A stretch of 54,691 nt of DNA from Candidatus Bathyarchaeota archaeon (GTDB lineage: Archaea > Thermoproteota > Bathyarchaeia > Bathyarchaeales > Bathycorpusculaceae). Positions 1 to 54,691 of the stretch are shown piece by piece (the stretch's first letter is position 1; each line of letters starts with the position of its first letter). The position numbers and the translations under genes were made by a program. The stretch covers positions 1 through 54,691 of the forward strand of contig JARYLR010000008.1 of NCBI GenBank assembly GCA_029907545.1, read 5' to 3'. Under the pieces are notes generated by a model that was not told the origin of the DNA, ran no database searches, and saw only the letters and a list, made by a program, of their open reading frames with translations.

Positions 1-395
1 CTGAGATACTGAAGCCATGCATACCTGAGGTAGAGGTGTTCGTTCAAAACCTCGCTAAGTGCGAGCACGAAGTGAAGGTTGCGAAGAACATCTTGACCCA
101 ATGGTTCCTGGCTCCAAACAACGAGCTCAACCCCAACCCACACATGGGCTGGCTGAACATAACATCGCCGATCTGGGTGACGATTCCTGAGGACATTACT
201 GGCAGCTACTACATCAACACACAGCTAGGCGCACCCGACTGCAAAGTCGACCTCAAAGACGTGCTCGCAGCCGCACTCGCCTTCGGATCCAACCCAGGCC
301 ACGCCAAATGGAACAGCGCCGCAGACATCAACCACGACTACAAAGTCGACCTCAAAGACTACTTCGCCATCGCCGGCAAATTCGGCAAATGGTAA
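1..395 (+). CDS. Dockerin-domain surface protein, C-terminal part (5' truncated by window edge)
   Basis: The frame is open from base 3 to a TAA ending at 395, so this is the end of a longer gene cut by the window start. The last ~55 residues form a dockerin-type duplicated calcium-binding segment. The second loop is canonical (DINHDYKVDLKD). The first loop (PDCKVDLKD) has lost the first Asp and the Asn of the usual DxNxDG pattern, so one calcium site may be weak. Family knowledge: dockerins bind cohesin domains and plug proteins into scaffolds. Cohesin proteins are encoded just downstream on the same strand. The upstream part looks like the end of a beta-rich domain that I cannot name. Likely secreted, but the N-terminus is not in the window. 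Confidence 0.8.
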   Translation, partial: EILKPCIPEVEVFVQNLAKCEHEVKVAKNILTQWFLAPNNELNPNPHMGWLNITSPIWVTIPEDITGSYYINTQLGAPDCKVDLKDVLAAALAFGSNPGHAKWNSAADINHDYKVDLKDYFAIAGKFGKW

Positions 396-417
396 ACGCG
401 CTAAACAGGTTAAACAT

Positions 418-436
418 CCCCTCTTTTTATTTGTTC
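418..436 (+). terminator. T-rich terminator after first dockerin gene
   Basis: CCCCTCTTTTTATTTG lies about 25 bases after the stop. The same pyrimidine/T-run pattern follows most genes in the first 15 kb, as expected for archaeal oligo-T termination. From 437 to about 700 I see no gene or clear structure. Confidence 0.55.
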
Positions 437-702
437 TAAGACAAGATTTTTCTTGCTGATCTATCCAATTTAGAATTGGTGTTTATCTTGGTTTTTACAG
501 AAAGCAGTTCGTCTCTGTGAAGCTGTCTTTAGGTAAGATTATCTATTATACGTAATGCGGGTAGGAACGGCTGCTTGCACATTGCAGAAATCAACGATGT
601 TCGCATTAAGTTAAACATTATGATTATAACATTGATTTTTCATAGTACATGATGCGGTTTTTGCTTCTGCAATATTCTCTTGTTGGATAGAAGATACTTC
701 CG

Positions 703-714
703 GAATGCTTAAAT
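703..714 (+). promoter_or_regulatory. Putative TATA box of the 792-aa cohesin gene
   Basis: GAATGCTTAAAT lies 51 bases before the ATG at 765. Almost the same string (AAATGCTTAAATG, 11021-11033) occurs at similar distance before the 11075 gene, suggesting a shared promoter type in this cluster. A purine-rich RBS (GGAGAAGGGAG) follows. Confidence 0.45.
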
Positions 715-764
715 CCTCAAGACGGTAGAATCTATTGTGCTGAAAAAGGAGAAGGGAGAAAAGA

Positions 765-3143
765 ATGAAGACTAAATTGTTAGCAACCGCAATAGTAACA
801 ATGCTCGTATTAGGCGCTTTCGCAGTTCTTCCGCCTGCATTCGCCGCTAGACGAATCTACCTTGTACCGTCAACTATAAGCTACACCACTTCAACGATGC
901 CAGGAAGCGGGTTGTTCACCGTTAGCGTTTGGGTTGAGACAGACACCGATCTTGGTGGTGTCCAAGTCTACATGGAGTTTGATGACTCCATAATCAACGC
1001 AACACGATTTATCTCCGAAAGTGGCAACCCATCGTTCTTTATGCCTCAACCGCCACCAGCAAGCGAATTGCCAGCACCACCAGACCCAGGTTACCAGCAC
1101 CTAGGACCCAACAAGGGTAGAGTGCAAGTAGCCGTAAGCAAAGGTGGTTTGCCACCTAACGCTCCTTGGGGACACTCAGGCATCTTTGGAACATTCGAAT
1201 TCGAGATAACAGCGCTTCCACAGAAATCCGAGACACTCACCTGCGCACTGCACTTAAACACAAGCAGCACATACTTCTTGGATCCGACATCAGGAGAAGT
1301 TCCAGGTGTATCCAAGGAGGATGGCTCATACACACTGATATGGGCTCCACCAACGACAAACCCATACTTCGCAGTAGACCCAGCAAGCAAGGTTTTCGGG
1401 CCTGATCCACCATCCGCAATCGGTCAAGCATTCGATGAGACGATCATGCTCAAGAACCTGGACGCTGCATGGGGCATCACTGCTGCTTCCTGCAGACTGA
1501 CATACAACTCAACAGTGATCGACGTCATGGGCGGTCTTGCAAACATCACAGTCAACACAGCTGACTGGGATGGAGCAACCAGCGTGACCTATGTTGCTGG
1601 ACAGATTGACATCTCTGTAGCGACATCGAAGACTTTGGGCGGCAACGTTTTGATTGCCACCATAACGTTCACGGTGTTGATACAGAAGAATGCACCTCCA
1701 GCACCACTAACCGACAAGGATGAGTCACCGTTAACGCTGTCAAATGAAGCCTGCCAAGACCACGTTGGCCCAATACCGACAAGCGCATCAGTGAATGGCC
1801 TAGTTACGGTTTGGCCACTTAGACAACTAGACCTGCCATGGCTTGAAGTTGTTCCAACACACTCGATAATGGGTCCCGACCCAGACATCGGCGAAACATT
1901 CACTGTGGGCATAAAGCTCACATCAAAGCCGCCAATATACCTCGACCCTGCATGGAAACTTATCGGTGTACAGTTCAGACTATTCTATGACCCAACACTC
2001 ATAGGCGTAGTCGGCGTCACCGAAGGCCCGTTCCTGCAAGGCTTCGCACCATACGGCACACTCTTCATCTCAAGCGTTGAAAGCAACGGCCTCGGACCAC
2101 ACGTGCTCGTAGGCGAAATGATTCTGCCCAACGGCACAGGCTACTGGAACCCACCATGGCCAAAGGGCCAAGGAATAGTAGCCAACATCGAATTCGAGGT
2201 CCTCAAGCAAGAATGCCCATTGAACTTCACATGCGACCTTGAGCTGACAGGCGTCTTCGGCGAGTGGGCGATTGACGCTGAAGGCAACTACATACCCTTT
2301 GACGCACCAGTAAACGGAGACTACACGATTCTGCCATTCGACCAACCAGGCAGAGTCATCGACATCTACGGAGGCGCAAACAACAACGGCTACTGGACAG
2401 GCTATCCCGGTCCATTCCCAGCACCATACGGTGGACAGGGAATAGACCATTGGATGGACATCGTCTTCCCACAGTCAGAGATCACCATCTACGCATACGT
2501 CACCTACAACTACTGGCCAGTACAATCAAAGCAAGTGGGCTTCGAGATTGAAGGTCCATACGAGAAGCTGCCCAACGGCACACTAGTGCCCAAGCAGAGA
2601 TACCAGATATGGGCCAAGCTCACAGCCACAACCAACGCAAGCGGCATCGCCGTGATCACCTACAGAATGCCGTGGCCATGTGAAGACCCAGATGGCATCA
2701 CAGGCATATGGAAGATCACAGGCACAGTCGTAATCGCTGACGTAGTCGTGACAGACACAATCATATACTACTACGAGCGCCTCGTCTACATAACCAACGT
2801 AACCACAGACAGCTTCTACTACACACACGATGACTGCATCACCGTAACTGTCGACTACCAGACGCACGCAGTGCAAATGTACCCAGCACTGTTTGCCGTA
2901 ACGTTGACAGACGACCTCGGCGTCCCATTCGGAATGAAACTGCACGCCACAAACGTTGGCGGCGCAACATTCTGCACATGGAAGAGGGACAAATTCTCCG
3001 TAACCATATGCATACCGAAATGGGCATACGCAGGCTACGGCCTAGTGCACGTCACATGCTACGACAAAGACCCAACAGACGGTGGATACGCGATCACTCC
3101 AGAATACGCGCCAGCGCCTGAATTCCAGATCGGACCGTACTAA
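765..3143 (+). CDS. Secreted scaffoldin-like protein with three cohesin domains
   Basis: 792 aa. The N-terminus is a clear signal peptide (MKTKLLATAIVTMLVLG..., cleavage probably after AFA, residue ~27). Three cohesin-like beta sandwiches follow at roughly 29-190, 198-348 and 352-530. Each opens with a xxYLxP/VxP strand, then an xFxVxVxV strand, then a GGVQVYMEFDDSI-like strand. The first carries the cluster-specific motifs FFMPQP and KGGLPP...PWGH. Residues 531-792 are Ig/macroglobulin-like beta domains. There is no dockerin and no C-terminal membrane segment, so the protein is probably released or held by other proteins. Its role would be to bind dockerin proteins. ATG 765 has a strong purine RBS. 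It is probably transcribed alone: a T-run terminator follows. Confidence 0.8.
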   Translation: MKTKLLATAIVTMLVLGAFAVLPPAFAARRIYLVPSTISYTTSTMPGSGLFTVSVWVETDTDLGGVQVYMEFDDSIINATRFISESGNPSFFMPQPPPASELPAPPDPGYQHLGPNKGRVQVAVSKGGLPPNAPWGHSGIFGTFEFEITALPQKSETLTCALHLNTSSTYFLDPTSGEVPGVSKEDGSYTLIWAPPTTNPYFAVDPASKVFGPDPPSAIGQAFDETIMLKNLDAAWGITAASCRLTYNSTVIDVMGGLANITVNTADWDGATSVTYVAGQIDISVATSKTLGGNVLIATITFTVLIQKNAPPAPLTDKDESPLTLSNEACQDHVGPIPTSASVNGLVTVWPLRQLDLPWLEVVPTHSIMGPDPDIGETFTVGIKLTSKPPIYLDPAWKLIGVQFRLFYDPTLIGVVGVTEGPFLQGFAPYGTLFISSVESNGLGPHVLVGEMILPNGTGYWNPPWPKGQGIVANIEFEVLKQECPLNFTCDLELTGVFGEWAIDAEGNYIPFDAPVNGDYTILPFDQPGRVIDIYGGANNNGYWTGYPGPFPAPYGGQGIDHWMDIVFPQSEITIYAYVTYNYWPVQSKQVGFEIEGPYEKLPNGTLVPKQRYQIWAKLTATTNASGIAVITYRMPWPCEDPDGITGIWKITGTVVIADVVVTDTIIYYYERLVYITNVTTDSFYYTHDDCITVTVDYQTHAVQMYPALFAVTLTDDLGVPFGMKLHATNVGGATFCTWKRDKFSVTICIPKWAYAGYGLVHVTCYDKDPTDGGYAITPEYAPAPEFQIGPY

Positions 3144-3163
3144 ACTCAATAAACGCTCAAAAA

Positions 3164-3187
3164 CCCCCCTTTTTATTTTGATTTTTC
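3164..3187 (+). terminator. Oligo-C/T terminator after triple-cohesin gene
   Basis: CCCCCCTTTTTATTTTG followed by another T-run, 20 bases after the stop codon; same layout as other terminators in the cluster. Confidence 0.55.
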
Positions 3188-3269
3188 AACAAGACGAGAC
3201 CCCGAACTTTATTCCATAATGCTAATATTCTGCAATCACACTAGGATAACAATCAAAGGGGAGAACGGA

Positions 3270-4901
3270 ATGAGACATTTTACTAGGAAGTCTAGAGGCT
3301 ATAAGTCAACAATCTTAACACTCACCGCCGCCCTCACATTAATAGCAATAATAACGATGTCACGAACGCTTGGAGAACAAACAATAACTTCGCCAGGGCT
3401 CACAGCGACAGCGCAAACCAGCAAGCCAATATATCTATTAAGGGAGAAGGTCATAATCAGTGGCAGCCTACTCTTAGACGGCTCACCAGCAAACAATCTC
3501 GTCGTAAATGTTCAATTCAACAACCCCTTGTCCAATCCAATCGCGTTCAGAACACTTCAGATAGGAACCCCTGCTCAGTCATGGCTGGTAAACATAACCG
3601 CCCTATCTCTGACAGATACAGGCAACAACCCAATTGACACCGCAAAAGTCAGCCCAGGCGGATCAAACACCGTTATAGCCGGAATCACAGTCAAAAACCT
3701 TCAGATTACCGCAAGACAGATCTATGGCACGATAACAATCTTTGACGCAAACATGGCACCATTCTCCGTGAGTTATTTTACAGCAACCTTGGATCCACTT
3801 CAAACAGTAACCCAGCGATACTCACTTGAAATCCCGAAATGGGTAACCCCCGGCAGAGCCATCATAGTAGGCAACGTCTATACCAAAGAGCCAAGCTCTG
3901 CTGGAACAGCTCTCTGCCCAGAGAAAGCAGTCTACTTCTGCATAAGCAGAACCAAACAAGGCATGTTTGGAAACCCTACTCTGCCACCGCCATTTCCCCC
4001 ACAAAACACACCTGGACAATATAAGACAAACATTACTCTCTCGCCGACACCTATGAACGGCACATACACCGCTTACGTGGTCGGCCAAGCAAGCCAAATC
4101 ACCTACTACTCAACCTCAACAACATTCAAGGTTCAAAACAGCGTTGGCTACTCTCCTCAAGCAGCCTTCGCCCATACACCTGAAACAGCTTACATAAATC
4201 AAACTGTGAATTTTGACGGCTCGTTCAGCACACCAGAAGGATATGGAGACACTATAAAGAAGTGGATATGGACCTTCGGAGATGGAACACCAAAAATCAC
4301 CGAAACTGACCCATACATAACCCACACATATCTCCAAGCCAACACATTCACCGTAACCTTAAACGTTACAGACAACGAAAACCTCTGGTGCACGACAACC
4401 AAACGCATAACAATCCTTCCCGAATCAGGACCAACCGCAAGATTCACATGGACACCTGAGCTGCCCTTCAACGATGAATGGGTAACATTCAACGCATCAA
4501 CCTCCACAAGAGGCTGGAGCGCAAAAATTCAAGACTTTCCACCCATACAGACCTATATCTGGAACTTTGGCGCTGGAAACCAGTCAACCACAAACAAGAC
4601 CATAAGCCACATTTTCGGCTCGCCAGGAAACTTTACTGTTCATTTATGGGTGATAGACTCCCTTGGGCGTTCAGGCTACACTTCGCAAATCGTTGAAGTT
4701 TTGAACGGAACAGCAGTCAAAACTTATGATGTGAATGGTGATGGCACTATCGACCTGAAAGACGTTCTGCGCGTCGCCAATGCCTACGGCTCCTATCCAG
4801 GTCACCCAAGATGGGATGCCGCATGCGACTTCAATAAGGACAACAAAGTTGACCTGAAAGACTATCTTCCAGTCGCTATGAACTTTGGAAAAGACCCCTA
4901 A
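3270..4901 (+). CDS. Secreted PKD-PKD-dockerin protein
   Basis: 543 aa from the ATG at 3270, which follows AGGGGAG. An upstream in-frame ATG at 3219 adds residues without a signal-peptide character and is less likely. A hydrophobic signal/anchor (ILTLTAALTLIAIITM) is followed by a beta-rich N-terminal region (~40-290) that I cannot assign. Two PKD domains come next (~295-385 and ~390-480), the first with the hallmark WTFGDG, the second with WNFGAG. A C-terminal dockerin has two full loops (DVNGDGTIDLKD and DFNKDNKVDLKD). PKD domains are typical of extracellular adhesion or polysaccharide contact. Only 11 bases separate it from the next gene, so the two form an operon of paralogues. 147 bp of its dockerin are identical in the next gene. 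Confidence 0.8.
   Translation: MRHFTRKSRGYKSTILTLTAALTLIAIITMSRTLGEQTITSPGLTATAQTSKPIYLLREKVIISGSLLLDGSPANNLVVNVQFNNPLSNPIAFRTLQIGTPAQSWLVNITALSLTDTGNNPIDTAKVSPGGSNTVIAGITVKNLQITARQIYGTITIFDANMAPFSVSYFTATLDPLQTVTQRYSLEIPKWVTPGRAIIVGNVYTKEPSSAGTALCPEKAVYFCISRTKQGMFGNPTLPPPFPPQNTPGQYKTNITLSPTPMNGTYTAYVVGQASQITYYSTSTTFKVQNSVGYSPQAAFAHTPETAYINQTVNFDGSFSTPEGYGDTIKKWIWTFGDGTPKITETDPYITHTYLQANTFTVTLNVTDNENLWCTTTKRITILPESGPTARFTWTPELPFNDEWVTFNASTSTRGWSAKIQDFPPIQTYIWNFGAGNQSTTNKTISHIFGSPGNFTVHLWVIDSLGRSGYTSQIVEVLNGTAVKTYDVNGDGTIDLKDVLRVANAYGSYPGHPRWDAACDFNKDNKVDLKDYLPVAMNFGKDP
4719..4865 (+). repeat. 147-bp perfect direct repeat, copy 1 (dockerin cassette)
   Basis: Compared base by base with 5582-5728: identical over 147 bases, offset exactly 863. 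It covers almost the whole dockerin of the 543-aa protein. Flanking PKD sequence is clearly diverged, so this is local homogenisation or a recent cassette copy. Confidence 0.95.
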
Positions 4902-4912
4902 AGAGATGGTGA

Positions 4913-5764
4913 ATGAATATGAAATCTGCAATAAGGAATATCCTAACGATCTCCGCGGTCATGCTACTAGTTGCCAGCGGACTCGCAATCTTCCCATCCA
5001 CTGCTGGATACCCACCACAAGCCTCCTTCATCTACTGGCCAGCAAAACCCTACCTAAACCAAACCGTCACCTTCGACGCCTCCGCATCATCGCCAGAAGG
5101 TTTCAATGACACAATAATCCAATACGCTTGGACCTTCGGAGATGGGACTCCTAAAGTGACGGAAACTGACCCATACATAACCCACAACTTCACTCAAGTT
5201 ACCACATTCATAGTTACGCTGAACGTCACCGACAGCGAAGGCCTATGGAGCACAACCTCAAAACCGATAACGATATACCCCGAGTTCGGACCAACAGCCA
5301 ATTTTACATGGACGCCCGCTGAGCCGGCCTATAACCAAACAGTGACTTTCAATGCATCATCCACAACGCTTGGCTGGTATGCCAAGAAACAGCGTTTCAG
5401 CCCAATACAGACATACCGATGGAACTTCGGCGACGGCACAGGCGACTTCAACACAGGCGTGCCAATAATTACTCATAATTTCACACAACCTAACAACTAC
5501 AGCGTAAGACTAACAGTCATAGACATGGATGGACGCTCCAACTATATCATCAAAACTGTGCGTGTCTACAATATTACACTAAAAACTTATGATGTGAATG
5601 GTGATGGCACTATCGACCTGAAAGACGTTCTGCGCGTCGCCAATGCCTACGGCTCCTATCCAGGTCACCCAAGATGGGATGCCGCATGCGACTTCAATAA
5701 GGACAACAAAGTTGACCTGAAAGACTATATGCCTGTAGCAGTTAATTTCGGAAAAGATCCTTAA
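4913..5764 (+). CDS. Secreted PKD-PKD-dockerin protein, paralogue of the preceding gene
   Basis: 283 aa. A signal peptide (residues ~3-30, ISAVMLLVASGLAIF) leads into two PKD domains (~35-120 with WTFGDG, ~125-215 with WNFGDG) and a C-terminal dockerin with two intact calcium loops. It starts 11 bases after the upstream stop. ATG at 4913 or 4919 are both possible; GGTG precedes. In effect it is the upstream protein without its N-terminal beta region. Role inferred: a small surface subunit recruited through its dockerin to the cohesin proteins encoded on both sides. No catalytic domain is visible, so the PKD domains would be the functional load. Confidence 0.8.
   Translation: MNMKSAIRNILTISAVMLLVASGLAIFPSTAGYPPQASFIYWPAKPYLNQTVTFDASASSPEGFNDTIIQYAWTFGDGTPKVTETDPYITHNFTQVTTFIVTLNVTDSEGLWSTTSKPITIYPEFGPTANFTWTPAEPAYNQTVTFNASSTTLGWYAKKQRFSPIQTYRWNFGDGTGDFNTGVPIITHNFTQPNNYSVRLTVIDMDGRSNYIIKTVRVYNITLKTYDVNGDGTIDLKDVLRVANAYGSYPGHPRWDAACDFNKDNKVDLKDYMPVAVNFGKDP
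5582..5728 (+). repeat. 147-bp perfect direct repeat, copy 2 (dockerin cassette)
   Basis: Identical to 4719-4865. Identity stops at codon 'tat' (DLKDY): the last residues differ (LPVAMNFG versus MPVAVNFG) and differ also at synonymous positions. Confidence 0.95.
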
Positions 5765-5770
5765 GCCATA

Positions 5771-5788
5771 TCTTCTCTTTTTTTGTTG
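5771..5788 (+). terminator. T-run terminator after PKD-dockerin pair
   Basis: TCTTCTCTTTTTTTGTTG directly after the stop codon closes the two-gene unit. Confidence 0.55.
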
Positions 5789-5826
5789 CGAATGATTTCT
5801 GTTTTCTATGGAAGAATATCCCAAAA

Positions 5827-5836
5827 CCTTTAAAAC
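5827..5836 (+). promoter_or_regulatory. Putative TATA box of the cohesin-dockerin gene
   Basis: CCTTTAAAAC lies ~46 bases before ATG 5882, with the RBS GGAAAGGAGAAGAGG in between. Same spacing as the other promoters in the cluster. Confidence 0.4.
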
Positions 5837-5881
5837 AGTAGCAGCACATAATGTTTTGTTAAAGGGAAAGGAGAAGAGGAT

Positions 5882-7954
5882 ATGAAACTTAATTTAGTAA
5901 AATTGCTAGCTCTTCTAACACTCTCAGCGCTTTTCATAAGCACAAATGTTTTCAGTCCAAGCTACGCAGCCTCGCCACGTATCTATCTGGAACCTTCCAA
6001 CCACTATTATACTACAGATACAGCCTACGTCGGCATGAAGTTCAATGTCACTGTTTGGTGCACGGACGTTCCTAACCTTGGAGGAGCGCAGATCTATGTA
6101 GAATACAACGACACCATAGTCAATGCAACCAGATGGTTCGTCCCAGACACAGATCCCAGCTTCTTTATGCCACTTCCATACGCAGCCCTACCAACACCTC
6201 CTAACACGGGCTACATACATCTCGGTCCTAAAAGAGGAAGCATCAAAGTCTCAGTCTCGAAAGGTGGTCTACCTCCAAACCCGCCATGGGGTCATGCAGG
6301 AAAAATATGCGTTGTCGAATTCAACATAACTGCCGTGCCGGCAACTCCTGGAAAATACACAAGCCTGCTGAAAATCGACACCGAAGACACATTTCTCCTA
6401 GATCCAACCGCTAACGAGGTTCCAGGCGTAATCAAGCAGAATGGCTACTACGAAATACGTAAACCTGGCCCTCAGTACTCGTTAACGATAACATCGAGCA
6501 GCGGTGGCACAACGAATCCCGCGCCAGGCATATACATTCATGAAGGCGGAACAATAGTCTCTGTAACCGCCATTCCAGCCATCAACTACGCGCTTGACCA
6601 TTGGGAGCTTGACAGCGTCAATGTTGGCTCAGCCAATCCGATAGACGTTACGATGGATGCAAACCACAACCTGCATGCGGTTTTCGTGTTTTCTCCGCCA
6701 GTAGGCGCCAGAATCTTTGTTGATCCTCCTGAGATAATTGAGCCTCATGCTATACCATGTCAGACGAATTTCTACGTGAACATCTCTGTTGATGACATAG
6801 CGGATATGAAGACATGCGAGTTCAACCTTACCTATAACACGAACGTGATAAGCATAATAGGCTTAAACTTCCTCAGCGTAGGCGGAAAGTATCCATCAAT
6901 AAACCTCAATGTTAATGATCTTGCAGGGTTTATCTGGGTGAAACTGACCTATGCAACGGCAATAACTATCACTGAACCGACACCGCTCGTCATGCTGACG
7001 TTCCACGTCGACAATTTAGGTGTTTCACCGCTCGACCTCACCGACACCCAGATAAAGGACAGCGGCGGAAACGACATTCCACATGACACGTACGACGGCT
7101 TGTTCATTGCCGTGATCCGCGATGTCGCAGTTAAGAACATAGTGTTGTCAAGAACGTGGGCGTATCCAGGATGGCCCGTTAACATAACTGTGACAGTTAA
7201 GAATGAAGGCAACGTGAGCGAAACCTTCGACCTCTACACCTTCTACGACAGCATCGTGATTGGAACGCAAACGGTAAACAATCTTGCACCTAACGAGGAG
7301 CGAGACGTGGTCTTCACATGGGACACGACAGGCGTTGGTGAGGGCAACTACACGATCAAGGCGGAAGCCCAACAGGTTCCCTACGAGATGGACACAGCCG
7401 ACAACGTTCTAGTAGATGGAAAAGTCTGGATAATGACTCACGTGCACGATGTTGCAGTCGTAGACATAGCCTTGTCGGACAGCTGGGCGTTTCCAGGATG
7501 GGTTGTCGAGATCAATGTTACAGCCGCAAATCTCGGTGACTTCACTGAGACTTTTGACGTGAAAGCCTACTACAACACGACGTTGATAGGGACAGTGCAT
7601 GTTGAAAACCTTCCGCCGGGAGACAACTACTTTGCGCTTTTCACTCTTAATACAACTGGGCTGCTCCCATGCCACACACAAATCATCAGCGGAGAAGCCA
7701 CACTAGTTCCATACGAGTTCAATGAAACCAACAACATCCTTGTTGACGGCGGCTTGAAAATACGCTACACCGGTGACGTGAACGGCGACGGCGTTGTTGA
7801 CCTCAAAGACTACTTGATCGTAGCTGCAGCTTTCGGCTCCTATCCAGGGCATCCACGATGGAACCCTGTGGCAGACATCAACCGCGACAACATGGTTGAC
7901 TTAAAAGACGTGTTCATCGTAGCCAAGAACTATGGACAAGGATGTCCGCCTTAA
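5882..7954 (+). CDS. Scaffold protein with two cohesins, InlB-like repeat, two CARDB domains and a dockerin
   Basis: 690 aa, ATG after AAAGGAGAAGAGG. Layout: signal peptide 1-30 (ends SPSYA); cohesin 1 ~33-195 with the FFMP and KGGLPPNPPWGH motifs; a divergent InlB B-repeat-like unit ~198-275 (LTITSSSGG...HWELDSV...ANHNLHAVF); cohesin 2 ~278-415; two CARDB-type beta domains ~418-520 and ~525-630, each ending in a DNxLVDG-like strand; and a dockerin ~635-690 with two complete loops (DVNGDGVVDLKD, DINRDNMVDLKD). Carrying both cohesins and a dockerin makes it an adaptor: it can accept dockerin proteins and itself dock onto another cohesin, as adaptor scaffoldins do in bacterial cellulosomes. Function here is inferred from domains. 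Confidence 0.8.
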   Translation: MKLNLVKLLALLTLSALFISTNVFSPSYAASPRIYLEPSNHYYTTDTAYVGMKFNVTVWCTDVPNLGGAQIYVEYNDTIVNATRWFVPDTDPSFFMPLPYAALPTPPNTGYIHLGPKRGSIKVSVSKGGLPPNPPWGHAGKICVVEFNITAVPATPGKYTSLLKIDTEDTFLLDPTANEVPGVIKQNGYYEIRKPGPQYSLTITSSSGGTTNPAPGIYIHEGGTIVSVTAIPAINYALDHWELDSVNVGSANPIDVTMDANHNLHAVFVFSPPVGARIFVDPPEIIEPHAIPCQTNFYVNISVDDIADMKTCEFNLTYNTNVISIIGLNFLSVGGKYPSINLNVNDLAGFIWVKLTYATAITITEPTPLVMLTFHVDNLGVSPLDLTDTQIKDSGGNDIPHDTYDGLFIAVIRDVAVKNIVLSRTWAYPGWPVNITVTVKNEGNVSETFDLYTFYDSIVIGTQTVNNLAPNEERDVVFTWDTTGVGEGNYTIKAEAQQVPYEMDTADNVLVDGKVWIMTHVHDVAVVDIALSDSWAFPGWVVEINVTAANLGDFTETFDVKAYYNTTLIGTVHVENLPPGDNYFALFTLNTTGLLPCHTQIISGEATLVPYEFNETNNILVDGGLKIRYTGDVNGDGVVDLKDYLIVAAAFGSYPGHPRWNPVADINRDNMVDLKDVFIVAKNYGQGCPP

Positions 7955-7963
7955 CATTTAAAT

Positions 7964-7981
7964 TCCCTCTTTTTCTTTGTT
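7964..7981 (+). terminator. T-run terminator after adaptor scaffold gene
   Basis: TCCCTCTTTTTCTTTGTTG about 10 bases after the stop. Confidence 0.5.
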
Positions 7982-8035
7982 GATGAAAAGGCTTTTATTT
8001 GAAATGCCATAACATGTTTGAGCGGTGAAAATCGA

Positions 8036-8716
8036 ATGAGAAAGATTGAAGCTAGAAAGGTCTTCTTTGGAATGCTTGCACTTGCTATGGCGACACTCGC
8101 ATGTTCTACGCTAGTTAGTCCAGTTAAGGCTCAGACGGCAAGAATATACCTAGACCCCGCAGAGGTATACATAAACGAAGGAACGCCTGCAGGCTACCGG
8201 TTCAATGTGACAGCGTGGGTTGAGAACTTTACTGCAATCGAGATCGGTGGGGCTCAAATCCACTTGGAATATGAACGAGACATATTAAACGCAACCAGAT
8301 GGTTTGTTCCAGAAACAGATCCCAACTTCTTCATGCCACTACCGCAGTCGGCCTTGCCAACGCCTCCGACCATGGAGCGAATAAACCTTACCTCAAACTA
8401 CGCATACATAGAGCTCGCCGTATTCAAAGGTGGTCTGCCGCCAGTGGCACCTTGGGGTCATGGAGGCATAATCCTAATTGTCGAGTTTGAAACAGAAATA
8501 GATGTCGTAACGGAATACGTAACACCACTGTTCATTAATCATGAATATACATACTTGTTGAACGAAACTGCCATTGAGATTCCGGGTGTCGACAAATACG
8601 ATGGGTCGGTCTATCTCTTACCTGAATATGGGCCAATCATTGCTTTAGGCTTTCTGATGATTTCAACTGCAACATTGGTGGCGCTCAGCAAGAAGAAGCT
8701 TCTCAAGAAGCTCTAG
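8036..8716 (+). CDS. Single-cohesin protein with C-terminal membrane anchor
   Basis: 226 aa from ATG 8036, chosen because GGTGA sits 8 bases upstream; a TTG at 8018 would overlap that site. Signal peptide ~1-33 (FFGMLALAMATLACSTLVS...). One cohesin at ~35-190 shows the full cluster signature: FFMPLPQSALPTPP and FKGGLPP...PWGHGG. The C-terminus is a hydrophobic helix (IIALGFLMISTATLVAL) with a lysine-rich tail (SKKKLLKKL), i.e. outside-facing cohesin, membrane anchored. It is the simplest candidate for a cell-surface docking point for dockerin proteins from this locus. A terminator follows, so it is probably monocistronic. Confidence 0.8.
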   Translation: MRKIEARKVFFGMLALAMATLACSTLVSPVKAQTARIYLDPAEVYINEGTPAGYRFNVTAWVENFTAIEIGGAQIHLEYERDILNATRWFVPETDPNFFMPLPQSALPTPPTMERINLTSNYAYIELAVFKGGLPPVAPWGHGGIILIVEFETEIDVVTEYVTPLFINHEYTYLLNETAIEIPGVDKYDGSVYLLPEYGPIIALGFLMISTATLVALSKKKLLKKL

Positions 8717-8737
8717 CACCTCTTTTTATTCTTTTGT
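8717..8737 (+). terminator. T-run terminator after anchored cohesin gene
   Basis: CACCTCTTTTTATTCTTTTG immediately after the TAG. Confidence 0.55.
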
Positions 8738-8856
8738 GCCCTTTCTTTTTGCAGATTTAGAAAACTTATCTAGAATATAGATCTAGAATAATCTTCTATT
8801 ATCCAAAAGTTTCTTATATTAACACATAAGACTAAGGAGTAGGTGGATATATAAAG

Positions 8857-10809
8857 ATGAAAAAGACAAACACCATTCTACTAGCAGTAACTCTAGCACT
8901 ATCAGCAATACTGCTGCCATCACTCACCCTAATAAACGTCTCCTACGCACTTCCAGGTCCAAGAATCTATCTAACCCCCTCAGACAACACCTTCTACACG
9001 AACGAAACAAGCGTCGGCTACCGCTTTAACGTAACTGTTTCAGTGGAAAACACAACAGACCTAGATGTAGCTGGTGCACAAATCTACATGGAGTTCAACG
9101 ACAGCATAGTCAACGTGACCCGATGGTTTGTTCCAGCCGCGGATCCAGACTTCTTCATGCCATCTCCCTATGCAGCCCTGCCGACACCTCCGGATGCAGG
9201 ATACATACATCTTCCATCAGGATTGGGCTGCATCAAAATCGCTGTCTCTAAGGGCGGTTTGCCGCCTGTGGCTCCTTGGGGTCACGATGGAAAAATCGCG
9301 ATCATCGAGTTCGTGATCAAAGCTGCACCGACAAGTGGGGCATTCAATTGCGCCCTGCATATAGACACGATTGACACGTTCCTCCTTGATCCTCTCGCTA
9401 GTGAGATTCCTAACGTAACCAAGGAGGACGGCACATACACCTACACTTACGTTGCCATTCCAGTGACCGGACACATATGGCTCGAAACTGTGCCAAGTTC
9501 ATACACTGCAGACAGGATGAGACCTTTCAACATCACCGTGATGATCTATAACGTGTCAGCAAGCGATGGGCTTATTGGCGTGCAGTTTGAACTTCGGTAT
9601 AACTCAACCTATCTAGAGCCGATTGCCATCTATCAAGGCACTTTCTTGAACAACTCTGCGTGGGCACAACATGGCACTATTGCAACATTCTATCATGAAG
9701 AGGACAGAACAGTCTACGGCGAAATGATTCTGCCCAACGGCACAGGCGAATGGAACCCGCCGTTCCCAGAAGGAAACGGAACAATGGCAATAGTAACCTT
9801 CCTGCCGCAGCTACATGAATCAATACCGCCTAGCTGGGCTTTCGACATTAATTTAACTCCACTATTCGGACAGTACCTACTTGACCACACCGGCGAGTAC
9901 ATGCCATATCAGCCTGAAGTAGACTGCAGCTACGCGTTTGACCCGTTGCCTTTGCCAACGGTCTCCATAGAACCCAGCCTATACACGGCGGCGCAAGTTG
10001 GAGAAGAGTTCACAATTGACGTGGAAATCAATGACTTGGATGCTGGATGGCAATTCGTCTACGCTGAATTCAAGCTAATGTACGGCGAGAACGTGCTTGA
10101 AGTCTTGGATGTAACTGAAGGAAGTTTCTTAGAAGGCTTCGGAACAACGACATTCAATTACGAGCTTGGCGCTGGATACGTGAAGGTAAACATCACGTTG
10201 ACGCCGACAGCGGAATATCCATCAGGCGGTGGCATACTTGCAAGCATACTCTTCAACGTGACAAAGACTCCTGGAAGATGTCCATTGACTCTTGACGACA
10301 CGGTGCTGCTGGATCCCGAGGACTATGCTGTTCTCCACGACGTCAGCCACGGATACTACAGGCTTCACGAAGTGCTCATTCACCCGATTGTGTGGGGTAC
10401 GGTGACTTATAACGTAGTAACCGTAAGCAACGCTTCAATAACCCCTGTGCCGATGCTGTTCACTCAAACACACCGAATGCTTAACTTCAACGTAACAGAC
10501 GAAGACGGAATGGTAGGCTTTGTCGACGTCACGATACCCAACGTCCTGCTTAATGCGGGATCTGACGAATGGCTGTTGATCGTCGGCGGAAGCCCAGTTA
10601 CACCAACCGTCACCGGAAACCTGACTCACACAACGCTGTCCTTCTATGTTAGCCTAAGCACGAAGAGTGTGTACCTCTTTGGCACTGGAGTGATTCCAGA
10701 GTTTCCGCTGAATGCGCTGCTCTTGGTCTTCTTTGCGTTGACTTTGGCTGGCTTTGCTGCTGTGAAACTTGCTAGGAAGAATGAGCTAGTAGCCCTTCTG
10801 AAACAATAA
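8857..10809 (+). CDS. Membrane-anchored triple-cohesin scaffold with PEFP-type C-terminus
   Basis: 650 aa, ATG preceded by GGAGTAGGTGG. Signal peptide ~1-32. Cohesin-like domains at ~34-200 (cluster motifs FFMPSP, KGGLPPVAPWGH), ~207-365 and ~367-512; then a beta domain ~515-610. The end is VIPEFPLNALLLVFFALTLA followed by a basic tail (KLARKN). A PEF motif just before a hydrophobic helix and basic residues resembles archaeal sorting tails (PEF-CTERM type) but is also common as a plain anchor, so processing by an archaeosortase is only a possibility. Cohesin 2 shares a 30-base identical stretch (9718-9747) with cohesin 3 of the 792-aa protein. Likely the main surface scaffold of the locus. 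Confidence 0.8.
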   Translation: MKKTNTILLAVTLALSAILLPSLTLINVSYALPGPRIYLTPSDNTFYTNETSVGYRFNVTVSVENTTDLDVAGAQIYMEFNDSIVNVTRWFVPAADPDFFMPSPYAALPTPPDAGYIHLPSGLGCIKIAVSKGGLPPVAPWGHDGKIAIIEFVIKAAPTSGAFNCALHIDTIDTFLLDPLASEIPNVTKEDGTYTYTYVAIPVTGHIWLETVPSSYTADRMRPFNITVMIYNVSASDGLIGVQFELRYNSTYLEPIAIYQGTFLNNSAWAQHGTIATFYHEEDRTVYGEMILPNGTGEWNPPFPEGNGTMAIVTFLPQLHESIPPSWAFDINLTPLFGQYLLDHTGEYMPYQPEVDCSYAFDPLPLPTVSIEPSLYTAAQVGEEFTIDVEINDLDAGWQFVYAEFKLMYGENVLEVLDVTEGSFLEGFGTTTFNYELGAGYVKVNITLTPTAEYPSGGGILASILFNVTKTPGRCPLTLDDTVLLDPEDYAVLHDVSHGYYRLHEVLIHPIVWGTVTYNVVTVSNASITPVPMLFTQTHRMLNFNVTDEDGMVGFVDVTIPNVLLNAGSDEWLLIVGGSPVTPTVTGNLTHTTLSFYVSLSTKSVYLFGTGVIPEFPLNALLLVFFALTLAGFAAVKLARKNELVALLKQ

Positions 10810-10810
10810 A

Positions 10811-10829
10811 TTCTCCCCTCTTTTCTTTA
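10811..10829 (+). terminator. T-run terminator after triple-cohesin anchor gene
   Basis: TTCTCCCCTCTTTTCTTTATTG right after the stop. The remaining bases to 11020 hold no recognisable gene. Confidence 0.5.
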
Positions 10830-11020
10830 TTGAGCGGGAAACCTGTTTCTTAGCGGAAATTATGATCGAGGCTGTTCTAGAAGTAGCCTAAACTACGCGT
10901 CTTCGGCTTATTCGAACCGAAATCCAAAGTCTTTCCGTTCAGTCAGTATTGTTTGATCTGCTACTACGTAAACATTGTATCATTCAAAACTTCTTAAGCA
11001 AACTATAGAAGATAGTTCCA

Positions 11021-11033
11021 AAATGCTTAAATG
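11021..11033 (+). promoter_or_regulatory. Putative TATA box of the giant repeat protein gene
   Basis: AAATGCTTAAATG, ~45 bases before ATG 11075, nearly the same as the element at 703-714. RBS GAGGGAGAAGGG follows. Confidence 0.45.
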
Positions 11034-11074
11034 AGTAGCAGACGCAAAATACTAGTGCTGAGGGAGAAGGGAAT

Positions 11075-14000
11075 ATGCGGATGCGTCTTCCAATGTTAGT
11101 ACTGTTTGTGCTTTTTCTCATAATTTTGCCGCTTGCCGCCACCCAGATCAAAAGAAGCGCATACGCCAACCAAGTACCTCTCGCCTCCTTCACATATTCA
11201 CCAAACAATCCTGCACCCGGAGAAACAATAATCTTTGATGCGTCAGCCAGCTACGATCCAGACGGCTGGATAACCCTGTACCGCTGGGACTTCGGAGACG
11301 GCAATGTCACGTCCATGGCAACTTCAACGATAACACATTGCTATCCACTTGACGGAAACTACACAGTAGAGCTCACGGTCACCGACAACAGTGGAGCAAC
11401 AGGAACCGCGGCAGCCGTGATAGAAGTAAGCACAGAAGTCTACTTTAGAGTGTGCTTCTACGGCACAACGATTCCTATGGCGGATGTAGAGGTAACAATG
11501 TACTATAGCACAGGGACTTCTTGGGTTAAAGCTCCAGTCGGATGCGACAAGCTTGAGCTAAGATATGATAAGATGACACAGCCCAATCTTGCAAGTACAC
11601 CTGCAGAGAAATACAGAAACCCGGGCACGACAGCATCCATCCTTCGACAGAATGCAAGCAACATTGGCTTTGATATTCATCCTTCTTGGTGGAAAGTTTA
11701 CTTTAAATTCAAATACGGCGACATCGTAGCTTACTGGCCAAACCACACGACACGAGTATACACTTATAACAATGGTGTTGTTGAGGCGCATGATTATTCG
11801 TCCTCTGCTGGCGCGTATTGGGACCCCACCGCGGGAACCTACGTGATAAGGGCAAAGAACATTCCCAAAAATGGTGTAAGTCCGTGTCAGAACCATCCCA
11901 TAATCGTAGGCATATTCTGTCCGCCGCCAACGCCAAAATACTATCTGACAGTCAGAACCGACCCGCTGGGAATAACCACGATTCCGGGTCAAGGCTTCTA
12001 CGCGTCTGGGACAAATGTGACTTTGACGGCGCCTCAGTATGTTAGTGTTTCTTCTGACACGCGTTACAGTTTCACCTATTGGGATGTTGACGGAGTCTCC
12101 AAAGGTGCAGGTGTCAACCCGATATCTGTGCTGATGAACGCTAACCACACTGCTACAGCACATTATGTTCTGCAGTACCGCGTGAGTTTTGCTCAGACAG
12201 CACTTTCTTCCGACGCAACCGGAACGGTCGTGACCGTTGATGGCTCACCTAAAGCCTACGGAGACCTTCCATACACGAAATGGGTTAACTGCGGCACATC
12301 AGTCACCTACTCTTACAGCTCAACGGTTTCCAGCACCGTTTCAGACAAGAGATACCGGCTAGACAGCGTAACCGGCCCTGCCTCGCCTATTACTGTGACC
12401 GGTCCAGTATGCGTCACAGGCGCCTATGTTACACAGTATCAGGTCACTTTTGCCCAGACCAATCTAGACTCCACGGCAACAGGAGCAGTTGTCACAGTCA
12501 ACGGTATTCCCAAAACGTATGCTGATCTGCCCTACAGCTTCTGGGCTGACAGCGGATCATCGGTCACTTACTCTTACAGTTCCACGGTTTCCAGCACTTC
12601 TCCAGACACGAGGTTCACACTTGTCGCTGTCCACTCGCCGCCATCACCTTTCATTGTCAGCGAACCTGTTACAATCACAGGTGAATACTGCAAGCAGTAC
12701 AAGGTGACTTTTACCCAAACAGGCTTAGATGCGACTGCCACAGGAACAGTAGTCACCGTGAACGGTAGCGCAAAGATGTATACTGATCTGCCTTTCACCT
12801 TGTGGGTTAAAAGCGGCTCATCTATCACATACAGCTATAATGACCCCGTGTTGAGCACGGTTACCGGCAAAAGATTCAAGCTTACCGGCGTTACCGGTCC
12901 TTCTTCACCGATCACCGTGACCTCGCCGGTGACGGTTACAGGAAACTACAAGGCACAATACTATATCACTTTTGGCCAGACCGGCGTCGGCTCAGACTTT
13001 ACAGGGACAGTTGTAACCGTCGACAGCGTTAATTACGGTGTTTCCGGTCTGCCTGTTTCGTTCTGGTGGGACGCTGGTTCCTCGCACCCGTTTGAGTTTT
13101 ACTCTCCACTGGTTGTCAACATCAGCAGACAGTACGACTGGAGCTCTACTACGGGCCTATCAACGTTGCAGAGCGGGACATTAACCGTAACCTCATCTGG
13201 AAGCGTGACTGGCAACTACGTTGTGCATGGCAAATACCAAGTGACCTTCGACCAGACCGGAGTTGGCGTAGACTTTGCTGGAACAGTTGTGGTAATCGAT
13301 GGAACGCCATACGGCGTAAGTAGTCTGCCTGTTTCGTTCTGGTGGGACAACGGCTCAACCCACAGCTTCGCTTTCGCTTCACCTCTCAACGTTGGCTCGG
13401 ACAAGCGGTATGTGTGGACAAGCACGGTTGGCTTGTCTACTTTGCAGAGTGGCTCACTCACGGTGTCTGCTTCAGGTAGCGTTACCGGCAACTATGAGAC
13501 GCAGTACTATCTTGTGTTGGCGACTAGTCCGCCAGGCGTGGCTTCTCCCTCAGGCTTCGGATGGTACGACGCCAACACCTACGCAACAATATCAACCCCA
13601 GCCTACGTAGACATAGTGCCGGGCGCGTCACGGTACCGGTTCAACGGCTGGACAACCCCTGACATGAGCGAGATAACCGACCCCACAAGGACGCCGACGA
13701 CGGTGCTTATGGATAAAGGCAAGACTGTTACTGCCAACTATGTGGTCCAGTACAAGATCACGTTTGACCAGACAGGCGTAGGCTCCGACTACACTGGTAC
13801 AATAGTGACGATTGACGGAACGCCCTACTTCTACAGCGGTTTGCCGATCTCTTTCTGGTGGGACAAAGATTCAGTCCATAGCTTCGCATTCAGCTCGCCT
13901 CTAGTTGTGACGCCTGATGCCAAGCAGTACCTTTGGACAAGCACTACTGGTTTATCTACCTTGCAAAGTGGCTCTATAACTGTTACGACATATGGAAGCG

Positions 14001-14863
14001 TAGTAGGCAACTATGAGACGCAGTACTATCTGGTTGTTAACTCGCTCTATGGCTCACCGACACCTCTCAGCAGATGGTTTGATGCAGGCTCAAGCATCAC
14101 GGCGTCAGTGACCTCTCCCGCAACAGGCCCTACGGGCACCAGATATCTCTGCACTGGCTGGACTGGAACCGGAAGCGTTCCATCCACGGGATCAGGCACA
14201 TCTGTCTCCTTCACGATAAACCAGCCGTCAAGCATCACATGGAACTGGAAGACGCAGTACTATCTAACCGTAAAAACCAACCCGCTGGGAATCACCACAA
14301 TCCCAGGCGAAGGCTGGTACGACGCATTCACCAGCGTAGCCTTAACTGCTCCAAACGTCAGCGGATACCAGTTCAAGTACTGGGATGTTGACGGCAACTC
14401 TCAGGGAAACGGAGTAAACCCGGTCACAGTTATAATCAATGGGCCTCGTACAGCAACAGCCAACTATGGTGCATACACACCTCTGTCCGTGTCAATATCG
14501 CCGCTTCTGGCATATGTTAATCCAGGCCACATCGTGCCATTCACGTCAACAGTCTCGGGCGGCACGTCTCCCTACAGCTACAAATGGTATATGAACGGCA
14601 ACCCGGTGTCAGGTGCAAACGCGTCGACATGGGCGTTCCAGCCTATGGCTGTTGGAACCTACTACGTGCAGTTAGTCGTTACCGACGCAAACAATAATAC
14701 CGCGCAGTCAGAGATAGCGAGAGTGATAGTAAGCGAGCCATCTGTCGGAGGCTACTCGATATCGCTGAGCAAGCCGTACTCGGTTCAAGCAGTATTCAGC
14801 TATGCAGCGCTCCTAGCAGTGCTTGCTATGGCGGTAAGCCTGATCCGAAGAAAGAGAAAATAG
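11075..14863 (+). CDS. Large surface adhesin-like protein: PKD domain, ~10 beta repeats, C-terminal anchor
   Basis: 1262 aa. Signal peptide ~1-31; PKD domain ~33-120 (RWDFGDG); an unassigned region ~125-285; then about ten repeats of ~75-85 aa between ~290 and ~1110. Most repeats follow QYxVTFxQTGxxxxxTGTVV, then a short strand, then LPxSFWW or LPxxxW; two flanking copies are of the InlB/bacterial-repeat type (YYLTVxTxPLGITTIPG). An Ig-like domain (~1120-1215, SPYSYKWYMNG) precedes a C-terminal helix (YAALLAVLAMAVSLI) and RRKRK tail. No cohesin or dockerin is present. Probably a membrane-anchored stalk or adhesin that displays its PKD end outward. Function is inferred from architecture only. 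Confidence 0.75.
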   Translation: MRMRLPMLVLFVLFLIILPLAATQIKRSAYANQVPLASFTYSPNNPAPGETIIFDASASYDPDGWITLYRWDFGDGNVTSMATSTITHCYPLDGNYTVELTVTDNSGATGTAAAVIEVSTEVYFRVCFYGTTIPMADVEVTMYYSTGTSWVKAPVGCDKLELRYDKMTQPNLASTPAEKYRNPGTTASILRQNASNIGFDIHPSWWKVYFKFKYGDIVAYWPNHTTRVYTYNNGVVEAHDYSSSAGAYWDPTAGTYVIRAKNIPKNGVSPCQNHPIIVGIFCPPPTPKYYLTVRTDPLGITTIPGQGFYASGTNVTLTAPQYVSVSSDTRYSFTYWDVDGVSKGAGVNPISVLMNANHTATAHYVLQYRVSFAQTALSSDATGTVVTVDGSPKAYGDLPYTKWVNCGTSVTYSYSSTVSSTVSDKRYRLDSVTGPASPITVTGPVCVTGAYVTQYQVTFAQTNLDSTATGAVVTVNGIPKTYADLPYSFWADSGSSVTYSYSSTVSSTSPDTRFTLVAVHSPPSPFIVSEPVTITGEYCKQYKVTFTQTGLDATATGTVVTVNGSAKMYTDLPFTLWVKSGSSITYSYNDPVLSTVTGKRFKLTGVTGPSSPITVTSPVTVTGNYKAQYYITFGQTGVGSDFTGTVVTVDSVNYGVSGLPVSFWWDAGSSHPFEFYSPLVVNISRQYDWSSTTGLSTLQSGTLTVTSSGSVTGNYVVHGKYQVTFDQTGVGVDFAGTVVVIDGTPYGVSSLPVSFWWDNGSTHSFAFASPLNVGSDKRYVWTSTVGLSTLQSGSLTVSASGSVTGNYETQYYLVLATSPPGVASPSGFGWYDANTYATISTPAYVDIVPGASRYRFNGWTTPDMSEITDPTRTPTTVLMDKGKTVTANYVVQYKITFDQTGVGSDYTGTIVTIDGTPYFYSGLPISFWWDKDSVHSFAFSSPLVVTPDAKQYLWTSTTGLSTLQSGSITVTTYGSVVGNYETQYYLVVNSLYGSPTPLSRWFDAGSSITASVTSPATGPTGTRYLCTGWTGTGSVPSTGSGTSVSFTINQPSSITWNWKTQYYLTVKTNPLGITTIPGEGWYDAFTSVALTAPNVSGYQFKYWDVDGNSQGNGVNPVTVIINGPRTATANYGAYTPLSVSISPLLAYVNPGHIVPFTSTVSGGTSPYSYKWYMNGNPVSGANASTWAFQPMAVGTYYVQLVVTDANNNTAQSEIARVIVSEPSVGGYSISLSKPYSVQAVFSYAALLAVLAMAVSLIRRKRK

Positions 14864-14887
14864 GCTCTCCGTTCTCTTTCTTGTTTG
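14864..14887 (+). terminator. Pyrimidine-rich terminator after repeat protein
   Basis: GGCTCTCCGTTCTCTTTCTTGTTTG after the stop; weaker than the others and only 25 bases before the next RBS, so read-through into the 14913 gene is possible. Confidence 0.35.
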
Positions 14888-14912
14888 TAGCTGCTCCTTC
14901 GGAGTGCAGGCA

Positions 14913-15854
14913 ATGAAAAGGAAAGAGCAAACAGCGTTTTTTATAGGTTTGTCAGAAAGAAAACTAGCGGTCATCGGAGTCTTTGCAGCCGCTTTAGTGG
15001 TTTCTGGAGTGGTGCTTTCCAGCTTTCTTTGGAGAGCACAGAAGCCAACGTTCTCCTTTAAGGCAGCAATCGTTGACCAGCTGGGCGGGAAAGACCAATT
15101 TCCAAATCCGGAGTTTAATGAGACAGGCAGCGTTGCCTCCATGCTGAGAGAAGCCGGCTTCAACGTAACCTACTACAGAAGCGAAAACGTAACTGTCAAC
15201 TTCTACAGGGAGCTGGCCAAGAAAAGCTATGGCATAATTCTCCTTCGAACCCATGCCGCGGTCAGAACAGACGAATCCCTCGTAGATCTGTTTACGTCCG
15301 AAAGGTTCAAAACAGGCATATACGAATACGAACGAAACAACAACCTGCTTACCGGAGCCTACTACAGCTGGAAACCGGGAATCTACTATTTCGCCGTCAC
15401 CTACAAGTTCATAGAGAACATTGAAGGCATCTTCCCCCAAAGCCTGATAATAGCTATGGGCTGCAACACGCTGAACGAGAACTGCACGGAAATGGCTGAA
15501 GCCTTCATTAGAAAAGGCGCTCAAGCATACTTGGGTTGGACAGGCTGGATTCAGCCTTCCCACATGGACAACGAAACAATTAAGCTGCTGCGCGGCTTTT
15601 TGGTTGAAGGCAAAACGCTAAACCAAGTTGTCACTACGGCTCTTCCTGACCCCGACGGAAGCAGAATAGACCTGTATCCTTCCGCAGCTGGAAATCTGAC
15701 GCTGGCAAAGCTGTCTGAGGAAAAAGCGTCTGTTAATGAGGGCTTGATTTGCAGTTTTGAAAAAGGTCTTCCTATAACGGGCTTTTTGAGTGCTCCAGTC
15801 TTCTGGAAACGGTTTCGCACAAATGATTGCGGAGATCATCCCCTGCCAGATTAA
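14913..15854 (+). CDS. Membrane-anchored clan CD (caspase/gingipain-like) cysteine peptidase candidate
   Basis: 313 aa from ATG 14913 (GGAGTG 8 bases upstream; a GTG at 14904 is inside that site). One N-terminal membrane helix (~17-40, AVIGVFAAALVVSGVVL) places the rest outside the cell. The body reads as an alpha/beta fold with the clan CD order: strand plus His (IILLRTHAAV, His ~114), strand plus Cys (LIIAMGCNTL, Cys ~184), then GAQAYLGWTGWI (~205), which matches the loop after the Cys in C25/CHAT-like proteins. Known families with this dyad cleave after Arg/Lys/Asp or join surface proteins (PorU). Location directly after the cohesin/dockerin cluster suggests processing of those proteins; this is inference. 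The 3' end overlaps the convergent gene by 83 bases. Confidence 0.6.
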   Translation: MKRKEQTAFFIGLSERKLAVIGVFAAALVVSGVVLSSFLWRAQKPTFSFKAAIVDQLGGKDQFPNPEFNETGSVASMLREAGFNVTYYRSENVTVNFYRELAKKSYGIILLRTHAAVRTDESLVDLFTSERFKTGIYEYERNNNLLTGAYYSWKPGIYYFAVTYKFIENIEGIFPQSLIIAMGCNTLNENCTEMAEAFIRKGAQAYLGWTGWIQPSHMDNETIKLLRGFLVEGKTLNQVVTTALPDPDGSRIDLYPSAAGNLTLAKLSEEKASVNEGLICSFEKGLPITGFLSAPVFWKRFRTNDCGDHPLPD

Positions 15855-16101
15855 GTCTCTTCAGCTTTCTAATCTCCTCAGCGATCTCAGTGTCCTGCAA
15901 AACCTCGGTCAACCACTTTTCAAAATCCCCGCGGTTCAGGTGAAACTCCAGAGACTTCACGTTTACTTCGCGGATCTTTTCCGCAAACTCGTTTAGAGAT
16001 GAAGCATTTACTCCTGTATAGTTTCCGATTGAGGTGAAAAAGTAAAATGCTTTTTCGCGGGGTAAGACAGCAAAAATGTCTGGTGCGATGTTTGGATTCA
16101 C
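15772..16101 (-). CDS. Small DUF5752-like protein
   Basis: 109 aa, GTG start overlapping the stop of the upstream regulator gene (GTGA), so translationally coupled. The pattern FYFFTSIGNYTGVNASSLNEF ... VNVKSLEFHLNRGDFEKWL is what I remember for the DUF5752 family, whose function is unknown to me. Predicted soluble, mostly helical in the second half. The 3' end overlaps the convergent clan CD gene by 83 bases, unusual for this window. Being co-expressed with an Lrp-family regulator, it may be an accessory to that regulator or a regulated product. Confidence 0.6.
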   Translation of the reverse strand: MNPNIAPDIFAVLPREKAFYFFTSIGNYTGVNASSLNEFAEKIREVNVKSLEFHLNRGDFEKWLTEVLQDTEIAEEIRKLKRLNLAGDDLRNHLCETVSRRLEHSKSPL

Positions 16102-16637
16102 GTGCCTTTCCCTCTGTTTATATTACGTGCTCTTTTTATAAATGTTAACTTGTCCGCTATAGCGCCTATTGAAGGTTGAGTTTCCTTGAATTTTTTCGTA
16201 ACTATTGATGTTCTTATTCTGAGCACTCCCTCTAACGGTGCAACAGAATTAGCTATAAGGGCATGCAAGCTTTCTTGATCTTCAGCTATGACCTTTGCAA
16301 TTATTAGTAGCTCTTCTGAAAGAGAAGTGTAAATTTCAATGATCTGAGGAAGCTTTCCCAGTTGCTCTGCTACTTTTTCGCTTTCCTTTGGGTCGGTGTA
16401 GATCGTCATCATTGCCATAAGCTTTTTTGTGCCCATTCTTTCAAGGTCAACTTTCACGGTGTATTGTGCTATGATTCCGTTGGCTTCCATCTTTTTTATT
16501 CTTTCAAATATGGTGGAGTGAGCTAAGCCGAGACGTTTTCCGATGTCGCTGTAGGCAAGTCGAGCGTTTTCCTGAAGTATTTCCAAGATTTTTAAGTCAG
16601 TAGCATCCAAAGTCGTTTCGCCGTTTCTGTGTTTCAT
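16098..16637 (-). CDS. Lrp/AsnC family transcriptional regulator
   Basis: 179 aa. N-terminal helix-turn-helix (~10-58: LDATDLKILEILQENARLAY ... GLAHSTIFERIKKMEANGII) and a C-terminal RAM/ligand-binding alpha-beta domain (~70-150), as in feast/famine regulators that sense amino acids and bind DNA as dimers or octamers. Length is slightly above the usual ~150 aa because of a basic tail (FIKRARNINRGKGT). Downstream gene overlaps by four bases. The upstream region holds a pair of ~23-base direct repeats (16747-16830), possible binding sites for this protein. Confidence 0.85.
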   Translation of the reverse strand: MKHRNGETTLDATDLKILEILQENARLAYSDIGKRLGLAHSTIFERIKKMEANGIIAQYTVKVDLERMGTKKLMAMMTIYTDPKESEKVAEQLGKLPQIIEIYTSLSEELLIIAKVIAEDQESLHALIANSVAPLEGVLRIRTSIVTKKFKETQPSIGAIADKLTFIKRARNINRGKGT

Positions 16638-16746
16638 GGTCTCAGTGCTTCTCTTTTACTATGACGATTCTCTGTATTCAGATTTATCATTTATTGTTCA
16701 CGCAGATGTTCGCTGCAATTGTTTTCTATGTAAACGCGCTGCTCAC

Positions 16747-16830
16747 TGAATATTTGTCGGAAAAACTAAAATTTGCCTACAAAAAGTCAACTACTAAGGT
16801 GATGCATGAACATTTTTGCGGAAAAACTAA
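16747..16830. repeat. Pair of ~23-base direct repeats in a divergent intergenic region
   Basis: Copy 1 at 16747-16769 and copy 2 at 16807-16830 both read TGAAyATTT...CGGAAAAACTAA, with the last 12 bases identical. They lie between the Lrp gene and the 16904 gene, about 60 bases apart centre to centre. Likely operator sites; no protein is assigned. Confidence 0.55.
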
Positions 16831-16903
16831 CAAATAAGTTTAAATCTGCGTCTTACCTATAGAATATTGTTCTAGAAGATAATACTATGAGGGAAGCTAC
16901 AAA

Positions 16904-17395
16904 ATGGTAACCAAACTACACGTTTTAGAGATTTTGAAAGAGTTTAAGAGCTTCTGCCAAGGTCGCGGCTGGCGGTCTTCTGAAAGAGACGATTGGGTTG
17001 AAACTGAAGAGGGCTTTCACAGCTTTCTCTGGGTTAGAGACATTCATCCTTCCTCTTTCAGGAAAATAGCCTCGTACAGAAAGTGTGTGGTCTCTGAAGG
17101 CGCTTCGTATCGTGTTGTTGAGGCACAGTATGCCGCTTGGCTGTTTGTGACACAGCCGACGAAAACAGTTGTTGAAACAGTTTTAAGTGATCCTGACCTT
17201 TTCAGCAAAATTGCCCTCTATGATCTGAGCTCGCTGGCTAAGGGAAAGAAGTCCTGTGCTAGATTAAACAATACTGGCAGCGCTGTTTTCCGCGAATTCG
17301 AAGACTTTCTTGAAAACAAGTTGGGAGTAAAAGTTAACACTCTTCCCGCAATGGATGTGACTGCTGGAGCCTACACGGTGGAGCAACTGGCTTAG
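16904..17395 (+). CDS. Conserved-looking hypothetical protein, 163 aa
   Basis: Not recognised. Soluble, mixed alpha/beta; the first ~25 residues form a helix (VLEILKEFKSFCQGRGW), then a beta-rich middle with WVRDIHPSSFRKIASYRKC, and a helix near the end. Two or three cysteines are scattered without metal-site spacing. A putative TATA-like element (AAGTTTAAATC) lies ~65 bases upstream, and ATG 16904 follows AGGGAAGC. It may share a transcript with the 17457 gene, 61 bases downstream. Codon use and intact length support a real gene. Confidence 0.6.
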   Translation: MVTKLHVLEILKEFKSFCQGRGWRSSERDDWVETEEGFHSFLWVRDIHPSSFRKIASYRKCVVSEGASYRVVEAQYAAWLFVTQPTKTVVETVLSDPDLFSKIALYDLSSLAKGKKSCARLNNTGSAVFREFEDFLENKLGVKVNTLPAMDVTAGAYTVEQLA

Positions 17396-17456
17396 CATTA
17401 AGGACGTTTCAAAGAGTTCTTAAGGCGCTAGTCTCTAAGATAGATTCGGGAATGGA

Positions 17457-18035
17457 ATGACACAAGACGTTGACAAAGTGAAGAGACTAGTTGCGTTTAA
17501 GGCTCGGCTTGAAAAGAAAATTGAGGAAACTGAATCTGAGCTTAGAAACTTGCAAGACTCTCTGGAGATTGTTGACTCTATTCTTCTAGAGAAAGGATTT
17601 AAACGAGCTGAAATTACCAAGCAAGCTACGCCTAAAACTGCAAAAGAAGAGGGCGTTTCTGAAAGAGTTTCTGAGCCGTCAAGCGAAGTGGAGAACGCTG
17701 TGCCCTTGAGGACTGCGTCTGGCGAGCTCCTCGCGACTCTCTATGTGAAAGAAGATTCGGTGAATCTTGTGCCTGCAGAGGAAAAAGTGTTCACTGTTAC
17801 TACTCCGCCTTTCAATTCTTTTCTGGTAGAAAGGGTTCTGACAAAGATGCAGGAAAGAGATATCGAGCTGTCGAGAACGGGGCAACTGCCCTCTAGCCGG
17901 ATCTTCTCTTACGAGATTATTCAAGACGACGGAGTTATTCGCGAGATGGTTATCAAGAATGTGGATTCTGATCGTTTGAGGGAGCTTAAGTCTAGCATAC
18001 GGTGGACGCTGGAGAAGATGTTGGAGAAGAAGTGA
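17457..18035 (+). CDS. Hypothetical coiled-coil protein, 192 aa
   Basis: Residues ~4-50 form a strong coiled coil (VKRLVAFKARLEKKIEETES...). A low-complexity Lys/Glu/Ser linker (~55-80) follows, and then a compact C-terminal alpha/beta domain (~80-192: LRTASGELLATLYVKEDSVN ... WTLEKMLEKK). No family recognised. The C-terminal domain begins like an archaeal domain often found alone in small conserved proteins, but I cannot name it. ATG lies after TCGGGAATGGA. Convergent with the 18118 gene. Confidence 0.6.
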   Translation: MTQDVDKVKRLVAFKARLEKKIEETESELRNLQDSLEIVDSILLEKGFKRAEITKQATPKTAKEEGVSERVSEPSSEVENAVPLRTASGELLATLYVKEDSVNLVPAEEKVFTVTTPPFNSFLVERVLTKMQERDIELSRTGQLPSSRIFSYEIIQDDGVIREMVIKNVDSDRLRELKSSIRWTLEKMLEKK

Positions 18036-18117
18036 GCAATCAAAGTCTAGCAGGGGCTCTTTTAATGTTACTAAACGTATTTGTTTCTCGAGGTGGGGCA
18101 GATTTGGAAAACAGAAA

Positions 18118-18453
18118 TCACGCTAGCTTCAGGGTTTTCAATAAACTAAAGCATGTAGGGCAGTAGTTTTCACCAGCGTCTGTTACGGCGCAGCCATTGC
18201 ACAGCGTCTCTCCGCATTTTCTGCAGATCTTGTTGCTTGGCGTGAGTTTGCCACAGACCTTGCAGGGTTCTTCAACGACCTCGAGAGTGATTTTTACTTT
18301 GACTTTTAAGCTGTCTTGGACTCCTATGAGTTTTGCCAGATTTGCTATTTTGGGTTCTTTTTCTTCGATCCAGAATATTGTCTGGTCGTCAGACATCAAA
18401 AGGTTACGTGCTAGAATTCCTGTTGAGCTTATTTTTCTCCTCGCTTTAGCCAA
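18118..18453 (-). CDS. Small zinc-ribbon protein, 111 aa
   Basis: The C-terminal half holds four cysteine pairs: CKVCGK, CRKCGE, CNGC and CPTC (residues ~64-100), enough for two zinc sites in a ribbon/B-box-like arrangement. The N-terminal half is a beta-rich segment (QTIFWIEEKEPKIANLAKLI). TTG start (18451-18453). Zinc ribbons of this type bind nucleic acid or protein partners; no specific role can be given. It is convergent with the coiled-coil gene and lies upstream-to-downstream independent of the HTH gene at 18564. Confidence 0.6.
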   Translation of the reverse strand: MAKARRKISSTGILARNLLMSDDQTIFWIEEKEPKIANLAKLIGVQDSLKVKVKITLEVVEEPCKVCGKLTPSNKICRKCGETLCNGCAVTDAGENYCPTCFSLLKTLKLA

Positions 18454-18563
18454 ATGTGTCCGCTCTGCGTTAGCTTATTTTTTGCATATTTGTATGAAAT
18501 ATTTGCATTTTTGAAGATAAACCTTTCGGAGGACTAGAAACATTAGACGCCAGCCTACTCTAG

Positions 18564-19685
18564 CTATCTTAATTTGTTTAGATTGACTTTCAAGTTTGTC
18601 GCCCATCTCCCATCCGCAAAATACTCGTAGGATATTGTCTGGCGCCTGAATGACGTAGGGTCAAGAGTTGCGTAAGAGAAGTCGGTGATAACGTCTTCGG
18701 AATATAGCCGATTCAAGGAGTTGATAAGTTTCGGAAACTCGCTTTTTAAAATATAGATGTTAGCTATCAGCAAATCATGATCTATTGCCTTTGCGTAGCT
18801 CACGATGAAAGGCTTCTTGTCAGAGGCTTTCGCAAACTTGGCAAGCCTTTTCTCATCCGTGAAGCGGATTATAAAATTGAAAAGTTCAGAAATCTCCAGA
18901 GGGAAAGGATAGATGTCCACGTTGAAGTTGGCAACTAGGTTTCGCGCGACTATATGTTTCTTGTACCTTGTTCCCACACTTTGCGGCGTTATCTTCAGTA
19001 TCTTCGCAAGTTTCTTAAGATCAATGGTAGCGTCCTTCTCCAGCTCCTTTATGATGAGAAGGTCGGCTTTGTCAACTAAGGGTTCGTAGCTTTGCGGTTC
19101 TCTCAGGATGGCTGGTAGTTCTTCGGAAGCTTCAAGTATTTCCTTGACCCATCTTTCCCACGGAAGCTTCCACTCTTTCTTTTTGAAGTCAAACCATGAA
19201 AAATCTGGAGAATTGTAAAAAGAGTTGGTTATCCAAAACAGCTTGTAGTCGGTAACAATCTTTCTGGCACATATTTCTCTAAAGTATTCTTCCACTTCCT
19301 CCATGCTTTCATGCGGAAACGCAAAATATGCGCAGTAGCCGTCTATCTTCCCGTAGCATCTTACCATATACGTCCAATACTCAGTGCTCTCGATGGCTTT
19401 CCGAAGCGTGTCATGGCAACCTAAACTTGCGTTAGCTGCTAGGAAAGCCTTAGCCAAGCCAAGCTTCGGCAGATCAGGGTTCACTGTAACAAGCAACTGA
19501 CCTTTTTCAATCATCTTATTTAGGCGGAAACGGACAGTAGTGATTGGCAGGCGAGTAGCCTTTGCTAGAGCGGAGATGTTTCTGGGACCGACTGTGGCAA
19601 GCTTTTGAAGGATTTTCGCGTTTGTCTCGTCTAGGAATTTGAAATATTCGTAGACATGTCTAAGCTGGTGGCGCAAGCTTGCCAT
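18564..19685 (-). CDS. Archaeal two-HTH transcriptional regulator (Lrp-like), 373 aa
   Basis: Two winged-helix segments are visible: ~20-65 (NISALAKATRLPITTVRFRL) and ~215-262 (DLKKLAKILKITPQSVGTRY). Each is followed by an alpha/beta stretch that could be an effector or dimer domain (~70-160, and ~265-345 containing FIIRFTDEKRLAKFA). This looks like an internal duplication of an Lrp/AsnC-type unit in one chain, so a single polypeptide could resemble a dimer. Targets unknown. A small membrane protein gene lies 43 bases upstream on the same strand and may share its transcript. Confidence 0.65.
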   Translation of the reverse strand: MASLRHQLRHVYEYFKFLDETNAKILQKLATVGPRNISALAKATRLPITTVRFRLNKMIEKGQLLVTVNPDLPKLGLAKAFLAANASLGCHDTLRKAIESTEYWTYMVRCYGKIDGYCAYFAFPHESMEEVEEYFREICARKIVTDYKLFWITNSFYNSPDFSWFDFKKKEWKLPWERWVKEILEASEELPAILREPQSYEPLVDKADLLIIKELEKDATIDLKKLAKILKITPQSVGTRYKKHIVARNLVANFNVDIYPFPLEISELFNFIIRFTDEKRLAKFAKASDKKPFIVSYAKAIDHDLLIANIYILKSEFPKLINSLNRLYSEDVITDFSYATLDPTSFRRQTISYEYFADGRWATNLKVNLNKLR

Positions 19686-19728
19686 GTTACTTCCTCTTTT
19701 TAGTGTTAATCCGGCTCCTTGTTTTGCT

Positions 19729-19938
19729 CTATGTTTTTCCTGGTCTGGAGCCTCCGCCTTCGTCGCCGTTGGGGAATATTCTTTCAGCAGTTGTAAGTGT
19801 GGATTCTGTTAAAAACTCAGTTGATTGTGTCGTTTGTGTGGTGGTGATGGTGGTTGCAGCTGTGATTCCGTATGCCAGAAAGAACATGGCCAGCAACACT
19901 AGTCCGATTAATAGTCTCTTTCTCAATATCTCTCCCAT
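19729..19938 (-). CDS. Small single-pass membrane protein, 69 aa
   Basis: Basic start (MGEILRKRLL), one membrane helix (~10-28, IGLVLLAMFFLAYGIT), then a Thr/Ser-rich outside segment (ATTITTTQTTQSTEFLTEST) ending in PNGDEGGGSRPGKT. The Thr-rich stalk resembles O-glycosylated regions of archaeal surface proteins. The overlapping plus-strand ORF has no such pattern and is rejected. No clear RBS before ATG 19938, so a leaderless start is possible. Confidence 0.45.
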   Translation of the reverse strand: MGEILRKRLLIGLVLLAMFFLAYGITAATTITTTQTTQSTEFLTESTLTTAERIFPNGDEGGGSRPGKT

Positions 19939-20033
19939 TATTTTCAGCAGTAAAGAGGCTTATTAACATGCCCGTATCTTACTTTTTGCTAAACTAGCTA
20001 TGAAAATTCGCAAAAAAACAGAGACAACCTCTA

Positions 20034-20609
20034 CTAGGTTTTCAGCGGCGGCCTGTCGAAATAGATGTTCTTTCCCTTGACGGAAACAGGTATCCCCATT
20101 ACGGCCGTTGCTTCCTGCATCATCTTCAGCTTCACGGCGGCAGTGCCGACGCGGTACATTATGCGGTTGTCCACGTTCAAGATGTCTGCTGTTTTAACTG
20201 CTGAGCCTAAAGCGATGCCTAAGTCCAAAACCTTGAAAAGACAGTTTGGCCCTGAAAAGTCTTCGCCGGCTTTTCTATCAGCTTTGTCAAATTCCTTGCA
20301 GCTTTTGTAGCCGCAGGCTCCGCAGTTGAGCCCGAAGCTTTTTTTTCCTCTTACACCTATGAGGACTATGGCTTCTGAGTCTCGAACGTTTTTTGCGTCT
20401 CTTCGGAAGCCTTCGGAGTTTCTTTTCTCCGCTATCTCCTCCATTTTTTCAGCTATAGCGTCTTTTTCTTTGCCATGCACAATCAATGTCAGAATGTCGT
20501 CGATTCCGGCTGATTTCGGGGCGGTTCGCGCGGAGACAAGCATCAGTTTTGCAGCCTCGAGGAGGGCCTCTTTTTCTGCTTGTCTGCTTTCAATAGCTGG
20601 TGGGCTCAT
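20034..20609 (-). CDS. DUF2148 ferredoxin-domain protein
   Basis: 191 aa from ATG 20609, which has GAGGTG ~10 bases upstream; the ATG at 20618 is too close to that site. The central motif NCGACGYKSCKEFDKADR plus PNCLFKVLDLGIALGSAV matches DUF2148, a family with a four-cysteine, probably Fe-S binding site found in anaerobic archaea and bacteria. Four cysteines in the right spacing are present (CGAC, C, C). Function is not established in the family. It is the last gene of a run that starts with the nickel/cobalt permease and thioredoxin, so it may act in metal-cluster redox chemistry. Confidence 0.8.
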   Translation of the reverse strand: MSPPAIESRQAEKEALLEAAKLMLVSARTAPKSAGIDDILTLIVHGKEKDAIAEKMEEIAEKRNSEGFRRDAKNVRDSEAIVLIGVRGKKSFGLNCGACGYKSCKEFDKADRKAGEDFSGPNCLFKVLDLGIALGSAVKTADILNVDNRIMYRVGTAAVKLKMMQEATAVMGIPVSVKGKNIYFDRPPLKT

Positions 20610-20691
20610 TTTCCGCATACACCTCTAGCGATACAGGTCTGTGCTAAGAAAATGTGTGGAGCTGGTTTAAGAGCGTTTAGGGTATCGCTGT

Positions 20692-20817
20692 CTAGAGCCC
20701 TTTTTTCAGGAGTTCTGCTATGGTGTCTAGCTGTCCCGTGTATATGCCTACTGCTAGGCACGAGATTCCTAGGAGAAGTATGAGAGCTCCTATGATTCTT
20801 CGTTCTGGGATGTCCAT
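20692..20817 (-). CDS. 41-aa single-pass membrane protein between thioredoxin and DUF2148 genes
   Basis: Translated by hand: MDIPERRIIGALILLLGISC..., one membrane helix (~8-26) and a short helical tail ending ELLKKGL. ATG 20817 lies 5 bases after the thioredoxin stop, with GGAAGGT overlapping the end of the thioredoxin gene as RBS. The spacing and RBS indicate translation in the same operon. It may tether or partner the soluble thioredoxin at the membrane; that is inference. Confidence 0.6.
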   Translation of the reverse strand: MDIPERRIIGALILLLGISCLAVGIYTGQLDTIAELLKKGL

Positions 20818-20822
20818 GTTTT

Positions 20823-21260
20823 TTACCTTCCTAAATGTTTTTTCAGGGCGTTCTCAATATGCTGCTTGGGGACGCAACCGACTATTCTTTCAACTTCGCA
20901 TCCATTCTTTATCACTAGCACCGTGGGAATGCTGAAGATTTGAAAGCGCTCGGCAGTGGCTGGGTTCTCGTCCACATCGAGCTTTCCGACAAAAACCTTT
21001 CCCGCATACTCGGCAGCAAGCTGTTCAATGGTTGGCGCCAAAGCCCGGCAGGGACCGCACCATGCGGCCCAGAAATCAATTAAGACCAGCGGGTTCTTTT
21101 CAACTGTTTCATTGAAACTTGAATCAGTGACATGTGCTGGCTCGGTGGTCAACTTTTTTCTTCTCTCCAGTTGATCGATCATGTTCTTGAGTTTCTTTTC
21201 TTGTATGCGTTTGAGTTCTTCGTCTTCCTCTGATATAAATTGTTTGTGTTCGTTACTCAT
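20823..21260 (-). CDS. trxA: Thioredoxin with N-terminal helical extension
   Basis: 145 aa. The thioredoxin fold occupies ~45-145 with the active site WCGPC (~64-68) and the cis-Pro loop (FSIPTVLVI). About 35 extra N-terminal residues are highly charged and helical (EEDELKRIQEKKLKNMIDQL), unlike the ~105-aa standard protein. Role: disulfide reduction. Its place between a PDGLE/CbiM transporter pair and DUF2148 suggests a task in metal or cofactor handling rather than a housekeeping one. The extension may mediate partner binding. Confidence 0.9.
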   Translation of the reverse strand: MSNEHKQFISEEDEELKRIQEKKLKNMIDQLERRKKLTTEPAHVTDSSFNETVEKNPLVLIDFWAAWCGPCRALAPTIEQLAAEYAGKVFVGKLDVDENPATAERFQIFSIPTVLVIKNGCEVERIVGCVPKQHIENALKKHLGR

Positions 21261-21297
21261 TTTCTTATCTGTTGCTTTTTGAAAACAGGTTAGGCTT

Positions 21298-21609
21298 TTA
21301 AATCTTCTTTGGCTCTGTGGGGGACTGGGGTTGCTGCTTGTCTTTTCGGGTGATTGCCAGTCCAGCTAGGTAAGCTGCAGCAAGAACTAGAAGTACGCCG
21401 ATGATTCCTGCAATAAGCGTTGATAGGTAGGGGTTTTCCACGTTTGGCAACGTGTAGTCTTCCATTAGGCCTTTCCAGAGGGGTTCGCCTTCTTCTATCT
21501 GAAGGGTTTCGGCTACTTTTTCTAGGCCGTCTGGGCTGTTGGAGGCTAGGGGTATCAGGATTGCGAGGGCTACTAGGATGAGTATTAGTGTTTTAAGGTT
21601 TCCTTTCAA
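21298..21609 (-). CDS. PDGLE-domain protein (CbiN-like subunit of Ni/Co transporter)
   Basis: 103 aa with an N-terminal membrane helix (~6-24) and a C-terminal one (~64-88, AGIIGVLLVLAAAYLAGLAI); between them is the family hallmark SPDGLEKVAE. PDGLE proteins replace or extend CbiN next to CbiM in ECF-type nickel/cobalt importers. Start overlaps the end of cbiM by 17 bases. No ATPase (CbiO/NikO) or T component (CbiQ/NikQ) is encoded here, so the transporter must borrow them from elsewhere. Confidence 0.85.
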   Translation of the reverse strand: MKGNLKTLILILVALAILIPLASNSPDGLEKVAETLQIEEGEPLWKGLMEDYTLPNVENPYLSTLIAGIIGVLLVLAAAYLAGLAITRKDKQQPQSPTEPKKI

Positions 21610-22267
21610 TTGGGTTTCCTCTGAACGCTGTTATTCCAAACAGGAGAGTAGGCTGCAGTCTATGCAGTTGGGATAGGATGGTGGTGGTTATGATGGCTTC
21701 GATTAGGCCGATTATGGTGTGCCAGAAGAGCATTGCAGGAACTGTGACGGCGGTGCCGCCGGCTTCTGCGAACAGTGGTGAGAAGCCTACTTCGATTCCG
21801 CATGCTAGGGCGCCGAGTATGACTGCGAGCCATGAGGCGGCGAAAATGCCTGCTAGGAAGTGGCTGGTTTTTTGGTGGGTTGCAAGCGGCTTAACTATGA
21901 AGAAGCTTATTCCTCCTATTACTGCCATGTTGAAGACATTGGCTCCGAAGGTTAGGAGGCCGCCGTCTGCGAAGACTAGTGCTTGTATCATTAGGACTAT
22001 TGTCATTCCTAGGATTGCCATGTGGGGTCCTAGGAGTGCTGCGAGGAAGATGGCGCCTACTAGGTGTCCGCTTGTTCCGTAGACTATGGGGAAGTTTATC
22101 ATTTGGGCTGCGAAGACGAAGGCGCTGGACATTGCGAGGATGGGCGCGAATGACCGTGTGTATGTGGCTTTAGCTTTTTTCCATGACCATATTAGAAATG
22201 CGAGTGATATTGCGTACATTAGTGCGCAGATTTCTGGGGGTATGAGGAAGCTGTCTGGGATGTGCAT
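21593..22267 (-). CDS. cbiM: CbiM/NikM-type permease for nickel or cobalt
   Basis: 224 aa. Begins MHIPDSFL, the N-terminal metal-binding signature of CbiM/NikM (His2 and the free amino end bind Ni or Co). About six or seven membrane helices follow. FPIVYGTSGHLVGAIFLAAL carries the conserved His-containing segment. S-component of an ECF-type importer. It heads an operon with the PDGLE protein. The NikR-type dyad at 22279-22308 sits 12 bases before the start and covers the likely TATA box, pointing to nickel as substrate and NikR as repressor. Confidence 0.9.
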   Translation of the reverse strand: MHIPDSFLIPPEICALMYAISLAFLIWSWKKAKATYTRSFAPILAMSSAFVFAAQMINFPIVYGTSGHLVGAIFLAALLGPHMAILGMTIVLMIQALVFADGGLLTFGANVFNMAVIGGISFFIVKPLATHQKTSHFLAGIFAASWLAVILGALACGIEVGFSPLFAEAGGTAVTVPAMLFWHTIIGLIEAIITTTILSQLHRLQPTLLFGITAFRGNPIERKP

Positions 22268-22278
22268 GCGTTTTCCTC

Positions 22279-22308
22279 GGTAACACTTTTCTGAATTTAT
22301 GTGTTACC
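22279..22308. promoter_or_regulatory. NikR-type operator dyad over the cbiM promoter
   Basis: GGTAACAC at 22279-22286 and GTGTTACC at 22301-22308 are perfect inverted repeats with a 14-base spacer. Taken as GTAACA-N16-TGTTAC, the site has the same 28-base span as the E. coli NikR operator (GTATGA-N16-TCATAC). The spacer on the minus strand reads ATAAATTC, a plausible TATA box for cbiM, so binding would block transcription initiation. Confidence 0.75.
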
Positions 22309-22310
22309 AT

Positions 22311-22328
22311 GCTTCATAAAAGCTTTAT
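22311..22328 (+). promoter_or_regulatory. Putative nikR promoter
   Basis: GCTTCATAAAAGCTTTATGG directly after the dyad, ~40 bases before ATG 22362. Contains an AT-rich near-palindrome that could serve as a TATA box for either direction. Confidence 0.4.
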
Positions 22329-22361
22329 GGTAAAAATGCTCCAATTAGCAGCGTGGTCTCC

Positions 22362-22769
22362 ATGGCAGGTATAGTTCGCGTAGGTGTTACTTTTCCTCCG
22401 AATCTGCTTAGGCAGCTTGACGAGTTGATAGAGAAGATGGGATATGAAAACCGCTCGAAGGCGATTCAGGATGCTGTGAGCATGTTTGTCTCGGAACAGC
22501 GTGGGCTCCGTGACACGAAAGGGTGTCGTGCAGGTGTGTTGATGGTTTTGTATGATCATCAGGTAAGAGGCTTAGAGAACACGCTTACCCATGTTCAGCA
22601 CCATTATGCCAGTGTTATCTGTTCGACGATGCATGTTCATCTTAGTGAGAGAGAGTGTCTTGAAGCTATTGCTGTTAAAGGTGATACTGCGGAGATTCGG
22701 AGACTTAGTGATGAGCTGTCTTCGAAGCGGGGTGTAAAACTTCTGAAGACTATGCTTACGCTAACATAG
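22362..22769 (+). CDS. nikR: Nickel-responsive regulator NikR
   Basis: 135 aa from ATG 22362 (ATG 22353 is an alternative). N-terminal ribbon-helix-helix (~1-48: VRVGVTFPPNLLRQLDELI ... NRSKAIQDAVSMFV) and C-terminal ACT-like nickel domain. The nickel ligands are all present: His in VQHHY, then CSTMHVHL and the Cys in SERECLE, matching the H/H/H/C square-planar site. Role: Ni-dependent repression of nickel uptake. Divergent from cbiM with a matching dyad between them. Confidence 0.93.
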   Translation: MAGIVRVGVTFPPNLLRQLDELIEKMGYENRSKAIQDAVSMFVSEQRGLRDTKGCRAGVLMVLYDHQVRGLENTLTHVQHHYASVICSTMHVHLSERECLEAIAVKGDTAEIRRLSDELSSKRGVKLLKTMLTLT

Positions 22770-22775
22770 CCGTCT

Positions 22776-23687
22776 TTAGCCGTTTATTTCGAACATTCTT
22801 TTGAGGGCTTTTCTGGCTTGGCTTGCGACTGGTTCTGGCACTTTGATTAGGTGTTTTTCCTCTTTTAGTGCGGCGTAGAGTCTGTCAAGCGTGTTTAGCT
22901 TCATGTTGGGGCAGATGGCGCCGTCGTAGGCTAGGACGAATTTTTTGTCTGGGTTGTCTTTTCTGAGGCGGTGTAGGATTCCTTCTTCTGTGCCTACTAT
23001 GAATGTTTTGGCGTTGCTTTTATTCGCGTACGCGCACATTTGGGATGTGCTTCCTACGAAGTCTGCGGTTTTCTGCATCTCATAGGTGCATTCGGGGTGG
23101 ACTATAACTTTGGCGTCTGGGTACCGCATTTTTAGCAGCTGCACGTCTTCTGGCTGGAAAAGCAGGTGGGTTGGGCAGAATCCCCATTCTGGTACGGGGA
23201 TGATTTGTTTTCCGGTTTTTCTTTGGACGTATTCGGCGAGGTTGCGGTCTGGTCCGAAAAGCACGGTGTCGGCTTTGAGGGATTCTACGATTTTGGTGGC
23301 GTTGGCTGAGGTGCAGCAGACATCGCATTCTGCTTTGGAGACGGCTAGCGTGTTGACGTAGAGAACTAGTGGCGTGTTGGGGTGAAGTTTTTTCACGCGT
23401 TTGATTTCTTCGACGGTTAGCATTTGCGCCATGGGGCAGCGTGCGCCTAGTGTTGGGAGCAGAACTTTCTTGTTGGGGTTGAGTATGGCGGCTGATTCTG
23501 CCATGAAGTCTACGGCGGAGAAGACGATGATTTCCGCGGTTTTTTCTTCCATGGCTTTTCGGCTTAGCTCGATGCCGTCGCCGATGTAGTCTGCTATGTC
23601 TTGGATTTCGGGTCTCTGGTAGTTGTGTGCTAAAATTACTGCTCTTTTTTCTTTTTTGAGTTTGAGTATTTCTTCGGCTAAATTCAC
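22776..23687 (-). CDS. nadA: Quinolinate synthase NadA
   Basis: 303 aa, full length for archaeal NadA. It condenses iminoaspartate with dihydroxyacetone phosphate to quinolinate in NAD synthesis and needs a [4Fe-4S] cluster. The three cluster cysteines are visible in GARCPMAQM, AECDVCCTSAN and DGAICPNMK. The N-terminal ILAHNYQRPEIQDIADYIGD segment is characteristic. Ends 6 bases from the convergent nikR stop. No nadB or nadC is adjacent in this window. Confidence 0.95.
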   Translation of the reverse strand: MNLAEEILKLKKEKRAVILAHNYQRPEIQDIADYIGDGIELSRKAMEEKTAEIIVFSAVDFMAESAAILNPNKKVLLPTLGARCPMAQMLTVEEIKRVKKLHPNTPLVLYVNTLAVSKAECDVCCTSANATKIVESLKADTVLFGPDRNLAEYVQRKTGKQIIPVPEWGFCPTHLLFQPEDVQLLKMRYPDAKVIVHPECTYEMQKTADFVGSTSQMCAYANKSNAKTFIVGTEEGILHRLRKDNPDKKFVLAYDGAICPNMKLNTLDRLYAALKEEKHLIKVPEPVASQARKALKRMFEING

Positions 23688-23834
23688 TGGGTTCGCCTTT
23701 CTGCGTGATGCAGAAGTTTTCTTTAGGTTTCTGGGTGATATATTCTTTACTTACTATGTTGGCTTTGATTTATGGTTAACTTTTATAGTTGCGAAAAATG
23801 TTTGGTTTGATATGATTTGTTTAAAATAAGGGGG

Positions 23835-23945
23835 TTATGTTGGTTTTTTTTTGAGTATTGTTTCGTAGGTTAGGATTTCATCTATTACTCGGATTTCTGT
23901 GTTTTCTCTATTCTTGCTTGTTTTGTTTTTGAGTTTTTCTTTCAT
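23835..23945 (-). CDS. Possible 36-aa basic protein in the gap after nadA
   Basis: Hand translation gives MKEKLKNKTSKNRENTEIRV..., a Lys/Asn-rich 36-residue peptide, ATG at 23945 with AGGAGC 8 bases upstream. The RBS is its main support. The rest of 23688-24052 is T-rich with no other feature visible. Confidence 0.35.
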   Translation of the reverse strand: MKEKLKNKTSKNRENTEIRVIDEILTYETILKKKPT

Positions 23946-24052
23946 TTATTGGGCTCCTGTTTTGAAGTTCAGCCTATTATATCTCAAGTCTTAATAAACA
24001 TTACTGTTCCAGAGACCAACAAAACAACAACAAACACCCAATCCACAGAAAA

Positions 24053-24166
24053 TGGTGCAGGGGGTGAGATTTGAACTCACGAACCCCTAAAGGACGGGAT
24101 CTTGAGTCCCGCGCATTTAGCCCCTTCTTGTCTTGTGCGGGTTTGACCATGCTCTGCCACCCCTGC
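24053..24166 (-). tRNA. tRNA-Leu (anticodon CAA) with a 26-base insertion in the D arm
   Basis: The acceptor GCAGGGG (from 24166) pairs with CCCCTGC, discriminator A and an encoded CCA (24053-24055). The anticodon arm is CGGGA-CTCAAGA-TCCCG, anticodon CAA, reading UUG. A long variable arm (CCTTTAGGGG) and a T arm with GTTCAAATC support Leu. Without the insertion the mature molecule is 85 nt plus CCA. D stem pairs GCA with TGC only if 26 bases (24116-24141) between positions 22 and 23 are removed. No intron is present at the usual 37/38 site. Confidence 0.9.
24116..24141 (-). other. Probable noncanonical tRNA intron (between positions 22 and 23)
   Basis: 26 bases, CCCGCACAAGACAAGAAGGG..., ending CTAAA. 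Removing them restores a standard Leu D arm. The intron's CCCGC can pair with GCGGG of the anticodon stem, and GGTC upstream with GACT downstream, giving helices like a splicing motif. I could not draw a strict bulge-helix-bulge with two 3-base bulges. Because AAA flanks both ends, the boundaries are uncertain by up to 3 bases. Confidence 0.65.
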
Positions 24167-24188
24167 ACCTTTGGCAGAACCATTTTCT

Positions 24189-24867
24189 CTAACTTCTCTT
24201 GGTTTCTATTATCTTTTTCCAATGTTGATATTGTTGTATATGTGAGTCTTTGATTGAGCCTATTTCTTCCATCCATCTAACTACCTGCTTCGTTTGCGTC
24301 GTGTATGCAACCTGAAGAGGAGCCTTATTCTTACCTCTGGTCGGAAGATACGCATAGGAGCGAAACGAGAAACCAAGTTTACCAGTCAAATAAATGAAAT
24401 CATCCCTCAATTTCTCGCTCTTAACCTGAATCTCCACGCGAGGACCTCGATTAATCTGAAAACTGAAACAGCCATCAGTGCTAAACAAACCACGCAAAAA
24501 AGCTTTGCTTACTGCTTCATTGTTGGATTCAAGAATCGGTTTAGGAATCCTTACCTTTCCAGCTTTTCTGCCTTGCGGAAGATCATAATTTCGAAAGAAA
24601 TCTAGTACTTGCGGTTGTCCACTTCAAATCATAATTGCTTTCCCTGCTGCACATTCGCAAGGCCTTATGGGCTCGACACCCAAAACATCCCTGACGAGCC
24701 GTGTGACCACAAGAATCATCGACTTGTCTTTCTTTTCGCATGCAATGCCCCATTTATCAGAAAGCCACCCATCGCCCACATGCAGACCAAGCAAAAGAGC
24801 GACATCTTTGTCAAGCTTTCCTCGCTGGATGGTAAATGACTCCTCTGGGCTTAGGTTTGGTTTGCAT
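24189..24867 (-). pseudogene. Broken LAGLIDADG homing endonuclease gene
   Basis: Reading the minus strand by hand gives one continuous protein with both catalytic motifs, LLGLHVGDGW (first) and FLRGLFSTDGCF (second), and a typical tail (QVVRWMEEIGSIKDSHIQQY). Two lesions break it: an in-frame TGA at 24624-24626 between the motifs, and a one-base shift just after the ATG (24867), cured by removing one A from the run at 24861-24863. RBS GAGGAG precedes the ATG. These enzymes cut DNA to spread introns or inteins. It lies 22 bases before the 5' end of the intron-bearing tRNA-Leu. Only the C-terminal half (24189-24623) is an open frame. Confidence 0.75.
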
Positions 24868-24876
24868 ATATCTCCT

Positions 24877-24926
24877 CTACTATAGTTGTAGTATAATCTT
24901 TATAATGTTTTCTACTATAACAGTAG
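24877..24926. promoter_or_regulatory. Divergent promoter with two related dyads
   Basis: Dyad 1 at 24877-24893 (CTACTATAGTTGTAGTA) and dyad 2 at 24912-24926 (CTACTATAACAGTAG) flank a TATA-like CTTTATAATG at 24898-24907. The TATA lies ~25 bases before ATG 24931, which fits a leaderless transcript. On the other strand the endonuclease ATG lies ~30 bases from AGATTATAC. Likely operators for a repressor acting on both genes. Confidence 0.5.
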
Positions 24927-24930
24927 AAAC

Positions 24931-25104
24931 ATGCGACAAAGAATACTAACAGACCTAGAACGCAAACACATCGAAAAATGGCTCAAAGGCGAAAAAACCA
25001 AAGGAAAATTCCATGAAATGCTTAAGTATCGCTCTAAAAAATACCTTCCAAAACTTTTGGACGAACTGGAACTCATTAAGCGCTTTTTAGATTCGGGAAG
25101 TTAA
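24931..25104 (+). CDS. Small helical archaeal protein, 57 aa
   Basis: Hand translation: MRQRILTDLERKHIEKWLKG ... KYRSKKYLPKLLDELELIKR ... GS. Basic, all-helical, with the look of a short conserved archaeal protein, perhaps DNA- or RNA-binding. TATA box ~25 bases upstream suggests a leaderless mRNA. Paired dyads around that TATA suggest tight regulation, possibly by this protein itself. It lies between a broken homing endonuclease and a broken nuclease-like gene. Confidence 0.65.
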   Translation: MRQRILTDLERKHIEKWLKGEKTKGKFHEMLKYRSKKYLPKLLDELELIKRFLDSGS

Positions 25105-25111
25105 AATCATG

Positions 25112-25674
25112 CTACGAAGGCATTGAAACATGCTGTTTAAGTTCTTTCATCAAGTCTGCGTTATTGTCAAATACATATCCATAAAAATTGTAATCTCCTC
25201 GTTGTTGTACCCCTAGGATTATGAGATATTTTTCGTCTGGGATTTTTGGGAAAGTTCCTCTTATGTACCAACGAAGTTCATCGATGAACTCATTCAAGTT
25301 TTTTTCAGCGATGTAATAAATCAGAACTTTTAAGATAGCCTTTGCTGAAATCAGTTTTTTGGTTTCATCATCGAGCACATTTTCCATGTATCTTGATTCT
25401 CATTTTCAAGGATAACGTCTATAAATTGCATATAGCTTGTTCTGCCAGTTTCCCATGCCCAAAGCATGTCTATCCCAAGCCATTCTCCTTTAGCCTCATC
25501 ACCGTATTCTTTCTTGCAATAGACCTGATATCCAAGTTGGACACCCCAATCATGAAAGAACTTGAATAGCTTCTTAGACCATTCTGAGTCGGTTATATCA
25601 CTGCCAAATTTAGGAACTCGTTCACAAAATCTGTTAAATATGTTTTCTGGTGTAGGGAACTTTTCATTTTTCAA
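25112..25674 (-). pseudogene. Frameshifted nuclease-like gene (two overlapping frames)
   Basis: A 5' part (107 aa from TTG 25674, with GGTGAG upstream) and a 3' part (91 aa) overlap by 37 bases in different frames. One extra A in the AAAA run near 25386 joins them as ...QDTWKNVLDDETKKLISAKA..., giving one ~186-aa protein. It has an Asp motif (GIDMLWAW), an acidic strand (DVILENEN) and a Lys strand (KAILKVLIYY), in the order seen in restriction-endonuclease-like (PD-(D/E)XK) folds; this is a suggestion, not a firm family match. It may be a pseudogene, a sequencing error, or a slippage site. Ends 7 bases from the convergent 57-aa gene. Confidence 0.55.
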
Positions 25675-25735
25675 ATTCTCACCTGGCTTGGTTACCGCTG
25701 CACCCAGTAATTGACTTCTGGCTCTTTCTTATTAA

Positions 25736-26104
25736 TCATTTTCTACGCGGGTTCATAGCAATCAATTCATAAGCTCTCAAGAAGCTGTGGGCGAATTCGT
25801 TTGCGTTCTTCTCTGTCCCTCTATGCTTCAAGTCAACACGAGTCCTCAAGTGGTGGTAAAACTCGTGAAGAATAACAAACGGCTGCTTCAGCACATCACT
25901 ATTCAACACGCTTATCGTCTTGTCCCTCGCGCTGTAGCACCCAACCAGACTTCTTTTCCTTCCCTTCGGCAACCCAACCCTAAGCCTAGGCACATCAACA
26001 CCATACTCCCCTGCAAGAAACACAAGAGCCTCTTCTGCCACGCCGTCCAGTATGAGCTGCACGACGCGCGCCTTAGCCTCAGCATCCAATCCGCCCACAG
26101 CCAA
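25736..26104 (-). CDS. Zincin-like small protein with HExxH motif
   Basis: 122 aa. Residues ~78-85 read ILHEFYHHL, an HExxH zinc-binding motif, followed by a Glu-rich helix (EKNANEFAHSFL) that could give the third ligand. The N-terminal part (~1-50) is helical; the middle (KRSLVGCYSARDKTISVLN) is a strand hairpin as in SprT/ImmA-like minimal metallopeptidases. Such proteins cleave repressors or DNA-bound proteins, or serve as toxin partners. Location in the accessory patch next to the broken nuclease gene fits a mobile or defence origin. Substrate unknown. Confidence 0.6.
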   Translation of the reverse strand: MAVGGLDAEAKARVVQLILDGVAEEALVFLAGEYGVDVPRLRVGLPKGRKRSLVGCYSARDKTISVLNSDVLKQPFVILHEFYHHLRTRVDLKHRGTEKNANEFAHSFLRAYELIAMNPRRK

Positions 26105-26180
26105 ACCCAGTCACAGAAAACTCAGACCCTATATATAAGGGGGTTCAAACTTTTCCGCACGCAAAAGCGCAAATTGAAGG

Positions 26181-27806
26181 CTACCCTCTAAACTTTTTAA
26201 GATAAACCACAACCCCAACCGCAGCCACCGCACCAACTCCTCCACCAATATACAGAGAATACCTCACCAAAACAGAAGGCTCTTCAACCCTAACCGTCAA
26301 CTTCGAACTCGCACCTCCATACCTATAATCGTCCTCAGCAAAAGCTGCCTGAACTTCCCACGTTCCCAAAGCCTCAAGCCTCAAGCTGGCTGTAAACGAG
26401 CCGTTCTCAAGCGTGTAGCAAACCTGCCGCAACGTAGCATTCACAGAAGACAAAGTCACCATAACGGGAACCGAGCCATTCACCGAACTCACACGCCCAT
26501 GAACAGTAACATTCTCGCCAACAGTCACCGACAGACGAGGCAAAGAAACATTCAGCACCACAGGATACTTAACAGGATAGTTTCCCTCAAAAACAAGAAT
26601 ATTTTCCAACACATCACCCGCCACAACCCTATAACTCACAACCGTCCCCGCAACCTGACCTGGAATAACTGCCCTGCACACTCGACTGTTAGAAATGTTC
26701 ATAGCCAAGCTCGTGACGTTCTTCCAGCCGTCAACAGAGTATCGCAACTCGGCAAATACAAGATCCGTCGAGTTAGAAGCAAACTCAAGCTCCACGTCAT
26801 CATTTGGGTAAACCCTCTGCGGAACAGCAACAGCATTCAGCCTAGCCTTGCCAAACTCCGTCTTCACCAAATACTCAATTGTTCCAGAACCCTTCTCACC
26901 GATAAAAACGAGATGATAAAGGCTCAACCCAGCATAAGGCGAAGTGAAATTCAAAAGCATATCCTGACCCGAAAACTCGCAGCTCGCATAAGCCACTCCA
27001 CGATAACCCTTACTCTCCAAATTGTATCCTCCAAAAACTGTAGACCTCTCGCCATAAAGCCCACGTTCCCAAGCCAACGGAACCCCATTCAAACTCGACC
27101 CCTTCCCCGCTTGCAAGTTAGCCATAAGATAGATTCGCACCTCATACATGTCCAGCGAATCCGGAACCCGAACCCAAACCTCCACACGCCTGCTATCCGT
27201 GAAAAACTCGTAACCCCAACCTGTCTCAAAAACAGGCAAGCTCTCATTATCCTTCCCCTCCACATAATGCGTGCACCAAACATTGCAAGACACATCCTCG
27301 ACAATCATAAAAGTAGCAGCCTCTGCGCCCTTACTCTCTCTAGAATCATTTCTGATCACAAACGAGTAGTTACCAGAAAACTCTGGAACAAAAAACGGTT
27401 CATCCACACTAGTGCCCAAATGCTCAGGAAGCCCCGCAGACTCTGTGTGGCTGCTAACCAAGCCTCCCGAAGGATCATACACGTAAACATCATAATCTGT
27501 CTTAGGCTCAGAACCATTGTTAACCCACTCACCATAGCAATACACGTGGTAATTTCGATTAGCTAAAAGAGGAACCACAACTGTCCAGTTTCGACCCACA
27601 AGTATCTGCGACTTATTAAAGAAAACTGGAAACATAGGCTTCTCCAGATACGTCCAGTTCCCCAGAACTCCCGCATTGACAAACGTGTGCACATAACTCT
27701 GATACTCCTGACCCACATCAGCTTCGACAGCCATATCCAGACGTAGCAATACGAAAAGAACGAAAACAACCACAGCTACTTTTGCAAGCATCCTTGTCTG
27801 GTGCAT
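26181..27806 (-). CDS. Large secreted protein with C-terminal membrane anchor
   Basis: 541 aa from ATG 27806 (GTG 27827 is an alternative). An N-terminal signal (~5-28, VAVVVFVLFVLLRLDMAVEA) leads into an almost wholly beta-rich body. It has a pre-peptidase-like segment (~90-170, DYDVYVYDPSGGLVSSHTES), at least two Ig-like domains near the end (~345-420 and ~430-510), and many N-glycosylation sequons. It ends in one membrane helix (YIGGGVGAVAAVGVVVYL) plus KKFRG. No catalytic motif seen. No cohesin or dockerin features, so not clearly part of the first cluster. The minus (coding) strand is strongly G/T-rich, opposite to nadA. A 355-aa plus-strand ORF inside it is a shadow. Confidence 0.65.
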   Translation of the reverse strand: MHQTRMLAKVAVVVFVLFVLLRLDMAVEADVGQEYQSYVHTFVNAGVLGNWTYLEKPMFPVFFNKSQILVGRNWTVVVPLLANRNYHVYCYGEWVNNGSEPKTDYDVYVYDPSGGLVSSHTESAGLPEHLGTSVDEPFFVPEFSGNYSFVIRNDSRESKGAEAATFMIVEDVSCNVWCTHYVEGKDNESLPVFETGWGYEFFTDSRRVEVWVRVPDSLDMYEVRIYLMANLQAGKGSSLNGVPLAWERGLYGERSTVFGGYNLESKGYRGVAYASCEFSGQDMLLNFTSPYAGLSLYHLVFIGEKGSGTIEYLVKTEFGKARLNAVAVPQRVYPNDDVELEFASNSTDLVFAELRYSVDGWKNVTSLAMNISNSRVCRAVIPGQVAGTVVSYRVVAGDVLENILVFEGNYPVKYPVVLNVSLPRLSVTVGENVTVHGRVSSVNGSVPVMVTLSSVNATLRQVCYTLENGSFTASLRLEALGTWEVQAAFAEDDYRYGGASSKLTVRVEEPSVLVRYSLYIGGGVGAVAAVGVVVYLKKFRG

Positions 27807-27947
27807 GACATCACTTAGGCTATGCACACTTGTTCTTCTTCTGAAGGCATAATCGTTATGAACAAGAACTCATGATTCAAAATTCAAATCAGATACAAAC
27901 AAACCATCCGAAAGAAACCCAGCCAACAGCCAATTTGAACGGTAAGG

Positions 27948-27955
27948 TTTATATG
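27948..27955 (+). promoter_or_regulatory. Putative promoter of the RNA polymerase operon, with long leader
   Basis: GGTTTATATGAAAG contains a good TATA box, but rpoB starts 173 bases later, implying a leader of ~150 bases. The leader holds a small hairpin (ACATT-TTCT-AATGT, ~28077-28090) and the RBS CAGGAGAG. No rpoH gene fits in this gap. Confidence 0.45.
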
Positions 27956-28127
27956 AAAGCTGTGTAGTTTACGTTCTAGTTCGTCAGAATAGCGGAGACA
28001 TTTTTTCAGTTGGATGACCCATCAGTCGGAGGAAACCTACAGTTTGGATAAATCCGCACCAAAAAAACTCAATCAAACATTTTCTAATGTAAAAAATAGC
28101 CTAATCACACAGGAGAGAACCTGAAAC

Positions 28128-31100
28128 ATGACTGAAATCTCCAAAGAAGATGCACATCTCCTCCTAAAAGGATTCTTCAAAGAAAAAGGACTGGTCCGCC
28201 AACACCTAGACTCATACAACGAATTCATAGACCACGGACTACAAGAAGTAATAGACGAAGTAGGCGAAATCCCCATAGAAGTCCCAGAAGCCCCCTACAA
28301 AGTCAAACTCGGACAAATCTGGATAATCGACCCCCAAACAAGAATAACCGGACCATACGCCACCGAAGTAGACGGCACAAAACACGAAATCTACCCCATG
28401 GAAGCAAGACTAAGAAACCTCACATATGCAGCCCCAGTAGCCCTAGAAATGACGCCAGTCATCGACGGAAGAGAACAAGACACTGAACTCGTCTACATAG
28501 GCAACATCCCAGTAATGCTCAAATCAAAACTATGCTTCCTCTCACAACTCTCAAGAGAAGAACTCATGGCAGCAGGCGAAGACCCAGACGACCCAGGAGG
28601 CTACTTCGTGGTCAACGGCTCAGAACGCGTAATCGTAGCCATGGAAGACCTCGCCCCCAACCGCGTAATCATAGACATGGACGAAAAAGGAGCCGCACCA
28701 GTATACCAAGCAAAAATATTCTCCACAACCGTTGGCTTCAGAGCAAGAATAGAACTCAAACTCAAACCAGACAACGCCATATACATATCCGTACCCGGAG
28801 TCCCCTCAGAGCTTCCATTCATCGTCCTCATGCGCGCTCTAGGACTGGAGTCAGACAAGGAGATAGCTGAAGCAATCTCCTTGGAAAAAGACATACAGCG
28901 AGCGCTCGAGTTCTCATTTGAGAAAGCTCTCGGCGTAGAAACCGCCAAAGACGCAATACTTTTCATAGGCAACCGCGTAGCCCACGGACAAGTAGAAGAA
29001 TACCGCATCCAAAAAGCAGAAACCGCCATCGACAAAAACTTCCTCCCGCACATCGGCAGAACCGCTGAAAGCCGAAAAGACAAAGCACTGTTCCTAGGCG
29101 AAATGGCATGCAGAGTAATCGAACTAAAACTCGGCAGAAGACAAACAGATGACAAAGACCACTTCAAAAACAAAAGACTCAGACTTGCCGGCCCACTGCT
29201 CGCAGACCTCTTCAGAATCGCCTTCAGAAACCTCACAAGAGACATAAAATACCAGCTTGAACGCATAGGCGTCAAAGGACCAGTAATCACCGTGTCCGCC
29301 GCCGTTCGGCCTGGAATAATCTCTGAAAGATTCCAGCATTCGCTTGCAACCGGCAACTGGGGAAGAGGAAGAGTCGGCGTAACCCAGCTTCTAGACAGAA
29401 CCAACCACATCTCAACCCTAAGCCACCTACGTCGACTACAATCGCCGCTAAGCAGAAGCCAACCGAACTTTGAGGCAAGAGACCTACACCCAACCCACTG
29501 GGGAAGACTTTGCCCGAATGAAACGCCGGAAGGCTCAAACTGCGGTCTCGTCAAAAACTTGGCGCTGTCCGCCTGCATATCGGTTGGAGTAAACCCGGAG
29601 AAAATCAAACAGACCATTTTCAGCATGGGCGTCGTGCCAATCTACGAAGCAAACGAAGCTCTCAAGCTCTCAGGCGCCAAAGTCTTCGTTGACGGCAACA
29701 TCGTTGGCTACTGCAGCTCTCCGAAAGAGCTTGCACAAGAGTTCAGACAAAGGCGAAGAAGAGGAGAGATCTCAACCGAAGCCAACATAGCCTACTTCTC
29801 AAAGGAATTTAGTGAGAGAGAAGAACTTTATGTTAACTGTGATGAAGGACGTGTCAGACGCCCACTAATAATTGTTGAAAACGGCTCTCCCAGACTTCAG
29901 CCTGAACACATTCAGAAGATAGGTTCAGGCGAATGGTCGTGGGAGGACCTTGTGAAAAACGGCATAATAGAGTACCTTGACGCTGAAGAAGAAGAGAACG
30001 CCTACATCGCACTGAAAATGAGCGAAGTAGCACCCGAACACACTCATCTAGAAATCGCAACATACACAATACTCGGGATATGCGCCTCCACAATACCCTA
30101 CGCCGAGCACAACCAGTCACCCAGAAACTCGTATCAGGCAGCAATGGCGAAACAAGCCCTAGGAGTCTACGCAACCAACTACCAGCAACGAGTAGACTCA
30201 AGATCACACACACTGCACTATCCACAGGTGCCTCTGGTTGACACAGCGTTAATGGAGACAATGGGCTACAACCTACGCCCATCCGGACAGAACTGCGTAG
30301 TAGCCGTGCTATCCTTCGAAGGCTACAACATGGAAGACGCCATAGTCTTCAACAAAGCCTCGATAGAAAGAGGCTTGGCACGGTCAACATTCTACAGAAT
30401 ATACGAGGCAGAATGCCGCCAATACCTAGGCGGACTCAAGGACAAGTTCACGTTGCCAGAGCCTGGAACCCGCGGCTACAGAGGCGAACAATACTATAGA
30501 CTGCTTGAGCCAGACGGCATAATCGGCTTAGAGGCAAGCGTCACAGGCGGCGACGTTCTTATAGGAAGAATAAGCCCGCCAAGATTCCTTGAAGAGTACA
30601 AGGAATTCGAAGTGAAAGGGCCCTCTATGCGGGACACTTCCACGGATATGCGTCCCTCTGAAATTGGAATTGTTGATGCAATCTTCATCACGCAGTCGGG
30701 TGAAGGAAGCAAACTCGTAAAGGTCAGAGTGCGAGACCAGCGGGTTCCAGAGCTTGGAGACAAGTTTGCATCTCGCCATGGACAGAAGGGGGTTATAGGC
30801 CTTATCGTTCCACAGGAAGATATGCCCTTCACCGAGGACGGCATAGTTCCAGACATAATAGTCAATCCCCATGCTATCCCGTCAAGAATGACCGTGGGGC
30901 AGTTCATCGAGTCACTAGCAGGAAAAACCGCGTCGGTCAGAGGGAAGACCGTTGACGGAACACCTTTCTCCAACGAATCTTCCACCGAGCTTAGAAAAGC
31001 TCTTGTAAAGCTTGGTTTCAGCCACACAGGCAGCGAAGTCTTCTACAGCGGCGTTACAGGACAGAAATTCGTTGCCAACATCTACGTTGGCGTTGTCTAC

Positions 31101-31493
31101 TATCAGAAGCTTCACCACATGGTTGCAGACAAAATCCACGCAAGAGCAAGAGGGCAAGTGCAAATGTTGACAAGGCAGCCAACAGAAGGAAGAGCCAGAG
31201 GTGGCGGTCTGCGGTTCGGTGAAATGGAACGAGACTGCCTCATTGGTCATGGCGCAGCAATGCTTCTGCGCGACAGACTTCTTGAAGAATCTGACAAGTA
31301 CACACTGTATATCTGCGAAAACTGCGGTTTCATCGCGTACTATGACATGAAGCAGAGAAAATACGTATGCAAGCTCTGCGAAGACAAAGCCAAAATCTCC
31401 CCAGTTATCGTTTCCTATGCTTTCAAGCTTCTTCTTCAGGAGCTGATGAGCCTTTGCATAGCTCCGCAGTTGAGATTAAAGGAGAAGGCATAA
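28128..31493 (+). CDS. rpoB: DNA-directed RNA polymerase subunit B (unsplit B''+B')
   Basis: 1121 aa, the length of a single-chain archaeal Rpo2. Second-largest catalytic subunit: forms one side of the DNA cleft. Conserved blocks seen: lobe/fork sequences in the first half (LSQLSREELMAAGEDPDDPG, RPGIISERFQHSLATGNWGR), the catalytic-site block GDKFASRHGQKG (~879-890) and the C-terminal zinc ribbon (CENCGF ~1063, CKLC ~1081). Unsplit here, unlike many methanogens where it is two genes. rpoA starts one base after its stop. The first ~1.2 kb uses mostly A/C at third codon positions; this fades further on. Confidence 0.97.
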   Translation: MTEISKEDAHLLLKGFFKEKGLVRQHLDSYNEFIDHGLQEVIDEVGEIPIEVPEAPYKVKLGQIWIIDPQTRITGPYATEVDGTKHEIYPMEARLRNLTYAAPVALEMTPVIDGREQDTELVYIGNIPVMLKSKLCFLSQLSREELMAAGEDPDDPGGYFVVNGSERVIVAMEDLAPNRVIIDMDEKGAAPVYQAKIFSTTVGFRARIELKLKPDNAIYISVPGVPSELPFIVLMRALGLESDKEIAEAISLEKDIQRALEFSFEKALGVETAKDAILFIGNRVAHGQVEEYRIQKAETAIDKNFLPHIGRTAESRKDKALFLGEMACRVIELKLGRRQTDDKDHFKNKRLRLAGPLLADLFRIAFRNLTRDIKYQLERIGVKGPVITVSAAVRPGIISERFQHSLATGNWGRGRVGVTQLLDRTNHISTLSHLRRLQSPLSRSQPNFEARDLHPTHWGRLCPNETPEGSNCGLVKNLALSACISVGVNPEKIKQTIFSMGVVPIYEANEALKLSGAKVFVDGNIVGYCSSPKELAQEFRQRRRRGEISTEANIAYFSKEFSEREELYVNCDEGRVRRPLIIVENGSPRLQPEHIQKIGSGEWSWEDLVKNGIIEYLDAEEEENAYIALKMSEVAPEHTHLEIATYTILGICASTIPYAEHNQSPRNSYQAAMAKQALGVYATNYQQRVDSRSHTLHYPQVPLVDTALMETMGYNLRPSGQNCVVAVLSFEGYNMEDAIVFNKASIERGLARSTFYRIYEAECRQYLGGLKDKFTLPEPGTRGYRGEQYYRLLEPDGIIGLEASVTGGDVLIGRISPPRFLEEYKEFEVKGPSMRDTSTDMRPSEIGIVDAIFITQSGEGSKLVKVRVRDQRVPELGDKFASRHGQKGVIGLIVPQEDMPFTEDGIVPDIIVNPHAIPSRMTVGQFIESLAGKTASVRGKTVDGTPFSNESSTELRKALVKLGFSHTGSEVFYSGVTGQKFVANIYVGVVYYQKLHHMVADKIHARARGQVQMLTRQPTEGRARGGGLRFGEMERDCLIGHGAAMLLRDRLLEESDKYTLYICENCGFIAYYDMKQRKYVCKLCEDKAKISPVIVSYAFKLLLQELMSLCIAPQLRLKEKA

Positions 31494-31494
31494 C

Positions 31495-34400
31495 ATGGCT
31501 GCTGAGGAAATAATCCATAAAGTTGTTGACGGCATCCACTTCGGGCTATTCTCACCACAAGATGTGCGCAAACTTTCAGTTGTTGAAATCCAAACACCCG
31601 ACACATACGACGAAGATGGCGCCCCTATCACTGCCGGACTGATGGATGGCAGACTTGGGACTCTTGAGCCAAGGCAAAGATGCAAAACATGCGGCAACAC
31701 AGCGGTGCGCTGTCCAGGACATTTCGGACACATTGAGCTTGCTGTACCGATAATTCACATCGAGTTCACCAAGATCATACACGACCTCCTCAGAACTACG
31801 TGCCGCAACTGTGGTCGAGTTCTTCTGCAGGATGAGAGTATAAAGCGGCTTCGAGCCAGAATTGACAAGACGCGTCAGCTTCTGGGCATGGTTCCAGACG
31901 AAATCCACAAGGCTGTTGTTCAAGAGACAAAGACTAAGCAGTGTCCTCACTGTGGCGCTGTTCAGTACAAGATTATTTTTGAGAAACCTACGAAATTTAG
32001 CGAGCAGATTCCTGAAAGCGGCGCTGAGCCTCTGACGCCAAGCATGATTCGGGAAAGGCTGGAGCGCATATCAGACGAGGATCTTGAGATACTTGGGTTT
32101 AATCCGAAGACTGCTCGCCCAGAATGGATGGTTCTACAAGCCCTACCAGTCCCCCCTGTCTATGTGCGCCCTTCAATAACCTTGGAATCTGGGATCCGTT
32201 CAGAGGACGATTTGACGCATAAGCTTGTGGACATAATCCGCATCAACCAGAGACTTAGAGAGAACATGGATGCAGGAGCGCCTACACTTATCATTCAAGA
32301 CCTATCCGAGCTCTTGCAGTACCACGTGACAACATACTTCAACAACGAAGCCTCCGGAATCCCACCAGCACGGCACCGCTCAGGCAGAGCGCTCAAGACG
32401 CTTTCGCAGCGGCTGAAAGGAAAGGAAGGAAGATTTCGCAGCAACCTTTCCGGAAAAAGAGTAGACTTCTCAGCGCGCACGGTGGTTTCACCTGACCCTA
32501 ACCTTGACATAAACGAAGTTGGTGTTCCCCTTGAAGTTGCGATGCGCCTCTCTGTGCCTGGAAAAGTTACAGAATGGAACATCGAGGAAATGCGCCAGCT
32601 AGTGGCTAACGGCCCTGAAAAATATCCTGGAGCGCTCTATATTATTCGACCGGACGGCAAGCGCATAAGGCTCGAGTTTGTTATTGACAGGCAAAAGATT
32701 GCCGAAGCCGTTGAACCGGGCTTTGTTGTCGAAAGGCACCTTAGAAATGGTGACATTGCTATTTTTAACCGTCAGCCTTCATTGCACCGCATGTCAATAA
32801 TGGCGCACTATGTTCGTGTCTTGCCTTTCAAGACGTTTAGGCTGCATCTCTGTGTCTGTCCGCCTTACAACGCCGATTTTGACGGAGACGAAATGAATCT
32901 TCACGTTCCTCAAAGTGAGGAGGCAAGAACTGAGGCACTTCTGCTGATGCAGGTGCAAGACCAGATTCTTTCTCCACGTTTTGGTGGACCAATCATCGGG
33001 GCTATCCGCGACTTCATAACTTCCGCATACCTATTCACTCGAAAGCAGAGTTATCTTACACAAAGTGAAGTCTATAGGCTGCTGTTGGGCGCTGGATATG
33101 AGGGAGAGATTCCGCCGCCGAAGGTTCTGGAGCCGCAGCCTCTTTGGACAGGCAAGCAGATTTTCAGCCTGTTTCTGCCCAAAAACATGAACTATGTTCT
33201 GAAGGCAAGCATCTGTCAGGGATGTGTAAAATGCCTTGAAGAGGGTTGCCCGCATGACGCATACGTCACCGTCAGAAACGGTGAACTCATCACAGGTGTC
33301 ATTGACAGGCGGTCAATAGGCGCTGAACAGTCTGAAAGCCTTCTACACCGAATCATCAAAGACTACGGCGCCCAGGCTGGAAGAGACTTCCTTAACAAGG
33401 TCACGAGACTTCTGAAACTTTTCATATCGATGCGCGGCTTCACTTACTCGTATGATGAACTTGTTCTTTCTCCGAAAGCTGAAGAGCGAATAAGCAAAAC
33501 GATGGAGAGAATCGAGAAAAAGATAGAGGAGCTTGTAGAGAGCTATCGCAAAGGCACACTTCAAAGGCTACCGGGGCAGACGCTTGAGGATTCTTTTGAG
33601 ATATACGTGATGAATGAGCTTGCCAAGGCACGAGACGAATCTGGAAAAATCGCTGATGAAGACCTTACCTTGGAAAACTCGGGCATACTTATGACGCGCA
33701 CAGGCGCAAGAGGCTCAAGCCTGAACATCGGTCAGATAAGTGCCTGCGTCGGACAGCAATCAGTTCGTGGAAAGAGAATAATGCGAGGATATCTGGGACG
33801 CGCCTTACCCCATTTCAGATCAGGCGACCAGTTGCCCAAGGCAAGAGGCTTCGTCTATTCCTCATATCAAAAAGGACTTGATGTTATAGAGTTCTTCTTC
33901 CACGCTATGGGAGGCAGAGAAGGACTTGTCGACACCGCGGTGAGAACACAGCAAAGCGGCTATATGCAGAGAAGGCTGATCAATGCCTTGGAACATCTGC
34001 GCTTGGAATATGACGCCACAGTCCGCAACTCAGCCGAAGACATCATCCAGTTCCAGTACGGCGAAGACGGCGTAGACCCTGCTAAAAGCGATCATGGAAA
34101 AGCAGTCAACGTAAGCAGACTTGTAGATCAGCTGATCGTTGCCAAGGATAAGGGCAGACCCGCATCCGCAGAATACATCAAAGAACAACTGAAGAAGGTC
34201 GAGGATCAACTTACGCCGATTCTGCTAAACGACCTCAGACAATCCCTTGCAAAGGCAAAACTTACGACAACAGGTGTTGACAAGGCAATCAAACTGACGT
34301 TGGAACATTACAAGAACGCGTTGATGGAGCCTGGAGAAGCCGTTGGCATAGTTGCTGCCCAATCCATCGGTGAGCCGGGAACACAGATGACTCTTAGGAC

Positions 34401-35316
34401 ATTTCACTATGCTGGTGTCAGAGAACAGAACGTCACTCTTGGTTTGCCGCGGCTCATAGAGATAGTGGACGCTAGGAGAATTCCATCTACGCCAGTCATG
34501 GCTATCTATCTCACCGAAGAAAACAGAAAGAGCAAGGACGCGGCGGTGAAGGTTGCTCGCAACATCATCTTTACGGCGCTTGAAGACATTGCTGAAGCAG
34601 TCTATGAGGATCCGTTGCATGAGGAAATCGTTGTAGAGCTTAACAAGACGATGATGGAGGACAGGGCAGTGACGCTCGACGAGCTGAAGGAAAAGATAGA
34701 GCTTCCGGATGCAGCTGTGAAAGTGAAAACTAACAGTATTCACATAAAGCCCAAGAAAGCGGGCGCGATGAGAAAGTTTCTTGACAAGGTCTCGGCTTTT
34801 CCAATTCGCGGCGTACCCGGCATAAAGCGAGTTCTTGTTACAGAGGAGCAGGGTGAATGGGTTATCAGGACTGATGGTTCAAACCTGCCCAAGGTTTTAG
34901 AGGTGCAGGGTGTAGACCCAACGCGGACAACGACCAACAACGTTCACGAGATTGCGAAGACCCTCGGGATAGAGGCTGCGCGTAACGCGTTAACGCATGA
35001 AGCTAAAAGCGTGTTGGAGGAGCAGGGGCTGGATGTTGATATCCGCCATGTTATGCTTGTCGCGGACATGATGACATCCACAGGCGTTGTTCAGCAGATA
35101 GGTAGGCATGGCATAAGCGGTCAGAAGTCAAGCGTCTTAGCTCGGGCAGCCTTCGAAATCACGGTTCCCAACATCGTTGAAGCCGCCATAAAAGGCGAAA
35201 GCGATCCTCTTGATGGAGTAACCGAAAACGTAATAGTTGGGCAGTCCATACCAATTGGCACCGGACTTGTGGAGCTTTACATGTCTACGCCTGAAACACG
35301 AGGGAAGAAGGAATGA
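31495..35316 (+). CDS. rpoA: DNA-directed RNA polymerase subunit A (fused A'+A'')
   Basis: 1273 aa. Contains the A' part with clamp zinc sites (CKTCGN...CPGHFGH ~63-79; CRNCGR ~103; CPHC ~150), the active-site NADFDGDE (~459-466, three Mg-binding Asp), and an extra four-Cys insertion (CQGCVKCLEEGCPH ~574-587). It continues without a stop into A'' (~900 onward) with GEAVGIVAAQSIGEPGTQMT (~942) and the jaw region. In most archaea A' and A'' are separate genes; a fused form is known in Thaumarchaeota and relatives. ATGA overlap with the eL30 gene. Confidence 0.97.
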   Translation: MAAEEIIHKVVDGIHFGLFSPQDVRKLSVVEIQTPDTYDEDGAPITAGLMDGRLGTLEPRQRCKTCGNTAVRCPGHFGHIELAVPIIHIEFTKIIHDLLRTTCRNCGRVLLQDESIKRLRARIDKTRQLLGMVPDEIHKAVVQETKTKQCPHCGAVQYKIIFEKPTKFSEQIPESGAEPLTPSMIRERLERISDEDLEILGFNPKTARPEWMVLQALPVPPVYVRPSITLESGIRSEDDLTHKLVDIIRINQRLRENMDAGAPTLIIQDLSELLQYHVTTYFNNEASGIPPARHRSGRALKTLSQRLKGKEGRFRSNLSGKRVDFSARTVVSPDPNLDINEVGVPLEVAMRLSVPGKVTEWNIEEMRQLVANGPEKYPGALYIIRPDGKRIRLEFVIDRQKIAEAVEPGFVVERHLRNGDIAIFNRQPSLHRMSIMAHYVRVLPFKTFRLHLCVCPPYNADFDGDEMNLHVPQSEEARTEALLLMQVQDQILSPRFGGPIIGAIRDFITSAYLFTRKQSYLTQSEVYRLLLGAGYEGEIPPPKVLEPQPLWTGKQIFSLFLPKNMNYVLKASICQGCVKCLEEGCPHDAYVTVRNGELITGVIDRRSIGAEQSESLLHRIIKDYGAQAGRDFLNKVTRLLKLFISMRGFTYSYDELVLSPKAEERISKTMERIEKKIEELVESYRKGTLQRLPGQTLEDSFEIYVMNELAKARDESGKIADEDLTLENSGILMTRTGARGSSLNIGQISACVGQQSVRGKRIMRGYLGRALPHFRSGDQLPKARGFVYSSYQKGLDVIEFFFHAMGGREGLVDTAVRTQQSGYMQRRLINALEHLRLEYDATVRNSAEDIIQFQYGEDGVDPAKSDHGKAVNVSRLVDQLIVAKDKGRPASAEYIKEQLKKVEDQLTPILLNDLRQSLAKAKLTTTGVDKAIKLTLEHYKNALMEPGEAVGIVAAQSIGEPGTQMTLRTFHYAGVREQNVTLGLPRLIEIVDARRIPSTPVMAIYLTEENRKSKDAAVKVARNIIFTALEDIAEAVYEDPLHEEIVVELNKTMMEDRAVTLDELKEKIELPDAAVKVKTNSIHIKPKKAGAMRKFLDKVSAFPIRGVPGIKRVLVTEEQGEWVIRTDGSNLPKVLEVQGVDPTRTTTNNVHEIAKTLGIEAARNALTHEAKSVLEEQGLDVDIRHVMLVADMMTSTGVVQQIGRHGISGQKSSVLARAAFEITVPNIVEAAIKGESDPLDGVTENVIVGQSIPIGTGLVELYMSTPETRGKKE

Positions 35317-35657
35317 TAGATGTAAACAAGGGAATAGCTACAGCCGTCAAGACGGGAAAAGTTTCTTTCGGAGCCAACTCTGCTAGACAACATGCCCAAA
35401 CAGGAAAGACCAAACTGATCATCTTGGCATCAAACTGTCCTCCGAGCCTTCGCGAGGATATCGAGCATTGCTGCCGTCTCTCCAAGGTTCCGATGATAAT
35501 CTTCAAGGGTTCGTCGCTGGATCTGGCGGCTGTTTGTGGAAAACCCTTTGCGGTTTCAGCGTTAAGTATAAGAGAGGCTGGGGACTCTGAAATTCTCAAG
35601 CTAACGGAGCCGGAGGAACCTAAGGAAGCCGAGGAATCTGCTGGAGGAAACGAATGA
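35313..35657 (+). CDS. rpl30e: Ribosomal protein eL30
   Basis: 114 aa; the L7Ae/L30e fold with KLIILASNCPPSLREDIEHC and VPMIIFKGSSLDLAAVCGKP. Large-subunit ribosomal protein that in archaea commonly sits after the rpoA genes. It has an acidic C-terminal tail (~95-114, EPEEPKEAEES) longer than usual. Overlaps both neighbours by four bases (ATGA), so strongly coupled to rpoA and the NusA-like gene. Confidence 0.92.
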   Translation: MIDVNKGIATAVKTGKVSFGANSARQHAQTGKTKLIILASNCPPSLREDIEHCCRLSKVPMIIFKGSSLDLAAVCGKPFAVSALSIREAGDSEILKLTEPEEPKEAEESAGGNE

Positions 35658-36091
35658 CAAGCGGAATAAAGTTCACGGGCACCGAGATGCGGTACATTGC
35701 GTTGTTTGAAAGTATAACAAGCGCAACTGTCAAGGACTGCATAATCGACGAGGAGCAGGGCCGAGTTCTCTACGTTGTCAGCCCCGGTCACGTTGGTGTC
35801 GCTATTGGAAGAGGCGGAAGAAACATCCGCACGTTGGAGAGGATGACAGGGAAGAAGCAGGAAATTATCGAGTATTCTGATGATCCCGCACAGTTCATTC
35901 GAAACGCCTTGAAGCCTGCTGTGGTTAGAGAAGTGCGCATAAGTGAGAGGGCAGATGGGAAGTCTATAGCGGTTGTCACTGTAAACCCGCATGACAAAGG
36001 CGTGGCTATAGGCAAGAACGGTAGAAATGCTGAGCGTCTGCGTTTTCTGGCAAAGAGATATTTCCAGATAGAAAACGTTAGCATAACTTAG
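35654..36091 (+). CDS. nusA: NusA-like KH-domain transcription factor
   Basis: 145 aa with two KH domains; the GXXG loops are GRGGRN (~58) and GKNGRN (~117). Archaeal NusA lacks the N-terminal and S1 domains of bacterial NusA, so this length is normal. RNA-binding, thought to act in transcription elongation/termination. Follows the usual rpoA-rpl30e-nusA order. The next gene in other archaea would be rps12; it is not here. Confidence 0.93.
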   Translation: MTSGIKFTGTEMRYIALFESITSATVKDCIIDEEQGRVLYVVSPGHVGVAIGRGGRNIRTLERMTGKKQEIIEYSDDPAQFIRNALKPAVVREVRISERADGKSIAVVTVNPHDKGVAIGKNGRNAERLRFLAKRYFQIENVSIT

Positions 36092-36109
36092 ACTGGCGGA
36101 TGACTGAAC

Positions 36110-36289
36110 TTGAAAAAGCTTGTGGCCTGTGTCTTGCATCTGCTGCTTTTCTTGTTTGCATCGATAGCAAAAGTTAAAGCAGCGGACAATTCGGCTGTTG
36201 ACCAGTTTCTAGGCAGCCCGCTGCTGATTCTTGCCGCGATACTAGTGATTGATGCCGTTGCCTTCCTTTATCACAAAATCCGTAAATAG
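36110..36289 (+). CDS. 59-aa membrane protein after nusA
   Basis: Hand translation from TTG 36110: MKKLVACVLHLLLFLFASIA... (signal or first helix ~4-20) and a second helix (PLLILAAILVIDAVAFLY ~38-56) ending HKIRK. GGATGA lies ~8 bases before the start, and the gene begins 19 bases after nusA. Not recognised. Takes the place where rps12 is usual. Confidence 0.45.
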   Translation: MKKLVACVLHLLLFLFASIAKVKAADNSAVDQFLGSPLLILAAILVIDAVAFLYHKIRK

Positions 36290-36328
36290 CGGCTTTGCGA
36301 GTTGTCTATGTTCGAGCTCGTCAGCATT

Positions 36329-36598
36329 TTATGATGTGTTTTCGCCGTTGTTTTCCAGAGGAATCTCGAGCTTTCTGTAATACCATACGCTCACTACTAT
36401 GCCAAGCAGGCCGATGACTCCCACAAGGCTCCAGAAATACCACTTGTTGCCTGCGTCTCCGTAGAAGTTTATGATCATAAAATGTTGTCCCACGGCAAGC
36501 AGCAAAGTTATTATGACAAGCACAATCCCCAAATAGACGCCGATCATGCTTCTTTCCATGATTCTTGTTTGCTGATCCTTTTCTTTCTGGGATTGCAT
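36329..36598 (-). CDS. Two-TM membrane protein at the end of the SMC-like operon
   Basis: 89 aa: a polar start (MQSQKEKDQQTRIMERSM), helix 1 ~18-40 (IGVYLGIVLVIITLLLAVG), helix 2 ~55-75 (FWSLVGVIGLLGIVVSVWYY), and an acidic tail. Not recognised. 33 bases after the 36632 gene on the same strand, so probably the last gene of that operon; it could link the SMC-like complex to the membrane, but nothing proves it. Confidence 0.5.
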   Translation of the reverse strand: MQSQKEKDQQTRIMERSMIGVYLGIVLVIITLLLAVGQHFMIINFYGDAGNKWYFWSLVGVIGLLGIVVSVWYYRKLEIPLENNGENTS

Positions 36599-36631
36599 TG
36601 TCTTTTCCTCCTATTTGCAGCCAGACTAAGG

Positions 36632-37186
36632 TTACTTATGCAGTATGGCGTTGATAAGTGCTTTTTCGTCTACTTCTGCTCGTGTTCTCCAATCCAGATA
36701 CAGCTGCCCCCCATCATCTTGAGTCAAATACCCATACCTGATATATCGGTCAATGTTAAAACCAACTTTCCATCCTGGGAGTTTGTTGCGGAGGAGTTCT
36801 TCAATCTCTTTGCGTGGTGCCTTGCCCTTGTTTGAGATTATGTGTGCAATCGTTATGGCAAGCCCTGCTATGTCGTCTATCCGCCATCCGATCATTTTGG
36901 TCTCCTTTGGTGTCAGCTCCCCTCTAAGCGTTATCAGGAATCTTGCTCTGTCCAGCTGTTCAAGCGACGGCTTCTCTACAGGTTTTTCATCTTCAAAAAC
37001 AGTCTTAACCTGTAAGTCGAATGTTTTTAGCGAGTCGTCAAGAATTTTCAAAACCTTCGGGTAGTCTGAGCCTAAAGCCTTGCGTAGCTCCCATCCTTTG
37101 ACGCCTGGCTTCTTGTGTCTCTTGAAAAAGAGCATATGTGTGGCTCTTTTGATCTTGCTTGCGTAGGCGGCTTTTCTTTTACTCAC
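36632..37186 (-). CDS. Small helical/winged-helix partner of the SMC-like ATPase, 184 aa
   Basis: Start chosen at GTG 37186, which overlaps the upstream TGA (GTGA) and has AGGGGAG 5 bases before it; a GTG at 37207 would overlap more. Basic N-terminus (SKRKAAYASKIKRATHMLFF) and two possible winged-helix segments: ~20-55 (GVKGWELRKALGSDYPKVLK) and ~115-165 (KAPRKEIEELLRNKLPGWKV ... YIRYGYLTQDDGG). I do not recognise the family. Position and size fit a KITE/MAGE-type (Nse3- or ScpB-like) subunit; that is inference from context. Confidence 0.55.
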   Translation of the reverse strand: MSKRKAAYASKIKRATHMLFFKRHKKPGVKGWELRKALGSDYPKVLKILDDSLKTFDLQVKTVFEDEKPVEKPSLEQLDRARFLITLRGELTPKETKMIGWRIDDIAGLAITIAHIISNKGKAPRKEIEELLRNKLPGWKVGFNIDRYIRYGYLTQDDGGQLYLDWRTRAEVDEKALINAILHK

Positions 37187-38010
37187 TTGATCTCCCCTCT
37201 TTTCCACTTTGTCCAGTCTTCGATTGTGATGGCAATCGGGATGGAGATCAACTGTTTCTTGCTTGTTTTTGTTTGGGGTTCTCCGTTGGGTTTGATGAAT
37301 GTTTCTTCTTCCAGCGGGTAGATCTCAAGCGTTGCGTATCCGTAGGTGACTAGAAAGCTTGCCATGAACGCTCTGTTCACTGTTTCCTCATAGGTTTCGG
37401 CGCCAATAAAGTCCCAATACCTAATTTTCCCATCTGAACCGTCTTTTTCGGTTTTTGCCTGAAGTTCGCGCCAGAAGCCCTCTAGCTCCTCGGAGAAAGC
37501 TTGTTCACGCAGAATCCTCTGTTCAACAAGCTCTTCCCTTGTGACAAGCCCAATCTCTGCCTCTGCAGGGACAGTTTCCTTCCACCTTTCGCTTAAAGGC
37601 AGCAGGTCTCGCCAGTATCTCATGGCTTCAGCGATGCTGTGAAGCGAGATCTGTTCAAGCTCAACTGTCGGGTGCCACACTTGGAGAAAGATTCTCGCTA
37701 GATCAACTCTGTCCAGCTTGGCGATTTTTTCGCTTAGCAGAAACGGATCCGTATACAACGAGGTTGACCGATGTTTCACCCAGTCTCCTTGGAGCTTCAC
37801 TACTGAAGCTAGATGATGTATCGTTTCCGCATCTAAGCATAGGTCTTCTGGGATTTCCCAGTCGGGAAGGAACTGCTTCGCTGTAGCAATGTTTTCGCCG
37901 ATGTCTATTAGGAACGGGTCGAGAGAGCGTTCCTCTACTGATTTGCATGCTTCGATTATTTGTTGAAGTTTTTCTCTGCCAATTATTCTCCGCGTCTTTT
38001 TGGACTGCAT
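37183..38010 (-). CDS. Possible kleisin-like partner of the SMC-like ATPase, 275 aa
   Basis: The ATG shares its A with the stop of the ATPase gene (TAATG), and its own stop overlaps the next start. Mostly helical; the N-terminal ~30 residues (RRIIGREKLQQIIEACKSVE) could contact an SMC neck. A charged middle (~165-195, LVTREELVEQRILREQAFSE) and a C-terminal compact region (~205-275, IPIAITIEDWTKWKR) follow. Kleisins bridge SMC heads and have helical N- and winged C-termini; the order ATPase, then this gene, then a small winged-helix gene mimics smc-scpA-scpB and Smc5/6-Nse operons. No sequence match to a kleisin can be claimed. Confidence 0.5.
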   Translation of the reverse strand: MQSKKTRRIIGREKLQQIIEACKSVEERSLDPFLIDIGENIATAKQFLPDWEIPEDLCLDAETIHHLASVVKLQGDWVKHRSTSLYTDPFLLSEKIAKLDRVDLARIFLQVWHPTVELEQISLHSIAEAMRYWRDLLPLSERWKETVPAEAEIGLVTREELVEQRILREQAFSEELEGFWRELQAKTEKDGSDGKIRYWDFIGAETYEETVNRAFMASFLVTYGYATLEIYPLEEETFIKPNGEPQTKTSKKQLISIPIAITIEDWTKWKRGEIK

Positions 38011-39938
38011 TAGACAACCTCCCTGATCACTGATTTTCCGTCAATGTTCTGCACTGTGATTATGTTTACATCTTCTTTCGCGAAGGTTATTTGGCTCGGC
38101 GTGATCACCATGTACTGTGTGTTCCCATCCTTTACGGTTGTGATCAGCATTTTCGCAATTATCTCTCGGTTTTTGGGATCCATGTGTATGTCGTATTCAT
38201 CAACCGCTCTAAAAGGTGAACGAACATGCTGTTGGAGGGCAAGGAGAAAGCTCATGGTTGCTGTTGTTCTTTCTCCGCCGCTTTGGGTATATGCGTCAAG
38301 TGGAACAGGCTTTCCGCCTTTGAAGCCGACAAGTATTTCCAGTCCGGCGGCTTCTATGTCGTGCTCGTTGGCAAGCTTAACTTCTCCAAGTGCTTGTGTC
38401 TGTGTCAGAATGTTTTGGTATGCCAAGTTAACCCGTGTTAAGAGGTTTAGGATGACTTCGCGCCACGCCTGCATCCTAACTTTCACCTCTTCTAAGGCTT
38501 TTTCGCGGTTTTCTGCTACTAGCTGTGCTTTTTCTTTCAGTTCCAGATACAGTTTGGAGTAGGATTCGTACATGCGTTCTATGTCTTCTGAAACATCTGC
38601 AAGCGCTGCAAGGTGTCCTTCCGTGGTTCTGATTTCGTCAAAGATCTCCTCTATGCTTTTCATCACTGCTATTCTAAGCCCGCTTTTTTCAGCTTTGCCT
38701 ACAGCCTCCTCTAGCCGTGTCTTAGCAGTTTTCAGCTCTTTTTCCAAGCTTTCGATGTCAGCTAGAGCGTTTTCTCTGCGGTACTGAAGGAGAGCCAGTT
38801 TAATGCGGTTTTCAAGAAGCTTGGTACTGACTTTTTCGCCTGCTTCTTCCAGAATCTTGGTTCTCTCTTGGTTTCCATTGATTTCTGGGCTTATTTTAGA
38901 AAGTTGCTGGCTAGACTCGTTTATAAGTTGTTTCAAGTTATCGCTTTTTAAGAGCTTGAATCGTGTCTGCGGTGTGCCTTTTTGGATTTCAAGCTCTATC
39001 AGGTTTGTCTCTTCCAGCAGCTGCTTGTAAATGGGGATGGTTGATTCGTTGCGGGTTTTTTCGCGTTCGAGGTCTAGGCGCTGGTTGAAAAGTGTTTTTA
39101 GTTCTTGTCTGATTTTTTCAAGCTCGTTCTGGTGGAGTTGCAGGTGGCTTTCTGCGCTAGCTTTTTCTTCCTCAATTTTGCCTAGAAGGTCCTTTTCGGT
39201 TTTCATGCGGCTTTCGATGTCTTTTAGTACGTTTTCTCTTTTCGCGACTTCCGCCCATGCAAGCTCTCTTTCGAGGAACCTGATTTTTGTCTGGAGCTGC
39301 TTCTTTTCCTGATACCTGTCGTACTGTTCTCTCCAGTAGTTAAGTGTCTGCTCAGCGGATTCAAGAAGCTTCCCGATGGAGTCTTCTTGGCTTAGTATGC
39401 GCGTCAACTTCTTTTGAGCTTGGATGACGTTTTCGCGGTAAGGTTCAAGCCCAACCGCCGCTTCTACGATACGAAGCCTTTCCTGCACCGAGAGCACGGT
39501 AAACTGTTCCACCATGTTCTGGTGCATGATGATAAGTATGTTATTAGGATCCACGCCCAATCTGCCTAGCAGCCGATCCACGTCAGCCTTGGTCACTGCT
39601 CTGTTTTCCAGCTCGAACCAGTACTGTCCATCTCTGCGCAAAACACGGGTCAAGAAAAGCTGATCTTTATTGTACTTCTGGACTGGCCGGTTTTTTCCTT
39701 TCTTTGAGTTGTCCAGACTGAGTGTAACTCGGGCTTGATCCTTGCCCCATCGGATGAGGTCGCTTAGTTTCTTTGAGCGCTCCGTGTAGGATTGTCCGAG
39801 GGCTACAGATATGGCTAGGAGAAGTGAGGATTTTCCTGAGCCGTTGGGTCCGCAGATGACGTTTACGCCGGGTTTGAAGGGTACCCTAGCATACTCGTAG
39901 CTCATGAAGTTTTCTAGGATGACTTCCTGTATTAGCAT
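38010..39938 (-). CDS. Smc5-like SMC-family ATPase with short coiled-coil arms
   Basis: 642 aa. Walker A is GPNGSGKSS (30-38); signature SGGER (553-557); Walker B FRAVDEYD (576-583) followed by MDPKNR. The string 'QSGGER...PFRxVDE...MDPxNR' is the form typical of eukaryotic Smc5 rather than of Smc, MukB or Rad50. Coiled coil spans roughly 165-500. There is no CxxC zinc hook and no recognisable SMC hinge, and the arm is far shorter than in Smc5 (~1000+ aa). Probably a DNA-bridging or loop-forming ATPase in chromosome maintenance or repair. First gene of a minus-strand operon with two partner genes. Related archaeal Smc5/6-like proteins are known; the partners are not well described. Confidence 0.8.
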   Translation of the reverse strand: MLIQEVILENFMSYEYARVPFKPGVNVICGPNGSGKSSLLLAISVALGQSYTERSKKLSDLIRWGKDQARVTLSLDNSKKGKNRPVQKYNKDQLFLTRVLRRDGQYWFELENRAVTKADVDRLLGRLGVDPNNILIIMHQNMVEQFTVLSVQERLRIVEAAVGLEPYRENVIQAQKKLTRILSQEDSIGKLLESAEQTLNYWREQYDRYQEKKQLQTKIRFLERELAWAEVAKRENVLKDIESRMKTEKDLLGKIEEEKASAESHLQLHQNELEKIRQELKTLFNQRLDLEREKTRNESTIPIYKQLLEETNLIELEIQKGTPQTRFKLLKSDNLKQLINESSQQLSKISPEINGNQERTKILEEAGEKVSTKLLENRIKLALLQYRRENALADIESLEKELKTAKTRLEEAVGKAEKSGLRIAVMKSIEEIFDEIRTTEGHLAALADVSEDIERMYESYSKLYLELKEKAQLVAENREKALEEVKVRMQAWREVILNLLTRVNLAYQNILTQTQALGEVKLANEHDIEAAGLEILVGFKGGKPVPLDAYTQSGGERTTATMSFLLALQQHVRSPFRAVDEYDIHMDPKNREIIAKMLITTVKDGNTQYMVITPSQITFAKEDVNIITVQNIDGKSVIREVV

Positions 39939-40057
39939 GGGGCGTTTTTCCTTTTGCGGGTAGCTATATGAGGTTTAGGTCTCTTATTAAAGCACTTAGG
40001 CAAAGTTCATGTCTATGAAATGATGGGGTTTTAGAGGGATTTAAGGAGAGTGGTTAC

Positions 40058-40147
40058 ATGAAAACTTCAAAAACCATGTTTGGTGAGGCTATGGCGCTTA
40101 TGGGCAGGCTTAGTTATAAGGTTGCTTATGCTTTCATGGGTCTATAG
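40058..40147 (+). CDS. Possible 29-aa peptide
   Basis: ATG AAA ACT TCA ... TAG gives MKTSKTMFGEAMALMGRLSY..., with GGAGAG 9 bases upstream. Only the RBS supports it. It may be a leader peptide or nothing. Followed by two hairpins. Confidence 0.25.
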   Translation: MKTSKTMFGEAMALMGRLSYKVAYAFMGL

Positions 40148-40160
40148 AAGCATGTGTACA

Positions 40161-40210
40161 GCTGCTTCGTTGCAGCGCTGCTATGCTTTGGGCAAAGCTT
40201 TAGTTCTTTA
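40161..40210 (+). terminator. Two adjacent hairpins and a T-rich tail
   Basis: GCTGC-TTCGTT-GCAGC (40161-40176) and GCTTTG-GG-CAAAGC (40185-40198) are followed by TTTAGTTCTTTAG. Could be a terminator of the small transcript upstream or a small RNA element. The rest of 39939-40242 is otherwise unremarkable. Confidence 0.35.
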
Positions 40211-40242
40211 GTGATGCAATAGGTTTCTCGAGGTTCGTATGG

Positions 40243-40935
40243 ATGGTTGTCGCTGGCAAGGTTTTCAAGCTTTCTGAGCCGATGGACTTAGCTGAGCTGG
40301 GAACTAGGCTTGAAGGCTACCATGTTGAGGAAGAACATGAGGAAGGCGACTACAAATTCACGCTGGTAACGGAGATTGCAGGTCTGCTTGTTAAGGCGAA
40401 CATGGTTCGCGGGATCTATTCGCATGATTTTGTGTTGCAAGTGTTTCACAGGGGCAAGGTTGTGCCGCAGCCGAGGACGGTTGAGGCTCTGTTTAGCTTT
40501 TCAGAATACGAGAAAAACGTGTATCTCACGGTTGTAGAAAAGAAGCGGACAGCCAACTACGTTGCGAACAAGCTTAGCGAGATACTGTTCGAAAAGGCTG
40601 GCAGCATAGTAGAAGCCAGAATCAGCCCTGAAACTCTCAGAGAATTTCACATGCGCAACCCTGAAGAAACGAAGATCACTTTCTTTGACAATGTTGATAT
40701 TCCGAACGTGAACAAGCTTTCGCTCTATGGTCCGGACTTGGTGAGCACGAGCTTGTTTGAGGATTATGGAAAGCACGGCGACCTCTGGTATGTGGTTGCG
40801 CGCAGCAAAGAATTCGGGTACGTGGTAGGCGTGACAAGAGACGCGTCGGTGACGGTTTTCAACTTGCCGGAGACTGAGAAAGAGAAGTATCTGGAATACG
40901 TGACTAAGCAGATATATGCATTGGCGTCTTCATGA
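40243..40935 (+). CDS. Hypothetical soluble protein, 230 aa
   Basis: Not recognised. Two similar-sized alpha/beta halves: ~1-115 (beta-rich, ending in EKNVYLTVVEKKRTANYVAN) and ~120-230 (SPETLREFHMRNPEETKITF ... EYVTKQIYAL). The second half contains a strand-rich stretch (DLWYVVARSKEFGYVVGVTR). No signal peptide, no metal motif. Single gene with a weak RBS (GAGGTTCGT), divergent from the SMC-like operon, so possibly co-regulated with it. It may be a conserved archaeal protein of unknown role. Confidence 0.6.
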   Translation: MVVAGKVFKLSEPMDLAELGTRLEGYHVEEEHEEGDYKFTLVTEIAGLLVKANMVRGIYSHDFVLQVFHRGKVVPQPRTVEALFSFSEYEKNVYLTVVEKKRTANYVANKLSEILFEKAGSIVEARISPETLREFHMRNPEETKITFFDNVDIPNVNKLSLYGPDLVSTSLFEDYGKHGDLWYVVARSKEFGYVVGVTRDASVTVFNLPETEKEKYLEYVTKQIYALASS

Positions 40936-41010
40936 TTTCCTCGGCGTTTCACATTGATTTTTTCTAATAAAAGTGGGACTTGAAAAAAGGAGAAGGGGAG
41001 AGTAAGATGC

Positions 41011-41235
41011 CTATCTAGCCGTGTCGAGGCGGTTGCGTTGAATCGCCAAAGCGTGAGCTCTTTCCATGTTGATCTGCTGGGTTAGGAAGACATGGTTCTC
41101 TTCCTCTAGCCCGTATTCTCTGGATGCTGCAAGGCGGCTGGCGAATCCGCCTAGTGATTTTCTAATGTTTTCGGTTGCGCTGATTTTTTCTTTGTTGCAT
41201 ATTCCTTGTGGGGTTTTTATTTTTTGTTTGAACAT
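41011..41235 (-). CDS. Small charged protein, 74 aa
   Basis: ATG 41235 with a perfect GGAGG 10 bases upstream, which is the main evidence. Sequence: MFKQKIKTPQGICNKEKISA ... followed by helical ERAHALAIQRNRLDTAR. No family recognised; could be nucleic-acid binding. Divergent from the ArsR-type gene at 41371, so the two may share control. Confidence 0.5.
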   Translation of the reverse strand: MFKQKIKTPQGICNKEKISATENIRKSLGGFASRLAASREYGLEEENHVFLTQQINMERAHALAIQRNRLDTAR

Positions 41236-41326
41236 TTCATTTTAACCTCCGTTTTCTTATTCAAATCTCTGTTTTAATATTATAAAGCTTGCTGCTTATA
41301 AAGTTTATGTTTTACTAAGCAAAACA

Positions 41327-41357
41327 CTTTTATACCAAGTTAACCATGTATTTGGTT
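41327..41357 (+). promoter_or_regulatory. Promoter and dyad of the ArsR-type regulator
   Basis: TATA-like CTTTTATACC at 41327-41336 and a dyad AACCA-TGTATT-TGGTT at 41342-41357 near the expected start of transcription, ~14 bases before ATG 41371. Position suggests autoregulation. Confidence 0.45.
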
Positions 41358-41370
41358 AGGTAAACAGACT

Positions 41371-41970
41371 ATGAAGTATTCAAAAACGATAACAGATCCT
41401 GCAGCATTCCAACTACTGTCAGACGAAACCAGACGCAAGATCATATTCCTCCTCAGAGTCAAAGAGATGACCGTCAGCCAACTCGCCGAAGAACTCGGAC
41501 TAACACCCCAAGCAGTTTACCACCACATCAAGAAGTTACAAAAAGGAGACATGGTGGAAGTCACCCGCGAAGAACGCATCGGGCATCTCCTTGAAAGCTA
41601 CTACAAAGCAACCGCAGAAGTCTTCTCTTTCAGCGTCGGCAAAGAACACATAAAAACCCCAAAAGACCGAAAAATCATAGTCGAACAAGAAACCAACGCC
41701 TTAAACGCTCTCAAGAGGCTGGGCTTCAAAATCAGTTTCACAGAAGCTGACGTGTCAAAATTCGTTGACCTTATCAGCGAGCTAAACGAGTGCTGCGAGT
41801 CAGAAGAATACGAGGAAAAACTTTCAAAAATGGACGACTTAGATGTTTTCACAAAGCTGAGAGTTAAGGAGTACGCTGAAATTCTTTCGATCAGCGATGA
41901 AGAATATGCGAAACTGGAAAAGAAGAAGAGGGAAATCCGCGAACTGCTGAACTCACTTGTCCGGAAATAG
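41371..41970 (+). CDS. ArsR-type winged-helix transcriptional regulator
   Basis: 199 aa. N-terminal winged helix ~10-85: FQLLSDETRRKIIFLLRVKE, recognition helix TPQAVYHHIKKLQKGDMVEV, and a wing (EERIGHLLESYYKAT). Residues 100-199 are a helical, highly charged domain (coiled-coil-like ERLxKLEKKKREIRELLNSL) that probably dimerises or senses a ligand. No Cys pair, so not a classic metal sensor. A dyad before its start fits self-repression. Convergent with the membrane protein at 41981. Confidence 0.85.
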   Translation: MKYSKTITDPAAFQLLSDETRRKIIFLLRVKEMTVSQLAEELGLTPQAVYHHIKKLQKGDMVEVTREERIGHLLESYYKATAEVFSFSVGKEHIKTPKDRKIIVEQETNALNALKRLGFKISFTEADVSKFVDLISELNECCESEEYEEKLSKMDDLDVFTKLRVKEYAEILSISDEEYAKLEKKKREIRELLNSLVRK

Positions 41971-41980
41971 CGGCATCAAA

Positions 41981-42336
41981 CTATCCGGTTTTCTTGAATA
42001 TGCGTCTACCAAGCAAGCCGCCCAGAGCACCCAATCCGGTAGATATCAAAGCCCAAGGCAACGCCATCATTATAATAACCGCCATCACTACGTTCACATC
42101 CCCAAGCGCACCAGACTGCAGAATCGCAACCTCCGCTATCACTGCAACAAAAGAAAACACAAATCCGAGAGCCGCGCCTCTCTTGACTCCTCCGGACAGA
42201 ACGCCTACTACAAAGGGCGCCACCAACATGAGGAGCAACTGAGGACCAGTAAGTTCTCCTTGCACATAAGCCAAATACCCAATGCACCGTACATCACAAT
42301 TCCAGCAAGTATAGCGTAAACGATCCTTTTATCCAA
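41981..42336 (-). pseudogene. Frameshifted small membrane protein gene
   Basis: A 97-aa frame ending at 41981 encodes four hydrophobic helices (LLLMLVAPFVVGVLSGG, AALGFVFSFVAVIAEVAI, MAVIIMMALPWALI, GLGALGGLLGRRI). Its natural start is in another frame upstream: TTG 42336 with GGTGA 4 bases before, coding LDKRIVYAILAGIVMYGALG, which is a first membrane helix. One extra G in the GGG run near 42279 joins the two as ...ALG-YLAYVQGELTG. So the gene is ~119 aa and carries a one-base deletion, or the assembly does. Function unknown. Convergent with the ArsR-type gene. Confidence 0.6.
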
Positions 42337-42471
42337 ACAATCACCAAATACGCCCGTGTAACAGCGTGTCTATTATTTAACACTTCCCAATAAGCACTGC
42401 ACTTTCAACACCACATAAGAATCAGCCACACCAGCCTAGTATATATAATGGGTATTACTCTTCCGAGGAGA

Positions 42472-43002
42472 CTAAAACTCTATCCCTTTCCTTGCACGTA
42501 ACCCTTTATGAAAAGGATGCTTAATCTCACGCATCTCCGTAACAAGATCAGCAACCTCGATCATCTCTTTTGGCGCACCGCGTCCAGTCAACACAAGCTC
42601 AACATGATCTGGCTTTTTTTTGATCAATTTCAGCACTTCCTCAAGACTTACCAGCCGAAGAGTTAAAGCAACATTCACCTCATCTAGAACAACTACGTCA
42701 AACTCTCCGCTTCCTACAACATCCTTTGCCAGCTTTAACGCCTCCTCAGCAAGCCTAACATCCTCTTCTCCAGGAGGATCCGAGGTTACAAATTGACCTC
42801 TTCCAAATGCCTTCAAACAGAAATTTGGAAGCCTATCTATGACGTATAGCTCGCCATAGTCAAAGCCGCCTTTGATAAACTGGATAACGTAAACCTTAAG
42901 CCCTCTTCCTACTGCGCGAAGCGCTAGCCCGAAAGCCGCCGAAGTCTTGCCCTTGCCGTCTCCAGTGTAAACCTGAATCAGCCCACGATCTAGTTTAGTC
43001 AA
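42472..43002 (-). CDS. cobO: Corrinoid adenosyltransferase (CobA/CobO type)
   Basis: 176 aa. P-loop YTGDGKGKTSAAFGLALRAV at ~12-31 is the CobA/CobO/BtuR signature, followed by QFIKGG, DEVNVAL (~100) and LVLTGRGAP. It adds the adenosyl group to cob(I)alamin to make coenzyme B12. Start overlaps the MeaB gene by 8 bases; it is the last gene of the methylmalonyl-CoA mutase operon, i.e. cofactor supply is expressed with the user enzyme. Archaea more often use the PduO type, so this coupling is of note. Confidence 0.93.
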   Translation of the reverse strand: MTKLDRGLIQVYTGDGKGKTSAAFGLALRAVGRGLKVYVIQFIKGGFDYGELYVIDRLPNFCLKAFGRGQFVTSDPPGEEDVRLAEEALKLAKDVVGSGEFDVVVLDEVNVALTLRLVSLEEVLKLIKKKPDHVELVLTGRGAPKEMIEVADLVTEMREIKHPFHKGLRARKGIEF

Positions 43003-43951
43003 TGCCCATCTTCCTCAAAAGCTCATCCGCAGCTGAAGCCGGATCAATCTCGCGATCGATGATCTTTTTCAGAAGCTCCTGAAACTTCTCTCGCTTCCTC
43101 AAGCCAAAGAAAACTGCTTCTGCTACTTTATCTTTAACTGCCTCGACAAGCTCAGTCTCAATGCGCATAGCTTCTCTTTCAGTGCCTCCTCCGCTCTGCA
43201 AAAACTGTCTATGTTCACCGATCTTATCAACAAGCTCAGCCACTCCTTCGCCTGTCAACGCGATTGTTTTCAAAACAGGCACTTTCCAGCCGCCCTCTTT
43301 TCCGCCTAACTGCAAAATCCCCTGAATATCCGTAGCCGTCTTGGCTGCATTCTCCCGATCCGCCTTGTTCACAACGAAAATGTCAGCAATCTCCATAATC
43401 CCCGCTTTGATTGCCTGAATCTCGTTACCTAACCCTGGCGCGTGCATAACAACAACCGTGTGAGCAACCTTCACGATCTCAACCTCAGACTGCCCTGCGC
43501 CCACAGCCTCTACTAAAACCACGTCTTTCCCAGCCGCATCCAGAATCCTCACAGCATTTCTCGTAGCCTTCGCAATGCCGCCCACATAGTTGCGCGTCGC
43601 CATACTCCTTATGAAAACCCCCTCATCGCCGGTTAGCTCCTGCATGCGGATGCGGTCTCCCAGAAAAGCGCCGCCTGTAAACGGACTGGTAGGATCAACT
43701 GCAACCACGCCAACCGTCTTGTCCCTGCGCCTGTACTCGTGAATGATCTTCTCGGCAAGCGTGCTTTTGCCCACTCCGCCGGCGCCAGTCAAGCCGACCA
43801 CATGGGCTCTGCCAGTGCGAGGATAAACAGCGGCAATCAGTCTCTGCGCTTCTAATGGATTGTTCTCAGCAACCGATATCGCTCTGGCAATCATTCTACG
43901 GTCGCCGGTCAAAATACCCTTCACAAGTTCCTCAACATTTGCCAACGGCAA
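42995..43951 (-). CDS. meaB: Methylmalonyl-CoA mutase chaperone GTPase MeaB
   Basis: 318 aa; G3E-type GTPase. GLTGAGGVGKSTL is the P-loop (~53-65), VAVDPTSPFTGGAFLGDRIR the switch I region, EAVGAGQSEVE the G3 region, and NKAD the G4 motif. Protects and reactivates B12-dependent mutase by gating cofactor loading (ArgK/MeaB/MMAA). TTG start. 15 bases after the mutase small subunit; overlaps cobO. C-terminal dimerisation helices present, so full length. Confidence 0.95.
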   Translation of the reverse strand: MPLANVEELVKGILTGDRRMIARAISVAENNPLEAQRLIAAVYPRTGRAHVVGLTGAGGVGKSTLAEKIIHEYRRRDKTVGVVAVDPTSPFTGGAFLGDRIRMQELTGDEGVFIRSMATRNYVGGIAKATRNAVRILDAAGKDVVLVEAVGAGQSEVEIVKVAHTVVVMHAPGLGNEIQAIKAGIMEIADIFVVNKADRENAAKTATDIQGILQLGGKEGGWKVPVLKTIALTGEGVAELVDKIGEHRQFLQSGGGTEREAMRIETELVEAVKDKVAEAVFFGLRKREKFQELLKKIIDREIDPASAADELLRKMGID

Positions 43952-43966
43952 AGCACATCTTCAGAT

Positions 43967-44374
43967 TTAGCTTCTCTCAGATATGTTGCTTAAAACGTAC
44001 TGAACGATCCTCTCAGTAGGCGTGCCTGGACCAAAGATCTCCTTAATTCCAATCCTCTTCAGTTCTGGAACATCCTCTTCAGGAATTATCCCGCCGGCAA
44101 ACACCATTACGTCTTCAAGTCCCTTCTTTTTAAGCAGGGTCATGATCTTTGGAAAGAGAGTTTTATGGGCGCCTGAAAGAATGCTTAGTCCAACGACATC
44201 TACGTCTTCCTGAAGCGCTGTTTCCGCAATCTGCTCAGGCGTCTGCCTCAAGCCGGTGTATATCACTTCCATTCCAGCGTCCCTTAGGGCTCTGGCAACC
44301 ACTTTGGCTCCTCTGTCATGGCTGTCTAGTCCAGGCTTCGCGATTAGAACCCTAATTTTCTTCTCCATTGGCAT
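43967..44374 (-). CDS. Methylmalonyl-CoA mutase, B12-binding small subunit
   Basis: 135 aa; a stand-alone cobalamin-binding domain. The B12 motif DxHxxG is present ([18 protein letters not shown], His ligand ~20), with GLSILSGAH and GGIIPEEDV for the nucleotide tail. In archaea the mutase is split into this subunit and a large catalytic one, encoded next to each other here. ATG 44374 follows AAAGGAGA. Sixteen bases after the large subunit. Confidence 0.95.
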
Positions 44375-44390
44375 GTTTTCATCTTCTCCT

Positions 44391-46073
44391 TTAGATTACT
44401 ATTAGTTCCTTGTATTCTCCGTAAACTTTGCGTAGCACATCAGTGATCTCGCCTAACGTAGCATAAGCTTTCACCGCTTCAATTATCGTCGGCATAAGGT
44501 TCTCGTCCTTTTCAGCTGAGTAATGAAGTTTATCCAGAGTTTCCTTAACTTTTCTGTTGTCTCTTTCCCTTTTTAGCTTTTGTAGCCCAGCAACCTGTTC
44601 TTTCTCAACTTGAGGATCGACCCGCAGAAGCTCTATGGGGCATTCTGGTTCCTCGATTGCGTAGTCGTTTACGCCGACGATTATGCGTTTTTTCTCGTCT
44701 ACTTCACGCTGGTATTTGTAGGCGCTGTCAGCAATCTCTCTCTGGAAGAAGCCTTTCTCGATGGCAACAATTGCGCCGCCCATGTCGTCTATCCTGTTTA
44801 TGTAGTCCATTGCTTTCTCCTCCATTTCATTTGTCAACGCCTCCATATAGTATGAGCCTCCAAGCGGATCGATTGTGTGGGCTACCCCGCTTTCGTGGGC
44901 TATTATCTGCTGTGTTCTCAACGCAACTCTAACGGCTTCTTCACTTGGCAGACAGAGCGCTTCATCATAAGAGTTCGTGTGCAGAGACTGTGCGCCGCCT
45001 AGAACTGCTGCCAAAGCTTGAATTGTAGTGCGTATGATGTTGTTTAATGGCTGCTGTGCTGTGAGGGTGCATCCAGAAGTTTGAATGTGCATGCGCATCC
45101 ACATAGACCTTGGATTTTTCGCGTGGAATCTTTCTTTCATTATTCTAGCCCACAGTCTGCGGGCTGCGCGGAACTTTGCTATTTCCTCGAAAAAGTCGTT
45201 GTGAGAAGCGAAGAAGAACGATAAGCGGTGGGCAAAATCGTCCACTTTTAATCCTCTTTGAAGTGTGGATTCCACGTAGGCTATTCCATCATAAAGTGTG
45301 AATGCCAACTCTTGCAGAGCTGTGGCGCCTGCCTCACGTATATGATATCCGCTTATGCTCACGGGATTCCATTTAGGCAAATGGCGCGCACAATACTCAA
45401 TTATGTCGGTCGTAAGCTTCACGGACGGCTTAGGCGGAAATATGCACAGTTTCTGAGCAAAAAACTCCTTCAGATTGTCGTTCTGTGTAGTGCCGCCAAG
45501 CTGTGTTCTGGGCACGCCTTGCTTGTCGCCGACGGCAATGTACATTGCAAGCAGCGTAGACGCTGGTCCGTTAATAGTCATTGAAGTTGTAACCTTGTCT
45601 AAGGGGATGCCGTCGAACAGGGTTTCCATGTCTCGAAGCGAGGCGATGGCTACTCCGCAGACTCCGACTTCGCCAAGTGCCATAGGATGATCTGAATCGT
45701 ACCCCATTATAGTCGGGTAGTCGAACGCTGTACTCAACCCGCTTTCACCCTCTTTAAGGAGATATTTGAACCGTTGATTTGTCTGTTTCGCAGTTCCAAA
45801 TCCGGAAAACTGGCGCATCGTCCACAGGCGACCTCGATACATTGTGGCGTGCACGCCACGGAGAAAGGGGTATTCCCCTGGAAAACCGATTTCCAGCATG
45901 TAGTCAAGGTTCTCGATGTCTTCTGGCGTGTATACTCTATTGATGGTCATGCCTGAATGGTTATGAAACGCGTCTTTTCTTTCCTTGCTCTGCTTCAGCC
46001 AATTCGGCAAAGTTGTCTGTTCCCAGCGTTCTCTTCCCTGTTTTATTTCTTCCATTTTCTTCTTGTCAAACAA
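44391..46073 (-). CDS. Methylmalonyl-CoA mutase, catalytic large subunit
   Basis: 560 aa; TIM-barrel mutase subunit. Conserved stretches: [20 protein letters not shown], the substrate region [40 protein letters not shown] and [20 protein letters not shown]. Interconverts methylmalonyl-CoA and succinyl-CoA. TTG start 46073 preceded by TAGGAGG. Heads the four-gene operon (large, small, MeaB, CobO). Suggests propionate/branched-chain catabolism or a carbon-fixation side path; no epimerase or carboxylase is in this window. Confidence 0.96.
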
Positions 46074-46299
46074 TGAGGCAGTCGCCTCCTAGTTTGGATT
46101 GTTATCTATTAACTGCCATATGAGCATTAAGCTTAGAAAGTTATTTTCTTATCGGTTCAGATAGGCTGTTCTGTTGTTTGAGAATACAGTGAAAAGGTGC
46201 GCTTCTGCCTTGTCTCAAACTCTAAATTTGAAAGAGTCTCATTCCATTTTTCCCTTAGTATGAGCTAAAAAAGAGGGGAAAGCTGCTTTTTTAGGGCTA

Positions 46300-46494
46300 T
46301 CAGCTGCTAAGCTCTTTGATATGTTCCTGCACGGCTTGAAGCTCTTTCTTTAGATCTTCTGCATAACTCTTCAGTTTTTCGATTTTCTCAGCTTTTGTTA
46401 AGAATTGTCGCTTATGGTAATGTCGCTCTTCGCGGTCATGTTGCCCGCAACTGCAGCTGCACTCATGATTATGATGGCACATTTCACGGTTCAC
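46300..46494 (-). CDS. Small His/Cys-rich protein with coiled coil, 64 aa
   Basis: The N-terminal ~30 residues are packed with ligands (MCHHNHECSCSCGQH, then HYHKRQ), four Cys and at least six His, a likely metal-binding stretch. The C-terminal half is a coiled coil (AEKIEKLKSYAEDLKKELQA). GTG 46494 or ATG 46482 could be the start. It is divergent from an HxlR regulator, sharing an AT-rich promoter region. Probably a metal-binding or redox stress protein; resembles small DUF5320-type archaeal proteins. Confidence 0.6.
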   Translation of the reverse strand: MNREMCHHNHECSCSCGQHDREERHYHKRQFLTKAEKIEKLKSYAEDLKKELQAVQEHIKELSS

Positions 46495-46515
46495 TCTCCT
46501 AGATTTCTTTACGTC

Positions 46516-46562
46516 ACTATCAAAAATAAAGTATTTAAACTATCAAGTTTATAGTAAGATAG
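46516..46562. promoter_or_regulatory. Shared promoter/operator of the HxlR gene and the His/Cys-rich gene
   Basis: GTATTTAAAC (46531-46540) is nearly palindromic and could serve as TATA box in both directions (~48 bases to ATG 46589, ~45 to the other start). ACTATCAA occurs twice (46516-46523, 46539-46546), and CTATC-N13-GATAG spans 46540-46562. Good candidate HxlR binding sites. Confidence 0.5.
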
Positions 46563-46588
46563 CCACTATTTTCGGAGAGAGTAATAGA

Positions 46589-47032
46589 ATGCTTGAGGAA
46601 AACACTCACATGTGCTTCTGCCCACTTGAAGGCGTCATCGACGTAATAAGCAAGAAATGGGCGCTACTAATCGTTAATGTCATAGGCAACTACGAGAGAT
46701 TAAGATTCAACAAACTTATGCAGGAATTGGGCTACATAAGTCCCAAAACCCTTTCTGACACCCTGAAAGAACTTCAGAAAGAAGGGCTGGTCAAAAAAGA
46801 CACATTTGCAGAGATACCTCCACGCGTCGAGTACTCTCTCACAAAAGACGGCGTAGAACTTAGAAAAGCAATTATCCCCCTCTTGAAATGGGCGGCAACG
46901 AGAACCAACGTAAAAAAGAAGAAGTGTGACCCAGCATGTCGCGAAATCCCTGCACATCGCGTTAGACTAGCAGCACCATCTGAGAAAGACACAATGCCTC
47001 AAACATGTCCTAAAGCAATTCTTAAACAATAG
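46589..47032 (+). CDS. HxlR-family transcriptional regulator with extra cysteines
   Basis: 147 aa. HxlR winged helix ~8-105: CPLEGVIDVISKKWALLIVN, LRFNKLMQELGYISPKTLSD, and the wing RVEYSLTKDGVELRKAI. Several family members sense redox or electrophiles through an N-terminal Cys; this one has CFCP near the start and three more Cys in the extended C-terminal tail (KKCDPACREIPAH, PQTCPK). The tail is longer than in the ~110-aa standard. Divergent from a His/Cys-rich gene with dyads between them: probable target. Confidence 0.9.
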   Translation: MLEENTHMCFCPLEGVIDVISKKWALLIVNVIGNYERLRFNKLMQELGYISPKTLSDTLKELQKEGLVKKDTFAEIPPRVEYSLTKDGVELRKAIIPLLKWAATRTNVKKKKCDPACREIPAHRVRLAAPSEKDTMPQTCPKAILKQ

Positions 47033-47071
47033 AGCGTGTAACAGTTGTGAGAAAGGGAAAGATGATGTTCC

Positions 47072-48175
47072 CTACTTTTCGAGTCTAAGCAGACTCGCCG
47101 AAGCTGAGAATCCCCACCCATAACCAAGCATCAAAACAAGATCGCCATCTGAAAGCTTGCCTTTGGAAATGATTCTTTCCACAATAAATGGCAGACTTGC
47201 CCCAGCTAGATTGCCATACTCTCGAAGCACTTCGTAGGATTCCTGCAGTTTTTCAGCTTCGATTCCGTGGCGCTCGCTAAGAGCATTAAGTATTTTCACG
47301 CTTCCTGTATGGACAGCCCATTTCTTCACGTCTCTCAGCATGTTTTCGTAATCGTCGCCGAAAAGTCTCTTAAGAACCAGCGTAGTATATTTCGCGCCCA
47401 GCTCAGGAATCTCCTTGCCTAGATGCGTGTAGAAACCAAATTTGAAAGGCCCATCTGCCGCTACTAGTCTAGCATGGCCTGCTAAGTAGTCTCTTTTTTC
47501 GATGTTTGTAACTTCCGCTGTCCGGACGACATGTAAACCTCCTCCTTCATTTGCTACGACAGCGCTGGCAACACCATCTCCGAAAAGGAAGGCTTTTATC
47601 GTTGCCATCCACTTTTGCAGTTCCCTTTGCCTTCGTGCTTGGTCCGCAATTGAACTTATTTCAGAAATATCCATGACCTCTGCTAAGCCTCTGACTTGAT
47701 TTTGGAACCAGTAAGAACTTACCCCAGAAACACAGATCAAAACATTGTCTTCTGGATGCGAAGCAAGGTAGCCGCCTGCAATCTCAAGCGTCTTCGGAAA
47801 CGCCGTGCTTGCTATTCCCTGAAGATTTACGAGTCCAGTATATGGGTCAAGACGGAGCGCTGGAAGCAGCAGCTGGCTGAGACCTGGACTTAGAAAAGGG
47901 TTGGCATCATATGCCGCGATGAAGTAGTTAATATCTGCAATGGAAAGTCCGGCTTTCTTGACAGCGGCTGTGCAGGCTTCTTCACAGAGTTTGATAAGCT
48001 TTGCTTCACTCATACTGTTTAAGTTAGAATGGTTCAGCAAGTAGCGTTTCGAAACGCCGAGGTTCAGGATGTTTTGCCTTAAGCCTTCCGGTAAACGGCA
48101 TGGAAAGCTTTCCATCAATTTTTCCGTTGTGAACTGTTTTTCTGGCAGGGCAGCAGCCATCTTTAGAATTTTCAT
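47072..48175 (-). CDS. Ketosynthase III / type III PKS-like protein lacking the catalytic Cys
   Basis: 367 aa, thiolase fold. The C-terminal His (WAVHTGSVKIL) and Asn (YGNLAGASLPF) of the KAS III/chalcone synthase triad are present. At the nucleophile site the sequence is VNLQGIASTAFPK, where active relatives have a Cys (NLxGxxCSA), so Cys is replaced by Ser or Ala. I checked this against the nucleotides. Either an inactive or decarboxylase-like enzyme, or a subunit in a complex. TATA-like TTTTTATAACC lies just upstream. Divergent from the thiolase at 48315, which also lacks its Cys. Could also be described as HMG-CoA synthase-like. Confidence 0.75.
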   Translation of the reverse strand: MKILKMAAALPEKQFTTEKLMESFPCRLPEGLRQNILNLGVSKRYLLNHSNLNSMSEAKLIKLCEEACTAAVKKAGLSIADINYFIAAYDANPFLSPGLSQLLLPALRLDPYTGLVNLQGIASTAFPKTLEIAGGYLASHPEDNVLICVSGVSSYWFQNQVRGLAEVMDISEISSIADQARRQRELQKWMATIKAFLFGDGVASAVVANEGGGLHVVRTAEVTNIEKRDYLAGHARLVAADGPFKFGFYTHLGKEIPELGAKYTTLVLKRLFGDDYENMLRDVKKWAVHTGSVKILNALSERHGIEAEKLQESYEVLREYGNLAGASLPFIVERIISKGKLSDGDLVLMLGYGWGFSASASLLRLEK

Positions 48176-48314
48176 GTGTAAAGCATTGTTATAAAAAGGT
48201 TATAAAAACATCGTTGAATCTTGTCCTCAATGAACATAGTGTCAGTTTTTTCCCGCAAAAATCTTATACTCATTTGAAACCACTAACTACATCTTTAAAA
48301 ATTGAGGTGGAAAA

Positions 48315-49610
48315 TTGGGAAAGAAAGTTGGAATAGTTGCTGGAAGCATATCACGATTCGACAATCCTCGACACACACTGCAGGAAGAAATGTGCGCAGA
48401 AGCCGTGAAAATGATTTTAGACGATGTGCCCGACCTGGAACTCGGCGACTTCATAAAGAAAGGCTACGCTTGCTGCTACTCCTATTTCAGCGACATACTT
48501 GAACAGCAGCAGTGCATGCACTGGATAATCAATGACTACCTAGGCTTAAGCGGCGTCCCAAGCTACCGCGTTGAATCAGGTGGCGCCACACCGATAGATG
48601 CCATAGTCAATGCAGCCTTGTGGATTCGCTCTGGAATGTTTCCCGTAGTCCTCGTTGTCGGCTGGGAAAAAATGGATGAGCTGCCGATTCAAAAAGTTAA
48701 CGAGGCCATAGCCATCGCAGGCGACACCGACTGGGATTTCGTTTCAGGCTTCACATACAACGCGTTCTACGCAACAATGGAAGCCCGCCGCATGCACGTA
48801 TATGGCGAAACCGAAGAGGACTTGGCAGAAGTATCCGTTCTTTGTCACAACAATTCACTTGAAAACCCCTATGCCCAGTGGCCAGCCCAACACGGTTTCA
48901 GCAAAATCACTGTGGAAGACGTTTACAAGTCTCGCTTAATATCTTGGCCGTACAGACTGTATGAGTGCGCAATGACAAGCGAAGGCGCCTCAGCGCTGCT
49001 CCTAGCAAACGAGGAAACCACTAAGAAGCTAACAGATAACCCTGTCTGGATTAGTGGGGTAGGCTTCGGAAGCGACACAATGAGAGCTGGAGACCGCCCA
49101 GACAACCCAGCTTGGAAAGGGCTGTATCCAGAAGACGAGAACATCTGGCCGAAGCATGTACCCAAGCCTATGTCTCCCTATCCGGATCTACAGAATTTCG
49201 GAGCCCTAAGAGTGTCGGCAAGAATGGCGTACAAGGATGCTGGAATCAAGGATCCGCGGAAAGAAATAAGCTTCGTGGAAATATTCGATCCCTACGCAGG
49301 CGTTGTGCTGGCTGGACTTGAAGATTTTGACTTCTGCAAACGAGGCGAAGGGAAAAATATGCTCAGAGAAGGAATAATACAGCGGCACGGAGAACTTCCA
49401 TGTCAGTTGAGCGGCGCATTAACAGCACAGGGACACGCTGTCGGCTCAACATCAATCGCACAAGTCGTAGACAGCTACTGGCAACTCAGCAATCAGATCG
49501 GAAAGAAATGGGGTGCACCAGGCAGACAGCTTAACAACCCGAAAAAGGCTTTCATCCATGGACATGGCGGCACAGGATGCCAAGCAGGCGCAGTAGTCTT
49601 GGAGGTGTAG
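48315..49610 (+). CDS. Thiolase-family protein lacking the nucleophilic Cys
   Basis: 431 aa, TTG start with GAGGTGG 4 bases upstream. SCP-x/archaeal thiolase fold. A gap-free comparison with the thiolase at 50417 over 44 residues ending GVEKM/GWEKM puts Gly where that enzyme has its Cys (EAACASSG versus ESGGATPI). The HDCF motif of the other is FDPYA here, while the His motif is kept (GHAVGSTS). So classical thiolysis or condensation is unlikely. Followed after 4 bases by a DUF35 gene; such pairs form thiolase-DUF35 complexes in archaea. May be a non-catalytic or differently acting acyl-CoA binding subunit. Confidence 0.85.
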   Translation: MGKKVGIVAGSISRFDNPRHTLQEEMCAEAVKMILDDVPDLELGDFIKKGYACCYSYFSDILEQQQCMHWIINDYLGLSGVPSYRVESGGATPIDAIVNAALWIRSGMFPVVLVVGWEKMDELPIQKVNEAIAIAGDTDWDFVSGFTYNAFYATMEARRMHVYGETEEDLAEVSVLCHNNSLENPYAQWPAQHGFSKITVEDVYKSRLISWPYRLYECAMTSEGASALLLANEETTKKLTDNPVWISGVGFGSDTMRAGDRPDNPAWKGLYPEDENIWPKHVPKPMSPYPDLQNFGALRVSARMAYKDAGIKDPRKEISFVEIFDPYAGVVLAGLEDFDFCKRGEGKNMLREGIIQRHGELPCQLSGALTAQGHAVGSTSIAQVVDSYWQLSNQIGKKWGAPGRQLNNPKKAFIHGHGGTGCQAGAVVLEV

Positions 49611-49614
49611 AAAG

Positions 49615-50301
49615 ATGAAACAGCCAGGACCAGAGAAAGTATTGAAACAGTTGCCACACGACGAGAAGTGTTGGGAAGAATGGGAACGCAAAGGCGGCTG
49701 GAGACCTGAAGGCTGGAAAATAGTGGAAATGAATGACGGGCCAACACTCAATGATCTCAAACCAGAAAAGTTTCTCATAGTCCACAGACCTCACGGAAGC
49801 ATGTTCCATCACAGCTACGGCAAAGTCTCACAGTTTTTCATCGGCCTATTGGAAGGCAAACTGTACGGAACCAAGTGTTCCAAATGCGGACTTGTGTATT
49901 GTCCACCGCGAGCGCACTGCTTTAACCCCAAGTGTAGGCTTGTTGAAACCAAGTGGGTAGAGCTTCCAAAGAGAGGAGAAGTTCACTCCTACACGATAAT
50001 GGCGATAGCATGGCCCTCTATGGCGCATCTGCAGCCACTGGTCGGCGTGATGGTTAGAATCGAAGGAACCAATACCTGCTTACCGATGACCATGAGAGAC
50101 ATCGACCCTGAAAAAGTGAACATCGGATTAAAGGTCAACATCAACATTTCAAAGCAGCCTAAAGGTGACCTACTTGACGTTTACGCTACGCCTGCAGAAG
50201 AGCCTGTGGCACCTAAACGCAGCCCTGAAGAACTGAAGCGGTTCAGAGAAGACATGGAAAAGACGCGGGCATGGGTTAAGAAAACCTTTGGTCCCAAATA
50301 G
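49615..50301 (+). CDS. DUF35 OB-fold/zinc-ribbon acyl-CoA protein (long form)
   Basis: 228 aa. The zinc ribbon (~85-105) reads CSKCGLVYCPPRAHCFNPKC, all four Cys present. The OB fold follows (~110-185, HSYTIMAIAWPSMAHLQPLV). About 80 extra N-terminal residues and a C-terminal charged helix (PEELKRFREDMEKTRAWVKK) make it longer than the ~130-aa standard. DUF35 proteins bind thiolases and help pass CoA intermediates. Translated with the Cys-less thiolase (ATG 4 bases after its stop). Confidence 0.9.
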   Translation: MKQPGPEKVLKQLPHDEKCWEEWERKGGWRPEGWKIVEMNDGPTLNDLKPEKFLIVHRPHGSMFHHSYGKVSQFFIGLLEGKLYGTKCSKCGLVYCPPRAHCFNPKCRLVETKWVELPKRGEVHSYTIMAIAWPSMAHLQPLVGVMVRIEGTNTCLPMTMRDIDPEKVNIGLKVNINISKQPKGDLLDVYATPAEEPVAPKRSPEELKRFREDMEKTRAWVKKTFGPK

Positions 50302-50317
50302 TGCGCGTCTTCGCTAA

Positions 50318-50333
50318 CCTTTTTTATTTCCAT
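50318..50333 (+). terminator. T-run terminator after first thiolase/DUF35 pair
   Basis: AACCTTTTTTATTTCC about 20 bases after the stop codon, before a new promoter. Confidence 0.5.
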
Positions 50334-50360
50334 TATTCGTCCCTAACATTTCTATCGAAG

Positions 50361-50372
50361 AAACTTAAATAG
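50361..50372 (+). promoter_or_regulatory. Putative promoter of second thiolase/DUF35 pair
   Basis: AAACTTAAATAG, 45-50 bases before the TTG start at 50417; RBS TTAGGAGAA follows. Indicates separate transcription from the first pair. Confidence 0.5.
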
Positions 50373-50416
50373 CGGTTAAACACTAGTTTTTCTTCTTCCA
50401 TTAGGAGAATTCCAGT

Positions 50417-51589
50417 TTGAAAGACAAACCCTTGGTCTCACTAATCTCTGCAGGCTTGTCGAAGTTCGGCAAACTGGAAGGGCTTTATGCAAGAGAAATC
50501 TTTGCAGAAGCAGCCAAAGAAGCTTATGAACGCTGTCCAAAGCTTGACCCAAAAAAGGACATCAAAGCCTTATATGTAGGGCACATGGGCGAGTCCTACG
50601 AGCATCAGGGACATACAGGCGCCACTATGGCAGATTGGGCAGGCCTCCTTCATATCCCAGCCACCCGCACAGAAGCAGCGTGCGCTTCCTCTGGAGCAGC
50701 ATTAAGAACCGCACTGCAGGCTGTGCTTTCTGGGCTTTCGGATGTGGTGATGGTTGGAGGCGTAGAGAAAATGACGCATCGAAGCACTGCAGACGTTACG
50801 GAATATTTGGCGATGGCGTCGGATTTTCCGTTCGAACAGTGGCAGGGCATGACTTTTCCCGGACTGTACGCGTTGATGGCAACTGCACACATGCACGAGT
50901 ATGGGACGACAGAGAAAGACATGGCAACAGTTGCTGTCAAAAACCATTATCATGGAAGCCTCAACCCTAAAGCGCACATGCAGAAAGAGATAACTCTCGA
51001 AACCGCCATGACCTCGCGGGTTGTAGCTTGGCCTCTGAAGCTCTACGACTGCTCGCTGATAACCGACGGCGCAAGCTGCCTGATCCTAACAAAACCTGAA
51101 CTAGCCAGCAAGTTCACTGACACGCCAGTCCACATTGTAGGCAGCGGTCAAGCAAGCGACACCATCGGCTTGTACGAAAGAGAAAGCTTAACGTCACTAG
51201 CAGCTGCAAAGCTTGCGGCGAAGCAAGCTTACGAGATGGCTGACATGAAACCCGAAGACATCAATATAGCGGAGGTTCATGACTGCTTCACGATTGCGGA
51301 GATTATCGCCTACGAAGACTTGGGCTTTTGCAAGGCAGGCGAGGGCGGCAAGCTTGCTGAAGAAGGCGAGACAAGACTTGGGGGAAGAATCCCCGTGAAT
51401 ACCAGTGGCGGACTCAAATCCAAAGGCCATCCAGTAGGCGCCACCGGAACAGCACAAGCGTACGAGATATTCTTGCAACTTACAGGGCAAGCAGAGAGGC
51501 GTCAAGTCAAAGATGCTGAAATCGGTTTGACGCATAACGTGGGGGGTTCAGGCGCTACTGCAACCGTGCATATTTATAGGAGGGGCTGA
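50417..51589 (+). CDS. Acetyl-CoA acetyltransferase-type thiolase
   Basis: 390 aa with the full catalytic set: nucleophile Cys in TEAACASSGAAL (~86), HDCF (~290, NxE-type region EVHDCFTIAEI), GHPVGATGTAQ (His ~341), and HNVGGSGAT at the end. Of the SCP-x/archaeal type that pairs with a DUF35 protein; catalyses reversible condensation of acyl-CoAs, e.g. two acetyl-CoA to acetoacetyl-CoA. Followed one base later by the partner DUF35 gene. Could serve mevalonate synthesis or acyl-CoA degradation; no true HMG-CoA synthase is found next to it. Confidence 0.92.
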   Translation: MKDKPLVSLISAGLSKFGKLEGLYAREIFAEAAKEAYERCPKLDPKKDIKALYVGHMGESYEHQGHTGATMADWAGLLHIPATRTEAACASSGAALRTALQAVLSGLSDVVMVGGVEKMTHRSTADVTEYLAMASDFPFEQWQGMTFPGLYALMATAHMHEYGTTEKDMATVAVKNHYHGSLNPKAHMQKEITLETAMTSRVVAWPLKLYDCSLITDGASCLILTKPELASKFTDTPVHIVGSGQASDTIGLYERESLTSLAAAKLAAKQAYEMADMKPEDINIAEVHDCFTIAEIIAYEDLGFCKAGEGGKLAEEGETRLGGRIPVNTSGGLKSKGHPVGATGTAQAYEIFLQLTGQAERRQVKDAEIGLTHNVGGSGATATVHIYRRG

Positions 51590-51590
51590 A

Positions 51591-51992
51591 GTGAGCGGCA
51601 AAGAACAGTTCACCATAGAGCGACTATGTCAGGGTTTAAGTCAGGGAAAACTGCTTGGCGGAAAATGCGTGAAATGCAGGAAAATACACTTTCCACCTAG
51701 ACCGCTGTGCGACAAGTGCTTTTCAGACAGGTTCGAGCAAGTTGAAATCTCCCCAAATGGAAAACTGCTGACATATACAATCATTCACATAGCTCCTTCA
51801 CAGTTTCAAGCAATGGCACCATACGCCATGGGCATAGTGCAGATGGAAAACGGCTTAAAAGTGCCTGGCATGATCCGAGACGTAGCGGCGGACAAGATAA
51901 AGATAGGAATGTCTCTTAAGATCATGTTTGAGAGTTGCATACCGACGTCTAACTGGCCTCAGTGGCCAAGATACTACTTCAAACCGGCTTAG
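51591..51992 (+). CDS. DUF35 OB-fold/zinc-ribbon acyl-CoA protein (standard form)
   Basis: 133 aa. GTG start one base after the thiolase stop, with AGGAGGGG as RBS inside the thiolase gene. Zinc ribbon CVKCRKIHFPPRPLCDKC (~29-46) with four Cys, then the OB fold (LLTYTIIHIAPSQFQAMAPY). Partner protein of the adjacent active thiolase, by analogy with archaeal thiolase/HMGCS/DUF35 complexes. Normal length, in contrast to its paralogue at 49615. Confidence 0.92.
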   Translation: MSGKEQFTIERLCQGLSQGKLLGGKCVKCRKIHFPPRPLCDKCFSDRFEQVEISPNGKLLTYTIIHIAPSQFQAMAPYAMGIVQMENGLKVPGMIRDVAADKIKIGMSLKIMFESCIPTSNWPQWPRYYFKPA

Positions 51993-52033
51993 CCTTTCTC
52001 TGTATGCTTAGCAGACTAAAAATGATAGATGAT

Positions 52034-52738
52034 TCAGACTTGTGTTTTCTTGGCACGCTCTGGCTGCGTGAGCGTTTTCACTAGAGTCGGCACATCTGTC
52101 AGTGAAGTGATCAGGTAGTTCGCTCCAGCGTCAACCAGATCTTTCCAGTTGACAATTCCTGTTGGCAAGCCAACAGCGACCATTTTCAGTTCTTTGGCAC
52201 ATCTCATGTCCACCGCGGAGTCTCCTACAACGATTGCCTGATCTACAGCGACTTCCATCTTTTCTAGGGTAGCTTCTAAATGTTCAACATTAGGTTTCAC
52301 AAACCTCACTTTTTCCCTAGTGACCACAGCGTCAATCAGATGGGCCAGCCTGAAGCGTTTCAGAATATAACTAGTGGATCTCTCGCTGTTAATTGTGCAC
52401 AAACCTATTTTCAACCTCATGCCACGCAGCGTCTTCAACGTCTCTGATGCGCCTGGAAGTAAGCTTGTCCTCTTTGCTGCTTCTAGCTCATATTTTTCCG
52501 CAAGAGAAAACACCTTATCCCGTAGGTGGCCAACGGCTTCGTTGGACTTGCCGCTGTTTTTCATGAAAATCTCCGTCTTCTTCAGCATCTCAAATATGCT
52601 TTCGTCTGCCTGCAATACGGAGATGGGCAAACCTGCTCTTATAAGCAAGCTTCTAGCCTCTGCTCTCACAGCTTTGTAGTCCAAGTTGAAGCTGGCGATT
52701 GTTCCGTCAAGGTCAAAAATCACTGCTTTGACAATCAA
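52034..52738 (-). CDS. HAD-superfamily phosphatase
   Basis: 234 aa. All four HAD motifs: DLDGTIASF (motif I, nucleophile Asp ~9), LCTINSERS (II), Lys in VRFVKPNVEH (III) and VVGDSAVDM (IV). A helical cap lies between I and II (~20-90), as in phosphoglycolate phosphatase-type enzymes. It hydrolyses small phosphomonoesters; the substrate cannot be told. TTG start near 52738. Convergent with the DUF35 gene; no operon partner. Confidence 0.88.
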   Translation of the reverse strand: MIVKAVIFDLDGTIASFNLDYKAVRAEARSLLIRAGLPISVLQADESIFEMLKKTEIFMKNSGKSNEAVGHLRDKVFSLAEKYELEAAKRTSLLPGASETLKTLRGMRLKIGLCTINSERSTSYILKRFRLAHLIDAVVTREKVRFVKPNVEHLEATLEKMEVAVDQAIVVGDSAVDMRCAKELKMVAVGLPTGIVNWKDLVDAGANYLITSLTDVPTLVKTLTQPERAKKTQV

Positions 52739-52854
52739 CTTGTTTCCTTTCCTAATGTGAAACAGCAGATGCTTACTGTCATGATGAGAGATATTGTTTG
52801 CGGTTTAGGTAAACTGGATATGTGACTTTGCATAATATGCTGTTTTGATGAACC

Positions 52855-53079
52855 ATGAGTCTCGAAGAATATAAGAAGGAGAAGCTTTGGCCGATTCTTG
52901 TGGAAACGGTTCACGCCCTTGTTATGTATACGAATCATAAGGCTTACACCCGAGAAATGGTTCTCTCAGAAAAACCTGAGATAGCTCATGCTGAGTTGGC
53001 TGCTAGACTCAAAATCCCCTTGGGTGAAGCGTTGGTAATTCTTTGCGAGCTGGCAGAGGAAAGAGAAGCAAAGACATGA
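52855..53079 (+). CDS. Small helical protein, 74 aa
   Basis: Sequence begins MSLEEYKKEKLWPILVETVH; the second half (AELAARLKIPLGEALVILCE) looks like a short HTH-type helix pair. ATG 52855 without a strong RBS; AT-rich CATAATATGC ~25 bases upstream could be a TATA box for a leaderless mRNA. Not recognised. Convergent with the ABC ATPase gene. Confidence 0.5.
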   Translation: MSLEEYKKEKLWPILVETVHALVMYTNHKAYTREMVLSEKPEIAHAELAARLKIPLGEALVILCELAEEREAKT

Positions 53080-53142
53080 GCGCGCTGGAACGGTGCAGGC
53101 TTTTTGGCGCCTAAATGGGCACTTTCAAAGCGTTTGGCAGTG

Positions 53143-54219
53143 CTAGGGATTGGCAAGTGTCTGCACACTTGAAGCCTTAAATGTCAGAAAAACCTCTGAG
53201 CCTAGGTCGAGCTTCATTTCTTTGAATGACTGTTTAGTTATTTGAACAGTAAAGGTCTTTCCGGCGTCAACTTTGAGCCTGACAATCGAATCTGAATCCG
53301 CCATTTCGATGATTTTGCCTTTGAACACGTTTCTTGCGCTGGACTCGATTTTTCTGCTGGAGAGTATTATGTCTTCTGGGCTTATGAAAACCGAAACATC
53401 GCCAGAAACGTCGGCGGCTGTCTGCAGTTGAACGCCGTTTCCAATGTTAACCACGGTAATGCCGTTTTTGGCGATCGCTGTTCCTGCGAAAGTATTTCCC
53501 TCTGCAGCAAAGCTTGCTAACGTCTTTGAAAGCTTGCCAAAGACTTCAGTTGGAGTTCCCGTGTCGCTTATTTTCCCGCTTGTCAACAATGCAATCCGAT
53601 GGGGAAGATTTTTCGCTTGGAACATGTTGTGCGTAGCTATTACTATGGTGGTTTTCAGCTCGCCGTTGACTGTGGCTATAACCTTCTCGATGTTGGCAAC
53701 GTTCTTCGGATCAAGGTTTGCTGTAGGCTCGTCAAGCAAAAGAAGTCTAGTGTTCAGCGCTATAGCCCTAGCCAAGGCTACCCTCTGCTGTTCTCCTCCG
53801 GACAGTTGGCTCACATACCTTCTTTCAAAGCCCTTAAGCTCGACGAGTTTCAATACCTTGCTGACCTTTTCAGCGATCTCGCTTCGGGAGATTTTCCTAA
53901 CTTTCAAGCCATAGGCAACGTTATCGTAAACTGAGGCGTCAAAAAACACTGTTTTCTGGAAAACCATTGTGCTTTCCATGCGTAGCCGCGTCATATTCTG
54001 TTCTGTCACTTTTCTGCCACAGAAGAAAACTTCGCCAAGCGTTGGTTTTTCAAGAAAAGCTAAGACTTTTAAAAGCGTTGTTTTTCCCGAGCCATTCGGT
54101 CCAAGGAGTGCCAATACTTCTTTTTCGTTTATTTTAAGGTTGATGTCGTCTAATGCCTTATTGTTTCCGAAGGTTTTCGTTACATTCCTCAATTCTGCTA
54201 TTGTCACCATTCTCTTCAC
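53143..54219 (-). CDS. ABC transporter ATP-binding protein for tungstate/molybdate
   Basis: 358 aa. Walker A GPNGSGKTTLL (~35), signature LSGGEQQRVALARAI (~138), Walker B LLLLDEPTANL (~160), and H-loop in ATHNM. Beyond the ~235-aa ATPase is a C-terminal region with a Mop/TOBE-like unit (FKGKIIEMADSDSIVRLKVD ... TVQITKQSFKEM), the regulatory oxyanion-binding part seen in ModC/WtpC. Starts 15 bases after the permease gene. TupC or WtpC are the closest names; which oxyanion is carried cannot be decided. Confidence 0.88.
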   Translation of the reverse strand: MKRMVTIAELRNVTKTFGNNKALDDINLKINEKEVLALLGPNGSGKTTLLKVLAFLEKPTLGEVFFCGRKVTEQNMTRLRMESTMVFQKTVFFDASVYDNVAYGLKVRKISRSEIAEKVSKVLKLVELKGFERRYVSQLSGGEQQRVALARAIALNTRLLLLDEPTANLDPKNVANIEKVIATVNGELKTTIVIATHNMFQAKNLPHRIALLTSGKISDTGTPTEVFGKLSKTLASFAAEGNTFAGTAIAKNGITVVNIGNGVQLQTAADVSGDVSVFISPEDIILSSRKIESSARNVFKGKIIEMADSDSIVRLKVDAGKTFTVQITKQSFKEMKLDLGSEVFLTFKASSVQTLANP

Positions 54220-54234
54220 CTCTGATTTAATACG

Positions 54235-54691
54235 CTATTGTGGAGATTTCTCTAGCGTGAAGAACAATTTCAGTTTGCGGCTGGCAATAATTATCATGTC
54301 TATTCCAAAAATTATGATCATTAACAGTATTCCAAGAGCCACAGCCAAGCCAATATCACCTCTTGCCGTATAGCGTGAAATCGCTGTTGTCAGGATATCT
54401 GTCGAGCCAGCGATGTTGCCGCCGACTAAAAGTGCCACACCTAACTCTGCTATCGCCCGATTGAAGCTTGCGATGTTAGATAAGAGAACTCCGCCTAGGG
54501 CTTCTCTCAAAACTGCTATTGTTGCTTGAGATTCTGAAGCACCTAAAGTTTTAGCCAAGCTCATTATCTCTGGATCAACTGCCTCTATAGCCGTCGCCAT
54601 TATGCTGACTAGTATAGGTGTTACAAGAACTGCTTCGCCGAGAATTATGGCAGCAGGCGTGTAAAGTAATCCCAAAAACCCCAGCGGCCCA
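54235..54691 (-). CDS. ABC transporter permease, TupB-like (5' truncated by window edge)
   Basis: Open frame running off the right edge, so the start is outside. Visible C-terminal ~152 aa: GLLYTPAAIILGEAVLVTPI, the EAA-type coupling loop ...LAKTLGASESQATIAVLREA, and membrane helices including LAVALGILLMIIIFGIDMII. The pattern GPLGFLGLLYTP is typical of TupB tungstate permeases. Forms a transporter with the ATPase at 53143; the binding protein would be further upstream, beyond the window. Confidence 0.85.
   Translation of the reverse strand, partial: GPLGFLGLLYTPAAIILGEAVLVTPILVSIMATAIEAVDPEIMSLAKTLGASESQATIAVLREALGGVLLSNIASFNRAIAELGVALLVGGNIAGSTDILTTAISRYTARGDIGLAVALGILLMIIIFGIDMIIIASRKLKLFFTLEKSPQ

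Follow-up and report, generated by a model that had tools for sequence, protein, structure and literature searches.

Gene organization of the locus

Our analyses concern a window of 54,691 nucleotides from the 1.46 Mb MAG of an uncultured Bathyarchaeia archaeon, in which seven consecutive + strand ORFs (3-395, 765-3143, 3219-4901, 4913-5764, 5882-7954, 8018-8716 and 8857-10809) code for proteins with cohesins or dockerins. Bathyarchaeia are abundant in anoxic sediments. The original prediction, made from this stretch of DNA alone, counted nine cohesins and four dockerins in seven neighbouring secreted proteins of the same strand, and these counts were confirmed: Pfam recovered five cohesins (PF00963) and three dockerins (PF00404), to which profile searches added four and one, respectively. 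The first ORF (3-395), cut by the contig edge, codes for a C-terminal fragment of 130 aa with a dockerin at ~237-386. It is followed by a free scaffoldin (765-3143, 792 aa; Pfam and profiles) with a signal peptide and without a membrane anchor, the free triple-cohesin protein that had been predicted, which combines an N-type cohesin (849-1337), two further cohesins (1359-1817 and 1821-2336) and a C-terminal beta region. Two PKD-PKD-dockerin proteins come next, one of 560 aa (3219-4901, dockerin 4719-4889; PF18911/PF00801, PF00404) and one of 283 aa (4913-5764, dockerin 5582-5752; Pfam), the second being a tandem partial duplicate of the first, with 67% protein and 70% DNA identity to its 3' part. 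The expected adaptor bearing both modules is the scaffoldin of 690 aa at 5882-7954 (Pfam and profiles), with an N-type cohesin (5975-6457), a B-repeat (6470-6688), a cohesin (6710-7096), two CARDB domains (~7118-7750) and a dockerin (7769-7936). The two membrane-anchored cohesin proteins, likewise foreseen, both end in a C-terminal membrane segment: a minimal anchor (8018-8716) consisting of one N-type cohesin (8138-8620) and a PEY-type segment, and a triple-cohesin protein of 650 aa (8857-10809; PF00963) with an N-type cohesin (8959-9444), cohesins at 9478-9945 and 9955-10356, and a PEF-type segment (~10672-10806).

The cluster extends through 11075-15854, yet this part has neither cohesin nor dockerin. 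It codes, on the + strand, for a membrane-anchored PKD/repeat protein of 1262 aa (11075-14863; PF18911, PF18998), whose position in the cluster is conserved by synteny, and for a second membrane-anchored protein (14904-15854). An Lrp/AsnC-family regulator adjoins the cluster on the - strand (16098-16637; PF13404, PF01037), also in a conserved syntenic position, and two conserved + strand ORFs of 163 and 192 aa (16904-18035) mark by synteny the same chromosomal site in relatives.

For the protein at 14904-15854, a caspase-like (clan CD) fold is probable. His117 and Cys187 are invariant in 29 homologues, and the topology was examined for a His after strand 3 and a Cys after strand 4 in a low-confidence model (pLDDT 52.7), for which the Foldseek matches included CHAT, separase, caspase and gingipain (TM about 0.3), interspersed with fusion constructs of GPCRs. 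The protein had no Pfam match, and no PDB sequence match either alone or as a 28-row profile. Among the matches examined for this family, 16 of 49 share a contig with a cohesin at a distance of no more than 25 kb; the family is thus linked to the cluster often but not always, and we do not claim it as a core part.

Cohesins, dockerins and their recognition positions

Pfam called PF00963 twice in 765-3143, once in 5882-7954 and twice in 8857-10809 (E 9.8e-17 in this last protein). The N-type cohesin is a divergent N-terminal domain of ~160 residues, present in 765-3143, 5882-7954, 8018-8716 and 8857-10809, and Pfam made no call for it in any of these four proteins. Searched against solved structures, its profile gave cohesins as all of its top 18 matches, including the cellulosomal cohesin 3l8q (E 1.8e-12), and hhalign matched it at 99% to this genome's canonical cohesins. 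On the strength of these profile matches we assign the N-type domain as a divergent cohesin, which gives 4 + 5 = 9 cohesins. An AlphaFold2 model of it, built from 7 sequences, had a pLDDT of 38 and was not used as evidence. A first NCBIfam scan returned weak or irrelevant matches only. When the C-termini were compared with the signal of PEF-CTERM archaeosortase substrates (PEF motif, hydrophobic helix, basic tail), a PEF motif was apparent in many cohesin proteins; NCBIfam matched no sorting signal.

The three dockerins called by PF00404 are those of 3219-4901, 4913-5764 and 5882-7954, and all three have both calcium loops. The fourth, in 3-395, matched at E 1e-26 a dockerin profile of 11 rows that included the fragment itself, and was also found by a separate profile search; its first loop is degenerate. 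A degenerate first calcium loop is a trait of the SBP-type dockerins. In clostridial dockerins, loop positions 10/11 are the recognition residues. At these positions, taken in both repeats, dockerins agreed within genomes at 0.62, 0.49, 0.46 and 0.45, and between genomes at 0.17, 0.12, 0.20 and 0.10, an excess reached by 0 of 200 label shuffles that ignored kinship. In the ranking of dockerin columns, the top one (column 2) was disregarded as an alignment edge with few residues. The recognition positions are genome-specific; a dockerin of this genome, for instance, has LK at positions 10/11 and one of a relative (G114) has VR.

Cohesins and dockerins also co-occur across genomes (both modules in 83 genomes, with an odds ratio of 30, kinship ignored), and dockerins and C-terminal membrane segments are nearly mutually exclusive. 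Such segments mark 35 of the 59 proteins that have cohesins and no dockerin, but just 1 of the 121 with a dockerin (Fisher p 2.7e-20, kinship ignored), although dockerins sit mostly at the C-terminus, which by itself makes a membrane segment there unlikely. Some clients could instead be anchored by an uncleaved signal peptide. These patterns bear on the idea that the two folds are ordinary beta-sandwich and calcium-binding modules that do not pair in this organism. Repeated modules do make up many archaeal surface proteins, and the degenerate first loop of the SBP-type dockerins would fit such an absence of pairing; the strong co-occurrence, the near-exclusion of membrane segments and the recognition residues, which unrelated proteins of a genome have in common and which are specific to that genome, argue against it, and we regard it as highly improbable. 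Specific binding of the dockerins to the cohesins of this cluster is supported indirectly by the recognition positions and the co-occurrence; we infer both the binding and the choice of partners.

A solute-binding protein at the head of the cluster

The fragment at 3-395 resembles two further SBP-dockerins encoded on other contigs of the same genome, C11 (43% identity, 137 aligned positions) and C27 (54% over 89 positions); both comparisons include non-dockerin sequence and both proteins belong to PF00496. By this homology and the dockerin profile, 3-395 is identified as the truncated tail of an Opp/Dpp-family (SBP_bac_5) solute-binding protein with a dockerin at its end. Conservation of the cluster spans several families of the class Bathyarchaeia. 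Among relatives, which were selected by their cohesins and not by SBP, an SBP_bac_5-dockerin heads all 12 clusters with the upstream flank in view, and ABC permease/ATPase genes (oligo_HPY, OppC_N, BPD_transp_1) are found in 11 of these 12. In the only full-length SBP-dockerin of this genome and in the five examined from relatives, a signal peptide is the sole membrane segment and a lipobox is absent. In the genome studied here the contig begins inside the SBP gene, and fragments of permease/ATPase genes occur at other contigs' ends rather than next to the cluster. When the window's opening 200 bases were searched against the genome, no contig end overlapped them, which leaves the other half of the SBP gene without a location; the genome's own transporter would presumably adjoin the cluster. 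SBP_bac_5 proteins can also bind oligosaccharides or nickel; the ligand here is most likely a peptide.

Dockerin clients in the genome and in relatives

The genome codes for ~23 dockerin proteins. Clients outside the window comprise PKD, beta-helix, propeller and lectin proteins, the last with a LamG domain, as well as a protein with AAT and M14 carboxypeptidase domains (L029:5092-8169), with which the description of the system as devoid of enzymes fails at the genome scale. Clients are mostly non-enzymatic; other Bathyarchaeia have, among the families listed, S8, C25, M14 and penicillin-amidase dockerin proteins. Pfam scans called no glycoside hydrolase in ~20 dockerin proteins of this genome, and none occurs among the 25 commonest families listed for 61 dockerin proteins from relatives (13 rarer families fall outside these). 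The expectation that the partners would carry PKD and beta domains rather than glycoside hydrolases thus held for the hydrolases, none being called by Pfam in the window or genome, and did not hold for 3-395, a solute-binding-protein tail.

A cellulosome-like machine for polysaccharide breakdown, with enzymes encoded elsewhere or too divergent for recognition, would share the adaptor and scaffoldin layout seen here, and the LamG protein, the beta-helix proteins, which could in principle act on polysaccharides, and two polysaccharide-deacetylase dockerin proteins in relatives would suit it. The lack of glycoside hydrolases in the sets of dockerin proteins just described and of any carbohydrate-binding module called by Pfam in the window scaffoldins make it very improbable. 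For these two reasons we rejected the cluster as a cellulosome, and the predicted cohesin-dockerin surface assembly of non-cellulosomal type in an archaeon is supported.

An adhesive or structural coat, a matrix of PKD, CARDB and B-repeat proteins crosslinked through cohesin-dockerin pairs that would serve attachment to cells or surfaces, with the binding protein as a minor passenger, has more in its favour. PKD, CARDB, beta-helix and B-repeat domains predominate among dockerin partners, the cluster of one relative (G063) includes a giant PKD-array dockerin protein of 4817 aa, and a cell-contact role has been proposed for the cohesin-dockerin proteins of ANME archaea (PMC5244752). Nevertheless, an adhesin matrix does not predict a solute-binding protein heading a conserved cluster with permease/ATPase genes, and peptidase-type dockerin proteins exist. 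The earlier emphasis on a coat overlooked this main partner, the SBP/dockerin fusion, whose relatives stand beside transporter genes, and we consider a coat rather unlikely.

Discussion

We propose that the cluster probably encodes a cell-surface scaffold for nutrient capture, in which membrane cohesins hold dockerin proteins that include the binding protein of a transporter. This reading is based on the domains, the conservation of the cluster, the SBP-dockerin and ABC genes of relatives, the near-exclusion of membrane anchors and the genome-specific recognition residues. The membrane cohesins (8018-8716 and 8857-10809) would retain secreted proteins whose terminal module is a dockerin and not a membrane anchor, and further places to dock would be supplied by the free triple-cohesin protein and by the adaptor with its two cohesins and one dockerin. 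A principal client would be the Opp/Dpp-type solute-binding protein which, docked on membrane cohesins, would thus be kept near its ABC transporter. Since other clients include the AAT/M14 hydrolase, the release, capture and uptake of peptides may be united.

That archaea have non-cellulosomal cohesins and dockerins has been known since 1999. Within the Bathyarchaeia class cohesins are not sporadic, as had been supposed for archaea: at least one occurs in 101 of 257 genomes. The claim of an undescribed system was also too strong, as dockerin-tagged NikA/OppA and proteins in which several cohesins accompany a dockerin are reported in ANME-1/2a/2c (PMC9012536), which belong to a different phylum. 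Those systems (PMC9012536; PMC5244752) are likewise archaeal and non-cellulosomal, with counterparts here in the SBP_bac_5-dockerin and in the protein with two cohesins and a dockerin (5882-7954). By contrast, the descriptions of ANME considered here are inventories at the genome scale, without a conserved operon that includes transporter genes, and in them membrane-anchored single cohesins and an N-type cohesin, both present here, go unmentioned. With non-cellulosomal systems including dockerin-tagged OppA already known from ANME, the Bathyarchaeia cluster is a new variant among archaeal cohesin-dockerin systems, not a new kind. Archaeoglobus fulgidus also has both modules, and archaeal cohesin-dockerin pairs are reported to bind specifically and strongly (Bayer 1999 and Peer 2009, as cited in PMC9012536); unlike the finding ascribed there to Peer 2009, that no multi-cohesin scaffoldins occur in archaea, we observe two triple-cohesin proteins, an adaptor and ~23 dockerin proteins. 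The peptidases recall the cellulosome-like complex of Ca. Stygibacter (Cloacimonadota), whose dockerin-tagged S8 and C25 peptidases, families that also carry dockerins in Bathyarchaeia relatives, are inferred to degrade polypeptides (PMC8542988); as described there, that complex is bacterial and has glycoside hydrolase dockerins and one very large scaffoldin with carbohydrate-binding modules, the description including no SBP-dockerin. The clostridial cellulosome shares the cohesin-dockerin logic, the adaptor scaffoldin, the surface anchors and genome-specific residues at loop positions 10/11. It differs in that no glycoside hydrolase or carbohydrate-binding module was found here, in its SLH or sortase anchoring as opposed to membrane/PEF-type anchors, and in its partners, which here are binding proteins, PKD proteins and peptidase-type enzymes.

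The conserved association of membrane cohesins, scaffoldins, a dockerin-tagged SBP and Opp-type ABC genes suggests a concrete and testable role for dockerins, that of replacing membrane anchors for nutrient capture. More tentatively, and with some doubt on our part, the dockerin might be a general detachable surface anchor in Bathyarchaeia, with ~23 secreted proteins per genome sorted by a genome-specific code that membrane cohesins read, uniting peptidases, an oligopeptide-binding protein and a transporter in one extracellular feeding complex. If true, such general anchoring would help to explain how protein degradation starts in peptide-fermenting Bathyarchaeia with few recognised extracellular peptidases, to which dockerin-tagged peptidases held at the cell surface may be one possible answer.

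Cohesins and dockerins across the genome

The nine cohesins and four dockerins claimed in the original prediction are indeed found in seven plus-strand ORFs (positions 3 to 10809). Pfam PF00963 recognizes five of these cohesins. The remaining four, in the proteins encoded at 765-3143, 5882-7954, 8018-8716 and 8857-10809, are N-terminal domains of ~160 residues (hereafter N-type) with conserved stretches that include FFMP and KGGLPP...PWGH. A five-copy N-type profile matches the ScaB cohesin at E 1e-4 and a 38-copy profile at E 1.8e-12; the best 18 solved structures for the latter are all cohesins, and hhalign gives 99% against the canonical cohesins of the same genome. PF00963 matches 13 of the 38 members individually. 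We treat this domain as a probable divergent cohesin, on the strength of sequence profiles. Its profile finds matches in 36 of the 257 genomes of the class, and relatives of the domain occur in Candidatus Bathyarchaeota isolate QZM_B1_bin_37_1 and JdFR-07, neighbours that assign the window genome to Bathyarchaeia.

The modules are not confined to the window, which is contig C54 of the genome (1.46 Mb, 55 contigs, 97% complete). Further cohesins are encoded on contigs C10, C13, C33, C43 and C51, and an improved profile finds 25 dockerin matches, distributed among about 23 proteins and some 14 contigs. Both modules occur in 83 of the 257 genomes and neither in 135 (odds ratio 30, shared ancestry ignored). 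The genome search with PF00963 missed a 274-aa cohesin protein on C10 (locus L216:9554-10378), which lies ~7 kb from an OppB-like permease. On C51, a single protein (L024:10122-12341) joins a cohesin to an internal dockerin and a propeller, and also has an SYCGPTA motif that recalls C39-type peptidases; Pfam calls no peptidase in it.

Dockerin-bearing proteins and their candidate recognition residues

In Pfam, the dockerin partners encoded by the window genome include PKD, CARDB, NosD/beta-helix, LamG, propeller, MG2 and SBP_bac_5 domains, and one protein carries AAT (PF03417) and M14 carboxypeptidase (PF00246) domains. The families listed for 61 dockerin proteins of relatives include S8 (two), C25, M14 and penicillin amidase (one each), polysaccharide deacetylase (two) and several phosphoesterase-type enzymes. 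The proposal of a system without enzymes thus holds for the dockerin partners in the window, but not beyond it, because enzyme-bearing dockerin proteins exist in the same genome and in relatives. The two PKD-dockerin genes at 3219-5764 are a tandem partial duplication (DNA 70% identical), whereas most relatives have one. In genome G063, a 4817-aa protein that contains ~50 PKD repeats and ends in a dockerin adjoins the scaffold cluster (contig C95, loci L071/L202).

The choice of partner by clostridial dockerins depends partly on positions 10 and 11 of each calcium loop. Both loops have LK at these positions in 14 of 22 dockerins of the window genome, on unrelated proteins, while VD, VR, GK and MK are found in the relatives G063, G114, G135 and G145, respectively. 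Among dockerin pairs no more than 60% identical elsewhere, and ignoring shared ancestry, identity at these four positions is 0.62, 0.49, 0.46 and 0.45 within genomes, against 0.17, 0.12, 0.20 and 0.10 between them. None of 200 label shuffles reached this contrast, nor did random sets of four other dockerin columns. Gene conversion (concerted evolution) could contribute to the agreement within genomes.

A conserved locus headed by a solute-binding protein

Gene maps of about 20 genomes reveal a recurring order: a solute-binding protein with a dockerin (SBP-dockerin); ABC permeases and ATPases, divergent in some genomes; a free scaffoldin; a PKD-PKD-dockerin or different dockerin protein; an adaptor that combines cohesins with CARDB and a dockerin; membrane cohesins; a large membrane protein of PKD/repeat type; a caspase-like protein; an oppositely oriented Lrp-type regulator; and two short ORFs. 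The SBP-dockerin is present in all 12 scaffold clusters whose upstream flank is visible, confirmed by Pfam in 11 (G053, G063, G114, G117, G121, G135, G136, G138, G145, G182 and G199) and by an in-house profile in G134. Permease or ATPase genes are seen in 11 of the 12, G114 being the exception, and Pfam confirmed oligo_HPY, OppC_N and BPD_transp_1 in selected genes. In the window genome, the contig terminates within the SBP gene, and an OppB/OppC-like pair and an ATPase end lie at the edges of contigs C10 and C29, respectively, so that the SBP-transporter adjacency is known from the relatives.

The truncated first ORF (3-395) aligns with two SBP-dockerins of the same genome, on C11 (43% over 137 positions) and C27 (54% over 89 positions), both PF00496. 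Since these alignments run beyond the dockerin, and the tail of the cluster-heading SBP-dockerin in G199 can be aligned to 3-395 too, this ORF most probably encodes the last part of a third SBP-dockerin. In several SBP-dockerins (L091:9127-11673 on C11; L068, L083, L086) the halves of the SBP_bac_5 profile are reversed, as in circular permutation: in the C11 protein, residues 54-304 match profile positions 146-357 and residues about 478-630 match positions 2-137. The order is normal in those of G135 and G138.

Downstream, 11075-14863 encodes a long array of ~85-100-residue repeats (YxVTFxQTG...), for which Pfam names no family except three weak B-repeat matches. The protein encoded at 14904-15854 has an N-terminal membrane segment and belongs to a family found in 94 of the 257 genomes; H117, C187, R115, E133, W212 and D222 are invariant in 29 homologues. 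In a weak two-sequence AlphaFold model (pLDDT 52.7, pTM 0.55), H117 follows the third strand and C187 the fourth. Among the structures matched by Foldseek, at TM about 0.3, are those of CHAT, separase, caspase and gingipain, mixed with unrelated fusion constructs. We predict that it is likely a caspase-like peptidase. Downstream of the cluster, ~12 kb away, are RNA polymerase Rpb2 and Rpb1 genes (28128-35316). Genes for methylmalonyl-CoA mutase and MeaB lie close to thiolase-like and ACP-synthase-III-like genes at 42995-51589.

Anchoring and possible function

A hydropathy scan of the dockerin and cohesin proteins from the extracted loci, some with truncated ORFs, detected a C-terminal membrane segment in 35 of the 59 proteins that have cohesins only, but in just 1 of the 121 with a dockerin (Fisher p 2.7e-20), a contrast to which position contributes, as a C-terminal dockerin by itself partly rules out a C-terminal helix. 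The segment is absent from 82 dockerin-only and 38 cohesin-and-dockerin proteins. Six SBP-dockerin N-termini (five from relatives and that of C11) have a signal peptide, with no lipobox or other membrane segment. At the C-terminus, many membrane cohesins have PEF or PEY followed by a hydrophobic helix and basic residues. This arrangement resembles a PEF-CTERM sorting signal, although NCBIfam did not confirm it.

In ANME archaea, NikA/OppA proteins with a dockerin and proteins with several cohesins have been reported (PMC9012536), and a second study found both modules enriched there (PMC5244752). Peptidases that carry a dockerin have been described in Cloacimonadota (PMC8542988). As far as the first of these goes, ANME and the window genome are alike in having dockerin-tagged solute-binding proteins and multi-cohesin proteins. 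We propose that membrane cohesins would retain secreted dockerin proteins at the cell surface, with the adaptor (5882-7954) and the free scaffoldin (765-3143) supplying extra docking sites. One main client would be the solute-binding protein belonging to a transporter of the Opp type. Peptides would be its likeliest ligand, given the Opp-type genes and the peptidase-type dockerin proteins, although sugars or nickel are further possible cargoes of SBP_bac_5 transporters.
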